A stretch of DNA of 64,000 nt from Desulfosediminicola ganghwensis (GTDB lineage: Bacteria; Desulfobacterota; Desulfobulbia; Desulfobulbales; Desulfocapsaceae), in NCBI RefSeq assembly GCF_005116675.2, contig NZ_CP050699.1, positions 3,930,001 to 3,994,000 on the forward strand. Reading direction: 5' to 3'. The translations under genes were made by a program, and so were the position numbers. The first letter of the stretch is position 1. The number at the start of each line of letters is the position of its first letter. This document shows, piece after piece, positions 1-64,000 of this stretch. The notes under the pieces are model-generated. The model worked only from the letters and a program-made list of their open reading frames with translations, had not been told where the DNA came from and made no database searches.

Positions 1-77
1 CAACGTTGATAGGTCAGGTGTGGAAGCGTGGTAACACGTGGAGCTAACTGATACTAATAAGCCGTGCGGCTTATCCA
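1..77 (+). rRNA. 23S ribosomal RNA, 3' end (partial)
   Basis: The first bases match the conserved 3' end of bacterial 23S rRNA: a GATAGG-type segment, then GAGCTAACTGATACTAATAA and the closing GTGCGGCTTA stem strand. The gene enters from the left edge. The exact 3' end is approximate (70-80). No tRNA is visible in the spacer before 5S. Confidence 0.93.
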
Positions 78-278
78 CTTCTTTTGATTAAATATAACTA
101 CTACTACCCTACTATTCAGTTATCGAACATTTTTGAATATTCGTCAGTATCTCTTAATTGATACGAACGTTCAGCAGCGCTCAATATTTTTACTAGCAGA
201 CCGGTTGGCTATACAACCAGGTATGCCGAGCGGGCTGATCGTCAAAAGATTGAGTGCTGATGAAGGTTCGCCGAATTT

Positions 279-396
<118 letters not shown>

Positions 397-403
397 TTTA
401 TAC

Positions 404-443
404 AAAAGCTCCGATCAGATTATTTCTGGTCGGGGCTTTTTGT
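404..443 (+). terminator. rRNA operon terminator
   Basis: AAAAGCTCCGATCAGA pairs with TCTGGTCGGGGCTTTT across a short loop, followed by a T-rich run. Position and shape fit an intrinsic terminator directly after 5S. Confidence 0.9.
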
Positions 444-518
444 TTTTCATACACCCTTCTTCTAAGGTCCAACTTTACTATCCCCTCTCCTCTGTCTCTA
501 CACCGCCCAATAATTTTT

Positions 519-641
519 TCGACAGTCATAGCGAAGAGTCTCTCCCCTTTCCCATCACAACTTCGAAGTCACACGAAGGTCGCTTATCTTACCGCCGATG
601 GTACTGCATGGGAGATTATATAGGACCAGGTCGCCGCCGAT
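519..641 (+). pseudogene. Decayed 5S rRNA copy 1
   Basis: The segment repeats the 5S framework: GACAGTCATAGCGAAGAG at the start, a scrambled middle in which the conserved CCGAACACGG loop is lost, then CCGCCGATGGTACTGCATGG and GGTCGCCGCCGATTC nearly intact. Its own terminator-like hairpin follows, as in the functional copy. It reads as a tandem duplicate of 5S plus terminator that has lost the loop needed for function. Confidence 0.8.
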
Positions 642-650
642 TCGTTATGC

Positions 651-687
651 AAAAGCCCCAATCAGATTATTTCTGATCGAGGCTTTT
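651..687 (+). terminator. Second copy of the 5S terminator
   Basis: AAAAGCCCCAATCAGA pairs with TCTGATCGAGGCTTTT. It is a slightly altered copy of the hairpin at 404-443, duplicated along with the decayed 5S unit. Confidence 0.75.
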
Positions 688-787
688 CACTTTTCCCACT
701 TCCAACATCCAACATCCAACTTCAAACCCCAAAAATACTGTTTATCCCGCTGCGTCTTAACGACAATCGATCTCGATCCGTAAAAAT

Positions 788-928
788 TTCGGAACCAGCT
801 CTCGAAGTCTCACTTCGTTCGCTTATCTCAGCGCCAGTGGCACTTATTGGAAACCCTGTGGCGAGACGATCGCATCTGTTTTTTTTATACTAAAATCCCA
901 TTCTGATAATTTCCAATCCAGATTTTTT
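788..928 (+). pseudogene. Decayed 5S rRNA copy 2 with degenerate terminator
   Basis: The stretch holds CTCGAAGTCTCACTTCGTTC, CGCTTATCTCAGCGCCAGTGG and a following TGTGGCGAGA segment that line up with decayed copy 1 rather than with intact 5S. A worn AAAATC...GATTTTTT hairpin at 893-928 takes the place of the terminator. It is the most eroded of three tandem units. The call depends on similarity to copy 1. Confidence 0.6.
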
Positions 929-1199
929 ATGACCATCGCTCCTTTACCCTGACATATTCGTTCCCTGTTGACAGAAAAACCTTTTAATTTTTGCTCGACT
1001 CAGAGAAATATGGTCATCTCAGCTAAGCCAAAAAAATTGCATGATTTTTTCTGAATAATCTATTACATACGCATATTGTTTCGAAATTTTATATATACAG
1101 ATTTGATCCATTCAAGCGACGTCCGACCAGTCTCACATTGAGACATGGCCGCTTTATGGGCCTTAATGCCCGATATTTAACGCATCTTGAGGAGGATAC
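929..1199 (+). other. Leader region before the symporter gene
   Basis: AT-rich sequence without a credible ORF. I looked for a glycine riboswitch, common ahead of this symporter family, and saw none. The only clear element is the ribosome site GAGGAGG at about 1189-1195, directly before the start at 1200. No promoter could be assigned with confidence. Confidence 0.5.
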
Positions 1200-2546
1200 A
1201 TGGAATTCATCGCAGCTTTAGACGCACTCGTGGGGAAAGTTAACTCTTTCGCATGGGGCCCACCTATGCTTATTCTGCTTGTTGGTACAGGCTTTTGGCT
1301 AACATTTGCACTTCGTGGTCTGCAGTTCACCAAGCTTGGCCACGCCCTATGGCTGGCACTTATCAAACGCAAAGAAGATACTGATGAACCTGGAGATATC
1401 ACCCACTTTCAGGCCCTGATGACAGCCCTTTCCGCTACTGTCGGTACCGGTAATATTGCCGGTGTTGCAACTGCGATCGCTATTGGTGGACCAGGCGCCC
1501 TCTTCTGGATGTGGATCACCGGCCTCGTAGGTATGGCAACCAAATATTCCGAGGCTATTCTTGCTGTTAAGTATCGTGTAAAAGATGAAAACGGCGAGAT
1601 GGCCGGTGGACCGATGTATTACATCTCCAAAGGGTTGAACATGCCATGGCTTGGTGCGGTATTTGCCGTATTCGCCTCCGTGGCAGCTTTTGGTATCGGT
1701 AATATGGTTCAGTCCAACTCCGTTGCTGACGCAGTTCAGGCGACTTTCAACGTACCGCCTATGTATACTGGTATTGCTCTGATGATTTTAACTGCTGCAG
1801 TTGTTATTGGCGGTATTAAGTCTATCGGTCGCGTAACCTCTGTACTTGTTCCGATAATGATCGTATTTTACGTCATCGGTGCTATGTACATTATTCTGAC
1901 CCACATCTCCGAAGTTCCAGGTGCACTGGTATTCATCGTACAGCAAGCCTTCAATCCAACTGCTGCTACTGGTGGTTTCGCTGGCGCTTCCATTATGCTC
2001 GCCATCCGTATGGGTGTTGCTCGTGGTGTCTTCTCAAATGAGTCCGGTCTCGGTTCCGCTCCTATCGCAGCTGCTGCCGCACAAACCAAATCTCCTGCAA
2101 CACAGGCCTTGGTTTCAATGACCCAGACTTTTATCGATACCATCATTGTTTGTACCATGACCGGTCTGGTCCTCATCCTTACCGGCCTCTGGTCCAGTGG
2201 CGACACCGGTGCGGAACTTACCACCAAGGCTTTCGCTGCAGGTATGCCTGGTGGTGCGTATATAGTTACCCTCGGTATCATCCTGTTTGCGTATTCAACT
2301 ATGCTTGGTTGGTGCTACTACGGTGAGAAATCCATCGAGTATCTGTTTGGTGTGAAATCTATCATGCCATACCGTATCGTATTCATTATCTTTATCGGTC
2401 TTGGCGCCATTGCCAAGCTGAGCTTCGTATGGAACCTCTCCGATACTCTTAATGGTTTGATGGCAGTTCCAAACCTTATAGGTTTGCTGCTACTTACTCC
2501 TGTCATTATCTCTGAAACAAAGAAATATTTCGGTAACGACAAGTAA
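1200..2546 (+). CDS. Sodium:alanine/glycine symporter (AGCS family)
   Basis: A 448-residue integral membrane protein that should import alanine or glycine with sodium. Family-typical segments are visible: the [24 protein letters not shown] block near residues 79-102, GGPMYYI near 138, [16 protein letters not shown] near 280 and the MLGWCYYGE segment near 370. Hydrophobic helices span the whole length and the size is normal. The ATG follows a GAGGAGG ribosome site. It stands alone with its own terminator. The sequence does not tell alanine from glycine. Confidence 0.93.
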
Positions 2547-2573
2547 GGGTTATCAGTAAATCTTGTAATTATT

Positions 2574-2630
2574 AAAGCCCCAGCAGAAATTGCCACAAAC
2601 ATTTTGGCAATTATTGCTGGGGCTTTTTTT
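2574..2630 (+). terminator. Terminator after the AGCS symporter
   Basis: A long hairpin with arms AAAGCCCCAGCA and TGCTGGGGCTTT plus an inner ATTGCCA/TGGCAAT stem, ending in a T run. It separates the symporter from the ABC operon. Confidence 0.9.
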
Positions 2631-2784
2631 CTATAACATAGGCAGCCATTATAACCTTGCATTTGCCACAGTAATTCATTATACAACCGTCAACACTATG
2701 TTATACTGCACTAACATCCGTTTCCTCGTCGGAAATTGATCGTTTTTTCATAATTGAGTTATTGATTCTCCAGAGGAGAAAAGT

Positions 2785-3573
2785 TTGAATTCTGTTGATT
2801 TGGTGACAGACACGACAGCCCTGACGGTTCGTGATCTACATAAAAGCTTTGGGAAAAATGAAGTATTGAAAGGCGTCTCTTTTACAGCCAATAAAGGAGA
2901 CGTTATCGCTGTGCTTGGTTCAAGCGGTTCAGGAAAAAGCACTATGCTTCGTTGTGTTAACCTTCTTGAGACTCCAAACAGCGGGCTTATTACCGTATGC
3001 GGTGAACCTATTCGGATGACCACAAACCGCAGAGGTGAACCTGTTCCAGTTGACAGAAAACAAGTCGAGCGTCTGCGTTCTAAGCTGACCATGGTATTCC
3101 AGCAGTTCAATCTCTGGTCTCATATGACAATTCTGGAGAATGTCATTGAGGCACCCGTCCACGTTTTAAAGGTTCCAAAAAAAATAGCCATTGAGCGCGC
3201 CAAACACTACCTGGACAAGGTTGGTATTCACGACAAGATAGATGCCTACCCCGCCCATCTTTCCGGCGGCCAGCAGCAGCGCGCTGCTATAGCCCGGGCA
3301 CTTGCCATGGAGCCTGAGGTGATGCTTTTTGACGAGCCCACTTCAGCACTTGATCCTGAGCTGGTCGGAGAGGTTCTTCAGGTTATGCGCAACCTGGCGG
3401 AAGAAGGGAGAACCATGGTTGTGGTAACTCACGAAATGGGATTTGCCCGTGAGGTTTCCACCGAGGTGATTTATCTTTCGGAAGGACTCATTGAAGAGCA
3501 GGGGCCGCCCTCAGAGGTTTTTGTTCGACCGAAATCTGAAAGGTTTTCTCAATTTTTAAATACTGTGCTGTAA
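2785..3573 (+). CDS. Polar amino-acid ABC transporter, ATP-binding protein
   Basis: A 262-residue cytoplasmic ATPase of the HisP/GlnQ type that powers amino-acid uptake. Walker A is GSSGSGKST near residue 45, followed by the QQFNLW Q-loop, the signature LSGGQQQR near 155 and Walker [12 protein letters not shown] near 178, then the switch histidine in VVTHEMGFA. The start is TTG after an AGAGGAGA ribosome site. It is first in a four-gene set with a binding protein and two permeases, so its partners are clear. The exact amino acid carried is not. Confidence 0.93.
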
Positions 3574-3621
3574 CTTGGCGCTAACAGTCAATTTATCCAT
3601 AAACATTATCAGGAGGGAAGC

Positions 3622-4398
3622 ATGAAGAGGATTTTAACTTTGGTAGCCATAGCTTTACTGCTCAGCACCGGAATTGCCCAGGCAAAAGAGTGGACAAAAG
3701 TACGTGTCGCAATTGAAGGCGCATACCCCCCATTCAGCCAGGTATCCCCCGAAGGTGAACTGGTTGGCTTTGATGTAGATATTGCCAAGGCACTTTGTGA
3801 GGCTATGGGAGCGGAAGCCGTGCTTGTTGCACAGGATTGGGATGGCATGATTCCTGGTCTCATGGCGCGTAAGTACGACACTATCATCGCTTCCATGTCC
3901 ATTACCGAGGAACGTCTGAAGAAAGTTGACTTCACCAACAAGTATTACCAGACCCCAGCCAAGTTCATGGTAAAGAAAGGGCTCATCCCCGAGTTCTCCC
4001 CTGAGGCCCTGAAAGGTAAGGTGGTTGGTGTTCAGCGTGAGACTATTCACGATAAATATCTCACCGAAACCTACGGCAAGGATGTTGATATCAAGCGCTA
4101 CGGTTCACTCGATGAGGCGTACCTGGATGTTGAAGCAGGACGTATTGATATCGTAATGGCTGACTCTGTTGCCCTGATGGAAGGTTTCCTTGATCAGGAA
4201 AAGGGTAAAGAGTACGAATTCGTTGGCCCTGACATGGTTGATCCGAAATTCTTCGGCCCAGGAATCGGCGCTGCAGTACGCAAGCAGGACAGTGACCTGA
4301 AAGACAAGCTGAACAAGGCTATCGAAACCATTCGTGCCAACGGTACCTACGAGAAAATCCAGAACAAGTACTTCAACTTCAACGTATACGGCGAATAA
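3622..4398 (+). CDS. Amino-acid ABC transporter substrate-binding protein
   Basis: A 258-residue periplasmic protein of the SBP_bac_3 family. It begins with a signal peptide (MKRILTLVAIALLLSTGIAQA). The mature part has the family patterns EGAYPPF, GFDVDIAKAL and DGMIPGLMARKYD, and later GPGIGAAVRK, typical of lysine/arginine/ornithine/histidine binders. Its start has an AGGAGGG ribosome site. A hairpin with a T run lies directly downstream, before the permeases, and should raise the binding protein above the membrane parts. Confidence 0.92.
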   Translation: MKRILTLVAIALLLSTGIAQAKEWTKVRVAIEGAYPPFSQVSPEGELVGFDVDIAKALCEAMGAEAVLVAQDWDGMIPGLMARKYDTIIASMSITEERLKKVDFTNKYYQTPAKFMVKKGLIPEFSPEALKGKVVGVQRETIHDKYLTETYGKDVDIKRYGSLDEAYLDVEAGRIDIVMADSVALMEGFLDQEKGKEYEFVGPDMVDPKFFGPGIGAAVRKQDSDLKDKLNKAIETIRANGTYEKIQNKYFNFNVYGE

Positions 4399-4425
4399 GC
4401 AGCTGTCTGCGTAATAATCTGTACC

Positions 4426-4466
4426 GCCGGGACATCTGATTATCTGGATGTCCCGGCTCTTTTTGT
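4426..4466 (+). terminator. Attenuating terminator between binding protein and permeases
   Basis: GCCGGGACATC pairs perfectly with GATGTCCCGGC and is followed by TCTTTTT. It sits inside the operon, so it most likely lets only part of the transcription through to the permeases. It also covers an apparent upstream start at 4448, arguing against that start. Confidence 0.8.
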
Positions 4467-4474
4467 CTATAATT

Positions 4475-5164
4475 ATGATCGACCTGCAAGGATACGGACC
4501 CAGCATTGCCCATGGCACCCTGCTGACCATCAATGTTTCCCTCACCTCGCTTGCCCTGGCAACGTTACTCGGGGTATTGGGTGCGCTTTCCAAACTCTCT
4601 AAATCTCGTTTACTGCGTTTTGTTGCGGATGTTTATACAACCGTAATTCGCGGCGTACCTGATCTTGTATTGATGCTGCTTGTCTTCTACGGAGGCCAGA
4701 TGCTTGTTAATCAGGTTGCATACGTAGTCGGCTACGAGGGGTACGTCGATATCAATCCGTATATTGCAGGAGTGTTGACCATTGGCTTTATCTTCGGAGC
4801 TTATATGGCGGAAACGTTTCGCGGTGCCATCATGGCTGTTCCCGCCGGCCAGCTCGAAGCAGGAGCCGCCTACGGAATGAGCAGCATGCAAATCGTATTG
4901 CGAATTCTTCTGCCGCAAATGGTTCGTCACGCCATACCGGGCTACGGCAACAACTGGCTGGTTCTCACGAAAGCAACCGCCCTGGTATCAATTATCGGCC
5001 TTGATGACATGGTACGAAAGGCGTCGCTTGCCGCAGGTGCTACTCGTATGCCGTTTACCTTCTATGCCGTTGTTGCCATCAACTACCTGATCATAACCAC
5101 AGTATCCATCTATCTTTTGCAGTGGCTGGAGAAAAAATACAGTTTGGGAGTGAGAAAAGACTGA
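4475..5164 (+). CDS. Amino-acid ABC transporter permease (HisQ type)
   Basis: An inner-membrane permease of about 229 residues with the binding-protein-dependent signature near residues 115-150 (GAYMAETFRGAI, then GQLEAGAAYGMS, the EAA loop that docks with the ATPase). An ORF start exists at 4448, but those codons lie in the terminator stem, so the ATG at 4475 (MIDLQGYG) is preferred. No strong ribosome site precedes it. It pairs with the permease starting 1 base after its stop to form the membrane dimer. Confidence 0.88.
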   Translation: MIDLQGYGPSIAHGTLLTINVSLTSLALATLLGVLGALSKLSKSRLLRFVADVYTTVIRGVPDLVLMLLVFYGGQMLVNQVAYVVGYEGYVDINPYIAGVLTIGFIFGAYMAETFRGAIMAVPAGQLEAGAAYGMSSMQIVLRILLPQMVRHAIPGYGNNWLVLTKATALVSIIGLDDMVRKASLAAGATRMPFTFYAVVAINYLIITTVSIYLLQWLEKKYSLGVRKD

Positions 5165-5165
5165 T

Positions 5166-5858
5166 ATGAATTTCTCCGTAATCTTCGAAAATATTGATAT
5201 CTACCTCGAGGGCCTCTGGGTCACCCTTGAGTTAGTCAGCTTATCCCTGCTGTTCGGGTTTCTCCTTGCTGTTCCACTTGCGGTGATTCTTACTGCGAGC
5301 AAGAATCCCGTTATAACCTTACCGGTCAGAGCCTTTATTTACTTCTTCCGGGGTACACCGCTTTTGATCCAGATGTTTCTGGTTTACTATGGTATGGGCC
5401 AGTTTGATGCGCTTAAAGAGACCTTTCTCTGGGATTACTTCAAGGAAGCACACTTTTGCGCCCTGTTCACTTTTGCCCTGAATACCGGTGCTTATACGGC
5501 CGAAATATTCCGAGGCGCAATAGCCAACACCCCTTCTGGTGAGATTGAAGCCGCCAAAGCTGCCGGTATGTCAAAACCGCTGATGTTCAGGAGAATAATT
5601 CTGCCGAGTGCGTTCAGGCGTGCCCTGCCCGCTTATGGTAATGAAATGATCTTCATGCTCCATGGCACTGCTCTTGCCAGCGTTATCACCATTGTCGATA
5701 TAACTGGCGCCGCACGTATCATCAACTCTCGCTTTTACAGTCCCTACGAGGCGTTCATTACTGCAGCAGCCTTTTACATGGCAATAACTTTCACCCTGGT
5801 CTGGATACTAAAAAAAGTTGAATACAGATGCCTGGCCCATTTGCGTCGTGACGGTTAG
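5166..5858 (+). CDS. Amino-acid ABC transporter permease (HisM type)
   Basis: A 230-residue second permease with several hydrophobic helices, the FFRGTPLLIQ segment near residue 60 and the EAA loop (GEIEAAKAAGMSKPLMF) near 135. It starts 1 base after the previous permease stop, so the two are translationally coupled. With the ATPase, binding protein and HisQ-type permease it completes a polar amino-acid importer. Confidence 0.91.
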   Translation: MNFSVIFENIDIYLEGLWVTLELVSLSLLFGFLLAVPLAVILTASKNPVITLPVRAFIYFFRGTPLLIQMFLVYYGMGQFDALKETFLWDYFKEAHFCALFTFALNTGAYTAEIFRGAIANTPSGEIEAAKAAGMSKPLMFRRIILPSAFRRALPAYGNEMIFMLHGTALASVITIVDITGAARIINSRFYSPYEAFITAAAFYMAITFTLVWILKKVEYRCLAHLRRDG

Positions 5859-5891
5859 AGAATTTGACCGAAATAGTCAAATTAGGATATT

Positions 5892-5917
5892 GTCGGCAGC
5901 GCTCAGGGGTTGCCGAC
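5892..5917 (+). terminator. Possible hairpin at the end of the ABC operon
   Basis: GTCGGCA pairs with TGCCGAC over a 12-base loop. There is no real T run after it, so it is a weak terminator or an RNA-end stabiliser. Confidence 0.35.
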
Positions 5918-5952
5918 TTATGACAGGATTAGGGAGCGGATTTGCCAGCTGA

Positions 5953-6603
5953 CTAGCACGGATCAACTTGCTCTACAGCCGCAAATGCCCTGATAGGCGA
6001 CCCATCACCGGCCGCAATGGATAGAGGTAATCCGGTAAAATTGCATAATGTGGCAGGAATCCTGATGAGATTTTTTAAATTTTCAAATATCAGTATATTC
6101 TGCTGTAACAGCGCAAAATGCACTACCAGTTCAGCTGCGTCGACCGGGTCTGCCGAAATAACATCAAGCCCGACCCCTTTGAGCTTGAATTGTTCCAGCC
6201 AGTGCACAGCCTCGAGAGATAATACTGGAAAGTTTCTAAAGTATTTGTCCTCCCCCCAATACCTGTCCCAGCCTGTAGCGATCAACAAAAAGTCGGCAGC
6301 CTTGAGTTCTGTATCTATTGTTCTTAAATGGTTTACTTCAATAGTTTTAGCATCAGATTTGTGAGTATATACTGCCGCTTTCCCCTGGAAAGAATCAATC
6401 GGAAAGTCATCAAGAGTCCTTCCGCCTTTGAACACATGAGCAGGAGCATCGACATGAGTACCGGTATGTGAATAGAATGAAATTTTCTTCTCACGGAAGC
6501 CATGCTGATCAATACTGTTTGCTTCGACTATATCCGGAGGCTCAGTACCCGGATAAACCGGCATAGTCTCTACAATTGAATGGGTCAGATCTATAAATTC
6601 CAT
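5953..6603 (-). CDS. Cyclase-family metal hydrolase (kynurenine-formamidase-like)
   Basis: A 216-residue protein of the cyclase/KynB family, zinc-dependent hydrolases acting on amides or lactone-like substrates. The family metal motif HTGTHVDAPAHV lies near residue 50 and MPVYPG near 14. An ORF continues upstream to 6714, but those codons run through a terminator hairpin and the end of the next gene, so the ATG at 6603 (MEFIDLTHS) is chosen. No tryptophan catabolism genes are nearby, so formamidase activity is only one possibility. Confidence 0.85.
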   Translation of the reverse strand: MEFIDLTHSIVETMPVYPGTEPPDIVEANSIDQHGFREKKISFYSHTGTHVDAPAHVFKGGRTLDDFPIDSFQGKAAVYTHKSDAKTIEVNHLRTIDTELKAADFLLIATGWDRYWGEDKYFRNFPVLSLEAVHWLEQFKLKGVGLDVISADPVDAAELVVHFALLQQNILIFENLKNLIRIPATLCNFTGLPLSIAAGDGSPIRAFAAVEQVDPC

Positions 6604-6627
6604 GTCTGATCTCTGACTGACATTACT

Positions 6628-6661
6628 CGAAAAGGGCAGCAGTTCGATGCTGCCCTTTTCG
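6628..6661 (-). terminator. Terminator between two minus-strand genes
   Basis: CGAAAAGGGCAGCA pairs with TGCTGCCCTTTTCG around a short loop, giving A and T runs on both sides. It closes the upstream acidic-protein gene and excludes the long upstream start of the cyclase. Confidence 0.85.
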
Positions 6662-6676
6662 AGTATTCGTTCCGAA

Positions 6677-7039
6677 TTACTCTTCGACGAAATCTTCTTC
6701 GCCCTCGTCATCAACTATTGGGCCACCAACAGTATCAACAATGACAGTGTGGCAATCTATATCACACCACTCGTTGAAAAGTTCCATGGTGATATTTTTC
6801 GGCCACAAAGCAGGGTCTGCGTACCAATCTTCAAGTTCACATTCAAACACCTGCATGAAATTCAGAGCGAGCCACTCTTCAACGTGATCAGCCTCCGAAT
6901 CATCAATAAGATAAACGGTTCTATCTTCATTGGCCTCTTCAAAGGTAATGGCCGAACGATTATCAAGAGGGTCTGCGTCATTTATCCACTGAATAAACGG
7001 TTCTTTCAAACGAACGATCAGGGCTGCGCGATTAATCAT
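6677..7039 (-). CDS. Small acidic conserved protein of unknown function
   Basis: A 120-residue soluble protein rich in aspartate and glutamate, with a C-terminal tail DDEGEEDFVEE. No signal peptide or membrane segment is visible. The ATG at 7039 has a GGAG ribosome site at suitable distance and a terminator follows, so it looks like a real single-gene unit. I do not recognise the family. Confidence 0.65.
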   Translation of the reverse strand: MINRAALIVRLKEPFIQWINDADPLDNRSAITFEEANEDRTVYLIDDSEADHVEEWLALNFMQVFECELEDWYADPALWPKNITMELFNEWCDIDCHTVIVDTVGGPIVDDEGEEDFVEE

Positions 7040-7427
7040 CTTAAGGGTGCTCCAAATTAAAGTGATCGTAACTGTTGTTACTACGATTCAGGAAATTCTT
7101 TCCAGCTTGTTGCCGATTGTTTTTTCGTTATTTCTGAAGGGTAATACTCTTTTGAACGTGTTCGAGCAAACCTTTTCTTTTATCTGTTGCGCTGTGGTCT
7201 GAATTGTTCTTTTGCCTTTGAAGGCGGGATGAGCGATGAACCGCTGATCGCCCCTCTTTTTCTGCATTGAGGATTAAAAGAATACGGTGTGGAATAACGC
7301 TCTGAATTCGACCAGACAAGCTCTTTCTCACCAGCCCAGGGAAGACATTTTTTTCAAGCCGTGCTCTACTTACTATATTGAGCTTTGGTCAGAAAACTGT
7401 GGCAGTTTGCCTTGCCGAGCTAGAGGA
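7040..7427. other. No gene seen
   Basis: Neither strand shows an ORF with a ribosome site or a recognisable protein. The short ORFs here lack any family feature. The stretch borders a decayed gene and may hold more of its debris. Confidence 0.5.
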
Positions 7428-8373
7428 TCATTGACCCTTTTCCATCTCTTGCAGCAATTCCCCAAACTCATTGTTGCTCATTGGCGGAGGAGCAACAAGC
7501 GTGTCACCTGTCATCAAAGTAAGCAATCAAAGCATTGCGTCTATAGAGAAAACCATTCGCACCATCGTTATTCACGTCAGGATGAGTTACCGATGCTTCT
7601 TGCATCGTCAGAGCACTCCATGAGTCCATATACCGCAAGACCAATCACTGTTTGCAATGGGCTTGAGGGGGGATGTGGCAAATGCTCACATTACTGTCGA
7701 TGCCGGCGTAAATCGTCGCACCGTTGCTGATACTGAGCAAATTGATATCACGTTTCTCTCCTCGATGCAGGGTATCACCATTGCCGTCAGGTACAAACAC
7801 CGGAAAGCCAAACTTCGCGCAGCTTTACCACGTTCACATTAAAAGCAAGCAACCATTCCAGAAACGGAAATACTGGAAAAGCGACATCTACCAGAATAGT
7901 CATAAAATCTTTACGATAGTCAAACAGATTTGCAGGATTCAGCAGACCGCTTTCCCCTAATAACGTACTCACCTGATTATATGTGTAATTCGAGCCTGGT
8001 ACAAAAGGGACCACAGCGTCGATACACTTGCCCTGCAATACAGCAATTACTACCTTGGCCAACCCTCTGGTAATTGTGGTATTGAGTGGAAGGACATTTA
8101 TATCATGCCTGCCTGATACTAAAATCCCCCGTACCAGTTCACCAAGACTGACAGACACCTCCGACAACAACCGGACTTTTGATCTAAATTATCAATGAGG
8201 TATACCGTAAAATCTTCTCGCTTACCCCATGCGGCGGATTAATCGATCTGCAGTGTACTATCTGCTATTTCGCTGAGTGCTGTATTCACCACATTTCGCA
8301 TTTCAGCGGAAATCTTTGAAATCCAGCATGTTACGGCAACAGTCACTATCAATTATTTCATACGATGAGACAT
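7428..8373 (-). pseudogene. Decayed gene for an exported protein of about 315 residues
   Basis: On the minus strand a GAGGAGAGA ribosome site precedes ATG at 8373. The reading starts MSHRMK, stop, then a hydrophobic stretch LIVTVAVTCW like a signal peptide. It continues with stops and frame changes through DFTVYLIDNLDQKSG, the 127-residue open part at 7787-8170, FVPDGNGDTLHRGEKRDINL and finally APPPMSNNEFGELLQEMEKG before the stop at 7428. At least two internal stops and three or four frameshifts are needed. I do not recognise the family. The continuous protein-like text across frames is the evidence for one former gene. Confidence 0.6.
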
Positions 8374-8627
8374 GATTCTCTCCTCGACACATACTACTAA
8401 TATCCACTCCGATAGCGGTCTCACTTTTATTCTAACCTATCTCGAATCAATACCTACCCCTGCCTGACACCTTGCAGTCCCCAGTTATTACGCCCAATCA
8501 CATCCCATCTATTTGTAGGTGAATTTCAACTGATTTTCCAGGCGCTTTGCTATTTTTACAATTGTTAATTATTATCAATTAGATAGTTTGCTTGGTTGCC
8601 TATTTCCTTACTGAGAGGGGGATCATC

Positions 8628-8816
8628 ATGAAAGCTCAACTCCTGGGCATTTCCGGCAGTCCAATACCCAGTTCGAACGCTGACAGATTAATCGAAGTTG
8701 CATTGACCATTAGCGGCCTCAACACAGAAATTGTCAAACTCCCCAGCATAAAGGTCAAATCCTGCATAACCTGCCTGGGATGTACCAACAACATTATTTC
8801 TATGGTGATGCGATGA
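8628..8816 (+). pseudogene. Truncated NADPH-dependent FMN reductase/flavodoxin-like protein
   Basis: The 62-residue product has the N-terminal FMN-binding pattern of iron-sulfur flavoproteins and FMN reductases (LLGISGSPIPSSNADRLIEVAL, then CITCLGCTNN), but family members are about 180-200 residues. It breaks off just after the CxxC region. The start has a GAGAGGGGG ribosome site. Its stop overlaps the start of the lipoprotein gene in an ATGA, so a deletion has joined the two. The fragment cannot form a complete flavin site. Confidence 0.7.
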
Positions 8817-9805
8817 AATGCCAGGCATATCTACTGTTCAGATATATCAGCTACATTTTTGTTATTTTTATCGTTAGCTTAATGAGTTCCTGCAGCCTGC
8901 ACCATACCAATGTGCCAGAATCTAATCTTCTCAGTTACGATGTTGATGGTGATAGTCTCCTGGCCCAAAATGCTCCCACCTTTGTCATTGAGCGACCAGG
9001 AGACGACTGGAACAGAATTGCCTCTCCTGTCATCCAGGAAAATCACCGGGAACGTAAAATCACCTTGGACAGCGATACGGCAACCATCTATGCCGAAACT
9101 CGCCGCTGGAAAGGTGCCAGAGACGTCTATACCAACCTGATCTACAGAGTACATTTCACCAAAATCCCCTTCAGGCTTATACCTTTCAATTTAACTGCAG
9201 GGAAAAATGTAGGGCTGATGGTAATTATCACCATCAATAGCCGAAAAGAGCCTGTACTGGTGACAACGGTTCATACTTGCGGTTGCTACCTCGCCTTTAT
9301 TCCAACATCCCATCTGGATCAGCATAGCTGGCCTGAAAATTGGAAAAGTGAACGTCAGAGAATTTATGGTGAAATCCTGCCAGGGATGCTGACAATTGAG
9401 CAGGGATTTGAGGAATCTCCGCTCGTTCTGCTGTTGCGCGAGTCAACCCATAGGGTCAAAGATGTTCACCTGCATTCTGACTCTGAGCCCCAGCTGCACC
9501 TGCAGGCTCACCTGGCACCAATGCAAAGTCTCAGTGACATTGAGGATGGCGACCAAGGCATCACTCATTCCTTTTTCGAAACTGAAGGAAGCCGAAAAGA
9601 CTACGTAATCGATTCTCATAAAATCTGGGAGAGATTGTTCATAAGCTGGTGGGCATTAGATTGGAGGGTTGGCGAGGACAAGAGGCTGGGGCAAGACACA
9701 TCAGATGGAATCGTATTTTATACCAGCCTCAAGCCGTGGGCGCGCAGCGAATCAGATTTACGGGATTTTGCCAATTTTCTTCAATACTGGGGATGGAATC
9801 TCTAG
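8813..9805 (+). CDS. Predicted lipoprotein of unknown function
   Basis: A 330-residue product that begins MKCQAYLLFRYISYIFVIFI and continues VSLMSSCS, a basic start, a hydrophobic core and a lipobox ending at Cys near residue 24, so it should be a membrane-anchored lipoprotein. The mature part has an HTCGCY motif near residue 155, and the sequence is rich in tryptophan and aromatic residues. The longer ORF to 8780 reads through the truncated flavoprotein and is not favoured. I do not recognise the family. It may now rely on translation through the fused upstream fragment. Confidence 0.65.
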   Translation: MKCQAYLLFRYISYIFVIFIVSLMSSCSLHHTNVPESNLLSYDVDGDSLLAQNAPTFVIERPGDDWNRIASPVIQENHRERKITLDSDTATIYAETRRWKGARDVYTNLIYRVHFTKIPFRLIPFNLTAGKNVGLMVIITINSRKEPVLVTTVHTCGCYLAFIPTSHLDQHSWPENWKSERQRIYGEILPGMLTIEQGFEESPLVLLLRESTHRVKDVHLHSDSEPQLHLQAHLAPMQSLSDIEDGDQGITHSFFETEGSRKDYVIDSHKIWERLFISWWALDWRVGEDKRLGQDTSDGIVFYTSLKPWARSESDLRDFANFLQYWGWNL

Positions 9806-9909
9806 GTTTGCATATATCCCGCGTATCCTCTGCTTGCACAGGCATTGCGCCACAACCTGTAAGCATTGGTCCAGGCGCAATATTCTCCTGAGCAAAGGAA
9901 AAACCATGA

Positions 9910-10161
9910 TTAGCTTTTGCAAGCCAGCCCATATCCCTTTCGCATTTGCCGTTTAGTCAACCAGACACCCGCCCGTATCAATGCCCCACCCACGGCAATC
10001 TCAAGTTTACCTATTAATCGAATAAAGATTGAGTTACTTCGACCGCCAGGTCCGGCCTGCAGTGACTTTTCATATTCCCGAATATGTCGCAATCTCTCCG
10101 CCTCCTGCAACATATCCTGCCTCTTTTCCTTCAAGACTGTTTCAATAACATAATGATTCAT
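9910..10161 (-). CDS. Small protein with a C-terminal hydrophobic segment, unknown function
   Basis: About 83 residues. The N-terminal half is charged and helix-prone (ETVLKEKRQDMLQEAERLRH). The C-terminal half has a hydrophobic segment (LEIAVGGALIRAGVWL) that could be one membrane helix or an amphipathic helix. ATG at 10161 has a GGAGAACAGCT ribosome site and is preferred over the upstream start at 10230. No family recognised. Confidence 0.6.
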   Translation of the reverse strand: MNHYVIETVLKEKRQDMLQEAERLRHIREYEKSLQAGPGGRSNSIFIRLIGKLEIAVGGALIRAGVWLTKRQMRKGYGLACKS

Positions 10162-10322
10162 AGCTGTTCTCCGCTGTCCGCGAACTATTCTAAGACCAGA
10201 CTTCAAAAAGAATGAAAAAGGCCTAAACAACAGCCTGTCTCCATTACCTAAAAGCGTAAAACTACATTCTCACGACCAGAAACATCGAAGATGCCCCCGT
10301 CTGGACTGACGATAGTCACAGG

Positions 10323-10820
10323 TTAATTCAACAATTTCTGCATCCAGATGGTGTCAAATCTTCTGCCGTTCTTTTCTCCCACGGCATAAAATCGCCCACA
10401 CTGCTGAAACCCGTGTTTTTCATGAAAGACAAGGCTACGATCATTGAGTGATGAGATACTGGCAAGTATATTGGTAATACCAGCCTTTTTTGCTTCACTC
10501 TCAAGTCGGGTGAGAATAGCACCCCCCATTCCAATTCCCAAATTCCCGGGATGTAGAAAACAGGTGAATTCAGCCGTGTGGGAAAATTCGACGATATCCT
10601 TATGGGCTGACAGAAATCCAAAGCCCATAACACTTTTATCTTCAGCCTGTGCCACATATGCCGGATATTTTTCCGTTAACTTTAAAAAGCGATCAAAAGC
10701 TTCCAGCGGCAACATCTCCTGCCTGTAGGCCGCCATCGAGTTTTCGATATAATAGTTAAAAATGTTCATCACAGCTTCGCGATGTTCAGATGTCATGATG
10801 TGTAAGGTGTATTTCATCAT
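10323..10820 (-). CDS. GNAT-family N-acetyltransferase
   Basis: A 165-residue acetyl-CoA-dependent acetyltransferase resembling phosphinothricin/methionine-sulfoximine acetyltransferases: FNYYIENSMAAYR near residue 21, EFTCFLHPGNLGIGMGGAIL (the acetyl-CoA loop) near 84, and NDRSLVFHEKHGFQQCGRF near 124. Length is normal. It is divergent in sequence context from its neighbours and has no operon partner. Acceptor unknown. Confidence 0.85.
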   Translation of the reverse strand: MMKYTLHIMTSEHREAVMNIFNYYIENSMAAYRQEMLPLEAFDRFLKLTEKYPAYVAQAEDKSVMGFGFLSAHKDIVEFSHTAEFTCFLHPGNLGIGMGGAILTRLESEAKKAGITNILASISSLNDRSLVFHEKHGFQQCGRFYAVGEKNGRRFDTIWMQKLLN

Positions 10821-10860
10821 TCGCTCACTGATAATATGTCGTATAAATTTTCAGGAAATT

Positions 10861-12408
10861 TCACTGGAACCCACCCAAACCGCTCAGACCTGTTTCAAAT
10901 GACGGTGACTGAATACATTCTTCTATTGTGTCGGCCAGTAACTCGATACCTTCCTTGATTTCATTTTCGTCTACCCAGGCTACTGAAATGCGAAGACAAT
11001 TTACATAGCGCTGATCTATATCAAAGAGCGGCGCAGGCAGAAAGGAAACCCCCTTATCTATTGCCGACAACAGCAAGGCCACGCTGGAGTAGCCTTTGGG
11101 CAATTCAAGCAAAAGTGAAAAACCTCCAGCCGGCTGAGACCAGCGAACCCCATCCGGCATCATTCGTTTTAGAGATTGCAGCAATACCTCCATCCGATGC
11201 CGGTACACACCTCGCATCTTCAACACATGGTCATCAAATCTGCCAGAGCTGAGAATATGCAAACCCATCCCCTGGGTGATAGCCGGAGTCGAATGGTCCA
11301 TAAGGCGTTTTAATTGTGTGAGCTCCTGAATTCTGCGAACTGAAGAAATGATCCAGCCCAGTCGCAAGCCCGGCATAACGGACTTGGAAAGTGAGCTGAC
11401 TACAATTGCCCGCTCAGGCCCCAACTCTTTCAACAGGCTAGGCTGCTGATTCTCTTCAAAGCCTAACTCGCGGAATATCTCATCGGCGATAATGATGCTG
11501 TTGGTTCTTTTCGCCCATTCAACCAGCTCATCATATCTTTCGGCGCTCAGGTCGGTACCCATGGGGTTATGAACATATGGGCAGAGATAGAGCAGATGAG
11601 AATTATATTTACTAAACCGCTCAAGTTGAGACATCACAGGCCCCTCTTCATCACGCTGTACACTGTCCACCCAGTGCCCCATTGCTGTGAATGAGTTCGG
11701 CATACCCTGAAAACAGGGGGTCTCACATATGACATGGTTCCGTTCTTCCGTTGTCGCCTCAGCTACCAGCGTAATCGCCTGAGAAACACCGTTGGTGATA
11801 AGAACCATCTCCGGCGTTACCACTGAGCCATCCAGACTTGCCCGTCTGGCTATCTCTTTTCTCAGCTCATAATTTCCACCCGGATCAGTTGCCGCGGCAT
11901 ACTGCATGCCCCCGCCAGCTAGAATGCTGGTGCAGACATCTTCCATAAAATCGGCAGGTAACTGATTAATATCCGGCACTCCCCTGGTTAAAGCAATAAT
12001 TCCCTCACGGTGAGCCAAGGGCATAATGTCGTAGAGGGCCTTACTTATCCCTGTTCGCAACATCCTCGCTGCACGCTCTTTGGGCCGAAAACCATGACCG
12101 GAGCTGCCTGACAGGCCCTCTTTGCCCTGATCACGAACGTTTTGACCATCTTCGCCCGTCTTTTCAGTGTCTTCAGGGTCACGAACAAATGTGCCTCTGC
12201 CGACATGGCAGGTGGTGTATCCAGCTGCCCCAAGATCTTTCAACGCTCTACGAATAGTCGCCTGGGTGACTCCTATCTCCTTGGCCAGAACCGTAACCGG
12301 CGGAAGCCGGTCCCCCTTTTTCAACTCACCCCGCAATATTGCCTGCTCAACAGAGTTACGAATCTGAATATAGAGCGGCTGGTCAAGATCTCGGTCAATT
12401 GTATACAT
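10861..12408 (-). CDS. MocR/GntR-type regulator with aminotransferase domain
   Basis: About 515 residues: a GntR winged helix near residues 5-75 (QIRNSVEQAILRGELKKGDR, then IGVTQATIRRALKDL), a glycine-rich acidic linker near 95-120, then a fold-type I aminotransferase domain with the PLP lysine in SSLSKSVMPGLRLGW near 335. Such proteins sense PLP or an amine ligand. ATG at 12408 is chosen because GGGGAG lies just before it; the ATG at 12420 lacks a ribosome site. Direct repeats upstream look like its own operator. No obvious target gene is divergent from it. Confidence 0.9.
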   Translation of the reverse strand: MYTIDRDLDQPLYIQIRNSVEQAILRGELKKGDRLPPVTVLAKEIGVTQATIRRALKDLGAAGYTTCHVGRGTFVRDPEDTEKTGEDGQNVRDQGKEGLSGSSGHGFRPKERAARMLRTGISKALYDIMPLAHREGIIALTRGVPDINQLPADFMEDVCTSILAGGGMQYAAATDPGGNYELRKEIARRASLDGSVVTPEMVLITNGVSQAITLVAEATTEERNHVICETPCFQGMPNSFTAMGHWVDSVQRDEEGPVMSQLERFSKYNSHLLYLCPYVHNPMGTDLSAERYDELVEWAKRTNSIIIADEIFRELGFEENQQPSLLKELGPERAIVVSSLSKSVMPGLRLGWIISSVRRIQELTQLKRLMDHSTPAITQGMGLHILSSGRFDDHVLKMRGVYRHRMEVLLQSLKRMMPDGVRWSQPAGGFSLLLELPKGYSSVALLLSAIDKGVSFLPAPLFDIDQRYVNCLRISVAWVDENEIKEGIELLADTIEECIQSPSFETGLSGLGGFQ

Positions 12409-12426
12409 ATCACTCCCCATATTGAA

Positions 12427-12445
12427 ACGGTATTAATACGGTATT
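12427..12445 (-). promoter_or_regulatory. Direct-repeat operator before the MocR gene
   Basis: ACGGTATT occurs at 12427-12434 and again at 12438-12445, an 11-base repeat spacing (one helical turn) just upstream of the MocR start. MocR proteins often bind direct repeats near their own promoter, so this is a good autoregulation site, by inference. Confidence 0.5.
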
Positions 12446-12819
12446 GTTACACTTCGAATTTTTCTTAGTCAAGAGCTTTTTTTGTTAGATACATTTTTTA
12501 TATCAAAGCTATTAATATGTATTTAATAGATATTTATAAATAGACTGAATCACATAAGGAGTAGAATCTCATACCCCAAAAGCTATACCATCTTCCAGCA
12601 CTCTTTGAACGAACAGAACGCCGCCTGCTCCACACCCTATTTGACGATGAGTATAGATCGGTTCGGTAGAATTCCCACATTGAGACTCTTGATTCCACCA
12701 CAACGTCATTCTATCTGGGATTTGCTCTGCAACCAGAATTGAACAGTGATTTTTACCAGACATTGCTCGAATCCACTCTTGCTATCCTCTGGCAGCTTAG
12801 TTGGCCAACCAGGGCATTT
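12446..12819. other. No intact gene; probable debris
   Basis: AT-rich to 12540, then sequence of coding-like composition broken by stops in all frames. I could not recognise a protein. It directly precedes a decayed GGDEF end and may be the rest of that gene. Confidence 0.4.
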
Positions 12820-13027
12820 ACCAATAGAACGCTCATGACAGAACCGTTGCTCTGCTGGCCCAGCAAATCCCTTTTAAAATTCAAGAGTTGAAAGATATGT
12901 GATCGGAACTATTGAAGTTGCCATAATGATTTCAACACTTGTGGAGCCACCCCGGTTACTCTTGAAAAGGGCAGATGCTCTGCTATATAAGGCAAAAGCA
13001 AAAGGCAGAAAATGTTTCGAATATTAA
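12820..13027 (+). pseudogene. Remnant of a GGDEF (diguanylate cyclase) C-terminus
   Basis: The last 33 codons read ISTLVEPPRLLLKRADALLY then KAKAKGRKCFEY and stop at 13025-13027. LLKRADALLYKAKAKGRK is the typical C-terminal helix of GGDEF domains. Upstream, in another frame and with stops, RTVALLAQQIPFKIQELK fits the AERIRQAI-type helix. The central GGDEF catalytic loop is not found, so this is a dead 3' fragment. Confidence 0.65.
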
Positions 13028-13140
13028 GCTCACTACACCGGAGTCTGGTTGAAATTACAATAATTTCAAGTAACAGCCGCTACCGTAATCCACCAGAAGA
13101 TATCGCTGTTAACCATCTCTTCAACCTGCAATGCAGTTCA

Positions 13141-13381
13141 ATGCCATTTGAGCTAACAGCTTCAAAACGATAGGCAGCATGCCCAGCAATCCGACAAAAA
13201 GGCCCGCCCTGTTGCCGGGTACGATATCCACATAGCCAACCCTGTTTCGAAAAAAGTGCTGCTTGAAGCAATTCACTCCCCAACCAGCCACCAGCCTGCC
13301 AATAAATTATCAGGAAAAGCTGACCTCTCGTCAATGATCTCAACTGCCAACTATTATGCCCAGTTCTATCTTTCTATATAG
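13141..13381 (+). pseudogene. Remnant of a response-regulator receiver domain
   Basis: The sequence starts MPFELTASKR, like the MPIIALTA strand of receivers, meets a stop, then in another frame reads AGYDIHIANPVSKKVLLEAI, which matches the conserved 'KP' segment and last helix of receiver domains (lysine replaced by asparagine). It ends at a stop at 13379-13381 after NYYAQFYLSI. It was probably the end of a hybrid histidine kinase. Confidence 0.55.
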
Positions 13382-13588
13382 ATAATCTCACGAAACAACA
13401 GATGATATTTTTGAGAGAATAATCCTAAAAATGCTTTTTATCATCTTTACTTACATTATCGGGAGAGTCTGAAAGAACACAAATAACCCAGCCACTACAG
13501 TTGAATTTTTCTAGCCGTCCACGCATACTTGCAAAGAGATAATAATCAGATTCGTCAACTGAATTTTCCTGCTCGGGAGAAATGCAAC

Positions 13589-14130
13589 ATGAAACGAGTC
13601 CTCATTGTTGATGACAGCGGGAATCACAGGAATCAATTGACGATTATCCTGAAAAAACATGGCTACGAGCTGATTGAAGCAGAAAATGGTGAACAAGCAA
13701 TCGAAATTGCGCCTAAAATGCACGTCGATTTCATTCTGCTGGACGTGATCATGCCTGTTATAGATGGCTACCAGACCTGCGAGATACGTAAATACCAGGA
13801 ACCAACCCAGGCCGTGCTTATCAATTTCCTTTCAGCCAAGAATGAAATATCTCATCGAACGTTTGGATAAATACTTTACCACCGTTTATGACCTGCTCAA
13901 TACCAGGACTGGTGACCTGCGTTATGCGAACTCGGCACATCCAACACCTAGTCTTGATCCTTAAATCCGGCAATCTCGATCAACTCGAAGCCGGAGGGTC
14001 CCAGGCTACCGGTATGGGCAACATCGTTCCATTCGAGCCGGGAGAGACTGTGCCTGAACCCGATAACATGCTCTACCTCTATACCGATGGAATTATAGAA
14101 TATGCATTCCAGTCATATTCTTGTCAGCAA
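13589..14130 (+). pseudogene. Frameshifted response regulator with PP2C/SpoIIE phosphatase domain
   Basis: The start (ATG after CGGGAGA) opens a good receiver: VLIVDDSG, then LLDVIMPVIDGYQTCEIRK with the phospho-acceptor aspartate. The frame breaks at 13870. Other frames continue with DKYFTTVYDLLNTRTGDLRY then ANSAHPTPSL, and later VPEPDNMLYLYTDGIIEY, hallmark pieces of RsbU-like PP2C phosphatases. The middle of the phosphatase is deleted. A normal protein would be about 380 residues or more; this one has at least two frameshifts and a deletion. Confidence 0.75.
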
Positions 14131-14176
14131 TTCCGCTTATACGGTAAAACGCGAACCTTAACCTCAAGGAGCAGCT

Positions 14177-16657
14177 ATGCAAACAACGCGGAAACAGCCC
14201 TTACCGGCCGGTAAAAAATCGGTCACCGACGTTGCTGCCTTCAGAGAAAAAATATTGTATTACCTTAAGTTCACCTGCGGTAAATCACAACAGGAAGCGT
14301 CCAGCAAGGATCTCGCCCATGCCCTCTCGCTGGCAATTCGCGAAGATCTCATCAACGGTATGATCGATACCAGCGATCGATACCACCAGAAAAAAGCCAA
14401 ACGGTTATACTATCTCTCCATGGAATTCCTGGTAGGCCGTTCACTCGGTAACAACCTGTTCAACCTTGAGGTATTCGACCTTGCCGAGAACGCCCTGAAG
14501 CAGATGGGGGTTGATCTCGAAGAAATCCGGGAACATGAAACGGACGCTGCCCTCGGCAATGGTGGCCTGGGCAGACTTGCAGCCTGTTTTCTCGACTCAC
14601 TGGCCACAATGGACATGCCCGGTTACGGCTATGGCCTCAATTATGAGTTCGGACTTTTCAGGCAGGAAATAGCAAACGGCTACCAGCGCGAAAAACCTGG
14701 CAGGTGGGATGGGGAAAACAGCCCGTGGCTGATTACCAGATCCAGCGAGTTCTGTATGATACCGGTCTACGGCAAAATCGATCATAGTCTCCACACCGGA
14801 GAAGACTACAACCCGATGTGGCTCGATTGGCAATTGATAGTCGGTGTCCCCCACGACATGCCTATCGTCGGCTACGGTGGGAAAACCATAAACTACCTGC
14901 GACTCTTCTCCGCCAGAGCCTCAGATGAATTTGATATCCGGATCTTCAACGACGGGGACTACTTCCAGGCCGTCAGTCAGAAAATATCCAGTGAAACCGT
15001 CTCTAAAGTGCTCTACCCATCTGATTCGGTTATTCAGGGCAAGGAGTCGAGACTGGTACAGGAGTTTTTTCTGGTCGCCTGCTCTGTGCAGGATATCATC
15101 AGAAAGTTCCAGAAAGACCACAGGGATTTCAAAAAGCTACCAGAAAAGGTCGCCCTCCACATGAATGATACCCACCCTGCGCTGGCTGTGGCTGAGTTGA
15201 TGCGTGTGCTGATTGACGAGCACTCCCTTGAATGGGAGACAGCTTGGGATATCACCCGAAAGACCTGTGCCTACACCAACCACACCCTGCTGCCCGAAGC
15301 TTTGGAGAAGTGGCCGGTATCGCTCTTTGAGCGGGTCCTCCCCAGGCATCTGCAGATAATTTATGAGATCAATCACCGCTTTCTTGAAGAAGTTAAGGTG
15401 AATTTTCCCCACGACGAAAATATCCCAACCCGCATGTCACTTATCGAAGAACAAAGTGGCAAGCAGGTAAACATGGCGCATCTGGCCATAGTTGGTAGCC
15501 ATTCTATTAACGGTGTCGCCGCCCTGCATAGCAATCTGGTTAGAACCTCGCTGTTTCCTGATTTTGCGACAATGTGGCCCGATCGCTTCAACAACAAGAC
15601 CAACGGTGTTACCCAGCGCCGCTGGCTGCTTAAAGCCAATCCGGCACTGTCGAACCTCATCACCGAAACCATTGGGGACGAATGGATTACCAACCTCAAT
15701 GTTCTGAAACGTCTCGCCGATTTCGCAACTGACCCAAAATTTCAAAAGAAATTTATGGAGGTCAAGTCTGAGAACAAGAAGCAACTTGCCAAGATTATTC
15801 AGGACAAAGCCAGAGTCAAGGTCAAGCCTGAATCACTTTTTGATATCCAGATAAAGAGAATCCATGAGTATAAAAGGCAATTACTCAACGTCCTCTGCAT
15901 TATCCACTCTTATCTCAACATCATAGAAGATAAGGCACCCCTAGAGGTACCGCGCACCCATATTTTTGCAGGCAAGGCTGCGCCCGGCTATGCCATGGCG
16001 AAGCTGATTATTAAGTTGATTAATAGTGTCGGCCAGGTAGTCAATAACGATAAGCGGGCGCAAAAATATCTTAAAGTTGTGATGCTGCCTGATTATTGTG
16101 TATCCCTTGCCGAGAAAATCATTCCGGCAGCGGATCTCAGTGAGCAAATCTCTATTGCCGGTATGGAAGCTTCCGGGACTGGCAACATGAAACTCACCCT
16201 GAATGGCGCTCTCACCATTGGCACCCTGGACGGTGCGAATATCGAAATCATGGAAGAAGTTGGCCGGGACAACATTTTTATTTTCGGCCTTGAGGTCGAA
16301 GACATAGAAAAAATGCGTAGTGAAAACAGCTACAATCCGTGGGACTACTATGCAAACAATCCGAATATCAGGCGGGTAATGGACGCATTGAGCAGTGATA
16401 TGTTCAGCCAGGAGAGGCCAGGCCTGTTCAATGACATCTACAACTCGATTATGTATGGCGGTGACTTCTATTGCCACTTGGCCGACCTTCAAAGTTATAT
16501 ATTCACCCAGCAACAGGTGAGTGAACTCTACGCAAAGCCACAGCAATGGGCTGAAAAAGCCATTCTGAATGTGGCCAGGGTTGGTAAATTCTCATCAGAT
16601 CGAACAGTTGAGGAATATGCCAGAGAAATCTGGAATCTCAAATCTATAACAAAATAG
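14177..16657 (+). CDS. glgP: Glycogen/maltodextrin phosphorylase
   Basis: An 826-residue GT35 enzyme that releases glucose-1-phosphate from alpha-1,4-glucans in the cytoplasm. It has the family start region KRLYYLSMEFLVGRSLGNNL near residue 75, the substrate-site segment ALGNGGLGRLAACFLDS, and the PLP-lysine motif EASGTGNMKLTLNGALTIGT near 665. Length is normal. The ATG follows AAGGAGCAGCT and overlaps the dead end of the PP2C remnant. It has its own terminator and no other glycogen genes adjacent. Confidence 0.95.
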   Translation: MQTTRKQPLPAGKKSVTDVAAFREKILYYLKFTCGKSQQEASSKDLAHALSLAIREDLINGMIDTSDRYHQKKAKRLYYLSMEFLVGRSLGNNLFNLEVFDLAENALKQMGVDLEEIREHETDAALGNGGLGRLAACFLDSLATMDMPGYGYGLNYEFGLFRQEIANGYQREKPGRWDGENSPWLITRSSEFCMIPVYGKIDHSLHTGEDYNPMWLDWQLIVGVPHDMPIVGYGGKTINYLRLFSARASDEFDIRIFNDGDYFQAVSQKISSETVSKVLYPSDSVIQGKESRLVQEFFLVACSVQDIIRKFQKDHRDFKKLPEKVALHMNDTHPALAVAELMRVLIDEHSLEWETAWDITRKTCAYTNHTLLPEALEKWPVSLFERVLPRHLQIIYEINHRFLEEVKVNFPHDENIPTRMSLIEEQSGKQVNMAHLAIVGSHSINGVAALHSNLVRTSLFPDFATMWPDRFNNKTNGVTQRRWLLKANPALSNLITETIGDEWITNLNVLKRLADFATDPKFQKKFMEVKSENKKQLAKIIQDKARVKVKPESLFDIQIKRIHEYKRQLLNVLCIIHSYLNIIEDKAPLEVPRTHIFAGKAAPGYAMAKLIIKLINSVGQVVNNDKRAQKYLKVVMLPDYCVSLAEKIIPAADLSEQISIAGMEASGTGNMKLTLNGALTIGTLDGANIEIMEEVGRDNIFIFGLEVEDIEKMRSENSYNPWDYYANNPNIRRVMDALSSDMFSQERPGLFNDIYNSIMYGGDFYCHLADLQSYIFTQQQVSELYAKPQQWAEKAILNVARVGKFSSDRTVEEYAREIWNLKSITK

Positions 16658-16683
16658 GCTATTACCATCTCAGGCAAGAGAGT

Positions 16684-16711
16684 ACAGGAGGCGGCTTTTC
16701 CCGCTTCCTGT
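16684..16711 (+). terminator. Terminator after glycogen phosphorylase
   Basis: ACAGGAGGCGG pairs (with one G-T pair) with CCGCTTCCTGT, followed by an AT-rich tail AATTTTCAATTT. Confidence 0.75.
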
Positions 16712-16761
16712 AATTTTCAATTTCTGGTTACCATATAAACTCAGCAAAAACTCGCCAAGAG

Positions 16762-17116
16762 TTAGGCTGCGGGCATATAGGCTGTGTACGCGGCTTGCAA
16801 CCTCGAAAGCCGGCACATATTTCGTAATTCGCCACTTCTTTGCCTCTCCCCCAAAAACCTGCTCAAGAGATGGGAACTCATCGCTGTCGATCCTGCGAAT
16901 TCAGTCACCAATCGTGCATGGTCGCTGTATTCCCGTACAAGTGATACCTCGTTCAAATTTCTCCATCAGTCCAGGCAGAGACTCTTCTTTAATACCACTG
17001 GTCATAATCTGATTGAGAATAGCCCCAATCCGTTTGATTTCTTCATCGCCTGACATGGAGCTTTGAACACGAATTACCAGACAGCCCCGGAACATGTACT
17101 GTTCTAAGCCTTTCAC
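16762..17116 (-). pseudogene. Possible decayed gene, unidentified
   Basis: The minus strand holds a 71-codon ORF (GTG at 17116; CLVIRVQSSMSGDEEIKRIG and following residues) that stops at 16901 and appears to continue as protein-like text IRRIDSDEFPSLEQVFGGEA and KKWRITKYVPAFEVASRVHS down to about 16762. I do not recognise it. It may be a broken small soluble protein. Evidence is only the charged, protein-like composition. Confidence 0.3.
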
Positions 17117-17369
17117 AAGATGAGGTTTTTTTAATACTCAGAAGAAAATTATAGTATTGGAACTACGGCTGGAGTCTTATGGAAAGGAACCACACTCATA
17201 TAATATGCGTGTACTATCTTATACCAACGGCCCAGAGAGATATGTGAAAATCGCGAAACGTCCCTCAGGCTGGTGTGAGCAAGAGGATAGGAAAGATGCC
17301 TGAACAACAGCATCACTATTTAACGCCTGCTCTTATTTTTTTATGGTATTTCCTGCAAATTAAGCACGT

Positions 17370-18221
17370 TCACTTTTCCCAGATTGTCGCCAGCACGGCT
17401 ACAATAATGAGGGCGGCACCCATATAACCAACAATTGAGAAGTACTCACCAAAGAAGATGAAGGCGGTCACTGCAGCGACTACAGGTTCCAAAGTGGCAA
17501 CGATAGATGCCCTGCCCGCCTCCAGATAGCGAATGCCCTGGTAATAAAAAATATTTGCAATAAAGGTTGAAACAACAGCAAGACCAACCAGAGCCAACCA
17601 TGCCTCAGTCGTCTTCGGGACAAATTCAACAAAAGGCAAAATCCCCATGGCTCCAATCGGCAGAAGATACATGAACAGATTGGCAGATGTATACTTACCA
17701 GAAAAGTGCTTACCGATGGTATAGTACAGCGAGTAGCAAAAGCCGGAAGCAAGACCAGAGATTAAGGCAACAAAACCGATAGAAACCGAACCTCCCCCGG
17801 TGCCGCCAGACTTGGAGATCAAAAATACTCCAGAGATTACCAGTGCCACAGCTGTAAGTTTGATCGTAGTCAGCTTTTCACGATAAAAGAAGTATGAACA
17901 GATCACTACCCAGGCTGGGGCTGTATAGAGCAACACCGATGCAAGCGCGACACCGCCCGTCTTAACCGCATACTGGTAAGAAATATAGAATAGTGAAATA
18001 CCCAACAGGGCGAATATTGAAAGTAGCGGCAGATCTTTAGGGTCTATACGCATCTGCCGTAAGCAGAGAGCCTGAAAAGTAAAGCAGCCCCAGGCAATAA
18101 CAGCGCGCCAAAAAGCCACTTCCATTGGCTGGATGCCCTGGGAAAACGCCAAACCCGAAAAAACACCAATCAGCCCCCAGCAAATGGCAGCTGCAATAAT
18201 AAAAAAATATCCCGTAATCAT
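17370..18221 (-). CDS. EamA/DMT-family transporter
   Basis: A 283-residue inner-membrane protein with ten predicted helices in two EamA repeats. Typical patterns: GLIGVFSG and VAFWRA in repeat 1, then ISGLASGFCYSLYYTIGK and YLEAGRASIVATLEPVVAAV in repeat 2. Members export or import amino acids or other small metabolites. The ATG at 18221 (MITGYFF) is preferred over a TTG at 18242. No operon partner, substrate unknown. Confidence 0.87.
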   Translation of the reverse strand: MITGYFFIIAAAICWGLIGVFSGLAFSQGIQPMEVAFWRAVIAWGCFTFQALCLRQMRIDPKDLPLLSIFALLGISLFYISYQYAVKTGGVALASVLLYTAPAWVVICSYFFYREKLTTIKLTAVALVISGVFLISKSGGTGGGSVSIGFVALISGLASGFCYSLYYTIGKHFSGKYTSANLFMYLLPIGAMGILPFVEFVPKTTEAWLALVGLAVVSTFIANIFYYQGIRYLEAGRASIVATLEPVVAAVTAFIFFGEYFSIVGYMGAALIIVAVLATIWEK

Positions 18222-18614
18222 CGCCACATCTTTACCACACAACGGACGGTCAGCAAGAAAAATCTTTCCTCTGCCTTTTTCAGGTTCTTTTCTCCCTTAT
18301 TTAAATAACCAAGATGATTTTGTTACTAATTTTTAGTATCGATCAAAAACCGCAATCAAAGAAACCTTGTTTCCTCACCCTGCCTGAATTGAAAGCTTTT
18401 TCGGCCAATGTGCTTTCTGTAACATCCTGATTGTACGTCAGCAACAATCCGCCTGAAAATTTTCAGACCATTTCCCAACACTAGCACACGCATATTTTTT
18501 CATATTGAATCAGCACATTACAGAAATGTAATACTACTCAATTCATCTCTCATCACCCTTTTTTACCGTGTTTTACGTTTCACAAAACCGCAATACTCGA
18601 GCACGTTTCTTACA
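18222..18614. other. Intergenic region between divergent genes
   Basis: AT-rich spacer between the DMT transporter and the sugar-acid locus. No ORF or RNA seen. The regulatory elements of the right-hand operon begin at 18615. Confidence 0.5.
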
Positions 18615-18628
18615 TGTTAACGTGAACA
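18615..18628. promoter_or_regulatory. Upstream LacI-type operator (imperfect)
   Basis: TGTTAACGTGAACA differs by one base from the perfect palindrome TGTTCACGTGAACA downstream. It lies just before the predicted -35. The CG-centred palindrome is typical of LacI-family repressors, and a LacI gene closes this locus. Confidence 0.7.
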
Positions 18629-18634
18629 TTTTTA

Positions 18635-18663
18635 TTGACCTTAACAAAGTCTTAAGGTAACAA
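18635..18663 (+). promoter_or_regulatory. Predicted sigma-70 promoter of the sugar-acid operon
   Basis: TTGACC at 18635-18640 and TAACAA(T) at 18658-18664 with a 17-base spacer. It sits between two matching operators, which is why it is reported although the -10 is weak. Confidence 0.5.
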
Positions 18664-18669
18664 TGGGCT

Positions 18670-18687
18670 AATGTTCACGTGAACATT
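18670..18687. promoter_or_regulatory. Perfect palindromic LacI-type operator
   Basis: AATGTTCACGTGAACATT is a perfect 18-base palindrome located just after the predicted -10, where bound repressor would block transcription. Its centre is 57 bases from that of the upstream site. Confidence 0.75.
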
Positions 18688-18794
18688 TTGAAACAACAGC
18701 CGCTTCCTACTTTCGGCCAGAAAAATAAACCTTGGTTTCAAAAATGCTCACAGATAAGAAGTAGTACCATTTAACCAAATTGAAGGACACTACA

Positions 18795-19706
18795 GTGAAA
18801 GGAATAATTACAGCAGGTTTCACATTTTGGGATGCTAATGGCGTACTTGATGCTGAGGCAACAAAGGCATACTGCGATTTTCAGGTAAAAGCCGGAGTAG
18901 ACGGCCTTTTCATCATTGGCTCAACTGGTGAATTCGCGACTATGGATGTTGCAACCAGAAAACAGGCTGCCGAAATGTACAAGAAAGCGCTCGATAGTCG
19001 CCTGCCTCTTATAATACACACCGGTGCTCTCCTGCCTGAAGAGGCTTTTGAACTCACGGAGCACGCTGCTGCTCTCGGTGCTGATGCCGTTGCAGCAGTT
19101 CCCCCATTTTATTACCCATACGATCGGGATGCGCTTTTTGCATACTTCTCTCAGCTTGCGGTAAAAGCCGGTGACACTCCGGTTTATCTTTACAACTTCC
19201 CTGCTGCCGCAAAGAACGATCTGCCACCTGTGCTGGTTAAGCGCCTCATGGACGCCCACAGCAACATAGTCGGCGTAAAAGATACCTCTCAGGACTACAC
19301 CAGATACGTTGACTACACTGACATTCTCGGCAAAAACGCTACGGTATTCATGGGTTCTGACGCCATGCTCCTTGCCGCTCTGGTAATGGGCGGAGCCGGT
19401 TGCGTTACTGCAACCGCGGCCTGCTTCCCTGAGGTAATGGTTGACATCAAGAAAGAGTATGAAGCAGGCAACCTCGAACGTGCCCGCGAACTCCAGTTGC
19501 TGGCAAGCCGGTTACGCCTGCTTTTCGGAAAAGCGCCCGGATTGCCGATCCGTAAAGCTGGTCTTGTAATGCGAGGTTTCAATTCTCCTCTCGTACACTT
19601 CCCTATGAGGCAGCTCAAGGGAAGCGAATTCGAACAGTTTGCCATCGCAGTCAGGGCTCTTGAGAAGGAATTTTCATACACTCTTACTGCCCCAATCAAC
19701 GAGTAA
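18795..19706 (+). CDS. DapA-family aldolase (likely 2-keto-3-deoxy sugar acid aldolase)
   Basis: About 303 residues of the dihydrodipicolinate synthase/N-acetylneuraminate lyase family. The Schiff-base lysine is in VGVKDTS near 158 and the catalytic tyrosine in YLYNFPAA near 130; GSTGEFATM near 42 binds the carboxylate. GTG at 18795 is preferred because AAGGAC precedes it at the right distance; TTG at 18780 is the alternative. Neighbours (a sugar-acid-type dehydratase, TTT transporter, LacI repressor) point to cleavage of a 2-keto-3-deoxy acid rather than lysine synthesis. Substrate not settled. Confidence 0.85.
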   Translation: MKGIITAGFTFWDANGVLDAEATKAYCDFQVKAGVDGLFIIGSTGEFATMDVATRKQAAEMYKKALDSRLPLIIHTGALLPEEAFELTEHAAALGADAVAAVPPFYYPYDRDALFAYFSQLAVKAGDTPVYLYNFPAAAKNDLPPVLVKRLMDAHSNIVGVKDTSQDYTRYVDYTDILGKNATVFMGSDAMLLAALVMGGAGCVTATAACFPEVMVDIKKEYEAGNLERARELQLLASRLRLLFGKAPGLPIRKAGLVMRGFNSPLVHFPMRQLKGSEFEQFAIAVRALEKEFSYTLTAPINE

Positions 19707-19729
19707 TCTACAGAAAAAACTGTCAATTG

Positions 19730-19788
19730 ATCTTCATGGTGGCCCCACCCCCTTTGTTTTACATTCCCCCCTGGGTCACCATGAAGAT
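19730..19788 (+). other. Intercistronic hairpin (aldolase/dehydratase)
   Basis: ATCTTCATGGTG at 19730-19741 pairs perfectly with CACCATGAAGAT at 19777-19788. The loop is large and no T run follows, so RNA stabilisation or differential expression is more likely than termination. Confidence 0.55.
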
Positions 19789-19829
19789 TATTGTTGAGAT
19801 AAACCCTGTTATTACCCGGAGTAAACACA

Positions 19830-21518
19830 ATGGATTTTATATATAAAGACCCTAAATACCGCAGTGCCGCTGTCGTCAATGGTATCACCATGGGTGGTCC
19901 CAGAGCTCACCTTAAAGGCATGGGCGCAGATACTGACGATTTGGGCAAACCTTTCATTGGCATCGTAAATTCGTTCAATGAGATGCACCCCGGCCACATC
20001 CACTTCCGCCGTCTCGTAGACAGAATTCGAGACGGTGTCCACCAGGCCGGGGGCATCCCATTCGAATTTGGCTGTTTAGCCCTTTGTGATAGCTTTTCCC
20101 AGGGCAACGAAGGGATGTGTTATGTACTGCCAAGCCGTGAACATATCGCTGACTCCATAGAAATCACCGCCGAGGCTCAGCGACTTGACGGGCTTGTATT
20201 TGTTGCCGGTTGCGATAAAATCGTACCTGCAATGCTGATGGCCATGATGCGGCTGAACTTGCCAAGTGTTATGGTAACCGGTGGCCCAATGCTGCCTGGC
20301 CGTCACGACGGACGCCTCTGTGCTACCTACGAGTTGAAGGAAGCGGCGGGACGTCTGAAAAAAGGCGAAATCGACAAAGATGAGTTTCTGCTGAGGGAGG
20401 ACCGTCTCTCTCCCGGTCCTGGCTCCTGTGCAATGATGGGCACCGCGAACTCCATGTCTGTTGCAGCGGAAGCCCTTGGCGTCACCCTGCCTGGCACCGC
20501 CACCGTTCATGCGGTAATGGGCCAGAAGCTCCGGGACGCAAAAACAAGCGGAAAGCTTGTTGTCAAACTGGTCGAAGAAGATACCAAACCCCTCGATTTC
20601 GTTACCAAGGAATCATTCGATAACTGTCTCAAAACCCTTCTTGCAGTTGGCGGGTCTACCAACCTGACCTTGCACATGCCTGCCATCGCCCATGAGGCCG
20701 GGATGAACCTGACTCTCGAAGAGATTGACAGAATCAGTAGCGAAACACCATACCTCGCCAAAGTCAAACCTTCAGGCTCACATACCCTGTTGGATCTCGA
20801 CGATGCCGGAGGTATTCAGGCGGTGATGAAAGAGTTGGGAAGCAAACTCAATACCGGGGTCAAAGATGTTCTGGGCCAGACCCTGGCAGAGAGATTTGCC
20901 AAAGCAATCAACAGCAACAGTGAAGTAATTCGTTCTATTGATCGCGCGTACTCCCCACAAGGCAGCCTGGCAGTACTGAAAGGCAACCTGGCACCACTGG
21001 GTAGTGTTGTGAAGCAAAGCGGTGTAGCCGAGTCCATGATGGTGCACTCTGGCCCGGCCCGCTGTTTTACTTCAGAAGAGGAAACCATCGAAGCAATTCT
21101 ATCAGGTCAGATCACCCCCGGCGATGTTATCGTTATCCGCTACGAGGGTCCGAAAGGCGGCCCTGGCATGCGCGAAATGCTTACCGCTACCGGTGCCCTG
21201 GTCGGCGTCGGCCTGAGTGATTCTGTCGCTCTTGTTACCGATGGTCGCTTTTCCGGAGCAACACGCGGCCCATGCATTGGACACATTTCACCAGAAGCTG
21301 CCGCAGATGGCCCCATTGCAGCAATTGTCGATGGTGACATGATTCACATAGATATTCCCAAACGCACCCTTAATGTTGACCTGACTCCTGAGCAGATTGA
21401 AGAACGTCTCAAGGCTTGTGTGGCTCCACCACTCAAGGTCCAAAATGCGGAAAAAGGTGTGTTGGGCAGATACGCCCGTAATGTAGGTTCTGCTCATCTT
21501 GGAGCTATCCTGCGCTAG
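19830..21518 (+). CDS. IlvD/Edd-family dehydratase, probably for a sugar acid
   Basis: A 562-residue Fe-S dehydratase that converts dihydroxy acids to 2-keto acids. Cluster cysteines appear in [13 protein letters not shown] near residue 75 and VAGCDKIVP near 125; the first position reads NEMHPGHIH, the glycine form found in one clade, where many IlvD proteins have Cys. [20 protein letters not shown]-type C-terminal motif is present near 465. It follows the aldolase in one operon, so dehydration of an aldonate to a 2-keto-3-deoxy acid is inferred. A true branched-chain IlvD role is possible but the context argues against it. Confidence 0.85.
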
Positions 21519-21628
21519 AAGCCATTTCGAGGTAACTATTTTATTTCATTTTTTTTTGATGATTAGAGAAAATGGTTATTCTTCTAAAAACTCATTGTGT
21601 AAAGCTATTACAATCCAAAGAGGACAAA

Positions 21629-22576
21629 ATGAAATTGAGTAAAAATCTTTTTTCCGCCCTCCTTGCAGTACTCCTGGTGGCCGTGTTCAGTACCGCTCAC
21701 GCCTACCCTAAGCGCACCATCACCATGGTGGTTCCATTTGGCGCTGGCGGCGGCACTGACACTCTCGCCCGTGGTTTCGCCGAGCTCCTGAGCCAGGAAC
21801 TCGACCAGACCATTATGATCAGAAACACCTCCGGTGCTTCCGGCACTGTTGGCACTGCCCAGGTTGCAAATGCCAGAAAAGACGGTTACACCATCGGCCT
21901 TATCCCGATCGGCCCGATGGCTACCCAGCCGCACTTGAACAAGCTTCCATACGGACTTGATTCCTGGGAGTACATCGCCAATATTTACCTCACCCCGCTG
22001 GTATTCCTGGTAGATGAAAAGGCACCTTGGAACTCCATCGCTGATATCGCCGAAGATGGTAAGAGCAACCCGAACAAGTATGTATACGGTTCCTCCGGAC
22101 CAGGCACCACTCCACATATTGCCCAGGTTGCGACCATGCAGGCACTCGGGATTGAAGCTCGTCACATCCCTGACAGCGGTACCGGGCCAGCTATGAAATC
22201 TCTTGCTGGTGGCGTTATCCATTTTTTCAGCGACACCCCACCACTGCTTGAGCGTTACGCAGTAAAAGGCCTCGGTGTCTACTCTGACGAACGCCTTCAG
22301 GCGTATCCTGAACTCCCTACCATGAAAGAGCAGGGCGTTGATCTGAAGTTCCACGTCTGGGGTGGTCTCGTTGCTCCGAAGGGAACTCCGCAGGAAGTTG
22401 TCGATGTACTCGCAGCAGCTACCAAGAAAGTCAGCGAGAGCGCTGAGTTCCAGAAGTTCATGGACAATCTCAAAACAGATATCCGCTACATGGACTCCCA
22501 GGAGTTCAAGGCATTCGTCGAGAGCGAATCCGAGGTAATTGGCGGTATCCTCGAGTCTGCTGGCCTGAAGAAATAA
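21629..22576 (+). CDS. TTT-family substrate-binding protein (TctC type)
   Basis: A 315-residue periplasmic receptor with a signal peptide (KNLFSALLAVLLVAVFSTAHA) followed by YPKRTITMVVPFGAGGGTDT, the standard start of mature TctC/Bug proteins. ATG at 21629 has an AAAGAGG ribosome site; the ORF start at 21572 would bury the signal peptide and is rejected. It feeds the TctB-TctA membrane parts downstream. In this locus it likely binds an aldonic acid or its breakdown product. Confidence 0.9.
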   Translation: MKLSKNLFSALLAVLLVAVFSTAHAYPKRTITMVVPFGAGGGTDTLARGFAELLSQELDQTIMIRNTSGASGTVGTAQVANARKDGYTIGLIPIGPMATQPHLNKLPYGLDSWEYIANIYLTPLVFLVDEKAPWNSIADIAEDGKSNPNKYVYGSSGPGTTPHIAQVATMQALGIEARHIPDSGTGPAMKSLAGGVIHFFSDTPPLLERYAVKGLGVYSDERLQAYPELPTMKEQGVDLKFHVWGGLVAPKGTPQEVVDVLAAATKKVSESAEFQKFMDNLKTDIRYMDSQEFKAFVESESEVIGGILESAGLKK

Positions 22577-22601
22577 AATTATGCCAGGCTGAGATCCTAC
22601 G

Positions 22602-22634
22602 ATGCATAACCCGGCCGCAAGCCGGGTTATGCAT
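22602..22634 (+). other. Intercistronic hairpin after the binding-protein gene
   Basis: ATGCATAACCCGGC pairs perfectly with GCCGGGTTATGCAT across six bases. No T run follows, so it probably protects the binding-protein mRNA and reduces tctBA expression rather than terminating. Confidence 0.65.
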
Positions 22635-22661
22635 GTCAGCTGGGCATATATGAGGTGACAG

Positions 22662-23126
22662 ATGAAACAACATAAACAAACTGCACTCGGGGTAGTTCTT
22701 CTTGTAATGGGAAGTTTCCTGCTCTGGCACACATATGATGCGCAGTATGCACTTGGACAGATAGATATTAAATACGGGATGATGTTTTACCCGAGGATTC
22801 TACTGGTCGGCTGGTGCCTGTTGTCCATCGGACTTATCGTCGAGGGTATCCTGCAAAGTCCTAAGAGAGAAAGCGATGAAGTCTTCAATACAAAAACTGT
22901 ACTCGCTTTTGGCGGCTTAACAGCCGCAGGCATACTTATGCTGGATTACGCCGGTTTCGTTCTGACAGCGATCCCGTTCTTTTTGCTCACAAGTCTGCTC
23001 CTTGGATGGCGCAAACCTGTGTCACTCATGATAACAGGAATTCTTTTCCCGCTGGGAACCTGGTATGTGTTTGAAGGAATCATGCGCCTGCCACTTCCCC
23101 GCTCAATCTGGTTTACTTGGATCTAA
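22662..23126 (+). CDS. TTT-family small membrane subunit (TctB type)
   Basis: A 154-residue protein with four hydrophobic helices and no strong polar motifs, as usual for TctB. The start has GAGGTGACAG before ATG. It ends 2 bases before the tctA-type gene. It is the small membrane partner of the sodium-driven tripartite tricarboxylate-type transporter. Confidence 0.85.
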   Translation: MKQHKQTALGVVLLVMGSFLLWHTYDAQYALGQIDIKYGMMFYPRILLVGWCLLSIGLIVEGILQSPKRESDEVFNTKTVLAFGGLTAAGILMLDYAGFVLTAIPFFLLTSLLLGWRKPVSLMITGILFPLGTWYVFEGIMRLPLPRSIWFTWI

Positions 23127-23128
23127 GC

Positions 23129-24634
23129 ATGGACTTCTCATTTATACAACAAGCTGCTGTAGAGGCTTTGAGCTGGCAAAATATGGCCGCTGTGCTCATG
23201 GGGTTGATGTGGGGAGTCGTGGTGGGCGCGCTGCCCGGTCTCGGCTCGGTACTGGCTATTACAATGCTGTTACCATTTACCTTCGCCATGGACCAGATCC
23301 CTGCGATCAGCATGCTACTCGCCACCTATGCGGGCTCCGTTTACGGTGGTTCCCTTTCAGCAATCATTATTAACACTCCAGGTACACCGCAATCCGCTGC
23401 TACCTGCCTTGACGGATATCCGATGGCTCGTCAGGGCAAAGCCGATCTCGCACTCGGCTGGGTCACCATGGCTTCGGTTATTGGCGGTCTTATTGCCTGT
23501 GTAATTCTTATTCTGGCAACGCCACAACTGGCAGCTTTTGCGATACGTTTTGGCCCAATTGAAACTTTTGCCCTGATCACTCTAGGACTTGCCTGCGTAT
23601 CGAGTATTTCCCGAGGAAGCATGATCAAGGGTATGTTCGCTGCTATTCTCGGTCTTATGATTGCCACAGTCGGCCCGGACCCAATCGTTCCTGGCAGCAG
23701 ATTCACCTTTGGGTTTTTCCAGATCGCCGGCGGCTTCGACCTTATTCCGATTGTTGTCGGTATCTTTGCCCTCTCCGAAGTATTCAACAGAATATACAAA
23801 ATGGGCAAAGCTGGTGGTGGCGGCGTCGTCATGAACAAAGGCCTCCGCTATCCGAAATGGGCAGACATTAAAATTCGGCTGGGACTGATTGTGAAATCGG
23901 CCCTCATGGGGACCGGTATCGGAATTCTTCCCGGTACAGGGGCTGCAACCGCTGCATTTTTAAGTTATGCAGAAGCAAAGCGAAGCTCTCCCCGTAAAGA
24001 GAACATGGGGAAAGGTGAGCCTGATGGAATCGTAGCCGCTGAGTCATCAAACAACGCCGTGACCGGTGGTGCGCTTATACCGAGTCTTGCGCTTGGTATT
24101 CCAGGTGATGCAGTTACCGCAGTAATGCTGGCAACCCTTACTATTAAGGGAATCACTCCCGGTGTTCGGTTAATGGCCGAAAACCCGGTAACAGTATACT
24201 GTGCATTCATCGCCCTCATTATGGCAAATCTCATGCTGCCGCTCGCAGGTTGGGCGAGTGCGAAAGGCTTCTCCAGACTGTTACGAACTCCTGAAGCTCT
24301 CTTGCTCGCATGTGTTTCGCTGTTCTGCATTGTCGGTACCTATACCGTGAACTCAATGGTGATTGACCTCTGGGTAATGCTCGGAGCCGGCATTCTCGGA
24401 TTTTTCATGAGAATCTTCGGTATTCCTGTTGCTGCCCTGGTCATCGGCCTTGTTCTCGGACCACAATTCGAGCTCAGTCTCCGACAGGGGTTGATCGTAA
24501 CCAACGACAACTTCGCTACATTCTTCAGTTTCAATCATCCGATCGCCTTGTTCTTTTTTGGCCTCACAGCTCTCATGCTGTTCTGGCCGCTGATCAGAAA
24601 AGTACGAGAACAGAGAACAGCTTCAGACGCTTAA
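23129..24634 (+). CDS. TTT-family large membrane subunit (TctA type)
   Basis: A 501-residue permease with the TctA signature GALPGLGSVLAITMLLPFTF near residue 33 and the second repeat GTGIGILPGTGAATAAFLSY near 255, plus SLALGIPGDAVTAVML near 320. ATG at 23129, two bases after the tctB stop, is chosen over TTG at 23117; coupling explains the weak ribosome site. It forms the transport channel. A strong terminator closes the operon. Confidence 0.92.
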   Translation: MDFSFIQQAAVEALSWQNMAAVLMGLMWGVVVGALPGLGSVLAITMLLPFTFAMDQIPAISMLLATYAGSVYGGSLSAIIINTPGTPQSAATCLDGYPMARQGKADLALGWVTMASVIGGLIACVILILATPQLAAFAIRFGPIETFALITLGLACVSSISRGSMIKGMFAAILGLMIATVGPDPIVPGSRFTFGFFQIAGGFDLIPIVVGIFALSEVFNRIYKMGKAGGGGVVMNKGLRYPKWADIKIRLGLIVKSALMGTGIGILPGTGAATAAFLSYAEAKRSSPRKENMGKGEPDGIVAAESSNNAVTGGALIPSLALGIPGDAVTAVMLATLTIKGITPGVRLMAENPVTVYCAFIALIMANLMLPLAGWASAKGFSRLLRTPEALLLACVSLFCIVGTYTVNSMVIDLWVMLGAGILGFFMRIFGIPVAALVIGLVLGPQFELSLRQGLIVTNDNFATFFSFNHPIALFFFGLTALMLFWPLIRKVREQRTASDA

Positions 24635-24720
24635 TCGCCTGGAAGAATAACATCCCCCAGGCGGTCTGTCCCCACCATATAAACAGACCACCTATCTTCC
24701 AGCTCTCTGAGATCAAAAAT

Positions 24721-24765
24721 AAAAAAGCCACCAATCAGAAATTTCTGATTGGTGGCTTTTTTATT
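24721..24765 (+). terminator. Terminator of the sugar-acid operon
   Basis: AAAAAAGCCACCAATCAGAA pairs with TTCTGATTGGTGGCTTTTTT. It is symmetric, so it could stop transcription from both sides. Confidence 0.92.
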
Positions 24766-25039
24766 TTCAAGACAGATCTGCGTTGAGAAACACTCATTGT
24801 CAGGTTCTAGCCCGAATTTCTCATCAAGAAAGTTTTTCGCAGATCAAGACACTAGCCGTGGAGCTGTAATAAGTTACCGCCCATGGCCTGTAACGAAGGC
24901 TCTGCGACTCTCTTGACCCACAGGGTGACCTTTTTTGACTTGAAACGAAAAGCACTCTGATTTTTAAACGATTCAAGCGATTCAGTGTTGCCAACCATTT
25001 GAGCTTCAATTTTAAAAGGTCATGGGAAAGGTGGGTTAA

Positions 25040-26050
25040 TCAGGCACTCCCGCCATCTATGATGGTAAAACCCACATCCTCATGCACAGCTACAGGTTTA
25101 CGGCCAATCTGGGTCATCAGTAACTCGGCGGCACGTTTTCCCATATAGCCAAATCGTGCTTCTACCGTAGTGAGTTTCGGATAAATTGCCTTGGCGATTT
25201 CAAGTCCACCAAAACCACTGACACCGATATCATCACCAAATATCAATCCCCTGGATTGGATTTCCATCATGGCGCCAACTGCGAGTATATCGCTGGCTGC
25301 GTAAATGATATCGACCTTGTCGCCTTTAGCCAGTGCCTGCTCGGCGAGCGCCCTTCCTACTGCATAGCTTGTTCTTTCCTGTCCACCGGAAATGAGTACA
25401 GGTTCGCCTACCCCCATCTCTTTTACAGCTTTCTGCATCCCTTCCAGACGCATCCGCGCCCGGAGATCATGTTCCAGCCTGGTTCCGGCAAAGGCAAACT
25501 TTCTGTAACCTTTTTTGATAAGATGACAGGCGAGCTCATAGCCCGCCTGTCTATGATCGCAATCTACTGCGATATTGATAGGCTTATCCTGCTGACCGAT
25601 GACCTGAGCCACAGGAATATTAGCACTCGTCAGCCATTCCCTTGCCTGTTCCGACAAGCTCGCTCCGGCGAGGATCATACCGGCTGGGGACCAGCCGAGA
25701 AAGGTATGAATCAGCTTGTCCTCCTGATCCTGGCTGTAAAATGTACTCCCCAGAAGTACCTGATAACCGTTTGCGCCAAGTGTATCAGTAATTTCGTGAA
25801 TAAGATCGCTGAAAACAGCATTGCCAAGTTGCGGCATTATCACCGGCACAATTGGCGTATACGATGAAACCAGTGCACCGGCTATGATATTCGGTTGATA
25901 ATCAAGCGCACGCATCGCGGCATGTACCCGTTCCGTAAGTGTATTAGACACTTTATTGGGGCTCCGGATGACCCTTGATACAGTGGTATGGCTTACACCA
26001 GCCTTCTTCGCCACATCTAGAATAGTGGCACGATTTAACTTTGTTGTCAC
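25040..26050 (-). CDS. LacI-family transcriptional repressor
   Basis: A 336-residue regulator. The N-terminal helix-turn-helix and hinge are clear (TILDVAKKAGVSHTTVSRVI, then ALDYQPN near 50), followed by a periplasmic-binding-protein-like ligand domain. The start is GTG at 26050. It is converging with the TctA operon and likely binds the palindromes at 18615 and 18670. An inverted repeat TCAACT-CA-AGTTGA directly upstream (26055-26068) may be a separate control element. Inducer probably a sugar acid. Confidence 0.9.
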   Translation of the reverse strand: MTTKLNRATILDVAKKAGVSHTTVSRVIRSPNKVSNTLTERVHAAMRALDYQPNIIAGALVSSYTPIVPVIMPQLGNAVFSDLIHEITDTLGANGYQVLLGSTFYSQDQEDKLIHTFLGWSPAGMILAGASLSEQAREWLTSANIPVAQVIGQQDKPINIAVDCDHRQAGYELACHLIKKGYRKFAFAGTRLEHDLRARMRLEGMQKAVKEMGVGEPVLISGGQERTSYAVGRALAEQALAKGDKVDIIYAASDILAVGAMMEIQSRGLIFGDDIGVSGFGGLEIAKAIYPKLTTVEARFGYMGKRAAELLMTQIGRKPVAVHEDVGFTIIDGGSA

Positions 26051-26252
26051 AATCTCAACTCAAGTTGAATAATACGATCTCTAGTTTTGAATTACCTTGC
26101 TCTGCAACCTGATCACAGCTCCCGGCCAGCACCAAAGAGCACATTGTGCGTCTTTTGTCGTATGGGGTTTACTCTGATTTATGCAGAAAATCAACTTATC
26201 GGAAATATAGGACATTTTACAGGCTCGAAAAACTTGCCCCTGTAGGAGAGAC

Positions 26253-27086
26253 TTAACCTCTGCAACCGCCGGTGGAACGATGTGCACCCATACAACTGCT
26301 TTCATCAGGTATTGATGAACTCTTTTTTTCACCGCGCTCAATCTGGCGAATGATGGATGATGCCAGATAGCCTGCACCAAAGCCATTGTCGATGTTTACG
26401 ACACCTATACCGCTGGCACAACTGTTCAACATGGCAAGCAACGACGCCAACCCATCAAAATGGGCACCATAGCCGATTGAGGTTGGCACGGCGATAACAG
26501 GACAATCGACAAGACCGCCAACCACACTTGGCAAGGCCCCTTCCATTCCGGCCACCGCAATTATTACACTTGCCTCATCAAGCAAGGTTCGTCTGGCAAG
26601 TAGACGGTGTATACCGGCTACTCCCACGTCATACAGGCGAATTACCTGGCAACCGAGAACTTCCGCTGTGAGCGCAGCCTCTTCGGCAACGGGCACATCA
26701 GAGGTGCCGCCTGTGGCAATCAGCAATTTTGACTTTGACTTTTGATAAGGTTGCTGTCTGTAGATGAGTACTCTGGCTGATTCACTGTAAATTACATCAT
26801 CATGAAGAGAGGCTGTCGCCTCATACATTTCACTGGTTACCCTGGTTGCGAGAACATTTACGCCTTTTGACAAAAGCACTTTTACAATAGCCTCGAACTG
26901 TTCAATCGTTTTCCCCTGGCCATAAATCACCTCAGGATAGCCCGTACGTAAATGCCGATGATGATCTATGTTGGCGAACCCAAGATCTTCGTAAGGAAGA
27001 TGTTTAAGTTCCCCCATAGCGGCATCAATCTCTATAGTGCCGTTCTGAACTTTTTTAAGAATATCCTGAATTGTTTTTTCGTACAT
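26253..27086 (-). CDS. larB: Nickel-pincer nucleotide synthesis protein LarB
   Basis: About 277 residues. LarB carboxylates and hydrolyses nicotinic acid adenine dinucleotide in the first step of the nickel-pincer cofactor made for LarA racemases. The N-terminal helical part (LKKVQNGTIEIDAAM) and the AIR-carboxylase-like core are present: ATGGTSDVPVAEEAALTAE near 140, YDVGVAGIHRLL near 165, VAGMEGALPSVVGGL near 190 and VPTSIGYGAHFDGLASLL near 215. ATG at 27086 is preferred over TTG at 27119. Two LarA homologues and a LarE are in the same region, which fits. Confidence 0.9.
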   Translation of the reverse strand: MYEKTIQDILKKVQNGTIEIDAAMGELKHLPYEDLGFANIDHHRHLRTGYPEVIYGQGKTIEQFEAIVKVLLSKGVNVLATRVTSEMYEATASLHDDVIYSESARVLIYRQQPYQKSKSKLLIATGGTSDVPVAEEAALTAEVLGCQVIRLYDVGVAGIHRLLARRTLLDEASVIIAVAGMEGALPSVVGGLVDCPVIAVPTSIGYGAHFDGLASLLAMLNSCASGIGVVNIDNGFGAGYLASSIIRQIERGEKKSSSIPDESSCMGAHRSTGGCRG

Positions 27087-27316
27087 ATCGTGGGTAATTC
27101 CCCTCTTTTTCACCGACAAACCTTTGCCAGATATATCAAACCTGAGAAGTGTAAGGGTGGCGTAATCATACTCGTCAACCAGGAAGCTCGGAAAAAACTT
27201 TTCTAACCTGGAACGTCCCGTTACCGGAAAACAAAATCTCCCCAGAGTGTAATCATTATCTTAGGGAAATGGGCTGTTTTTTTCATATATTACCCCGATC
27301 CTTGTTGTTGCAAACG

Positions 27317-27360
27317 AAAAAATCCCGACAGAAGCGATATTCTTCTGCCGGGATTAAAAA
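27317..27360 (-). terminator. Terminator after the MoaD-like gene
   Basis: AATCCCGACAGAAG pairs (with one G-T pair) with CTTCTGCCGGGATT, with A/T runs on both sides. It separates the MoaD-like gene from larB. Confidence 0.88.
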
Positions 27361-27380
27361 CTCTAGTGAAATCATTTGAA

Positions 27381-27608
27381 TCAACCGCCGCCAATCGCAG
27401 GCATGAACGTTACCCTGTCACCATCAGCTAACTCCTGCTCAAAGGTGCTACTTCGCCTATTCACATATATACCTTCAACTTCATGATCCTTAATTTCAAT
27501 CAGCGCCAGTAGCGATTGAATATTAGCCGGCTCCTCCAATGAAAGAGTCTTCTCATGAAACCGATTGTTCTGCAGAATGGAAATCAGACAAACGTCAACT
27601 TGTATCAC
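27381..27608 (-). CDS. MoaD/ThiS-family sulfur carrier protein
   Basis: A 75-residue ubiquitin-fold carrier ending in GGG (FMPAIGGG), the tail that is thiocarboxylated to deliver sulfur. The GVYVNRR/DGDRVTFMP pattern is family-typical (here EGIYVNRRSS and DGDRVTFMPA). The start is GTG behind a strong AGGAGGTAGCT ribosome site. Copies of this kind accompany tungsten AOR genes and provide the pterin dithiolene sulfur, so it probably serves the AOR encoded at 37916-39793. A thiazole or LarE-related role is less likely. Confidence 0.8.
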   Translation of the reverse strand: MIQVDVCLISILQNNRFHEKTLSLEEPANIQSLLALIEIKDHEVEGIYVNRRSSTFEQELADGDRVTFMPAIGGG

Positions 27609-28003
27609 AGCTACCTCCTGTGTACCGATAAAGACCCGATTACTTCATAAAACAAGGTAATTGCTTCAATAGTATTGAGCGCATTATGCATTACTCAAAA
27701 GGAGCAGCTCAATCTGCATTAAATTGCGACTCTTATTGAGAGGAATTCTTTTACTCATTTGCCCGAAGTAAGAAATAATACAACCGAATACTCCAACTGA
27801 ACAGAATGACAATATACTCAATTGATCTGCTATATGGCAATAGATTATCGCCAGGATTATTCTATATTTTTATCAATTTAATATCGTGGGAACCGTGTCG
27901 TTAAAGGGATTCGAGATGATTTGAAAACAAGAAGAAAATCGGGATAAGTTAAAACACTTTCAGCCGACCCGTCAAGAACAGACGGACCGGCTGAAAGAAG
28001 AGA
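27609..28003. other. Intergenic region with a terminator-like hairpin
   Basis: AT-rich spacer without a credible gene. CAGCCG-(AC)-CCGTC at about 27960-27973 pairs with GACGG-(AC)-CGGCTG up to about 27994, just after suyB copy 1 on the minus strand, and probably ends that transcript. Confidence 0.55.
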
Positions 28004-28028
28004 GGTGTAAGCGTAATACTATCTCTAC

Positions 28029-29189
28029 TTATGCAGACTCGTAGAGCTTGGTCATGATGAACTCACGATGACCCAGAGCCTCGGCAGCGGTCAGACGACC
28101 GTTTGCGGTGCGAACCATCATGTCGAGAAGCTTGTCGCCGGCCTCGTCCATGTTCATCTCGCGGCGAACAATGCCGGATACGTCCACATCAAAGTGCTCT
28201 TCCATGGTTCTGAGGGTACGTGGGTTGGAGCACAGCTTGATTACAGGAATCAGCGGGTTACCAATGATGTTACCCTGACCGGTAGGGAAGAAGTGTACTA
28301 CGAAACCGGAAGCAGCACAGAGGGTTACCATCTCTGCTGCTGCAGAAGAGGAATCCTGGAACCAGAGACCTGGGCCGGTAGGAGCTTCTGCTTTGTCGAG
28401 ACAACCAACTACTGGAGCCTTGGTACCGATCTTCTGGATGTTACCGAGCGCCTTCTCCTCGATGGTGGTGAGACCACCCTCGATGTTACCCTTGGTAGGC
28501 TGAGAGTCGGACAGATCGGAGGTCTTGTTGTCATCGACCACCTTCTGGTACTTGTCGAACATTGCCATGAAGTCTGCACGTACTTCGTCGTTTATACAAC
28601 GTGCAGCTACCAGGTGCTCGCCACCGGTAAGCTCAGTGGTTTCACCGAAGAGAAGAGTGTTGCCCATCTCGTACAGTTTATCGTAAGCGTTACCAACGGT
28701 TGGGTTGGTTGCGATACCGGAGGTGGTATCGGACTCACCACATTTGGTGGATATCCAGAGCTCACTGATGTCACACTCTTCACGCTGAATCTCAGAAGCT
28801 GCCTGGAGGAAGTTCTTCGCTTCACGGGAAGCTGCACAAATGGTATTCAGGTCGCCGTTCTTCTCAATTGCAAAACCTGCAACCGGTTTACCGGTCTTGG
28901 CAATACCATCTACCACCAGATTCGTCCACTCTGGCTCGATACCGATAACGATTACAGCAGCAACGTTCGGGTTGGAACCTGCACCGATCAGGGTACGGAA
29001 ATGAAGCTCGAGATCTTTACCGAACTGAAGACGACCGTATGCATGAGGAATTGCAAGGGTGCCCTTTACATTGTTTTCTACTGCTTTTGATGCTGCGTTG
29101 GAGAGATCATCCAAAGGGAGGATGATTACGTGGTTACGAACACCAACACGACCATTTTCACGACGATATCCTAAAAATTTAGTTTCCAT
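28029..29189 (-). CDS. suyB: (2R)-sulfolactate sulfo-lyase large subunit, copy 1
   Basis: A 386-residue UxaA-family lyase subunit. SuyAB removes sulfite from (R)-3-sulfolactate, leaving pyruvate. Seen: the family opening [34 protein letters not shown] near 145, and [20 protein letters not shown] with [13 protein letters not shown] near 270-305. The enzyme is split from its SAF subunit, as in SuyAB, whereas altronate dehydratase is normally one chain. It starts 3 bases after suyA. Altronate-type sugar-acid activity cannot be excluded from sequence alone. The LarA, AOR and TRAP neighbours favour sulfolactate. Confidence 0.75.
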
Positions 29190-29192
29190 TTT

Positions 29193-29477
29193 CTACCACC
29201 TCTTGGTTTTAACGTTGTGAACGTGTGTGTGCTCGCCTTTCTTGATTGGAGCTACAACCTTGCCGATATCGGTGTTGTACTTGATTACGGTATCGCCTAC
29301 TTCCATATCTTTCATAGCGACTTTGTGTCCGATCGGAATATCGCTCAGAATCTTAATGGTGACGGTCTCATCTTCCTTCATGACCCAACCAGTGATCTCC
29401 TGGCCAGCCTTCAGACCCTCAACAACTACGACACCTACCACGTCAGCGGCTTCGTGTACTAAAAAATCGATAGCCAT
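29193..29477 (-). CDS. suyA: (2R)-sulfolactate sulfo-lyase small subunit, copy 1
   Basis: A 94-residue SAF-domain protein (FLVHEAADVVGVVVVEGLKA, then IPIGHKVAMKDMEVGDTVIK and the GEHTHVHNVKTKRW end). In UxaA-type enzymes this segment completes the active site of the large subunit. ATG at 29477 follows AGGAGACTAAC. It is 3 bases from suyB. The amino-acid sequence is the same as in copy 2. Confidence 0.75.
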   Translation of the reverse strand: MAIDFLVHEAADVVGVVVVEGLKAGQEITGWVMKEDETVTIKILSDIPIGHKVAMKDMEVGDTVIKYNTDIGKVVAPIKKGEHTHVHNVKTKRW

Positions 29478-29712
29478 GTTAGTCTCCTACAATGGTTTAT
29501 TTACGAATCGTCTGTTGCGGCTATACCAGCCACAACAATTTCAACCATAATCGGTTTCGATTCACCTCAAGAAAAGTGCTGTCTGGAATAGAATATTCTC
29601 AGGATCAGCGATAATTTCATCATCGGCTCAAACATCTGCCGAATGATTCTATTGTGATGCTATCAGTAAGATCTTGACCTGTGTGTGTGATAGCCAATCG
29701 GCCTGCCACAGC

Positions 29713-30972
29713 TCACTGATCGTAGAAGTAGAGAGTATTGGCATCCAGTATTACCCCCACTTTCGGAGTACCTGGAAAACCATCCACCCACTCCTGTATT
29801 ACCCCGGTCGGAGCAGCAGCGCGTAAATGACACTTCTGCAATATGGCCGGATCTAACTCACTGGTAATCGCTACATCAAACTGATTCAATGTACGCCCGA
29901 ACACATATGCCGTATGAGCGCCCATGTTTCTTCCCTGCATTTTGAAAGCGGCAAGAATTTCTTCGGGAGTAGTATCCTGGGAGACATAATCAAAAAAGAT
30001 ATCATCTCCAATTCCCTGGGAGGACTTAGCTAACAACAGGATATTACCGCCCTCTTTTACTGCTCTTGACGCCAGGTTTAAGCCTTTCTGGGCCTGGCAG
30101 AGACAAATATCGCGCGGATACCCTCCGCAACTTGCAATAACGATATCGAACTTGTCTTTTATGCCGACCCCATAGACTTCCGCACAAACCTTGGCGCCAG
30201 CCTTAAGTGTCTTATCCGGTTCTCCGGCAAGAACAGTTACCACCTCACGCTCCGGCGAGAGAATAAAGTTGACAGCTAAGTCAATCCCTACCATCTCCCC
30301 TGCTTCTGCGAGATCTTCATGCACCGGGTTTCCATCAAGCACACCTACGTTGACCTGCTCATCAAACATCAGGCTATGATTGTGTGCCCTGGTTGCCTCG
30401 CCTCCACAGCCGATCACAGCGCCTTTTGCAGCTCCGGTAAATCCGACAAACTGGTGGGGATCGATCTGTCCGACCACGATCTTATAATCCGCAGATGCAA
30501 ATAACGCGTTGATATGAACCGGAGTTCCCCGTTTAGTGTAACCGTAGCTCACTATCGGGCTGCTTGTTGCGTCATGGGTAATAACCCTGCAACCACATGC
30601 CATCTCGACCGAGATCAATTGTTCAGGAGTTTCACTTCCCTGAAGCGGTTGAACTCCGCCTATTACTATGATCACCTGTTCTGGGTTAAGATCAGGTGCT
30701 TTTGCAAACAACCATTTCAGCAATTGAGGCAGCACCGTCTTTAAAGGCAACGGTCTCGCCTCGTCAGGTACTGCGATTGCTACGGTTCGACTTTTTTCAA
30801 GGCCACTGAAAAATTCTGCATCACCCTTTTCTGGCTCAAGAAGAGCGTGTTTCAGTGAATCTGTTACAGATTGAACCGGCGCTATTTTTTTTGGCTCTAA
30901 AACGTGTATCTCTGCAGTATCCGGAATCCGTACTTCTACGAACCCCTCACCGTACTTCAATTCAAGCTTCAT
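29713..30972 (-). CDS. LarA-family nickel-pincer protein, copy 1 (active-site His missing)
   Basis: A 419-residue LarA homologue. LarA enzymes interconvert alpha-hydroxy acid enantiomers using a nickel-pincer nucleotide bound to lysine. Retained: DEARP near 70, H173 (DPHQF), K183 (GAAK) and H199 (HNH), matching the L. plantarum H174, K184 and H200. The first catalytic histidine (H108; GFHRP in the reference, GLHPP in copy 2) is GVQPL here, so Gln replaces His and one residue is lost. It starts after GAGGTGATCG, behind a sigma-54 promoter, upstream of suyA. Its activity may be altered or lost. Confidence 0.85.
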   Translation of the reverse strand: MKLELKYGEGFVEVRIPDTAEIHVLEPKKIAPVQSVTDSLKHALLEPEKGDAEFFSGLEKSRTVAIAVPDEARPLPLKTVLPQLLKWLFAKAPDLNPEQVIIVIGGVQPLQGSETPEQLISVEMACGCRVITHDATSSPIVSYGYTKRGTPVHINALFASADYKIVVGQIDPHQFVGFTGAAKGAVIGCGGEATRAHNHSLMFDEQVNVGVLDGNPVHEDLAEAGEMVGIDLAVNFILSPEREVVTVLAGEPDKTLKAGAKVCAEVYGVGIKDKFDIVIASCGGYPRDICLCQAQKGLNLASRAVKEGGNILLLAKSSQGIGDDIFFDYVSQDTTPEEILAAFKMQGRNMGAHTAYVFGRTLNQFDVAITSELDPAILQKCHLRAAAPTGVIQEWVDGFPGTPKVGVILDANTLYFYDQ

Positions 30973-31004
30973 CGATCACCTCTTGCGTCATGCGTAATAC
31001 ATAA

Positions 31005-31020
31005 AGCAAACAGCGGGCCA
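31005..31020 (-). promoter_or_regulatory. Sigma-54 promoter of larA copy 1
   Basis: On the minus strand the sequence is TGGCCCGCTGTTTGCT, with GG and GC elements at the correct 10-base spacing of -24/-12 promoters. It lies about 33 bases before the larA-1 start. Confidence 0.85.
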
Positions 31021-31096
31021 CTTTACAAAAAAACCACATTCACCTGTTTTTACGTCATATTTCAAAAAACACATACATTGCCGACACGATTCCCCT

Positions 31097-31129
31097 GCCC
31101 AATACCTGGCACCTCGCCCAATTATGGGC
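31097..31129. promoter_or_regulatory. Predicted activator site upstream of larA copy 1
   Basis: GCCCAATA at 31097-31104 and the near-palindrome GCCCAATTATGGGC at 31116-31129 lie 77-109 bases upstream of the sigma-54 promoter. The same GCCCAAT element occurs four times before larA copy 2, so it is likely the enhancer site of the activator at 43388. Confidence 0.65.
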
Positions 31130-31350
31130 GCCGGATTTTCGGCACCCCACATTGTAGCATTCGAGTTTTCCATAGAGAACTGGTTACTTACGCCTGCCAA
31201 CTTCCTGGATCTGCGCCCGTGCCCGAAGGTCGGATTGCACATAAAAATCGTGTCAGTCTCGGTCAGCACCCATTTCCTGAAACTCAGTTTTCTATTTTTA
31301 TTTGCTTTTTCGAAATCTTATCTTGTTGCGTCTTCAACGATCTGCCACTG

Positions 31351-31389
31351 AAAAAGCCCCCTCCCATATTTCATGGGAGGGGGCTTTTT
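31351..31389 (-). terminator. Terminator after the FAD/rhodanese gene
   Basis: AAAAAGCCCCCTCCCAT pairs with ATGGGAGGGGGCTTTTT across a short loop. It separates the FAD gene from the larA-1 promoter region. Confidence 0.92.
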
Positions 31390-31413
31390 CAGTTATCTTC
31401 TAAAAAGGTGCTA

Positions 31414-33123
31414 CTAAATGAAATTTGGATCATTTATCTTAACCAGAGACAAGCCACCCTGTACGTTAAAGGTATTCTCTATGCCTTTAGACCTCAGGAC
31501 TATCTGCCCTTCGTATGAACGGGTACCGGTATCACAAACAATGAATACTTTCTTGTCCTGCGGAACTTCACCAAAGCGCATGCCCAATTCGGACTGTGGA
31601 ATGTGCAGCCAACGCTCACCATATTTTTCAAGGTATGGTTCAGCCTGAACAGCATCACGTACATCAAGGATCATTGAATCCGGGTTACCGTTCCATTCTT
31701 CAAGGAACTGAACAGGTTCGGTTACAATGTTACGACCATCGAGAATATTGTCGAGAACGTTACCAACATTATTCACAACATCCATAGCAGATGCGTACGG
31801 AGGCGCGTAACCACCCTCGATCTTAGAAATATCATCGACATCTACACCAAAGCGAAGAACTGAAGCAACAGCATCAACGCGGGCCTTCACAGCGTCACCC
31901 ATGGCACCAACACACTCGATACCGAGTACCTGGCGGGAGTTACGATCTGCGATCAATGCTGCGTACATCGCCTTGGATGTCGGGTAGAAGTGAGCTCTGT
32001 CAGCCTGAGTAATTAAAGACATGGCAGGATTGAAACCAGCAGCCTTTGCCTGGTTGAAGGTGAGGCCTGATGTGGCAACACCCATATCGAATACTTTGAT
32101 GCAGAACGTTCCTACAGTACCTCTGAACAAGGCATGACCGCCGTTAATGTTATCGGCGATAACCCGGCCTTGACGATTCGCAAGAGACCCGAGGGGCATC
32201 ATCTGGTTATTACCGCTCAACAGGTTACGTACCTCGACGCAGTCGCCGCCTGCATAGATGTTTGGATCGTTGGTTCTGAGGCGCCTGTCGACAATCAGGC
32301 CGCCAAACTGGCCAATAGCCAGACCAGCTTCAGAAGCAAACTGGGTATTGGGCCGAATGCCGGTTGAGAGAACGACCATGTCGCATTCAATCTCTTCGTT
32401 GCCAAGCACAACAACTGTGGTACCGTTTTCCTTGTTCTCCTTGATCTCTGTAACCCGCTCGGAAACTAATACACGTACGCCGTGCTCCTCCATCTGTTTC
32501 TGGACAACCGCAGCCATATTCCTGCCAAGAGCAGCAGGCAGAACCTGATCAGCCATCTCCACCAGGGTAGTCTCAATTCCCCAAAGGTCGGTCATGGCCT
32601 CAGCCATTTCGATACCAATTGCACCAGCACCGATAACTACAGCTTTACCGACCTGGCCTTTGGTCATACGACCCTTGATCTCTTCAGCGTGGTGCAGGTT
32701 TGAAACGATGTTTACGGTTGGCAGATCGATACCGGGGATTGGCGGCTTGATTGGTGTTGCACCGGTCGCAATTACCAGTTTGTCGTAATCCAGTACCTTT
32801 TCTACACCAGTGTCAAGATTCTTCACTGTGAGTTTCTTGCCGCGACGGTCAATCTCAGTTGCCTCTACACGGGTTAGGACATCAACACCCTTAACTGCTT
32901 TGAAAAAATGAGCGTCACGAATTGTGTGTGACTGAGTAGACTGTAGCCCCTCGATATCGTTTACGTCACCACCAATATAATAAGGGATACCACAACCACC
33001 ATACGAAATATGGCTGTCCCTGTCGATTACGGTAATTTTCACATCCGGATTAATACGTCTGAGACGGCATGCGACTTTAGGACCAAGAGCTACGGCTCCA
33101 ATAATAATTACATGTTTATCCAC
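31414..33123 (-). CDS. FAD/NAD(P) disulfide oxidoreductase with C-terminal rhodanese domain
   Basis: A 569-residue CoA-disulfide-reductase-type enzyme. It has an N-terminal dinucleotide fold, the single redox cysteine in SYGGCGIPYYIGG (C44), the NAD fold VIGAGAIGIEMAEAM near 160, FAD-binding NIYAGGDCVE near 295, and a C-terminal rhodanese domain with the loop VCDTGTRSYEG near 535. Start is GTG at 33123 after a GAGG site. Such proteins reduce CoA disulfides, polysulfide or persulfides. In this sulfonate region it may handle sulfur thiols or transfer electrons with the AOR; this is inference. Confidence 0.85.
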   Translation of the reverse strand: MDKHVIIIGAVALGPKVACRLRRINPDVKITVIDRDSHISYGGCGIPYYIGGDVNDIEGLQSTQSHTIRDAHFFKAVKGVDVLTRVEATEIDRRGKKLTVKNLDTGVEKVLDYDKLVIATGATPIKPPIPGIDLPTVNIVSNLHHAEEIKGRMTKGQVGKAVVIGAGAIGIEMAEAMTDLWGIETTLVEMADQVLPAALGRNMAAVVQKQMEEHGVRVLVSERVTEIKENKENGTTVVVLGNEEIECDMVVLSTGIRPNTQFASEAGLAIGQFGGLIVDRRLRTNDPNIYAGGDCVEVRNLLSGNNQMMPLGSLANRQGRVIADNINGGHALFRGTVGTFCIKVFDMGVATSGLTFNQAKAAGFNPAMSLITQADRAHFYPTSKAMYAALIADRNSRQVLGIECVGAMGDAVKARVDAVASVLRFGVDVDDISKIEGGYAPPYASAMDVVNNVGNVLDNILDGRNIVTEPVQFLEEWNGNPDSMILDVRDAVQAEPYLEKYGERWLHIPQSELGMRFGEVPQDKKVFIVCDTGTRSYEGQIVLRSKGIENTFNVQGGLSLVKINDPNFI

Positions 33124-33850
33124 TTCTTACATCCTCAACAAATAATTGAAAAATAGCATCCGCCCTCCCACTTCGGGCATGCGGATACAAAACAGTCACC
33201 CTCCTGTTAAGCAAGGACGAGATATCTTATTCCCGTAAACAGACGGTGCTGTGTTACGGAATAATACAATTTTCTTTTATTTTTAATATAGCCTGAGAAG
33301 AGTACTGCTTTTGAATTCTACGATTTGCAGAAAGGTTGAATACTATAGAGATGCTTTCAAAATCAACGTGAGTATAAATCACCAACTAATCTTTATTCTT
33401 TATAGAGCCGAGCCGACTACTTATATACTAGACATAAAAAAAATTAACAATAAAAACCCGTCAACCAAGGAGATATTGAGTTTGTTTTTAGAAAGCTTGT
33501 TCCAAAAAAGAATACATGACTATGCCCACAGCAACAATCAAACACTCATAGCTCTGATTTTATTATATATAATCCTGTCAACGAAATCCGCAAGCCAGTC
33601 TGTGAAATTCAACTACCAAGGTTATATTCGTTATTTCGATTAGTTACTAAAACACTCAATAAAATATAACTTCCTAAACAGTAAGTGTTATTTTACACAC
33701 TTACGTTTTACTTCATTTCGGTAATATATTGCTATTTACGTTTAGTATCATTTCCTTACCCGATTGGCCATTGACCAGTCGAATTTTCATTATTTATTTT
33801 TATTGTGAAGAAACTTCAGAAACCTGTGTATCCAAATAAATAAACCTAAC
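33124..33850. other. AT-rich intergenic island
   Basis: About 730 bases, clearly more AT-rich than the surroundings. A hairpin (ATCCGCATGCCC to GGGAGGGCGGAT on the minus strand, around 33155-33185) lies in the leader of the FAD gene. A 110-codon plus-strand ORF at 33311-33643 starts with TTG, lacks a ribosome site and matches nothing I know, so it is not annotated as a gene. Confidence 0.5.
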
Positions 33851-33886
33851 AAAAAGCCTGTGCGGCATTCCGCACAGGCTTTTTAA
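33851..33886 (-). terminator. Terminator of the TRAP operon
   Basis: AAAAAGCCTGTGCGG pairs with CCGCACAGGCTTTTT with a four-base loop. It ends the block running from the AOR gene to dctM. Confidence 0.93.
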
Positions 33887-33931
33887 AATAACAGCATAAC
33901 TCTTGTCTGACTCGATTTGCAGCTACTGATT

Positions 33932-35224
33932 TTAAATCAGACCATAGCCGAGGAATCTAGGCAGCCAGGTACTGAGTGCCGGCACGAAGAGCAGCAGCAG
34001 TACGCAAAGAGTAATCGCGATAATATATGGAAATACATTGATCGAAAGTCTTTCCAAAGAAACGCCGGATAGTTTCGATGCCACGAATAGATTTACACCG
34101 AGCGGCGGCGTCAGGAAGGCAATTTCGTTGGTTACAACAAAGATTACACCGAAGTGGATCGGATCGATTCCCAGTGAGACAACCACCGGAAGCAGAATCG
34201 GTGTAAGGATAATGATAGTTGAAAGTGTCTCCATGAACATTCCCAGAACATAGAAAACGCCGACCAGGAGCAGCATGACCACGAATTTATTTTCTGAAAT
34301 GGAAGTGATGAGACTTGCCAACTTGACCGGAACCTGCTCGAGAGTCAATAACTGACCGAACATGGTGGAGGTACCTACGATTACAAGCACAGTACCACCG
34401 ATCATTACACCATCAACGAGTGCGGTCATAATTTTCGGACCACTCAGTTCACGGTAAATGAGGCCGCCAACCAAAAGACCCCAGAAAACTGCCACTACGG
34501 AAGCCTCTACCGGGGTAAAGATGCCGGAATAGATACCACCAAGAATAACCAGGGGTGTTGCCAGAGACCATTTTGCATCCCAGCACTCTTTTCCAAACAC
34601 TTTCCACTCGAAGGTACCAGCTTCACCTTTGAAACCCTTTTTACGGGCGATATACCAGGCGACGAGACACTGGGAGACGCCGATGATCAAACCAGGGATC
34701 ATACCGGCCATAAACATGCCGGTTACAGAAACGTTGGCGATAACCGCGTAAATGATCATCGGGTTACTGGGTGGAATGAGAATTCCCAGCGAACCGCCTG
34801 AAGATGATACAGCGCCAGCGTATTCTTTACTATAACCCTGCTTGATCATAGCAGGAATCAACAGTGAGCCAACCGCGGCAACAGTACCGGGCCCGGAACC
34901 GGAAATAGCGGAAAAGAACATGCAGGCGAGAATAGTCGCGATACCAAGTCCGCCATACAAATTCGCAGCAGGACGCTTCACCACATTAATAATGTGACGG
35001 GTGATACCACCATGCTCCATCAGTGAGCCAGCCACGATAAAACATGGAATCGCCAATAGCGGGAAATTATCGACACCACTGTACAGAGTCTGTGGAATCA
35101 TTGATAATGGAAAACCGGAAACCATCAGCGAGCCAAAAGTGGCAATTGCCAATGACATGAAAATCGGCATTCCCAAAACAAGGCTGGCAATAAGAGTCAC
35201 CAGCAAAAGCGTAAGTGTATTCAT
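33932..35224 (-). CDS. dctM: TRAP transporter large permease (DctM)
   Basis: A 430-residue membrane protein with many helices and the family segments LLAIPCFIVAGSLMEHGG near 55, SGSGPGTVAAVGSLLIPAMI near 110 and GGSLGILIPPSNPMIIYAV near 147. It works with the small DctQ subunit and the DctP receptor to import an organic acid with sodium. It starts 2 bases after dctQ. The neighbouring enzymes suggest a C3 sulfonate as cargo. Confidence 0.92.
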   Translation of the reverse strand: MNTLTLLLVTLIASLVLGMPIFMSLAIATFGSLMVSGFPLSMIPQTLYSGVDNFPLLAIPCFIVAGSLMEHGGITRHIINVVKRPAANLYGGLGIATILACMFFSAISGSGPGTVAAVGSLLIPAMIKQGYSKEYAGAVSSSGGSLGILIPPSNPMIIYAVIANVSVTGMFMAGMIPGLIIGVSQCLVAWYIARKKGFKGEAGTFEWKVFGKECWDAKWSLATPLVILGGIYSGIFTPVEASVVAVFWGLLVGGLIYRELSGPKIMTALVDGVMIGGTVLVIVGTSTMFGQLLTLEQVPVKLASLITSISENKFVVMLLLVGVFYVLGMFMETLSTIIILTPILLPVVVSLGIDPIHFGVIFVVTNEIAFLTPPLGVNLFVASKLSGVSLERLSINVFPYIIAITLCVLLLLFVPALSTWLPRFLGYGLI

Positions 35225-35226
35225 GA

Positions 35227-35733
35227 TCAGTGTCCTCCCAGCTGCACTACTTCATGCAGGGCTTTGCGTTTAATGAGCTTGATATAGTTCTCAACTATAC
35301 GCCAGCTCATCAGGAGAAAACCAAAAGGAATGATCATGTAGATGTAGGCTGCAACCCATTCAAGAGTTGGAGTTCTTTCAACAAATTGAAAGGAATTCTG
35401 TACCATCTGAATGCCCAACCAGGCAAAGATCATGTTGAACACAAGCCAGCAAACATCAACGAGAATCCACATTACCAACCGAACTTGCTTCGGCATGATA
35501 AGATACAAAGCGGTAACCCTTACATGCTGCATACGTTTCGCAGCAAGAGCGATACCGACATAAATCGTCCAAATAAAACAGATACGGCTCAACTCTTCAC
35601 TCCATGAGAGTGAAGTATGAAACACATAGCGAAGAAACACCTGAACTCCAAGGCAGAGTATCAAGGTTGCCATCAGGCTCGCCGAAAAATACTCTTCAAA
35701 GTTGTCATACAGATGTTTGACAAATCCTTTCAT
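35227..35733 (-). CDS. dctQ: TRAP transporter small permease (DctQ)
   Basis: A 168-residue protein with four helices and the DctQ core WSEELSRICFIWTIYVG near 45, then GIALAAKRMQHVRV. It couples to dctM (2-base gap). A hairpin lies between it and dctP. Confidence 0.9.
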   Translation of the reverse strand: MKGFVKHLYDNFEEYFSASLMATLILCLGVQVFLRYVFHTSLSWSEELSRICFIWTIYVGIALAAKRMQHVRVTALYLIMPKQVRLVMWILVDVCWLVFNMIFAWLGIQMVQNSFQFVERTPTLEWVAAYIYMIIPFGFLLMSWRIVENYIKLIKRKALHEVVQLGGH

Positions 35734-35771
35734 TACGCCCCCTAAACACCATCGTAAATCTAATTGTCAGC

Positions 35772-35802
35772 AAGGCCCGCTACGTTAAGCGGCGGGCCTT
35801 TT
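35772..35802 (-). other. Intercistronic hairpin between dctP and dctQ
   Basis: AAGGCCCGC pairs with GCGGGCCTT. On the transcribed strand there is no T run after it, so it likely stabilises the receptor mRNA and lowers read-through to dctQM. Confidence 0.65.
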
Positions 35803-35813
35803 GATACTGCGAC

Positions 35814-36794
35814 TTAGTTGTTCATGATAGAGAGTGCCTGGTCGACATACTCTTTACCACCAACTTTGTCATAAAACTGAGGCCAGATGGATTTAGCCTT
35901 TTCGATCCAAAGCTCTTCATCTTCAAGCTTTGCGAATTCCATTCCCATCTCCTGGCATTTTGCCAGTGCGCCAGCTTCTTTGTCAGCAACCCACTGCCAC
36001 TGATACTCAGCCGCATCCTGTGCAGCTTTTTTCACGAGTTCCTGCTTGTCGGCGGGAAGTTTCTTGTACCAAACCTCGCTCACGATGATTGGACCAGTCC
36101 AGAGCATGTAGTGAAGGTCAGTGATATACTTCTGAACTTCCCAGAATTTCTGGTCGACATTTACGAGGTGCGGGTTGTCCTGGCCGTCGATAACGCCCTG
36201 CTGCAAGCCGTTGAATACCTCAGTCCAAGCCATTGGGTGTCCTTCAATACCCCATGATTTGTAGGCCGCAAGCATGGTCTGAACTTTAGGTACACGTACC
36301 TTTACACCCTGGAGATCTTCGATCTTGGTGATAGACTGCTTGGAGTTGGTAAGTACGCGGTAACCGCCTACAAGCCATGCCATTGGACGAACGTTACCTT
36401 CTTTGGCGATATCATCAGCCATTTCATCCATGAAGTCTGAACGAAACAGGGTGTATGCATCTTCGATATCAGGGAAGATGTATGGCAGGGTCAGAAGACC
36501 TACCTTCGGGCTAAAAGGGGAAACATTACCAGAGGCCATAACCGCAACCTGAAGAAGGCCGGAACCAACCTGTTTAACGTTCTCCTGCTCGGAACCCATC
36601 TGACCACCAAGGTACAGTTGAACAGTCATCTCTCCATTTGACCGCTCTTCAATGAGTTCCTTGAATTTTTCCAGTCCTGCCGCGTGCAGGCTACCTGGGG
36701 GATTTGCTGTTGCTGCACGAATAACGGTTTTTGCCATTACCGCACTGCTGGACATAAGTAACGATACTACAAGCACTGCTATAAAACGCTTCAT
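35814..36794 (-). CDS. dctP: TRAP transporter substrate-binding protein (DctP)
   Basis: A 326-residue periplasmic receptor with a signal peptide (MKRFIAVLVVSLLMSSSAVMA). The mature part has the family patterns AGLEKFKELIEERSNGEMTV near 39 and LQGVKVRVPK near 165 with the arginine that grips the ligand carboxylate, then WTEVFNGLQQGVIDGQDNP. It starts after TAAGGAGGGAATCAG. Cargo is not readable from sequence; sulfolactate or dihydroxypropanesulfonate is proposed from its neighbours. Confidence 0.9.
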   Translation of the reverse strand: MKRFIAVLVVSLLMSSSAVMAKTVIRAATANPPGSLHAAGLEKFKELIEERSNGEMTVQLYLGGQMGSEQENVKQVGSGLLQVAVMASGNVSPFSPKVGLLTLPYIFPDIEDAYTLFRSDFMDEMADDIAKEGNVRPMAWLVGGYRVLTNSKQSITKIEDLQGVKVRVPKVQTMLAAYKSWGIEGHPMAWTEVFNGLQQGVIDGQDNPHLVNVDQKFWEVQKYITDLHYMLWTGPIIVSEVWYKKLPADKQELVKKAAQDAAEYQWQWVADKEAGALAKCQEMGMEFAKLEDEELWIEKAKSIWPQFYDKVGGKEYVDQALSIMNN

Positions 36795-36814
36795 TCTGAT
36801 TCCCTCCTTAGAAA

Positions 36815-36838
36815 CCGCAACCCTGACCGGGGTTGCGG
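36815..36838 (-). other. Hairpin upstream of dctP
   Basis: CCGCAACCC pairs with GGGTTGCGG. It lies just before the dctP ribosome site, so it may control dctP mRNA stability or attenuate read-through from the dehydrogenase gene. Confidence 0.5.
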
Positions 36839-36929
36839 CTCATTTGACAGTTTCAGTCGCTCTATGAACTGCTATGCGACCCAAACATTTCGGCTGTTTG
36901 GATACTACGTTACAACGTGAAATGTTTGA

Positions 36930-37787
36930 TTAGATTGCCTTGTACACTGCGTTACAGTCTTCCTTACCATGACCTTCGGCAGAAGCCTTCTTAAGCATCT
37001 CAAGAGAAGCTTCCATTGCTTTCAGATTGAGATCCCAGGCACGTGCCATCTCGCAACCGAGACGAACATCTTTGAGGGCCAGATCAAGACCAAAACGGTT
37101 TTCGAAGTCCCCTTCAGCAATCCATGGACCACGAACATCCATCTGGAAGCTTCTTGCACCGGTATCCTGCAACAGCTCGATAAGCAATTTTTTATCGATG
37201 CCGGCTTTCTCTCCAGCGCGAACACCTTCTGCTAAGACAACGAGGTTGGACATACCGACCATGTTGCTGATCAATTTGATCGCACAGCTCGCTTCCACAC
37301 CACCCATGTAGTATGCAGGAGCACCGATGATCGGCCACAGATCCTCAAGCTTTTCGAATAACTCCTTATCACCTCCAATGAACATTGGTTCTTCAGCTTT
37401 TTCAGTGTGGGCAGGGGTTTTGCCAAGAGTACACTGCAAGAAGCCGATGTTTTTCTCTTTCGCAGCATCTCTCAATTGAACAGAGGACTGCGGATCGATG
37501 GTGCTGAGTTCGATGTGAATAGCGCCTTCTTTCATCTTGGCGAGGAGACCGTCCTCACCAAGCATTACGCCTTGAACATGCTGAGGCAGCGGCAAACTGG
37601 TAAATACGATGTCACAATCTGCGAGATCCTCAACGGACTTGGCAGCTTTTCCGGTAGTTCCTGCTGCAATAGTTCTGTTGATAGCTTCTTCACTCAGGTC
37701 AAAAACCAGAACTTCCTTTCCTGCGCGGATAAGGTTACGGCAAAGTGGTCCACCCATGAGGCCTGCGCCAATGAATCCGATAGACAT
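36930..37787 (-). CDS. 3-hydroxyisobutyrate dehydrogenase-family oxidoreductase (possible DHPS/sulfolactaldehyde enzyme)
   Basis: A 285-residue beta-hydroxyacid dehydrogenase. The Rossmann motif GFIGAGLMGGPL opens the chain and the catalytic lysine is K171 (CAIKLISNM). The substrate-loop usually reading SGG is LGKTPAH (122-127), close to the GRTSAN of E. coli sulfolactaldehyde reductase YihU, with a basic residue at the sulfonate-binding position. ATG at 37787 has TAGGAGAATACCT before it; an upstream ORF start at 37841 is rejected. Between AOR and TRAP genes it probably interconverts dihydroxypropanesulfonate and sulfolactaldehyde (inference). Confidence 0.78.
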   Translation of the reverse strand: MSIGFIGAGLMGGPLCRNLIRAGKEVLVFDLSEEAINRTIAAGTTGKAAKSVEDLADCDIVFTSLPLPQHVQGVMLGEDGLLAKMKEGAIHIELSTIDPQSSVQLRDAAKEKNIGFLQCTLGKTPAHTEKAEEPMFIGGDKELFEKLEDLWPIIGAPAYYMGGVEASCAIKLISNMVGMSNLVVLAEGVRAGEKAGIDKKLLIELLQDTGARSFQMDVRGPWIAEGDFENRFGLDLALKDVRLGCEMARAWDLNLKAMEASLEMLKKASAEGHGKEDCNAVYKAI

Positions 37788-37870
37788 AGGTATTCTCCTA
37801 TTTATGCTTTGGTATTGATTGGCGGCACACAGATTCAGCATACCGCCGTGTGATATACATACTCAATGAT

Positions 37871-37896
37871 GGGAAACCGGCTGATACCGGTTTCCC
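37871..37896 (-). other. Intercistronic hairpin between AOR and dehydrogenase genes
   Basis: GGGAAACCGG pairs with CCGGTTTCCC over six bases. It lies in the 128-base AOR-dehydrogenase gap without a T run on the transcribed strand, so stabilising or attenuating. Confidence 0.6.
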
Positions 37897-37915
37897 GAGT
37901 GGGGTAGAACTATTT

Positions 37916-39793
37916 TTATTCAGCTTCCGGCAACCAGAAGAGACCAAGCTCTGCAAGCTTACCTCTGGTCGGACGACCTTCTTTGTCCCAACCGGACATC
38001 TCGTAGTAGAGCTGAATGCACTCAGCAAACGAGTCTCTATCGAAGGCAACATCCTTGAGCGGACCAGCAGGCATCTTCTCATACCATCTTTCGATGAGCT
38101 TGTCGTCTGCGGGGGTGAATCCGCATCTGTTGTTGAAAATACGGGCCATAACGTTACCACGCTCAACAGCAGTGACAATCTCGAAAAGACTGCTCTCCCA
38201 GCCGGTGATTGCCTCAACCGCTTCAACAAGACGCGGAAAAGTCATTGCATGGATCGGCACAGAACAGAAGTTGCAAAGACCAAGGAGGTTATTGATACCC
38301 CATGCTTTCTGACCGATATAAAAGAAACGCACCTTAGCAGCATCAGTCTTCAGCGGCTCAACCGGATCGAGTAAACCGAGCGGGAAGAGCTTTGCCACAC
38401 CGTCGCCCATAAATGCGTGATCATGCGGAGTCTCGATATGATCTGCACCGGTAGGAGAAAGTGCGAAGCCCATAGCCATACCGGACTTACCACGACCATC
38501 GTGGAAGGCAGGCTCCTGACCCTTGACATGCATTGCATACTTCTCCGCACCATTACCAATCTTCTCGGCAGCACGCTTAACACCAAGGCTCAAGGTCTCA
38601 CCGATCCCCTCACGGGCAGCGATTTTTTCGATCAGCCAGAGCATACCGTCTGCATCACCAAAACCGATTGAGCGTCCCTCGAAATCCTCAGCGGTGAGGA
38701 TGCCGTTTTCAAAACACTCCATGGCGAAGGCAACAACAGCACCGGTGGAAACAACGTCGAGACCGAGAAGGTTACAGAGCTGGTGACCACGTGCAACCGC
38801 AGCGATGTCGGCAATAGCGCACATGGAACCGAGGGCTCCGATCGACTCAAACTCAGGACCACCGAATTTTTTATTCAGCGGGTAAGGACTATCGGCCTCT
38901 ACGCGACGCTTACAGGCAACTGAACACATCCAGCAGGTACCGCGACCGGCAAAGATGGTCTCGTGGTAGTGCTCTGCTGCAAGGGTCTTCCAACCCTCGA
39001 ACTGACCTTCTTTCCAGTTACGGGTCGGCAGGAAACCTCCGGCGTTAACGCCCTCAGTCAATCCTGGAGTGCCGTACTTGGTAAGGCCGACGTTGGGCGG
39101 ATGTACCTTAACCTTCTCGCGGTGCCACTGGGCGATCTCTTTTACTTTGTCCGGATTTGCGAATTCGAGTTTTCCGGTACCACGTACGGCGATGGCTTTG
39201 AGCTTCTTGGAGCCCATAACCGCACCCATACCGGTACGTCCATTGAAGTGCTCGATATCATTCTGCAGAGCTGCATAGGATACAAGATTCTCACCGGCTG
39301 GACCGATACCGCATACACGTACCTTCTTGTCGGTCGCTTCCTCGAGAGCAGTCAGAGTCTCTGCGTTATCCATGCCCCAGAGATCTGCAGCATCACGGAT
39401 CTCCACCTCACCATCGTTAATCCAGAGGTAAACGGGTGCATCTGCAGCACCTTTAATGATTACTGCGTCAAAACCTGCAAACTTCAGTTCAGGTCCGAAG
39501 TAACCGGCCGCCTCAGATTCGGCAAAACCACCGGTAAGGGGCGACTTCGCACCTACAGAAAAACGGTTGAACCCGGAAATCGGTGCACCGGTTACAACGC
39601 TGGTAGTGAATACCATTACGTTTTCAGGCCCGAGAGGATCAATATCCGGTTTAATTTCTTTTAATAAAGTCTCACCGATGATTCCGGTACCACCCATATA
39701 GGTTCTGTACCACTTCTCACCAGGCTCTTTAATTTCAATTTTTTTATGGGTCAAATCCACATAAAGGATCTTTCCGTTATAACCAAATGGCAT
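37916..39793 (-). CDS. Tungsten aldehyde:ferredoxin oxidoreductase (AOR family)
   Basis: A 625-residue cytoplasmic enzyme that oxidises an aldehyde to an acid and reduces ferredoxin. Family features: the N-terminal GYNGKILYVDLT, the pterin segments SVGAKSPLTGGFAESEAAG near 80 and NGRTGMGAVMGSKKLKAIAV near 185, and the Fe-S cysteines CWMCSVAC near 290 with a later CNFCSVP near 490. ATG at 39793 has GGAGG before it; the upstream TTG includes that site and is rejected. Next to the dehydrogenase and sulfo-lyase genes, sulfolactaldehyde is the likely substrate. Confidence 0.9.
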   Translation of the reverse strand: MPFGYNGKILYVDLTHKKIEIKEPGEKWYRTYMGGTGIIGETLLKEIKPDIDPLGPENVMVFTTSVVTGAPISGFNRFSVGAKSPLTGGFAESEAAGYFGPELKFAGFDAVIIKGAADAPVYLWINDGEVEIRDAADLWGMDNAETLTALEEATDKKVRVCGIGPAGENLVSYAALQNDIEHFNGRTGMGAVMGSKKLKAIAVRGTGKLEFANPDKVKEIAQWHREKVKVHPPNVGLTKYGTPGLTEGVNAGGFLPTRNWKEGQFEGWKTLAAEHYHETIFAGRGTCWMCSVACKRRVEADSPYPLNKKFGGPEFESIGALGSMCAIADIAAVARGHQLCNLLGLDVVSTGAVVAFAMECFENGILTAEDFEGRSIGFGDADGMLWLIEKIAAREGIGETLSLGVKRAAEKIGNGAEKYAMHVKGQEPAFHDGRGKSGMAMGFALSPTGADHIETPHDHAFMGDGVAKLFPLGLLDPVEPLKTDAAKVRFFYIGQKAWGINNLLGLCNFCSVPIHAMTFPRLVEAVEAITGWESSLFEIVTAVERGNVMARIFNNRCGFTPADDKLIERWYEKMPAGPLKDVAFDRDSFAECIQLYYEMSGWDKEGRPTRGKLAELGLFWLPEAE

Positions 39794-40175
39794 TTTTATC
39801 CTCCACAAACATGCAAAAGCTTGTGCATTTACAGTCGTCCAAATTTTCTTACGAAAAATTGGCCATACATCTCATCTGCACTGGTATTAAATTCCGTTGC
39901 TTTCCAAACTAAAATTCAACAGAAAATCACTATGCATCCTTCCCTTCCAACCGCTTTTCGCCAGACATCCAGACCGTTCCCTCAGGGAAACCCGGTTTTT
40001 TGTCTTGCCGGCAACTTTTCCTGCATTTTCAGTTTATTATGAAAATCTCATGGTCAAATAGAAGATTCAGCAATAGATATCTGTTTGAAATTACCTTTCG
40101 AATCTTTTTTACCAAAATACGTACTATACCTACCGCCCAACCCCACCTGCTGACTGGGTGCCTGCAGGCGGGTGC
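39794..40175. other. Intergenic region, no gene
   Basis: No credible ORF. It must hold the AOR promoter, but I found no consensus -24/-12 element on the minus strand. A single GCCCAA occurs at 40135-40140. A stem involving CACCTGC and GCAGG near 40144-40172 may end the suyB copy 2 transcript. Confidence 0.45.
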
Positions 40176-40200
40176 GGTGTAAGCGTAATACTACTTATGC

Positions 40201-41361
40201 TTATGCAGATTCGTAGAGCTTGGTCATGATGAACTCACGATGACCCAGAGCCTCGGCAGCGGTCAGACGACCGTTTGCGGTGCGAACCATCATGTCGAGA
40301 AGCTTGTCGCCGGCCTCGTCCATGTTCATCTCGCGGCGAACAATGCCGGATACGTCCACATCAAAGTGCTCTTCCATGGTTCTGAGGGTACGTGGGTTGG
40401 AGCACAGCTTGATTACAGGAATCAGCGGGTTACCAATGATGTTACCCTGACCGGTAGGGAAGAAGTGTACTACGAAACCGGAAGCAGCACAGAGGGTTAC
40501 CATCTCTGCTGCTGCAGAAGAGGAATCCTGGAACCAGAGACCTGGGCCGGTAGGAGCTTCTGCTTTGTCGAGACAACCAACTACTGGAGCCTTGGTACCG
40601 ATCTTCTGGATGTTACCGAGCGCCTTCTCCTCGATGGTGGTGAGACCACCCTCGATGTTACCCTTGGTAGGCTGAGAGTCGGACAGATCGGAGGTCTTGT
40701 TGTCATCGACCACCTTCTGGTACTTGTCGAACATTGCCATGAAGTCTGCACGTACTTCGTCGTTTATACAACGTGCAGCTACCAGGTGCTCGCCACCGGT
40801 AAGCTCAGTGGTTTCACCGAAGAGAAGAGTATTGCCCATCTCGTACAGTTTATCGTAAGCGTTACCAACGGTTGGGTTGGTTGCGATACCGGAGGTGGTA
40901 TCGGACTCACCACACTTGGTGGATATCCAGAGCTCGCTGATGTCACACTCTTCACGCTGAATCTCAGAAGCTGCCTGGAGGAAGTTCTTCGCTTCACGGG
41001 AAGCTGCACAAATGGTATTCAGGTCGCCGTTCTTTTCAATTGCAAAACCTGCAACCGGTTTACCGGTCTTGGCAATACCATCTACCACCAGGTTCGTCCA
41101 CTCTGGCTCGATACCGATAACGATTACAGCAGCAACGTTCGGGTTGGAACCTGCACCGATCAGGGTGCGGAAATGAAGCTCGAGATCTTTACCGAACTGA
41201 AGACGACCGTATGCATGAGGAATTGCAAGGGTGCCCTTTACATTGTTTTCTACTGCTTTTGATGCTGCGTTGGAAAGATCATCCAAAGGGAGGATGATTA
41301 CGTGGTTACGAACACCAACACGACCATTTTCACGACGATATCCTAAAAATTTAGTTTCCAT
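40201..41361 (-). CDS. suyB: (2R)-sulfolactate sulfo-lyase large subunit, copy 2
   Basis: A 386-residue UxaA-family subunit with the same amino-acid sequence as copy 1, so the same motifs and likely role: sulfite elimination from (R)-sulfolactate to pyruvate. It lies in module 2, behind larA-2 and the sigma-54 promoter next to the activator gene. The two copies probably add dosage or allow separate control rather than new chemistry. Confidence 0.75.
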
Positions 41362-41364
41362 TTT

Positions 41365-41649
41365 CTACCACCTCTTGGTTTTAACGTTGTGAACGTGTGT
41401 GTGCTCGCCTTTCTTGATTGGAGCTACAACCTTGCCGATATCGGTGTTGTACTTGATTACGGTATCGCCTACTTCCATATCTTTCATAGCGACTTTGTGT
41501 CCGATCGGAATATCGCTCAGAATCTTAATGGTGACGGTCTCATCTTCCTTCATGACCCAACCAGTGATCTCCTGGCCAGCCTTCAGACCCTCAACAACTA
41601 CGACACCTACCACGTCAGCGGCTTCGTGTACTAAAAAATCGATTGCCAT
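41365..41649 (-). CDS. suyA: (2R)-sulfolactate sulfo-lyase small subunit, copy 2
   Basis: A 94-residue SAF-domain subunit. ATG at 41649 with AGGAGACTAAC before it gives the same length and sequence as copy 1; an ORF start at 41664 would overlap the ribosome site. It precedes suyB copy 2 by 3 bases. The 207-base gap to larA-2 holds GTGAATCGA and TCGATTCAC as an inverted pair. Confidence 0.75.
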   Translation of the reverse strand: MAIDFLVHEAADVVGVVVVEGLKAGQEITGWVMKEDETVTIKILSDIPIGHKVAMKDMEVGDTVIKYNTDIGKVVAPIKKGEHTHVHNVKTKRW

Positions 41650-41856
41650 GTTAGTCTCCTGCAATGGTTTCTGTGTGAATCGAGAGAGTTGGTGGGTTAA
41701 CCCTCTTCTGTTTTTCGGTTTACCGGTTTTCGATTCACTTCTATTTTAGGCCGCCCCTCTATGTTGCTGGCGGCGTACTTATAATCCAGGTTTCAAACGC
41801 TTCAGCTACGAGCTCAACAAGCACCCCTGAAATTCAGCGGGTCATTGAAAGGGGCT

Positions 41857-43125
41857 CTACTTCTCTTTCTCGTAGTAGTACATGGTATTTGCATTCATGA
41901 TTATGCCAATACGGGGAGTTCCCTCGAATCCGTCCAGCCACTCGCTTAGAGCCTCTTCCGGACGTGCTGCACGCAGCTGGCACTGCTTCAGAATGGCCGG
42001 ATCGAGTTCGGATGTAACCGCTACATCAAACTGATCGAGAGTACGGCCAAAAAGAAATGCTTTGTGGGCGCCCATCTTGAAACCTTTCGCCCTAAAATCG
42101 CTTACAACTTGCTGTGGGGTTTCAAACTTGGAAACGTAATTGAGGTATACATCGTCGCCTACTCCCTGGGGAGAAGCTGCAAGCAGCAGGATCTTACCGC
42201 CTGGCTTAACCGCCTGTGATGCGAGGTTCAAACCCTTTTGTGCCTGATAAAGACAGATGTCTTTCGGGTAACCACCACAACTGGCGATGACAATGTCAAA
42301 CTTTTCATCAATACCTACGCCGTAGAGAGCGGCACAGCTTTTGGTACCCTCAGACAAGGTATCGAGGGGCTTACCGACCATAATCTTGATAACGTCTTTG
42401 TTCGGTGCCATTACCATATTCACGGCGAGGTTAACGCCGACCAGCTCACCAGCCTCATTGAGATCCTGACGAACCGGGTTCTCTTCGAGCACACCCACAC
42501 GTGCCTGCTCATTGAACATGAGGCCGTGGTTATGCTCGATGGTTTTTTCGCTGCCGCAACCGATAATCACACCTTTCGCACCACCGGTAAATCCTACGAA
42601 CTGGTGGGGATCGATCTGACCGATCACTATTTTATAATCAGCCTCACCATAGACCGCGTTCACCTGTACAGGGGAACCACTGCTGGTGGTACCGAAATCT
42701 TTTATTGGGCTATTGACCGCATCATGGGAAATTCGTGCACAGCCTGGCGCCACCTCGGCTGGAACCAACCTGTCGAGATCATCCTGCTCCAGCGGCGGAT
42801 GAAGCCCACCCCCGACAATGACGGTCACATTCTCCGGCTTCAGTGCAGGCGCATGTTCATACAGCCATTTCAAAACGATTGGCAGCACCTTCTTGACAGG
42901 CAAAGGTCTGGTTTCATCAGGCACTGCGATGGCAACCTTCTGCCCTTCTTTCAAATCAGGCAGCAGACTCGCATCTTTTTCTCCGGCATTTACCAGAGCC
43001 TCGATTAGCGCCTGCTCAACTGATGGCACCGCTGCAATCTTGTTTGGCTCCAACACTGTTACATCGGCTGAATCCGGAACTTCAACTTCAATAGTTCCTT
43101 CACCATATTTTAATTCAAACTTCAT
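41857..43125 (-). CDS. LarA-family nickel-pincer racemase, copy 2 (full active site)
   Basis: A 422-residue LarA homologue with every known key residue: R73 in DETRP, H109 in GLHPP, H174 in DPHQF, K184 in GGAK (cofactor attachment) and H200 in HNH (nickel ligand). The last three numbers coincide with the L. plantarum enzyme. It should invert an alpha-hydroxy acid. As the first gene before suyAB, it is proposed to turn (S)-sulfolactate into the (R) form that SuyAB cleaves. ATG follows AAAGAGGTGAAAT. Lactate or malate are alternative substrates. Confidence 0.87.
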   Translation of the reverse strand: MKFELKYGEGTIEVEVPDSADVTVLEPNKIAAVPSVEQALIEALVNAGEKDASLLPDLKEGQKVAIAVPDETRPLPVKKVLPIVLKWLYEHAPALKPENVTVIVGGGLHPPLEQDDLDRLVPAEVAPGCARISHDAVNSPIKDFGTTSSGSPVQVNAVYGEADYKIVIGQIDPHQFVGFTGGAKGVIIGCGSEKTIEHNHGLMFNEQARVGVLEENPVRQDLNEAGELVGVNLAVNMVMAPNKDVIKIMVGKPLDTLSEGTKSCAALYGVGIDEKFDIVIASCGGYPKDICLYQAQKGLNLASQAVKPGGKILLLAASPQGVGDDVYLNYVSKFETPQQVVSDFRAKGFKMGAHKAFLFGRTLDQFDVAVTSELDPAILKQCQLRAARPEEALSEWLDGFEGTPRIGIIMNANTMYYYEKEK

Positions 43126-43158
43126 ATTTCACCTCTTTAAATAACATACTGAGTGTTA

Positions 43159-43174
43159 TGCAAAAGACGGGCCA
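43159..43174 (-). promoter_or_regulatory. Sigma-54 promoter of larA copy 2
   Basis: On the minus strand TGGCCCGTCTTTTGCA gives the -24 TGGC and -12 TTGCA elements at correct spacing, 34 bases before larA-2. The -24 element TGGCCCG is the same as in the larA-1 promoter. Confidence 0.88.
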
Positions 43175-43285
43175 CAGCCTTTTTTTAAATACATTTTTGT
43201 CGATATTCAGCAGGAACTAGCTACATACCGATCGAAACGCTACTCCAGCCCATTGAAAAGTAGCAGTGATTGCTTACGAAATCAT

Positions 43286-43389
43286 GCCCAATATCCGGCA
43301 TCGCGACGAATATTGGGCTTGTTTTTTCGGCACTCTTTAGTATTATTGGGCACTCAACACATAATCGTTATCCTCTATTGGTGCCCAAT
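43286..43389. promoter_or_regulatory. Predicted enhancer cluster between activator and larA copy 2
   Basis: Four copies of the element GCCCAAT form two inverted pairs: GCCCAATAT (43286-43294) with ATATTGGGC (43310-43318), and ATTGGGCAC (43345-43353) with GTGCCCAAT (43381-43389). They lie 112-215 bases upstream of the sigma-54 promoter, the usual activator distance. The last copy overlaps the activator start codon, suggesting autoregulation. Confidence 0.65.
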
Positions 43390-44920
43390 GAAGTGGAATA
43401 CAGATACCCGATATAAACTGTTGCTCGACATTAACAACGCCATTGCTACAGAGAAAAACAGTGAGAGTTTGTTCCAGGCCCTATCCAAGGAACTTCATAA
43501 ACATTTTGAACATGACCGGCTGGCAATCATTCTCTATGATCAGGAGAATGGGTCGATCAACTACTTCGCCGCCGCAGACGGTGTACAACCCGGTGGAGTT
43601 GTTGCCAATAATTCCCGGCCACTGGCCAATGGCGCAATTGCTAAAATCGCCATCCGCTCAGGCCAGCCCGCAGTTTTCGACGATCTCAGTCAATACAAGG
43701 ATCTTAGTTCGGTAGGTGACCTGATCAAGGCAGGCCTTACCTCAACCATGGTTTTCCCGATGATCGTCCGGGACAAAACCATCGGAACAATCAACTTCAG
43801 CTACCGACAAAAGCCAAATTATATCAGTGAGCTTACAGAACTCCTGAAATCGGTAACCCAACAGATAGCTATCGCCGTCGACAACATGCTGGCCTACAGT
43901 TCGCTTGAGCATAAAAATAAACACCTCAAAGAGAAAAACAAATACCTGCTCTCAAACACCCAGGATTATAAAGCTGACGGCTTTTTCTATGCATCCGATT
44001 GCATGAGAGAGGTAATAGAGCTCCTCGACAAAGTCGCCAGAACTGATGAAACAATCCTGCTCACCGGCGAGACCGGAACAGGAAAAGATTTTCTGGCCCG
44101 GCTCATTCACGAGCGCAGCCATCGCAGCAATCATCTTTTTGTAAAGACGAATTGCCCCGGTCTTACCTCATCGCTCTTTGAGAGTGAACTTTTCGGCCAC
44201 TCCAAAGGTGCTTTTACAGGTGCTGACAATAACCGACTGGGCCGATTTGAACTGGCGAACAAGGGCACCATCTTCCTCGACGAGATTGGTGAATTGCCTA
44301 TTGCCATGCAATCCAAACTGCTCCAGGTCCTGCAGGAAAAACAGTTCGAACGCGTGGGTGAAAGTTCTTCCACTCCGGTTGATGTTCGTATTATTGCAGC
44401 CACCAATGTCGATCTGCTCGAGAATGTGCAAAACGGTGAATTCCGGCAGGATCTCTACTATCGCCTGGAAACTGTCACCATCGAAGTACCTCCTCTCAGG
44501 AAACGGCCCGAGGATATTCCTCTCCTTATCACCAACATCAACGCCAGCGAATCTGAGCGTATGAACCGGCCGGCGCCGATATACACCGAACAGGTACTGG
44601 ACACACTCTCCGGGTATACCTGGCCCGGTAATATCCGTGAACTCCGCAATCTGGTCCGGCGCCTGATCATTCTTCACCCTGGTGAGAGAATCGGCTCTGA
44701 CGAAATTGAAAAAACCTTTTCACTGAAAGCTACAACCCAGGAAAAACCTGATAATTTCCAGACTCTTCAGCAGGCGGAACGTGATCACATCATCGATGCG
44801 CTCAGCTCCTGCAAAGGAATTATCGGTGGTAAAAAAGGCGCCGCCCATCTGCTCGGTATTCCCCGTTCTACCTTGCAGTATCGCATTAAAAAGCTTGGCA
44901 TTAACCCTGCCGAAATCTAG
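43388..44920 (+). CDS. Sigma-54-dependent activator with GAF sensor domain
   Basis: A 510-residue enhancer-binding protein: an N-terminal GAF domain (about 20-160) as ligand sensor, a AAA+ core with GETGTGKD (Walker A), GAFTGA (sigma-54 contact) and GTIFLDEIGELP (Walker B), and a Fis-type helix-turn-helix at the end (GGKKGAAHLLGIPRSTLQYRI). ATG at 43388 (MKWNTD) fits the domain start; codons back to 43253 run through inverted repeats. It is divergent from larA-2 and should activate both -24/-12 promoters. Its ligand is probably a C3 sulfonate. Confidence 0.9.
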   Translation: MKWNTDTRYKLLLDINNAIATEKNSESLFQALSKELHKHFEHDRLAIILYDQENGSINYFAAADGVQPGGVVANNSRPLANGAIAKIAIRSGQPAVFDDLSQYKDLSSVGDLIKAGLTSTMVFPMIVRDKTIGTINFSYRQKPNYISELTELLKSVTQQIAIAVDNMLAYSSLEHKNKHLKEKNKYLLSNTQDYKADGFFYASDCMREVIELLDKVARTDETILLTGETGTGKDFLARLIHERSHRSNHLFVKTNCPGLTSSLFESELFGHSKGAFTGADNNRLGRFELANKGTIFLDEIGELPIAMQSKLLQVLQEKQFERVGESSSTPVDVRIIAATNVDLLENVQNGEFRQDLYYRLETVTIEVPPLRKRPEDIPLLITNINASESERMNRPAPIYTEQVLDTLSGYTWPGNIRELRNLVRRLIILHPGERIGSDEIEKTFSLKATTQEKPDNFQTLQQAERDHIIDALSSCKGIIGGKKGAAHLLGIPRSTLQYRIKKLGINPAEI

Positions 44921-45292
44921 CCATCATCGAGGTCTGGTCAATTGGCCCTGCCCAGGCCTCATCAACTTAATGTATCGGCAAACTACACCTGGGGTTTTCC
45001 GCCAGGGATATTTGCTGAAGTCGATAAAGCTTAACAGTTCAACTCACGGCTAACCGTTAAAGATCCAATCAATTTACCCTATACTTCAGCTGTCGATTCC
45101 ATCATGGATATTGATGCCACGCACATCCTGCTTGAAAGTTTTGAAGTAAAAAAGGCTATGGCTTCAGAGTATCCAGTCATCCGAAATAGCTGTCAATTAT
45201 GACTAATATGCTTAAAGTCTATTGCTGAGAAAATCGCCTACACCATTAACAACAGTATTTCGACACCCCACAGTAAGGATGGTACCATTCCG
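44921..45292. other. Intergenic region, no gene
   Basis: No ORF with a ribosome site, RNA gene or clear promoter seen. It lies between the activator and larE, which may or may not be co-transcribed. Confidence 0.45.
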
Positions 45293-46099
45293 ATGACAGA
45301 CCACGATAAACTCACCGACCTGAAAGCATATTTTGAAAAGCTCGGCACCATAGCCGTGGCATTCTCCGGTGGTGTGGACAGCACCTTTGTAGCCTGCCTT
45401 GCCGAACGTGTACTTGGTGACAAGGCAATCGCAATTACAGTCGATTCCCCCTATATACCCCGCTGGGAGATTGACGAGGCCAAAGAACTTGCCGCTTCTA
45501 TAGGTATTCGTCACGAACTGGTCACAGTAGAAATCCCCGAAGAAATAGCCAGCAATCCCTTCAACCGCTGTTACCTATGCAAAACAGCCCTGTTTACACT
45601 TATTCAGGAGAAAGCCAGAGATTTGGGGTTTACCAACGTGGCAGATGGCTCCAACTTCGATGACACCAAAGATTATCGGCCCGGCCTGAAAGCACTGTCT
45701 GAACTCCGGGTGAAAAGTCCGCTGATGGAAAACCAGTGGACCAAAGACGAGATACGCGCTGCCTCAAAAGAGCTGGGCCTCGCAACCCATGACAAACCTG
45801 CCTACGCCTGTCTGCTGACCAGAATTCCCTATGACACCCGGATCAGTCTCTCTGATCTGGTGAAAATTGAAAGGTCCGAAACCTACTTGATGTCACTTGG
45901 CTTCCGTGCAGTACGGGTTCGCTGCCATGGCGATCTGGCACGTATCGAAGTTAACCGCAACGACCGAAGCAAACTCTTTAACGAAGAGCTGCTTGATTCG
46001 ATATCCGAACGACTCAAAAGTTATGGATTCAAATATGTCGCCATAGAAGCTGCCGGTTATTCAATGGGCAGTCTCAACAAGGCGATTCCCGCCCCATAA
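45293..46099 (+). CDS. larE: Sulfur transferase LarE for nickel-pincer cofactor
   Basis: A 268-residue PP-loop ATPase that installs sulfur on the LarB product. SGGVDS at 25-30 binds ATP, and the family pattern YIPRWEIDEAKELA near 54 is present. Three cysteines stand at the sulfur site: C93 and C96 (NRCYLCK) and C173 (YACLLTRIP). A single Cys marks sacrificial LarE, whereas a three-Cys set marks the [4Fe-4S], catalytic type, so this is predicted to be the latter. No LarC is in the window. Confidence 0.87.
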   Translation: MTDHDKLTDLKAYFEKLGTIAVAFSGGVDSTFVACLAERVLGDKAIAITVDSPYIPRWEIDEAKELAASIGIRHELVTVEIPEEIASNPFNRCYLCKTALFTLIQEKARDLGFTNVADGSNFDDTKDYRPGLKALSELRVKSPLMENQWTKDEIRAASKELGLATHDKPAYACLLTRIPYDTRISLSDLVKIERSETYLMSLGFRAVRVRCHGDLARIEVNRNDRSKLFNEELLDSISERLKSYGFKYVAIEAAGYSMGSLNKAIPAP

Positions 46100-46319
46100 A
46101 CCCATTGTTTTTTCACCAATAACATCCCGGGTAATCATTCTTTTCTTATTCATTTCCTGGATTGCAAGGATTGCAACATTCGGCTAGGATTCAACCTGTC
46201 TATATCTGCCCGAATATTTCATCAACATCATGAAACCTTCGGGTCAACCTGCTGCACATTCATTTGAAGTTGAACGAAGTCACCTTCCACTCTTTTCTTT
46301 TTCAGTAAAGGAGATGAAT

Positions 46320-47804
46320 ATGCGAGAGTTTACCCTGTATGATCTGTTCGTTCGTAATGCCAGAAACAATCACGACAGTACAGCGCTGATCTCAGAGATC
46401 GCCGGCCATGAAAACCTCAGTTTCGGCCAGCTCCTGAGCCGGTGCGATCGACTCGCAGCAAGCCTGCATAACCAGGGAATTAAAAGCGGTGATCGCATTG
46501 CTCTTTTGTCGATGAATCATCCAGGCTTTTATATCCTGGTTGGCGCCCTCGCCAAGATAGGCGCTATCCTCGTTCCATTGAACTGGCGGCTGGCTAATGA
46601 TGAACTGTCCTATATCCTTGCTGACTGCAGGCCGATTCAATTTTTTGCAGATGACACCCAGCTGGGTAAGGCACGCGAATTGGCAGAACCTGCCAATATC
46701 CCGGTGGTAAAGATTGAACAGGCCCTGACGGCTTCAGATACAACTCCACTCCCCGCGATATCCCTTGAACCAGATCATCCCGCCTGCATCATCTACACCG
46801 CTGCCGTTGAGGGCAAGCCACGGGGAGCCACCCTGAGCCATAACAATCTGTTGAGTGCAAACCTGCAGGTTATAACATCCATGGGCCTGAACTCAGACGA
46901 CGTAAACCTTGCCATGCTGCCGCTGTTCCACATTACCGGGATGAATCTCGCCCTGGCAGTCATGCAGATGGGCGGCAAAAACGTTGTTATGGAAAAGTTT
47001 GATCTAGAACGGACAATTGCAATCACTGGCCGTGAACAGGTAACTATCATGGGCAGTTTTCCACCGATCCTTGCCCGGATAACCGACGCCATGACAGAAA
47101 CGGGCACGTCACTTCCCAGCCTCAAATATGTTGTGGGCTTAGACGGGCCGGATAACATAAAACGGTTTGAAGATGTTTCGGCAGCCAAATTCTGGATACT
47201 TTACGGCCAGGCTGAAACCTCTGGTTTCGTTACTTTTTCACAGGCTTCAGATAAACCTGGTACTGCCGGCAAGCAGGGACTTCTCAGTAACTTCATGTTG
47301 GTAGATGAAAACGACGTGCCTGTCAAGCAAGGGGAAACGGGTGAAATAGTCGTCCGCGGTCCGCTGGTATTCAATGGGTACTGGAAACAGCCTGAGGCAA
47401 ACGACTTCACTTTCCGTAACGGTTGGCACCATACTGGAGATCTCGGCGCATTGGACGAAGGCGGATACCTTCTCTACAAAGGAAGAAAACCCGAAAAAGA
47501 GTTGATTAAACCCGGTGGGGAAAATGTCTATCCCGCAGAAGTTGAGGCGGTAATACTGCAGCATCAAGAGGTGGAAGCCGTTAGTGTAATCGGCGTGCCA
47601 GACTCCAGGTTTGGCGAAGGCGTCAAAGCTGTCTGCGTTACCACTCATGGCAGCACCTTAGATGCTAAGAGTCTCATCGAGTTTGTCGGGGCCAGAATCG
47701 CCCGCTACAAAAAGCCGGGCTATGTGCAGTTTGTCGAGAGTCTTCCCACACTAGGTGAGGATGGGCCAATTGACAGGAATAAGGTGAAGGAGCTTTACGG
47801 ATAA
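46320..47804 (+). CDS. AMP-forming acyl-CoA synthetase/ligase
   Basis: A 494-residue ANL-superfamily enzyme that activates a carboxylic acid with ATP and CoA. Seen: ATP/acid-site GQAETSG near 298, HHTGDLG near 365 and KPGGENVYPAEVEAV near 395, and a C-terminal catalytic lysine region ending DRNKVKELYG. The phosphate loop, usually YTSGTTGxPKG, reads YTAAVEGKPRGA, so it lacks the Ser/Thr/Gly core. ATG at 46320 follows AAAGGAGATGAAT. It lies 220 bases after larE and need not be part of that pathway. Acid substrate unknown. Confidence 0.87.
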   Translation: MREFTLYDLFVRNARNNHDSTALISEIAGHENLSFGQLLSRCDRLAASLHNQGIKSGDRIALLSMNHPGFYILVGALAKIGAILVPLNWRLANDELSYILADCRPIQFFADDTQLGKARELAEPANIPVVKIEQALTASDTTPLPAISLEPDHPACIIYTAAVEGKPRGATLSHNNLLSANLQVITSMGLNSDDVNLAMLPLFHITGMNLALAVMQMGGKNVVMEKFDLERTIAITGREQVTIMGSFPPILARITDAMTETGTSLPSLKYVVGLDGPDNIKRFEDVSAAKFWILYGQAETSGFVTFSQASDKPGTAGKQGLLSNFMLVDENDVPVKQGETGEIVVRGPLVFNGYWKQPEANDFTFRNGWHHTGDLGALDEGGYLLYKGRKPEKELIKPGGENVYPAEVEAVILQHQEVEAVSVIGVPDSRFGEGVKAVCVTTHGSTLDAKSLIEFVGARIARYKKPGYVQFVESLPTLGEDGPIDRNKVKELYG

Positions 47805-47935
47805 CCTGAAGTTTTCATAAAAACATCCGAGCAGAGTTGTTACCCCTTTGACCTATTGGGACTTTGCCTGAAATAAATGCGCCTTATCGCAAGACACAGT
47901 TCTCACCAATTTTCGGGCGCTGGCGAAATTCGTAC

Positions 47936-47976
47936 AAAAAGGCCGTATGCTACCGAATTATGTAGCATACAGCCTT
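47936..47976. terminator. Convergent terminator
   Basis: AAGGCCGTATGCTAC pairs with GTAGCATACAGCCTT, with an A run on one side and a T-rich run on the other. It serves the acyl-CoA ligase and the convergent Mth938-type gene. Confidence 0.85.
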
Positions 47977-48017
47977 CTCATTTCACGACCGGGCCGATTT
48001 CAATCGGCTTACAGACC

Positions 48018-48398
48018 TCAGCAGGTTGAGTGAAACAACCCACCTACCGGGACTTTCTTCTCAGCATATTCGTTATAGAGCTTCACGCCTTTCTTGGTTG
48101 AGGTCACTATCACCTCAACATCGTTATCTTCAATGAAATTAAGAGTTCTATCGGGAACTTTCAGGCGCATCAATACTCCGCGGGTCAGGATAACCACTTT
48201 TGCACCATGGGATAGTATCTCCTTGACATCGTCAATCTGGATACCTCTGGCGTGACCGGTACCATTTTCAGCCCAGTCCCACTCTCTGCCTCCACCCGGC
48301 CAGAGCTTGAAGTCCCTGCCGCTGCCGAGCTGCTCAACTTCTATCTTTCCCCATTGGCTTGACAAAATCCTTGGTGATCCATTCCCGTCTTTGTGCAT
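48018..48398 (-). CDS. Mth938-domain (AAMDC-like) protein
   Basis: A 126-residue soluble protein. The Mth938 fold pattern is visible: FKLWPGGGREWDWAENGTGH near 30, then KVVILTRGVLMRLKVPDRTL and EVIVTSTKKGVKLYNEY. Function of this family is poorly defined; members occur alone or fused to metabolic enzymes. The protein ends GGLFHSTC with a terminal cysteine, common in this group. No operon partner. Confidence 0.8.
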   Translation of the reverse strand: MHKDGNGSPRILSSQWGKIEVEQLGSGRDFKLWPGGGREWDWAENGTGHARGIQIDDVKEILSHGAKVVILTRGVLMRLKVPDRTLNFIEDNDVEVIVTSTKKGVKLYNEYAEKKVPVGGLFHSTC

Positions 48399-48707
48399 TT
48401 ATCCACCCCTTTCATCTATTAAAGCGTGAACCTACCCTGCCGCTGCCCCAGCCCCCTTTGAATACCTGCTCAATATAAAAATGGAGTGAAATACTCCAGA
48501 GCTTGACTGCTCTCATATAACAAGGAAGAATTACACCAATTATACAAAAAAAACCAGAATATCATGTTACATTTTAGTAGCAACCCAATGGGCCGTAGCG
48601 ATTCAGGGTTTCAACCTTATTCCTTCTACAGCCCTGGTACAATGTATCAGCCTCTACAATAACGAGCCAGGAAACTGCGTAGTAACAAGACGCTCTACAT
48701 TTTCACA
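48399..48707. other. Intergenic region, no gene
   Basis: Divergent promoter region of about 310 bases between the Mth938 gene and the HAD gene. No ORF or RNA element recognised. Confidence 0.45.
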
Positions 48708-49391
48708 GTGAGTTCTGCCATGATGATCTCTGAGCAATTACAGGCAATATTTTTTGATTTCGATGGTGTACTGGTCGACTCCACTGAATTGAAAACTCAG
48801 GCTTTTTACACTCTCTTCAAGGAATATCCACTTCAAGCCGTTGAGGAAGTCGTTGCCTATCATCGACAACATGGTGGTGTAAGCCGGGTACTGAAGATCC
48901 GCTACGCATTTGAGTCCATCCTCAAACTGCCGCTTAAAGAGGCTCATTTGAGAGAGCTGGCAAAGCGATATGAGGATCTGGTAATACAGCAGGTTATCTC
49001 AGCTCCCTGGATTTCCGGGGCCAGAGAAACCCTCGGAACGCTTACTGGTAAATACCCTCTTTTCCTTATATCAGGCACGCCGCAACCTGAACTGCGACAT
49101 ATTATCGACAACCGAAACATGTCTCATTACTTCAGAGAAGTGTTGGGTTCCCCCACAACTAAGATAGAACATTTACGAAGATTACTTTCTGAATATTCCC
49201 TGGAGCCACAGAGATGCATCTTTGTGGGTGATGCCCATACCGATATGTGTGCTGCTGAGACGCACACTATTCCCTTCATTGGCATCAGAAGTGAATATCA
49301 GTTCCCTGACGGGATAACTACGCTGCCGGATTGCCGGAAACTTCCAGAACTTCTGGAGCAAATTGGTGGACACTCAGCGATTGAGAAATAA
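48708..49391 (+). CDS. HAD-superfamily phosphatase (phosphoglycolate-phosphatase-like)
   Basis: A 227-residue hydrolase with motif I FFDFDGVLVDS near 14, motif II LFLISGTP near 118 and motif III/IV CIFVGDAHTDMCAAE near 166. A helical cap sits between motifs I and II, as in phosphoglycolate phosphatase or beta-phosphoglucomutase. Start is uncertain: GTG at 48708, or ATG at 48720 or 48723, none with a strong ribosome site. Substrate unknown. Confidence 0.85.
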   Translation: MSSAMMISEQLQAIFFDFDGVLVDSTELKTQAFYTLFKEYPLQAVEEVVAYHRQHGGVSRVLKIRYAFESILKLPLKEAHLRELAKRYEDLVIQQVISAPWISGARETLGTLTGKYPLFLISGTPQPELRHIIDNRNMSHYFREVLGSPTTKIEHLRRLLSEYSLEPQRCIFVGDAHTDMCAAETHTIPFIGIRSEYQFPDGITTLPDCRKLPELLEQIGGHSAIEK

Positions 49392-49403
49392 TCGGCAATT
49401 AAC

Positions 49404-49447
49404 GAAAAGCCGGTCAGCGCCATTGAATGAGGGCGCGACCGGCTTTT
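49404..49447. terminator. Convergent terminator
   Basis: GAAAAGCCGGTC-(A)-GCGCC pairs with GGCGC-GACCGGCTTTT. It lies between the HAD gene and the convergent SbmA-like gene. Confidence 0.85.
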
Positions 49448-49474
49448 GTATCTTTCAGCCAGAGTGCGTTCGGG

Positions 49475-50437
49475 TCAATAGCGGATATTCAGCTCGAACT
49501 CACGTAGACGTTTATGAATTGAGCGAAGCTCAGTAATGGTGGTCCAGTTAGCAATAAAGATAGAAAAGGACTCACGTACCTTACTGAATGCATTCGAGAC
49601 CTGGACGAGAACGCCCAGCGTAATAAGGCCGGTGAAAAGTCCTGGGCCCATAATAATGTAGGGCACTATGACCATCAACTGCTCGAAAAAATTGATCCAG
49701 ACATCGAAATACCCATAGTGCATGAACAGCCTGTTATAGTTGAACCTCAGGCCAGTGAAGAGTTCGACCAATGTTGCAGTCTGCCCATAGTTGACCTTGT
49801 CGTCCTCGGCGTAGACCAATTCTTTACGAAAGGCAGCTTCAACTTTCTGGTTATTATATTCAAGCCCCGGCAGCTTTATACCCACAAACCAGGAAATCAC
49901 CAGTCCACCGACTGATACCAGCAAAGCCACCCAGACAAGGCTGCCATTGAAATCCCGGATAATCGGCAGGTCCACACCACTGCTGAGGCCCCAGAGAATA
50001 GGGAGGAAGGCCACAAGCGTCATGATAGCCCGCACAACCTGTAACCCGAGGCTCTCGATGATTTTGGCAAAACGGTAGATATCCTCCTGAATACGCTGAC
50101 TTGATCCTTCAACCTCTTCCTCAACCTTCTGCCATTTCTCAACATAAGAAAATGTCATGGCTTCCCGCCACTTAAAGGCATAAATTCTGGCAAAATAGGA
50201 GGTAACTGTCGCAATAAAAACATATGGCAGAGCGATATACATAAAATCCAGCAAACCTGCCCAGAACTCGTCCACAGAATGTTCTGTAGCTTTCTGGAGC
50301 ATATTGTAAAACGCGCCGTACCATTTGTTGATTTTTACAGTTAATTGTACCTGGCAATAGAGGGAGAAAAGAAGTACCGCCATCCCCCCCCAAGCCCAGA
50401 CAAACCACTCCCTGCTTTTAAAAAATGCACGAAACAT
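49475..50437 (-). CDS. SbmA/BacA-like transporter
   Basis: A 320-residue inner-membrane protein of the SbmA/BacA type, which takes up peptides by proton motive force without an ATPase domain. Family features: KINKWYGAFYNMLQKA near 35, FKWREAMTFSYVEKWQ near 90 with a following RIQEDIYRFA, then GLEYNNQKVEAAFRKELVYAED near 190. ABC-type membrane fold but no nucleotide-binding part, which is normal here. Slightly shorter than E. coli SbmA (about 406). Stand-alone gene. Confidence 0.85.
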   Translation of the reverse strand: MFRAFFKSREWFVWAWGGMAVLLFSLYCQVQLTVKINKWYGAFYNMLQKATEHSVDEFWAGLLDFMYIALPYVFIATVTSYFARIYAFKWREAMTFSYVEKWQKVEEEVEGSSQRIQEDIYRFAKIIESLGLQVVRAIMTLVAFLPILWGLSSGVDLPIIRDFNGSLVWVALLVSVGGLVISWFVGIKLPGLEYNNQKVEAAFRKELVYAEDDKVNYGQTATLVELFTGLRFNYNRLFMHYGYFDVWINFFEQLMVIVPYIIMGPGLFTGLITLGVLVQVSNAFSKVRESFSIFIANWTTITELRSIHKRLREFELNIRY

Positions 50438-50650
50438 ACAGACGTACCAACGTTATTTGAGTAAGAAATTGCGCCCATTAAGAGCGCACGTATATGCCTT
50501 TGAATATGAAATTAAAGGAAAATCACTCTAGCATGTTCTGAGCAGTGTCGCCAGAAAGAACAGGAGGAGAGACTGGCAGCTGGTAACAGCTCCAGACCAG
50601 TTACGCAGGAAGTGACGATTCAAGGCCCCATGGTTGGAACTCTTATCGCT

Positions 50651-53056
50651 TCATGACTCTTTTTTTCTAGGCTCATCAAATGATTTCAGATCCAGGACAA
50701 ACCTTTTCAAAGCCCCTTCAACTCTCGCATTGATTGACTTAAAAGGATATGAGCCGCTCGGCAGGCGATTGCCGGCCGGTATCCCGGTCAGCACTTCTAT
50801 GGCATCATCGACACTTTCTACTGACCAGATAGTAAACGTACCGTCTTCGATTGCCTGAACAACTTCGTCTTTCAGCATAAGATGGGCCGTATTGGAAGCG
50901 GGAATTATTACTCCCTGATCGCCGGTCAGCCCACGGCTAAGACAGAGGTCAAAAAAACCTTCTACCTTCTCGTTGACCCCACCAATAGCCTGCACCTCGC
51001 CCTGCTGACTGACTGAACCGGTAATCGCCACGCCCTGCCTGATTGGCGCTTCGGCCAGTGATGAAAGCAGCGCACAGAGTTCTGCACATGAGGCACTATC
51101 GCCCTCGACTCCGCCATAGGATTGCTCAAACACCAGGCTTGCCCGCAAGCCTATCGGCATCTTACGCAAATACCGCGAACGCAGAAATGATTCGAGGATA
51201 AGTACCCCTTTGGAGTGGATCGGACCACCCAATTCAACCTGCTTTTCAATATCTATCACTTCATTGTCAGAGCCTGGCCTGGTAAGAGCTGTAATTCTGG
51301 TTGGCAAGCCAAAATAGGTCGTTCCTAAGCCTATCACTGAAAGGCCGTTGATCTGCCCTATCTTCTCACCATCTGTTTCAATATGGCGAATACCCTTTTC
51401 TATCGCCTCGAACATCCTGTCCCGGATACGACCGGAACGACGCTGGGCCGCATCAAGTGCTGCCTGCACATCATCACGTACGATTACATCCCCTTGGCGC
51501 TTTCGCGCCAGATGATCCGCTTCCTGAATTATTGCCAGCAACTCTTCAAGATACAGACTCAGCTTTTCTCCATCACCCGACAAACGGCTGCTATGTTCAA
51601 TTACCCGCGCCATGCCACCTCTATCCATCGGCAGCAACTCTTCATTCTCGAGCATGCCTGCAACCAGGGCGATGTACTGCTCGATATTTAACTCGCTACG
51701 ATCCATGGCGTGCTCGAAATCCACCTGTACCTTAAAGAGCGAATCAAACTCCGGATCATAATATTTCAATAAATAGTAGAGGTACATTTCTCCGATCAGC
51801 AGCACCTTGGCCCGCAATGGAATCGGCTGCGGCTCCAGGCTCACGGTATTGATCAGTCCAAGTAGTCGCTCCAGGGACTCAATCCTGATCTGACCTGAGC
51901 GCAGGGTACGCTTCAGCCCCTCGTAGGCATATGGCTGCATCAGGAGACGCCGGGCATCAATGATGATATACCCGCCATTGGCCATATGCAGCGAACCGGG
52001 TTTGATGAGAGTAAAGTGAGTGGTGAGCATACCCATCCTGGCCCAGTTCTCAATTCTGCCGTGGAGGTTCTGGTAGGTTGGCAAATCTTCATAAACCACC
52101 GGCGCCGAGTTGCTATCGTTACCCACCAGGACATTCACTTCATACCGGTCAAACGATGGCGTCCCTGCCATCATGACCATAAAATGCTCCCTGGCATCTT
52201 CTGCATGCTGCAAAAAATCATCGGAATGTTCAACTATATCATTCTCGACTTCCTGCAAATAGTTCCCCAGATCTTCCCGATCCCTATATTTAGTCTTCAA
52301 AGTACTGATAAGGCTGGACACCGCCTGACCGGCAGTTCTGCGCTTGAAGTTCAGTTTCAAGGCTTCCGCCTCGCGCTTGAGCTGAGTTATTCGCTGCATG
52401 CCTTCCTGCAACTCGACCTGATACTTTTCAATAAGCTCATCAATTCTCTGCCGTGTTGCCGCCGGCAGCTTTAAGAATTGTTCTGTATCCAGGATGTTGC
52501 CTTCTCCATCCATGGGCGCGACCATTATACCCTGATCACTCTTGACCACAGCAATAGATTCCCTTTTGGCATTCTCCTCTATCTCGCGATATATCCTGTC
52601 GACTTTGCGCTTAAGATCCTCCTGGACCGCCTTCATCTGCGCCTTTACTGCTTCACTCTCAAAAACGGTGCTGAGCGTCACCTTCATCATACTGATCAGG
52701 TCGCTCATCTCTTTTTTGAAGATCGCAGCCTTTCCGTTTTGAAACTCAAGCGCCAGAGGCTTGTGCGGTAACTTGAAATTATGGACATAGCACCAGTCGC
52801 TGGGGGCTGCTATGGTGAGCGCTTTCTGATCAATAAACGAACGAATAACCGTGTGCCGCCCGGTCCCTTGTGGGCCTACGACAAATAAATTAAACCCCTT
52901 ATGTTCAATGCCTATTCCAAACTCAACCGCCTCCAGAGCTCTCTCCTGCCCTACAATCTGCAGGGTGTCCTTGAGCTCACTGGTACGCTCAAATGGCAGA
53001 GAAGCAGGATCACATCTCACAACAGCCTTTGAAGCCGGCACTGGTCGAATGGTCAT
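50651..53056 (-). CDS. Lon-like ATP-dependent protease (AAA_32/YcbZ type)
   Basis: An 801-residue protein with an N-terminal ATPase part (VVGPQGTGRHT, a variant Walker A near 60, and a long coiled-coil insert about 100-270), a second AAA part (GGYIIIDARRLLMQPYAYEG near 385), and a C-terminal Lon protease domain. The catalytic Ser is in GVEGDSASCAEL near 675 and Lys in GGVNEKVEGF near 720. This group acts in protein quality control or stress. Transcribed alone. The unusual GTGRHT P-loop is common in the family. Confidence 0.9.
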   Translation of the reverse strand: MTIRPVPASKAVVRCDPASLPFERTSELKDTLQIVGQERALEAVEFGIGIEHKGFNLFVVGPQGTGRHTVIRSFIDQKALTIAAPSDWCYVHNFKLPHKPLALEFQNGKAAIFKKEMSDLISMMKVTLSTVFESEAVKAQMKAVQEDLKRKVDRIYREIEENAKRESIAVVKSDQGIMVAPMDGEGNILDTEQFLKLPAATRQRIDELIEKYQVELQEGMQRITQLKREAEALKLNFKRRTAGQAVSSLISTLKTKYRDREDLGNYLQEVENDIVEHSDDFLQHAEDAREHFMVMMAGTPSFDRYEVNVLVGNDSNSAPVVYEDLPTYQNLHGRIENWARMGMLTTHFTLIKPGSLHMANGGYIIIDARRLLMQPYAYEGLKRTLRSGQIRIESLERLLGLINTVSLEPQPIPLRAKVLLIGEMYLYYLLKYYDPEFDSLFKVQVDFEHAMDRSELNIEQYIALVAGMLENEELLPMDRGGMARVIEHSSRLSGDGEKLSLYLEELLAIIQEADHLARKRQGDVIVRDDVQAALDAAQRRSGRIRDRMFEAIEKGIRHIETDGEKIGQINGLSVIGLGTTYFGLPTRITALTRPGSDNEVIDIEKQVELGGPIHSKGVLILESFLRSRYLRKMPIGLRASLVFEQSYGGVEGDSASCAELCALLSSLAEAPIRQGVAITGSVSQQGEVQAIGGVNEKVEGFFDLCLSRGLTGDQGVIIPASNTAHLMLKDEVVQAIEDGTFTIWSVESVDDAIEVLTGIPAGNRLPSGSYPFKSINARVEGALKRFVLDLKSFDEPRKKES

Positions 53057-53223
53057 TCTTCACCTCATTTTGGTCGATACAATATACTTTTGGCTGAAGG
53101 TTACGCTTCACTAATATGATAGCATGCACCGACAATTCACGACAATTGAGGTGAGAGTTTATTCTGGAAAAAACGGAGATTTTTGCTCACTCATCTCCGA
53201 CCTCCTTGCGATTTCAGCACAAA

Positions 53224-54039
53224 TCAGCGATAAATGATCTTTGGCTGATTGCGTGGTGGGATACGCTTATAGGTAAACTTTGGTACCCCAACCATAGCTA
53301 CACCATGAAGAATATGATCTTCAGGCAGACCTATGAACTCTTTCAACGGTTCCCACTGGCTAGCGGCAAACATTACATAGCCGGCCCAACAACTGCCAGC
53401 GCCAAGCGAAGGGAGAATCAATTCCATATAAGCGAGCGCAGTGTGACAGTCTACGGTAGCTATACCAAACTCTTTTGAAGCATGTGTGATAACCAGATGT
53501 GGCGCATCCCTGCAGATTCGGTCAATCCCCTCGTCCCAGTCAGCAATAATCCGCTCCATATTGTAGGAAGCTGCAACCTCTGGATTATGCTTAGAAACGA
53601 CCCGCATCCAATCAATTACCTGAGCCGCTATGGTCTTCACATCTTCCCTGTCAAAAATCACCAACCACTCAACCGGCTGCTTGTTACTGCCTGTCGGCGC
53701 CTTACTGGCGATAGAGATAGCCTTGTCAAGAATTTCACGGTCCATTGGTTGCCGGCGATACGTTCTGATTGAACGACGCGAACTGAGAAACAATTCTGCC
53801 TGCCCTTCATCGGGAAGCAAAGTGCTTTCGATCTCGCGACAACTCTCAGGGGTAATTCCGTCAATCGAAATAGCCGCTTCGGGGCAGATAGCGACACAGT
53901 GGCCGCAGCGAATGCACAGCTCCTCACCACCTTCAACCAGTATCGGTCCCGCGTCTTCGAGTTTTAATATGCGTGCAGGACATTCAAGAATACAGAGTGA
54001 GTCGCGCAAACATTTTTCGTTATCAACAGTCAGGAACAT
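53224..54039 (-). CDS. Nitroreductase-family protein with N-terminal 4Fe-4S ferredoxin domain
   Basis: 271 residues. The first 60 carry two cluster motifs (CLRDSLCILECP, then CIRCGHCVAICP). The rest is an FMN nitroreductase fold: RRSIRTYRRQPMDREIL near 88, SKAPTGSNKQPVEW near 110 and GAGSCWAGY near 213. These enzymes pass electrons from ferredoxin to FMN for reduction of nitro or other organic substrates. A good AGGAG-type ribosome site precedes ATG. Physiological substrate unknown. Confidence 0.9.
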   Translation of the reverse strand: MFLTVDNEKCLRDSLCILECPARILKLEDAGPILVEGGEELCIRCGHCVAICPEAAISIDGITPESCREIESTLLPDEGQAELFLSSRRSIRTYRRQPMDREILDKAISIASKAPTGSNKQPVEWLVIFDREDVKTIAAQVIDWMRVVSKHNPEVAASYNMERIIADWDEGIDRICRDAPHLVITHASKEFGIATVDCHTALAYMELILPSLGAGSCWAGYVMFAASQWEPLKEFIGLPEDHILHGVAMVGVPKFTYKRIPPRNQPKIIYR

Positions 54040-54258
54040 TTTTCCTCCTTTAAATTATTTAATTACCCCTGAAGCTCGGTGAAAACTGGTCATAAGTCAG
54101 GCGTAAGGTGGGTGGCCGGCGTACAGGCAGATTAGATTAAGTTAACGTGCTCAATAACATATTTGACAGAGACTACATCCCGAAAAAGTGTAATAGAAAA
54201 CCGGCTGTGGTACAATTTCACACCTCGTCCCCTCACAAATCTCTATATCGATTTCCCA

Positions 54259-54963
54259 TTACCACGACACAGAAGTGCGGTTTCGGAAAAAGCCGCCAGT
54301 CAGTTTTTGTGGGGCATCCAACGCCAGCCAAATAATGGTATCGGCCCCCTCCTCCGCTGAATTAGGTGCATTTTCACCGCCCAGTTCGGTTCTCACCCAA
54401 CCGGGGTCGGCTGCATTGACAGCAATTCCGTCATCTGCCAGATCCGCTGCCAGACTTATGGTCAGCATATTCAGGCCGTTTTTTGACAAACTGTAGGCGG
54501 GAGTTTCTCCAGTTAGATTTTCGATGGAACCTGCCCCGCTGGAGACGTTTATAATACGACTATTCTCTCTAGCCTTCAGCAACGGGATAAAATTATTACA
54601 CATCCTCCACGGCCCAAGGAGGTTGACATCCATGGTGTATTCCACTTCTGCCATGGCTACTTTAGACACCCGCTGCCAGTTGTCATAATTCACCGCCGCG
54701 TTATTGATCAGAATGTCGAGATATCCATACTTCGTTGTCACATAGTGGACCAATGTCTCGACACTTTGGTTCTCACTCAGTTCCAGGGGGTGAAAGTCAA
54801 GCAGTCTTGCATGGGTAGCCATCTCCATCATCGCCAACTGCCCATCATGGGGGTTACGACAAGTAAAAAGTGTTCGGACACCACGCTCACACAAGCCTCT
54901 GACCACCGCATTGCCGATACCCCTGTTGCCACCAGTAACCAATGCCAATTTCTGATTATCCAT
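54259..54963 (-). CDS. Short-chain dehydrogenase/reductase
   Basis: A 234-residue Rossmann enzyme with TGGNRGIG near 10 (cofactor), LINNAAV near 87, serine in NVSSGAGS near 142 and YSLSK near 158 (catalytic Tyr and Lys). The PGWVRTELGG segment near 185 follows. The pattern resembles carbonyl reductases. Single gene, substrate unknown. Confidence 0.9.
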   Translation of the reverse strand: MDNQKLALVTGGNRGIGNAVVRGLCERGVRTLFTCRNPHDGQLAMMEMATHARLLDFHPLELSENQSVETLVHYVTTKYGYLDILINNAAVNYDNWQRVSKVAMAEVEYTMDVNLLGPWRMCNNFIPLLKARENSRIINVSSGAGSIENLTGETPAYSLSKNGLNMLTISLAADLADDGIAVNAADPGWVRTELGGENAPNSAEEGADTIIWLALDAPQKLTGGFFRNRTSVSW

Positions 54964-55649
54964 TCAACGCCTCTTTACTCATTCTTTCTCCACCTTGCTG
55001 GCTATGGAGTACTTTAGGCTATCTGGTACATACAGTCTGACGATTTCCCCCGAACTGTTCGGCCCAGGTCAACCAAAACAATAGCACAGGATAACTGAGA
55101 AGAGAGTATTTTTCTATTATCTGAAAAAAGTTGTCCAGGCCTGCGGCAGATACAGGCCTAGACAGAGGAGAGAATAGTGAGGTCTCACTTTGAAGAAGGT
55201 GCTATGGGATTTGTGCATGGTGCTTCAGGAGATCATTCATTTCACCCTGCGATTCGACCAAAGGCTTGTCATTTCCGCACATCGTTTATTCTGCACGCCT
55301 CTATTTCGTTTCACAATTGAACGTACCCCTTGTACAACCGCATTAGACACAACCTATGTGAGAGAACCGGCAGAAATTGATTAGCTTTAAGTTATAATAA
55401 TTCTGTGTTTTGCCGAAAACATAACAACAGGTGTACATCATGTTTGCCTGACACAATCATTTTCCATCAGCCAGAAGAATCAGCTTGCCTTTTGAACGAC
55501 AAGTGACTAAAAAAATCATCTGTGTCTTCAGCTTTTACACCGCATACTGCACGGTTTTTATTAATTTCTTCAAACGCTTCTCATGGCACCTTGCTCGAAG
55601 CAACCACGGCAGCACGCGTAATTATTGTTCATCAACACCAAGGAACATA
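54964..55649. other. Intergenic region, no confident gene
   Basis: Nearly 690 bases. A 64-codon ORF at 55190-55384 has TTG start and no recognisable protein. ORF codons from 55485 are an upstream extension of the PpnN-type gene and are not needed. GGCCTG/CAGGCC near 55137-55160 can form a small hairpin. Nothing else seen. Confidence 0.5.
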
Positions 55650-57050
55650 ATGGTTCATACTGTCAAAAATACTACTATTCTTCCCCATGGCTATCTCGAC
55701 CTGCTCTCGCAGATGGAAGCTCACCGCTTACTGACTGCCAGTCAGGGGAAAATCCATGAACTTTTCCGTAACTGCTCACTCGCAGTTCTCAATTGCGGCG
55801 ATGATCTCGACGATAGCAGAAAATTGTACGAGCGCTACCCCGACTTTGATATCGCTGTCATTCGTGAGAATGGTGGTATCGCCCTGGAACTGCAAAACGC
55901 TCCCGCCAGCGCCTTTGTAGGCGATAAAGTTATTCAGGGTATCCGTGAACATCTTTTTGCAGTTCTCCGGGATATTGTTTTCGCCGAGGATACCTTATAC
56001 TTAAACCCGGCCCTCAATCTCACCACCAGCCGGGGTATCACCAATGCGGTATACCATCTGCTTCGCAATGCCGGGGTGCTCAACCCCAATTTGGAATCAG
56101 GCTTGATAGTCTGCTGGGGTGGGCATTCCATTTCACGGGAAGAGTACGATTACACCAAGGAAGTTGGCTATCAACTTGGCCTGCGTAGCCTCAACATATG
56201 CACCGGCTGCGGAGCAGGAGCCATGAAAGGACCAATGAAAGGTGCCACCATAGGTCATTTCAAGCAGCGTTTTACCGAAGGACAGTACCTGGGTATCACC
56301 GAACCGGGCATTATCGCCTCCGAATCCCCAAACCCCATCGTCAACGATCTGGTCATCATGCCCGATATTGAAAAGAGGCTTGAGACCTTTGTTCGCCTGG
56401 GCCACGGGGTTGTTGTCTTTCCTGGTGGCGTCGGAACAGCCGAGGAGATTCTCTACCTGCTCTCCATCCTGTTAGATCCAGCCAATCAGGACATCCCCTT
56501 TCCATTTGTTCTCTCAGGCCCCTCTTCAGCCAGGAACTATTTTGCTGAGATAGACCAATTTATCGGCCTTACCCTCGGAGAGGAAGCTCGCAGCAAATAT
56601 GACATTATTATTGATGATCCTGAGCGAGTAGCCCAGGTTATGGAAAGAGGTGTACAGAAAGTCAGTGAATACCGTATGCAGAGCGATGACACAATGTTCT
56701 TCAACTGGTCATTGAACATCGATTACGATTCACAGATTCCATTCGAACCAACCCACGAGAACATGCTCACTCTTGACCTGAGCCTTGACCGTCCAGCCAG
56801 AGAACTTGCTGTGGATCTGCGTCGGGCATTTTCCGGAATCGTGGCAGGCAACGTAAAGCCAGCTGGCATTCAAGCGATTGAAGACCATGGTCTGTTCCAG
56901 CTTCGAGGCCAAAGCGAGATAATGGACTCGCTTGACAGTATGCTCAAGGGGTTTATCTCCCAAAATCGCATGAAAATCCCCAGCGATCAGGAGTACCTCC
57001 CCTGCTACTCCATCGTCCAGGATGAGGCATTGGCCGAACTCAAAAACTAG
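55650..57050 (+). CDS. ppnN: Nucleotide 5'-monophosphate nucleosidase, PpnN/LOG family
   Basis: A 466-residue enzyme that hydrolyses nucleoside monophosphates to base and ribose-5-phosphate. The LOG signature PGGVGTAEE is near residue 254, GCGAGAMKGPMKGATIGHF near 188, and the N-terminal PpnN-specific region (LLSQMEAHRLL) and C-terminal extension are present, giving the full PpnN length rather than the short LOG form. ATG at 55650 has AAGGA before it; the upstream extension to 55485 is rejected. E. coli PpnN is controlled by ppGpp; this is not visible here. Confidence 0.88.
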   Translation: MVHTVKNTTILPHGYLDLLSQMEAHRLLTASQGKIHELFRNCSLAVLNCGDDLDDSRKLYERYPDFDIAVIRENGGIALELQNAPASAFVGDKVIQGIREHLFAVLRDIVFAEDTLYLNPALNLTTSRGITNAVYHLLRNAGVLNPNLESGLIVCWGGHSISREEYDYTKEVGYQLGLRSLNICTGCGAGAMKGPMKGATIGHFKQRFTEGQYLGITEPGIIASESPNPIVNDLVIMPDIEKRLETFVRLGHGVVVFPGGVGTAEEILYLLSILLDPANQDIPFPFVLSGPSSARNYFAEIDQFIGLTLGEEARSKYDIIIDDPERVAQVMERGVQKVSEYRMQSDDTMFFNWSLNIDYDSQIPFEPTHENMLTLDLSLDRPARELAVDLRRAFSGIVAGNVKPAGIQAIEDHGLFQLRGQSEIMDSLDSMLKGFISQNRMKIPSDQEYLPCYSIVQDEALAELKN

Positions 57051-57388
57051 GAGTCTGATATAGCCCAACGGACCGACCTTCTACGCCCCGTGTGCCAGGG
57101 TATTTTCCATCGTGAATATCCTGGCCCTCTCGTATCAGTATGCTAGTACATTTTTTATTGAAATTACCGTCAAATTCCGTATTCTAGATCATTCGACTTC
57201 ACTGTATCGGAGTCGTTATTTCTACTATTGAAATAACAGCGAAGAAAAGAGGCTACCCGGCTACATTTTGGCCGACAATTGGCTTGCTCAATCACCACTG
57301 CTGACCCGGATCATTGTGAAATAAACAAAGGGTTCATGAATATACGGTCTAATCTCAGGAATGTATTAAAAAATCAAGGAGTAAAGAA
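57051..57388. other. Intergenic region before trpB
   Basis: About 340 AT-rich bases without an ORF of note. No trp leader peptide or T-box is visible. The ribosome site AAGGAG is at about 57376-57381. Confidence 0.5.
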
Positions 57389-58606
57389 ATGAGCACAGAT
57401 ATAAAGTCTATCGAAATGCCTGACAAAAATGGCTGGTTCGGCGAGTATGGAGGCAGCTTTATTCCACCACAACTTGAAAAGATTTTAGGTGAAATCAATG
57501 AGGCATATCTTGAAATCACCCAAGACCCTGCGTTTCATGAAGAACTGAACATGCTCTACCGCGACTTCGTCGGTCGGCCAAGCCCTATTTTTCATCTGAA
57601 AAATCTTTCCACCAAAGTAGGTGGCGCCCAGATATATCTCAAACGCGAAGACCTCAACCACACTGGGGCCCATAAGATTAATCACTGTCTTGGCGAGGCC
57701 CTGCTGTGCAAGAAAATGGGCAAAAAGAAAATTATCGCAGAAACCGGTGCGGGCCAACATGGCGTCGCGCTTGCCACCGCTGCAGTCCTGGTCGGGCTTG
57801 AGTGCGACATCTATATGGGTGTAATTGATATAGCTAAAGAGCACCCCAATGTCGTGCGTATGAAGATCCTTGGTGCCAATGTCATCCCGGTTGATCGCGG
57901 AACACAAACTTTGAAAGATGCCGTCGATGCTGCATTTGAAGCGTATCTTGAAGACCCGGTCAACCAACTCTACGCCATCGGCTCGGTAGTAGGTCCACAC
58001 CCGTTTCCGATGATGGTTCGCGACTTTCAGGCCGTGGTGGGCAATGAAGCAAGAGTACAGTTTCAGGACAAATATGATAAACTGCCAGACAATCTCGTCG
58101 CGTGTGTAGGTGGCGGCTCAAACGCCATGGGACTTTTCAGCGCCTTTCTTGATGACAAAGATGTAAAGATCTGGGGTGTCGAACCATCAGGCCGAGGTTT
58201 CAAGGATGGAGATCATGCCGCAACGTTGACCAAAGGCAGCCCCGGAGTACTGCACGGTTTTAAATCATATGTACTCCAGGACGACAAAGGCGAACCGCTA
58301 CCCGTCTACTCAGTTGCCAGTGGTCTCGACTATCCCGGTGTCGGACCACAACATAGCCTCTTGAAAGATATCGGTCGTGCGCAGTATGTTACAGCCAGCG
58401 ACTCAGAAGCAATCGATGCGCTTTTCGAGCTTTCCAGAACCGAAGGCATCATTCCCGCAATCGAAAGTGCCCACGCAGTCGCTTTTGCAATTAAGCTCGC
58501 CAAGGATCTGAAGGAAGACGAAACCATATTGGTGAATCTTTCCGGCCGCGGCGACAAGGATATCGACTTCGTCGTCGAGAATTATGGTAAAAACTACGGC
58601 GTATAA
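57389..58606 (+). CDS. trpB: Tryptophan synthase beta chain (stand-alone copy)
   Basis: A 405-residue PLP enzyme that joins indole and serine to tryptophan. The PLP lysine is in [20 protein letters not shown] near 88, the glutamate in [11 protein letters not shown] near 112, and the phosphate loop in GGGSNAMG near 235. The alpha-subunit-contact segment reads [20 protein letters not shown] rather than the usual ERQALNVFRM-type form. There is no trpA adjacent. A second TrpB-type gene elsewhere may form the main enzyme; this one may salvage indole. Confidence 0.92.
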
Positions 58607-58715
58607 ACCACCACCGCCCTCTCCTCTATTTAGGAGTGAGAATAGGCCTTATGCTTGGTCATTGCGTCGGAAAGTAAGAGTGGGCATGCCACTCTTACAG
58701 GAGACAGACAGGATT

Positions 58716-59027
58716 ATGTTGGAAATAACTGAAGAAGCGATGAAATTTTTCCCGGATCTCCGTCAGGAGGGAGATCACCGTCCAGCCATACGTATCGCCG
58801 TGATGGGAACCGGCGGCACAGACACCGGCCTTGGTCTGGTACCCGATGAAATTCTTGAAAACGATCTTGCTACCCAGCATGGCGAATTCACTGTGGTGAT
58901 TGACAAAAAACTCATGGAATACTGCCAATCAATTACCATCGACTTCAGCCACGGTGAACCGAACCGTTGCGCTTCACTTTCCAAACGAGGATTTGCTATT
59001 AAGGCAAAAAACCCTGTAAAGCTCTGA
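58716..59027 (+). CDS. HesB/IscA-like protein
   Basis: A 103-residue protein that starts MLEITEEAMKFFPDLRQ and carries an A-type carrier-like core (AIRIAVMGTGGTDTGLGLVP). The usual three conserved cysteines of IscA are mostly absent: only CQS near 71 and CAS near 86 remain. This Cys-poor HesB type is frequent in sulfate reducers and its role is unclear. ATG at 58716 is chosen over the upstream ORF start that overlaps trpB. A terminator follows. Confidence 0.75.
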   Translation: MLEITEEAMKFFPDLRQEGDHRPAIRIAVMGTGGTDTGLGLVPDEILENDLATQHGEFTVVIDKKLMEYCQSITIDFSHGEPNRCASLSKRGFAIKAKNPVKL

Positions 59028-59052
59028 TTGGAACTATCTAAACTATTCAACC

Positions 59053-59095
59053 AAAACGGGGCTTCTCACCAGTTGGTGAAGCCTCGTTTTTTTTT
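59053..59095 (+). terminator. Terminator after the HesB-like gene
   Basis: AAACGGGGCTTCTCACCA pairs (with one mismatch) with TGGTGAAGCCTCGTTT and runs into eight Ts. Confidence 0.88.
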
Positions 59096-59104
59096 AGCGA
59101 CGTT

Positions 59105-59878
59105 TCAAATGGATTTGAGAATTGAACCTGCCTGGCTCACAATCAGATACATCATGGCAGCGAACGATTCGTTGTTTCGATACCTCTTGAACAATTTCCA
59201 GCAGCTTAAAACAAACTATTAAGTCCCTCAAGGCAAGCATTTATGTACATGGAGATCCATCGTTGAATAACCTGCTCAGCATGGCGTGATTTCTCAGAGT
59301 CGTGAGAGCAACTAATAACGCTGGAAGTATATTTATTGCCCTCGAGTAGCAAGGTCACTTTCACAATGAAAACCTTGATGCGTTGCCATGCCTGTTCAAT
59401 GCTCCCACCATTTTGAATCCATGCCGGAGACTCTTTGATCCGCCTTGCAGACGCTGTTCCAGTTTCCTTGTGTCCTCACACCGGATTGACAAATCTCTGA
59501 ACAATATGAAACCAGTCAATCGAGATTTTGTTTACGCAAATGTTCTATAAGATTGCTGGATGAACTACCTTCAAATTCAAGTAAGAAACTGATTATATGA
59601 ACGTTTTTCATTCCTCTCCCAGAGGCTACGAAGAGAACACGTTCAGAGGACTTAACCATATCAGTAAAAAATGGTTACATAAATGCGACCACGTTTGCCG
59701 CCAGTTTCATCAAGCCAAACTGAGCATAGTTCTGAAAATCGAAGTCCGCAGAAAAACAATTTAGGACAAACTCAACCTTGATAAACTTGATCTTTAACGA
59801 AACCTCCTCATATACTTCATGGTAGGAAGTTGTTTCCCTGAAGCCACATGTTTTCAACGGTTTTTGCTCATACCTCAA
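59105..59878 (-). pseudogene. Decayed ISL3-type transposase
   Basis: On the minus strand broken frames give the ISL3 (IS204/IS1001/IS1165) order: PFFTDMVKSSERVLFVASGR after a stop, LEFEGSSSSNLIEHLRKQ, ISIDWFHIVQRFVNPV (the conserved DWFH segment), IKESPAWIQNGGSIEQAWQR, RWISMYINACLEGLNSLF, then FKRYRNNESFAAMMYLIVSQ ending LKSI and stop at 59105. The C-terminal RN.E.F....YLI pattern is family-typical. Several stops and frameshifts make it dead. I saw no clear terminal inverted repeats. Confidence 0.65.
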
Positions 59879-60093
59879 CGTAATATCGATGAATTATATC
59901 TTATTATCTGTTTTAACTTCGGAACATCTTCCCCGGAGAAAGTTTTCTTGCAGCTATTCATCTGTAATGAGACGGGATTTTTGTTACAGGCAGGTATTGT
60001 ATACCACCCCTGTGGGCTAGGACATAAAAATTGTTCATTAAGTAGTTTGTGTGTTGTCCCAATTTCCTATTCAAACTGTATGCGGAGGTAACC

Positions 60094-62652
60094 ATGAAGA
60101 TAAAAAGGAGGGACTTTCTGAAACTGACTGCAATGGCTGGTGCTGCCGTGGCGGTTAATGGGTACGCTCAGTCTGAGCCGGAAATGAACAGTCTTGCTCC
60201 ATTGGGGGCAGACAGGACATCAAGCCCAGAAATAGGTGAATGGAAACCAACCACCTGTCAGGGATGCACCACCTGGTGTCCCGCTGAGGTATTTGTCCAG
60301 GAAGGCCGGGCGGTAAAAGTTCGCGGTAATAGGTATTCCAAGCAAAATGATGGTACTGTCTGCCCGCGTGGTCATCTTTCCCTGCAACAGGTATACGACC
60401 CTGACAGGATCAAGCAACCCATGAAACGGACGAACCCTGAAAAAGGAAGAGGGGTCGACCCGAAGTTCGTGCCTATCAGCTGGGATGAGGCGTTGAACAC
60501 TATAGCGGATAAGATGATGGCGTTGCGCGAGGCTGAAGAACCGGAAAAATTCTGCCTTATGAGGGGACGCTATACCTATCTGCGCGACATTATCTATGAT
60601 GTGATGCCCAAAGTATTTGGTTCACCAAATAACATTTCCCACAGTTCAACCTGTGCCGAAGCGGAAAAATTTGGGGCATTTTATACGGAAGGATACTGGG
60701 ACTACCGCGACTATGACATATCGAATTCAAAATATATTCTTATCTGGGGCTGTGATCCTGTAGCCAGTAATAGAATGGTGCCCGCCACGATCAGGCGGCT
60801 TGGTGATGCTCTTGACAGGGCGACCGTTGCCACGGTTGACCCTCGTCTCACCACAAGTGCTGCGAAGGCAAACGAATGGCTCCCGCTACAGCCAGGTACC
60901 GATGGTGCACTGGCACTCGGCATTGCCCATGTCCTTCTCAGCAGTGGGGCCTGGAATAAGGAATTTGTCGGTGATTTCGCAGACGGTACGAACCTCTTTA
61001 AGGTGGGCGCAACTGTTGATGAGGCCTCCTTTATCGAAAAGGAAACCAACGGAGTCGTCAGGTGGTGGAATCTTGCGGTAAAAGACATGACCGCTGCAAA
61101 AGCTGCTGAGATCTGCGGAATCCCGGAAGATCAGATCGTCAGGGTGGCAAAAGGGCTGGGCGAGGCTGCACCAAATGTGGCCGTATGGATGGGGCCGGGA
61201 GCAGCCATGCAGGCCCGGGGTGCCTATTCGGCCATGGCTGTCCATGCGCTGGGCGGCCTACTCGGCAGTATCGATAATGAAGGCGGGTCGCTACAGACTG
61301 CCAAAATCCCTGTCAACAAACTCAACGCAGATCTTCTCGGCAAACATCAGGATGAACTGGCCAAAAAGCATTCAAAGCTTGAAAAGATCGATCAACGCGG
61401 TCGTCTGGAGTTGCCGGTTATCGCCAAGGGTAAATCCGGTGGTGGGGTTTCGACCAATAATGCTGCAAAGGGCATTCTTAACAAAGACCCAAATGAAATC
61501 AAAGTGCTGGTAGGGTATATGAACAACTTCCCGTTCTCCTGCAACGGCACGGATCTCTGGGAGGAGGCGCTTTCGTCGGTTCCATTCACCGTGCATCTGA
61601 CCACCAATGCCTCTGAGTTTACCGTATTTGCAGATATCGTGCTGCCGTGCACGGTGAATATGTATGAGCGATACGGGTTTGTAAAAACCAAGGCGAACCG
61701 TTACGCCACCTGCACCCTGCTGCAGCCGGTGGTCAAGCCATTTTGGGATGTCATTGACGACGAATCCGCCTTCCCGTTCCTGATTTCCGAAAAACTCAAA
61801 GATCGTGGTTTCTCAAATCTCTACGACTGCCTGGTGGAGATGTACTCAGACCCGGAAACCGGAGCAAAAGCCACTACCCCGGAAGAGTTTACTCTGTTCG
61901 CCTTGAAATACTACACCCACCCCCTGTGGGACGGCAAAAAGGACACCCACGGTGACAAGATCAACGGCTGGTCCGAGATGCTTGAAAAGGGTATGTGGAA
62001 CTCGGGAGCATATAAATATAAGTCGCATTGGGGTGGCAAGTTCGCCACCACCACCAAGAAATTTGAATTCTACAGCGAGACCTTGAAAAAGGCACTTGCA
62101 GGCCATGCGGAAAAGCACAATGTCGATGTGGACACGGTTATGGAGAAGAGCAATTATACCGCCAGGGGCGAGCTTGCCTTTGTACCGCACTACGAGCCGC
62201 CATTGCGCCATGGCAGTGAGCAGGAATATCCTTTTGTCTTTATAGATTACAAATCACGCCTCAATCGCGAAGGTCGCAGCCAGAATAGCCCATGGTACTA
62301 CGAGTTCAAACATGTTGACCCGGGCGATGTGGGACACCAGGATAGCCTGCGCATCCACCCCACGGATGCCAAAAAACTGGGAATCAGTAACGGCGACAAG
62401 GTGAAAATCACCTCCATGGGAGGCAGCGGCGAATGCGTTGCCCGGGTCTGGGAAGGCGTGCGGCCCGGTACAGTCAGTAAAGCCTACGGCCAGGGCCATT
62501 GGGCATACGGCCGGACCGCGACGGATGATTTTATGAAGAGCGCAACCAAAGGCGTGAACAACAACACCATCATTCCATGGGAGCTCGAACGCCTCTCCGG
62601 CTCGAACGCCCGTAACGGTGGTCATGCTGCAGTTCGTATCGAGAAGATCTAG
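60094..62652 (+). CDS. Tat-exported molybdopterin oxidoreductase, catalytic subunit
   Basis: 852 residues of the DMSO reductase superfamily. RRDFLKLTAMAGAAVAV at the start is a twin-arginine signal. C55, C58, C62 and C90 bind a 4Fe-4S cluster (TTCQGCTTWC, then TVCPRGHLSL), and C187 in SSTCAEAEKFG is placed as the molybdenum or tungsten ligand, as in polysulfide/thiosulfate reductases. The C-terminal pterin domain (DSLRIHPTDAKKLGISNGDK) is intact. GGAGG precedes ATG at 60094. With the Fe-S subunit 20 bases downstream it forms a periplasmic reductase or dehydrogenase; the substrate cannot be read. Confidence 0.9.
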   Translation: MKIKRRDFLKLTAMAGAAVAVNGYAQSEPEMNSLAPLGADRTSSPEIGEWKPTTCQGCTTWCPAEVFVQEGRAVKVRGNRYSKQNDGTVCPRGHLSLQQVYDPDRIKQPMKRTNPEKGRGVDPKFVPISWDEALNTIADKMMALREAEEPEKFCLMRGRYTYLRDIIYDVMPKVFGSPNNISHSSTCAEAEKFGAFYTEGYWDYRDYDISNSKYILIWGCDPVASNRMVPATIRRLGDALDRATVATVDPRLTTSAAKANEWLPLQPGTDGALALGIAHVLLSSGAWNKEFVGDFADGTNLFKVGATVDEASFIEKETNGVVRWWNLAVKDMTAAKAAEICGIPEDQIVRVAKGLGEAAPNVAVWMGPGAAMQARGAYSAMAVHALGGLLGSIDNEGGSLQTAKIPVNKLNADLLGKHQDELAKKHSKLEKIDQRGRLELPVIAKGKSGGGVSTNNAAKGILNKDPNEIKVLVGYMNNFPFSCNGTDLWEEALSSVPFTVHLTTNASEFTVFADIVLPCTVNMYERYGFVKTKANRYATCTLLQPVVKPFWDVIDDESAFPFLISEKLKDRGFSNLYDCLVEMYSDPETGAKATTPEEFTLFALKYYTHPLWDGKKDTHGDKINGWSEMLEKGMWNSGAYKYKSHWGGKFATTTKKFEFYSETLKKALAGHAEKHNVDVDTVMEKSNYTARGELAFVPHYEPPLRHGSEQEYPFVFIDYKSRLNREGRSQNSPWYYEFKHVDPGDVGHQDSLRIHPTDAKKLGISNGDKVKITSMGGSGECVARVWEGVRPGTVSKAYGQGHWAYGRTATDDFMKSATKGVNNNTIIPWELERLSGSNARNGGHAAVRIEKI

Positions 62653-62672
62653 CAAAGAGGAGGACATAAGCA

Positions 62673-63437
62673 ATGACACAATATGGAATGATAATAGACC
62701 TCAGAAAATGTGTTGGCTGCGGAGCCTGCGCACTCGCATGCAAGACCGAGAATAACACTGCGCTCAGGAATAATGGTCAAACCCATAACTGGGCAGATTT
62801 CATCCATGAGACAACCGGAACATTCCCTAACACCAAATTCCGTACCATCCCGGTACTCTGCAATCACTGCAGCGATGCCCCATGTGTCGAGGAGTGCCCG
62901 GTTGAGCCAAAAGCTATGTATAAAACCGCTGATGGCATCACCATGCATAATGATGAGCGCTGTATCGGTTGCCGGGCCTGTCAGGGCGCCTGCCCCTATA
63001 GCATGGACCATGTTGAGAAAGACAGTGCTTCAGGCGAATACAGCGTTATCAGTTACAATGAGGAGGGTGAGTCGACTCAACCGTTTTATACAGACAACAC
63101 CCAAGTCATCAAAGACTGTTCAACCTCTGCGGCGGAGATCGCTTCATTGGCAGGGGCTACCCCGCCGTATAGAACAGATTACCAGCACTCTGAGTACGAA
63201 AATGTCCGTCGTGACAACATCGTCGAGAAATGCATTTTTTGTGATCACAGGGTAAAAAACGGCAAGCAGCCTGCCTGTGTGGAGGCATGTCCTTCAAACG
63301 CCAGAGTTTTTGGCGATCTTGAGGACAGCAACAGCGAGGCGGCGAAACTGCTCGCCGATAACAAGGGGTTTGTCCTGCTGGAGGATGAAGGTACTTCGCC
63401 AAATGTCCATTATATACGCGACTATTCAGCACGCTAA
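62673..63437 (+). CDS. Four-cluster Fe-S subunit of the molybdopterin oxidoreductase
   Basis: A 254-residue DmsB/PsrB-type electron carrier with four 4Fe-4S motifs: CVGCGACALACK near 13, CNHCSDAPCVEECP near 66, CIGCRACQGACPY near 97 and CIFCDHRVKNGKQPACVEAC near 184. It has no signal peptide, so it is probably carried across with the Tat-signalled catalytic subunit. GAGGAGGACATAAGCA precedes ATG. A membrane anchor (NrfD- or DmsC-like) is not in the window and may lie beyond the right edge. Confidence 0.93.
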   Translation: MTQYGMIIDLRKCVGCGACALACKTENNTALRNNGQTHNWADFIHETTGTFPNTKFRTIPVLCNHCSDAPCVEECPVEPKAMYKTADGITMHNDERCIGCRACQGACPYSMDHVEKDSASGEYSVISYNEEGESTQPFYTDNTQVIKDCSTSAAEIASLAGATPPYRTDYQHSEYENVRRDNIVEKCIFCDHRVKNGKQPACVEACPSNARVFGDLEDSNSEAAKLLADNKGFVLLEDEGTSPNVHYIRDYSAR

Positions 63438-63451
63438 TCTCAACTCAAGAT

Positions 63452-63487
63452 ACAGCACCGTCAAATTGAGGCGGTGCTGTTTTCTAT
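63452..63487 (+). terminator. Attenuator/terminator before the chaperone gene
   Basis: ACAGCACCG pairs with CGGTGCTGT over 11 bases and is followed by TTTCTATT. It should reduce chaperone gene transcription relative to the enzyme genes. Confidence 0.7.
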
Positions 63488-63511
63488 TACAGCGAGACAC
63501 TATCACCTACT

Positions 63512-64000
63512 ATGAGCAATCCAGAAACCATCATACACCGCAGTAACTGTTTCAAACTACTCGCTGCCTGCTTTTATGAGCCGGATAAAAAGATGTTTCT
63601 CGAAGAGAAGGTGACCGAAAATCTCAGCGGCCTGTTGATAACACTCGATCCGGAAATGGCTCCGAATGCGCAGCAGTTGACTGAAACGTTTGAATCTTCT
63701 TTAGAGGAACAGCTCAAGGTTGATTATGCATCTCTTTTTGTCGGCCCTTTTGCGTTGCTGGCTGCTCCATATGGCTCTGTCTACCTGGAGGCTGGAGGGC
63801 GGGTGCAAGGCGAGTCAACTGTTGCCGTGCAAAGGTGTTATGACGAGGCAGGACTCTCACTTGATATTCAGGAGCCGGCTGATCATATCGCTATTGAACT
63901 TGAGTATATGAGCTATCTGTCGTTGCGTGAGGGGGAGGCAGTTTCTGCCGGCAGGAATGCTGATGCCCGGAAATTATGGGAGATGCAGGCGCGTTTTTTA
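63512..64000 (+). CDS. TorD-family molybdoenzyme chaperone (partial, cut by window edge)
   Basis: 163 codons are visible from ATG at 63512 to the right edge, with no stop. The product opens with a helical LAACFYEPDKKMF segment and carries the TorD/DmsD pattern DYASLFVGPFALLAAPYGSV then YLEAGG near 70-95, and the helix ELEYMSYLSLREGE. These cytoplasmic chaperones bind the Tat signal and hold the enzyme until cofactor is inserted. Its place after the oxidoreductase genes supports service to that enzyme. Confidence 0.85.
   Translation, partial: MSNPETIIHRSNCFKLLAACFYEPDKKMFLEEKVTENLSGLLITLDPEMAPNAQQLTETFESSLEEQLKVDYASLFVGPFALLAAPYGSVYLEAGGRVQGESTVAVQRCYDEAGLSLDIQEPADHIAIELEYMSYLSLREGEAVSAGRNADARKLWEMQARFL

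Follow-up and report, generated by a model that had tools for sequence, protein, structure and literature searches.

A candidate nickel-pincer sulfolactate racemase encoded beside duplicated suyAB genes in a sulfite-reducing bacterium

Why should a gene for a LarA homologue stand directly before the sulfolactate sulfolyase genes suyA and suyB, and do so twice in one locus? We examined this question in a 64,000-nucleotide stretch of Desulfosediminicola ganghwensis DNA (hereafter the window). Gene identities and order, conservation of the larA-suyAB link, catalytic residues and promoter-like sites are read directly from sequence. The gene set most likely breaks down natural sulfonates, with a nickel-cofactor enzyme inverting sulfolactate to its cleavable enantiomer, and such a role as sulfolactate racemase would be new for a nickel enzyme.

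Organisation of the locus

The open reading frames, profile scores and coordinates bear out the preliminary description of two larA-suyA-suyB modules accompanied by larB and larE. On the minus strand, as for all features below unless stated otherwise, the order is LarA-2, the putative sulfolactate racemase (41857..43125; 572.6 bits on the LarAH5 model NF052595), SuyA-2, the sulfolyase small subunit (41365..41649, an ORF listed from a TTG at 41664; 58% identical to Cupriavidus pinatubonensis SuyA), and SuyB-2, the large subunit (40201..41361; PF20629/PF04295, 74% identical to C. pinatubonensis SuyB). This order is repeated by the LarA-2 paralogue LarA-1 (29713..30972; 531.7 bits on NF052595), SuyA-1 (ORF at 29193..29477) and SuyB-1 (28029..29189). 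At the DNA level the suyA copies are identical at 284 of 285 nt and the suyB copies at 1153 of 1161 nt, and the similarity between the modules ends near the suyAB ends. The two SuyB proteins show no differences, and SuyA-2 read from its ATG is the same 94 aa as SuyA-1.

Between the modules lie genes for an aldehyde:ferredoxin oxidoreductase (AOR; 37916..39808, PF01314/PF02730), for a DhpA-like protein of the 3-hydroxyisobutyrate dehydrogenase family (36930..37841, PF03446/PF14833) and for a TRAP transporter made of the substrate-binding protein DctP (35814..36794, PF03480), the small permease DctQ (35227..35733, PF04290) and the large permease DctM (33932..35224, PF06808), as well as for a CoA-disulfide-reductase-like flavoprotein with a C-terminal rhodanese domain (31414..33123; PF00581, and 374 bits on TIGR03385, under the cut-off of 578.8). 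Beyond SuyB-1 are a MoaD/ThiS-like small protein (27381..27608; PF02597, 37.5 bits), possibly with a role in the tungsten/molybdenum cofactor of the AOR, and LarB (26253..27119; NF033503, 293.6 bits, cut-off 175), while LarE, a sacrificial sulfur transferase, is encoded on the plus strand (45293..46099; TIGR00268, 308.9 bits, cut-off 150). Both are nickel-pincer cofactor synthesis proteins, and with a LarC family gene outside the window (G000:C1:4962400-4963575) the cofactor genes that go with the LarA superfamily are all present; DsrA is encoded in the genome as well.

A sigma-54-dependent activator with NifA/NorR-type matches (plus strand, 43253..44920, the longest frame, its true start uncertain) diverges from larA-2. 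By sequence match, sigma-54 -24/-12-like sites lie 33 bases before larA-2 (43159..43174) and 32 bases before larA-1 (31005..31020). The two sites match each other, similar ones precede larA in 20 of 40 loci checked, and relatives of the activator are found upstream of larA in many loci.

LarA-2 and its diverged paralogue

Membership of the LarAH5 group was taken as an NF052595 score above the cut-off of 462, and both LarAs belong to it. The catalytic and cofactor residues of LarA are Asp72, Arg75, His108, His174, Lys184, His200 and Lys298 (PMC7583248). In the alignment LarA-2 keeps the full superfamily set, as D70, R73, H109, H174, K184, H200 and K297, together with K355, and it deviates at only 2 of the 98 sites conserved in 34 suyAB-linked LarAs. 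K355 aligns with K351 of the malate racemase Mar2, a residue thought to hold the second carboxylate of malate, and a sulfonate could take the place of that carboxylate. Moreover, among the 34 linked loci whose sequence spans the six key residues H109, H174, K184, H200, K297 and K355, 33 retain all six. We infer the substrate of LarA-2 and the direction of inversion: as part of reading the whole cluster as a C3-sulfonate pathway, it is quite likely that LarA-2 turns (S)- into (R)-sulfolactate for SuyAB.

LarA-1 presents a different picture. Its His109 is replaced by Gln, which breaks the superfamily residue set with the other six catalytic and cofactor residues kept, its substrate-side Lys355 is replaced by Thr, and its GGGLH stretch is one residue shorter. 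It is changed at 15 of the 98 conserved sites, compared to 0-7 for any linked row left out in turn. In the tree LarA-1 is the sister of LarA-2 (support 96/87) on a longer branch (0.62 versus 0.42); no match above 62% identity was found among 37 other relatives, and three genomes of the window's genus held no LarA-1 match at 1e-60. LarA-1 is probably not a working racemase. Hence the gene order described earlier is present twice, but two working racemase-lyase modules probably are not, only LarA-2 keeping the catalytic residues. LarA-1 would be a degenerate or re-purposed paralogue, and the suyAB of its module would add sulfolyase dose. That LarA-1 has an uninterrupted frame of 419 aa preceded by a sigma-54-like site, that it retains H174, K184 and H200 and that single-histidine LarA homologues exist (excerpt of PMC12611868) would also suit a protein that has not decayed but has taken on a different hydride transfer using a single catalytic histidine, as in the homologues with a His-to-Asn change; the excess of changed conserved sites, the longer branch and the lack of any closer relative speak against this, and we consider it unlikely, if still worth keeping in mind.

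Recurrence of the larA-suyAB link and alternative substrates

A search of genomes for larA beside suyAB, as the preliminary description had proposed, finds the link recurring widely. SuyB was found in 37 of 47 LarAH5 loci of at least 44% identity, in both gene orders, a count biased by the query alignment, which consisted mostly of linked LarAs. Among genomes, SuyB occurs in 6 of 9 with LarAH5 and in 12 of 386 others (p=3e-7, and p=4e-6 without the window genome); with a looser LarAH5 set (model match at 1e-100, 22 genomes) the figures are 6 of 22 versus 12 of 373 (p=2e-4). In all six genomes having both, LarAH5 and SuyB are less than 12 kb apart. The association is beyond chance and recurs in many genomes. 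On the midpoint-rooted tree, a 100/100 branch sets 52 rows apart, 40 of them labelled suyAB-linked, and the label requires 9 gains or losses; suyAB was not found near five rows of a Syntrophaceae-type subclade nor near the Bacillota LarAH5 loci L101, L105, L106 and L110. Other LarA groups are common, some Lar_N protein being encoded in 10 of the 12 SuyB-positive genomes that lack LarAH5. LarB or LarE appeared near the module in none of 35 linked loci, which says little because no flank extended beyond 10 kb and many of the contigs were shorter.

LarA-2 might be a genuine malate racemase merely co-regulated with SuyAB, for instance if dicarboxylates and sulfonates share the TRAP transporter as their route of import. 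Indeed, LarAH5 carries the family name malate racemase in NCBIfam, its tested member, Mar1 of Desulfitobacterium hafniense, racemises malate (PMC7583248), and LarA-2 has the anion-binding Lys in common with Mar2. However, the KM for malate is 55 mM for Mar1 versus 0.38 mM for Mar2, and the authors doubted that malate is the native substrate of Mar1. Furthermore, none of the scanned cluster genes was recognised as coding for a malate enzyme, the suyAB link is kept while gene order changes, and His174 is followed by Gln-Phe where Mar2 has Tyr-Lys, which together render a malate racemase improbable. According to the excerpted part of a review (PMC12890257), sulfolactate is respired by D. hafniense DCB-2, which belongs to the species that mar1 was taken from. 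Whether the suyAB-linked LarAH5 proteins of Desulfobacterota form a nickel-pincer sulfolactate racemase family, providing the missing stereo-inversion step between DHPS/sulfolactate oxidation and SuyAB in sulfite-reducing bacteria, with Mar1 one of them or acting on a close analogue, we regard as evenly balanced.

The same low standing applies to an inversion carried out by ComC and an unrecognised (S)-sulfolactate dehydrogenase, LarA then handling another dianionic hydroxy acid from the same sulfonate source. A ComC-like gene of the window genome (G000:C1:438717-439685) encodes a protein 54% identical to an slcC-adjacent ComC, and ComC-like genes occur in 6 of the 35 linked loci. A diverged SlcC is possible because the identity of generic 2-hydroxyacid dehydrogenases to SlcC goes up to 40% in the window genome and 42% in G165 and G386, and the pair-forming SlcC of G315 is itself only 42% identical. 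On the other hand, the neighbours of the ComC-like gene include a polyphosphate kinase and a peptidase, the three SlcC-like matches of the window genome (40, 34 and 32%) all lie apart from it, and two of them sit in frames of 483 and 547 aa compared to 313 aa for SlcC, so that no SlcC/ComC pair was recognised there; SlcC at 41% or above was found in none of the 35 linked loci. An adjacent slcC-comC pair is present in none of the six genomes with SuyB and LarAH5 and in 5 of the 12 other SuyB-positive ones, an exclusion that is weak within these 18 genomes (p=0.09). In one of the six (G014), hpsNOP-like genes also lie beside suyAB and (R)-sulfolactate would form directly, which counts against LarA as the inverting enzyme. 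The core of the earlier proposal, in which LarA racemises sulfolactate in one step upstream of SuyAB, has good support from the conserved gene context, the SuyB identity, an active site of the dianion type in LarA-2 and the fact that no slcC-comC pair is recognisable, but its wording that LarA replaces the dehydrogenase pair was too strong, a ComC-like protein being encoded elsewhere in the genome.

SuyB itself shares 64-74% identity with 13 plasmid SuyBs, the next record among the best 40 of 316 matches standing at 41.3%, and this gap, with a separate SuyA, sets it apart from altronate and galactarate dehydratases. One of the 13 records, from C. pinatubonensis, has hpsN and hpsO beside suyAB, an arrangement like the hpsRNOUPsuyAB cluster given for that species in the excerpt of PMC11382572. 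The galactarate dehydratase model TIGR03248 has a cut-off of 730.85, and SuyB reaches 148 bits on it, similar to the 152 bits of C. pinatubonensis SuyB. By sequence, SuyB appears to be a genuine sulfolactate sulfolyase. That SuyAB would act on a sugar acid of the altronate/galactarate type, with LarA as a sugar-acid epimerase, is hardly credible, as the Pfam domains of SuyB are common to both dehydratases but the identity gap, the low TIGR03248 score, the 38 bits of LarA-2 on the hexonate epimerase model (cut-off 500) and the DHPS-type neighbouring genes all argue against it.

Proposed pathway and comparison with known systems

We infer the substrates of the transporter, the DhpA-like protein and the AOR, which would round out a DHPS-type pathway, as well as its regulation. 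The cluster would encode an inducible pathway by which a sulfite-reducing bacterium respires or ferments C3 sulfonates, the sigma-54 activator turning on both larA-suyAB modules. Sulfolactate and/or 2,3-dihydroxypropanesulfonate (DHPS) would enter through the TRAP transporter, the DhpA-like dehydrogenase would oxidise DHPS to sulfolactaldehyde, and the AOR would oxidise the latter to (S)-sulfolactate. Once it carries the nickel-pincer cofactor from LarB, LarC and LarE, LarA-2 would invert C2 via a transient hydride transfer, without NAD, to yield (R)-sulfolactate, from which SuyAB would release pyruvate and sulfite by elimination, the sulfite being reduced by DsrAB. If true, this would bring nickel into the organosulfonate branch of the sulfur cycle, and both mirror forms of sulfolactate would become usable by sulfite-reducing bacteria through a single redox-neutral enzyme in place of a pair of dehydrogenases. 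A LarA group whose naming as malate racemase was doubted by its discoverers would also gain a native substrate, and a stereochemical gap would be closed in the anaerobic breakdown of DHPS and sulfoquinovose, an H2S source.

In the excerpted account of Desulfovibrio sp. DF1 (PMC6278857), another sulfite-reducing bacterium, the DHPS-induced proteins include an AOR, and the pathway consists of DhpA (COG2084), SlaB or AOR, and SuyAB. The DhpA-like, AOR and SuyAB genes of the window resemble these in kind and family, the DhpA-like protein scoring 139.4 on the sulfolactaldehyde 3-reductase model, below its curated cut-off of 348; DhpA-like and AOR genes, both of kinds induced by DHPS in DF1, occur together in 12 of the 35 linked loci. 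The window differs in its TRAP transporter, where the DF1 excerpt has an ABC transporter, in that no SlaB-type aldehyde dehydrogenase was recognised among the scanned cluster genes, and in an inversion that we assign to LarA and that the excerpt does not discuss.

LarA-2 and Mar1, likened by the group model, have in common the NCBIfam group LarAH5, the superfamily catalytic residues and a GHK-type motif (GAHK in LarA-2), whereas the LarAH5 proteins of Desulfobacterota are linked to suyAB and their proposed native substrate is sulfolactate, not malate. Mar2 (PDB 6d6z) is the closest solved structure to LarA-2 by sequence (E 3e-66), similar in its Lys351, which aligns with Lys355, and different in the loop after the catalytic His. 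Finally, Chromohalobacter, Paracoccus and Taurinivorans use the two dehydrogenases SlcC and ComC as a sulfolactate racemase system with SuyAB. No such pair was recognised in the linked genomes, a ComC-like gene being sometimes there; (R)-sulfolactate would be supplied to SuyAB in both cases, but here by a single nickel enzyme with a bound cofactor and no net turnover of NAD.

Layout of the two larA-suyAB modules

The window (G000:C1:3930001-3994000) belongs to a genome, G000, made of one contig of 5.65 Mb. As the preliminary description had reported, gene calls and profile matches place larA-suyA-suyB twice in the window together with larB and larE. Read downwards from 43125, the minus strand encodes LarA-2, SuyA-2 and SuyB-2 (40201-43125), followed by an aldehyde:ferredoxin oxidoreductase (AOR), a DhpA-like dehydrogenase, DctP, DctQ, DctM and a CoA-disulfide-reductase-like flavoprotein, then by LarA-1, SuyA-1 and SuyB-1 (28029-30972), a MoaD/ThiS-like protein, LarB and a LacI-type regulator. 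A sigma-54 activator lies on the plus strand, its longest frame beginning 127 bases from larA-2, and LarE comes next. The flavoprotein between the modules (31414-33123) also carries a rhodanese domain and is a candidate for sulfite or persulfide handling, while at 19830-24634 the plus strand encodes a dihydroxy-acid/6-phosphogluconate dehydratase and a Tct-type tricarboxylate transporter, probably as a separate sugar-acid operon. Given that the genome encodes DsrA (577.9 bits in the profile search, for a cut-off of 392.85) and that the named loci nearest to LarA-2, in an alignment scan of named genomes, are those of Desulfobulbaceae, Desulfofustis and Desulfobacterales MAGs, the host is a sulfate or sulfite reducer of this type.

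Across the modules suyA is identical at 284 of 285 nt and suyB at 1153 of 1161 nt, with unrelated flanks, and these near-identical copies (28004-29477 and 40176-41649) sit within modules that have otherwise diverged. LarA-1 and LarA-2 share just 58% identity, yet they are sisters in the tree (support 96/87). The near-identity of suyAB, together with the LarA divergence, points to a recent copying or gene conversion of suyAB alone between the modules.

A putative sigma-54 site, TGGC-N7-TTGC, precedes larA-2 by 33 bases and larA-1 by 32. At one mismatch the full consensus gives 5 matches in the window versus 2.7 expected, and 12 of 100 shuffles reach 5; hence the position of the matches, and not their number, is the evidence for sigma-54-like sites. 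The motif lies within 250 bases before larA in 20 of 40 loci, about 25-55 bases before it in 18 of these 20. It is absent before larA in L070, L079, L081 and L083, which are unlinked to suyAB, and likewise in those linked loci of Desulfovibrio type that were checked, in which larA is often not the first gene. The sigma-70 scan of the window stays at shuffle level (23 versus 24.9) and the terminator scan is modestly above it (26 versus 17.4).

Conservation of larA beside suyAB

The preliminary description had suggested a search of genomes for larA next to suyAB, and the link does recur. Among 395 genomes of the phylum, SuyB is present in 18 (at 1e-100) and LarAH5, the NCBIfam LarA group NF052595 (cut-off 462 bits), in 9, counting the LarA of G386, a contig-end fragment of 457 bits. 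Six genomes (G000, G014, G076, G165, G372 and G386) carry both (Fisher p=3e-7; 4e-6 without the window genome), LarAH5 and SuyB lying within 12 kb of each other in all six. With a looser LarAH5 set of 22 genomes matching the model at 1e-100, SuyB is found in 6 (p=2e-4); the 13 further genomes that score 338-409 bits, and were not counted among the 9, have no SuyB.

Searching genomes with LarA-2 alone as the query gave no relative, while an alignment-based scan succeeded. In named genomes it gave 59 loci, of which 47 (L056-L100, L102, L111) are of the LarAH5 type at 44% identity and above, and SuyB is found in 37 of the 47, a fraction to be read with the fact that the query alignment consisted mostly of linked LarAs (six of eight rows). 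Among the ten loci without SuyB, L075 has suyA at a contig end, and the contigs of L066, L078, L092 and L100 are short. The contigs of L086, L094 and L070 seem to coincide with those of G386, G372 and G167, so the two samples overlap. The gene order differs, larA being first in Desulfobulbaceae- and Desulfobacterales-type loci and suyAB first in many Desulfovibrio loci; thus the link has been kept through rearrangement. On a tree from which 8 short or distant rows were left out, the linked label requires 9 gains or losses versus 18.4 when shuffled, with G014 (L034) labelled unlinked though its suyAB is ~11 kb off and L075 labelled linked via suyA alone. A LarAH5 subclade of Syntrophaceae-type genomes (L036, L070, L079, L081 and L083) has no suyAB nearby, some members having Tct transporter genes, and may act on a different substrate.

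When a coverage of at least 40% is required, 35 loci with SuyB are retained instead of 37. In these 35 linked loci DhpA-like genes are found in 16, AOR in 13 and both in 12, together with sigma-54 activators in 27, TctA in 24, DctM in 12 and ComC-like genes in 6; SlcC (at least 41% identity), HpsN, LarB and LarE are found in none of the 35, within flanks of up to 10 kb. In Desulfovibrio cuneatus DSM 11391 (L095) larA, suyAB, a dhpA-like gene and AOR share a single locus. In G014, outside this set, hpsN, hpsO and hpsP-like genes adjoin suyAB. In Desulfovibrio DF1, DhpA, an AOR (protein 130621), SlaB and SuyAB are all induced by 2,3-dihydroxypropanesulfonate (DHPS), and the portion of the text dealing with these proteins says nothing on how the correct enantiomer arises (PMC6278857).

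Ten of the 12 SuyB-bearing genomes that lack LarAH5 have LarA of other groups. In G013 (L135:7862-9139) the gene directly before suyA encodes a different LarA (LarAH6-like, 199 bits, under the cut-off), a hint that another group could have been recruited to the same job. In three SuyB-bearing genomes without LarAH5 another LarA lies ~3 kb or less from a ComC-like Ldh_2 gene (G109:C18:166848-170695, G190:C5:273680-277563 and G335:C1:274673-278528). In MAGs of Halanaerobiaceae and Pseudothermotoga (L107:2495-5492 and L108:3638-6221), LarA adjoins SuyAB-like proteins of only 35-45%, perhaps another pairing of LarA with a UxaA-family lyase for a different substrate.

The inversion step, the dehydrogenases and SuyAB

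Since (R)-sulfolactate is described as the substrate of SuyAB (PMC10507020, PMC11131964) while the sulfolactaldehyde dehydrogenase of sulfoglycolysis yields (S)-sulfolactate (PMC11382572), an inversion would be needed, and known bacteria are described as spanning this gap via SlcC and ComC. Adjacent slcC-comC pairs are found in G138 (the query source), G235, G282, G315 and G321, with SlcC identities of 100, 62, 59, 42 and 59% respectively. LarAH5 is absent from all five, and none of the six genomes with SuyB and LarAH5 has an adjacent pair; over the 18 SuyB-bearing genomes this exclusion reaches just p=0.09. The best SlcC-like matches of the six are 40% in G000, 40% in G076, 42% in G165, 38% in G372 and 42% in G386, with none in G014, a level that nearly all of the 21 genomes searched reach.

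It is therefore conceivable that sulfolactate is inverted by ComC and a diverged SlcC rather than by LarA, as a ComC-like gene (54%, among unrelated genes) is still present in the window genome and the pair-forming SlcC of G315 is itself only 42%, a level matched by generic dehydrogenases; we regard this route as quite improbable. For these reasons the claim is confined to the SlcC-dependent step, for which LarA would stand in, and loss of all dehydrogenases is not claimed. The earlier proposal that LarA replaces the whole dehydrogenase pair was overstated. In a second-phylum sample of 299 genomes centred on G395, SuyB is found at 1e-100 in 12 genomes (57-68% identity), and over all 15 SuyB places, in 14 regions, LarA is near in one only (L176, 35% identity, beside a ComC-like gene), so LarA is not a general solution in that phylum; adjacent slcC-comC pairs occur there in L172, L173, L174 and L178.

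A dehydratase role of SuyAB on altronate or galactarate, action on altronate-type sugar acids being one of the refuting cases named in the preliminary description, was rejected on the SuyB identity pattern among plasmid records, and SuyB also scores far under the cut-off of the curated galactarate dehydratase model. SuyB matched 316 plasmid records, 13 at 60-80% identity (listed values 64-74%) and 303 below 60%, the best of the latter being 41.3% among the best 40 of the 316. The upper group includes a Cupriavidus pinatubonensis record with hpsN and hpsO near suyAB, from a species whose cluster is described as hpsRNOUPsuyAB (PMC11382572). Second-phylum SuyBs go down to 57-60%, one of these adjoining slcC-comC, so the plasmid set understates the breadth of the SuyB group. 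Nine genomes of family f43 (taken to be Desulfovibrio-like) have SuyBs 77-81% identical to that of the window. The SuyAB of Desulfovibrio DF1 has been shown to cleave sulfolactate (PMC6278857).

LarA-2, LarA-1 and the characterised malate racemases

In alignment LarA-2 has D70, R73, H109, H174, K184, H200 and K297, which correspond to the catalytic and cofactor residues of LarA (PMC7583248). Among the 37 linked loci, 34 cover H109, H174, K184, H200, K297 and K355, and 33 of these keep all six (the exception being L071). The same six are for the most part also found in Bacillota LarAH5 loci without the link (L101 and L104-L106) and therefore mark the LarAH5 group and not the substrate.

At 98 columns conserved in 34 other linked LarAs (L071, L042, L037 and incomplete rows being left out), LarA-2 deviates at 2 and LarA-1 at 15 (among them His109, now Gln, and Lys355, now Thr), for a reference spread of 0 to 7 when each of the 34 is left out in turn. 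A third LarAH5 of the genome (G000:C1:45455-46702; L041:9255-10706) is changed at 22 of the 98, including H109, the cofactor lysine K184 and H354; its neighbours are TRAP genes and the gene of a related sigma-54 regulator. Since LarA-1 and this third copy are changed at many conserved sites and LarA-2 at few, LarA-2 is likely the working enzyme of the genome, and two equal working racemases were rejected as unlikely from the catalytic-residue losses of LarA-1. The proposal of a sulfolactate racemase acting before SuyAB is probably right for LarA-2, judging from its conserved suyAB link and intact residues at the sequence level, and doubtful for LarA-1.

The phrase 'sulfolactate racemase' had no literature match, and LarA in this role was not proposed among the matches listed for sulfolactate, nickel-pincer, DHPS, sulfoquinovose, malate racemase and Desulfitobacterium, supplements and subscription journals lying outside the searches; a lone LarA match among the sulfolactate papers was an author's name in a reference list, and the main text of two LarA substrate surveys holds no word containing 'sulfo'. 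Sulfolactate is malate in which a sulfonate replaces the second carboxylate. K355 of LarA-2, in a GAHK motif, aligns with K351 of the malate racemase Mar2, which is proposed to hold the second carboxylate of malate (PMC7583248). After the catalytic His, Mar2 has Tyr-Lys whereas LarA-2 has Gln-Phe after His174. Mar1, the tested LarAH5 member, has a KM for malate of 55 mM versus 0.38 mM for Mar2, and its authors note that malate may not be its native substrate (PMC7583248); D. hafniense DCB-2 is said in a review to respire sulfolactate (PMC12890257). The enzyme superfamily itself is already known, and the new part would be the substrate and the pathway role proposed for LarA.
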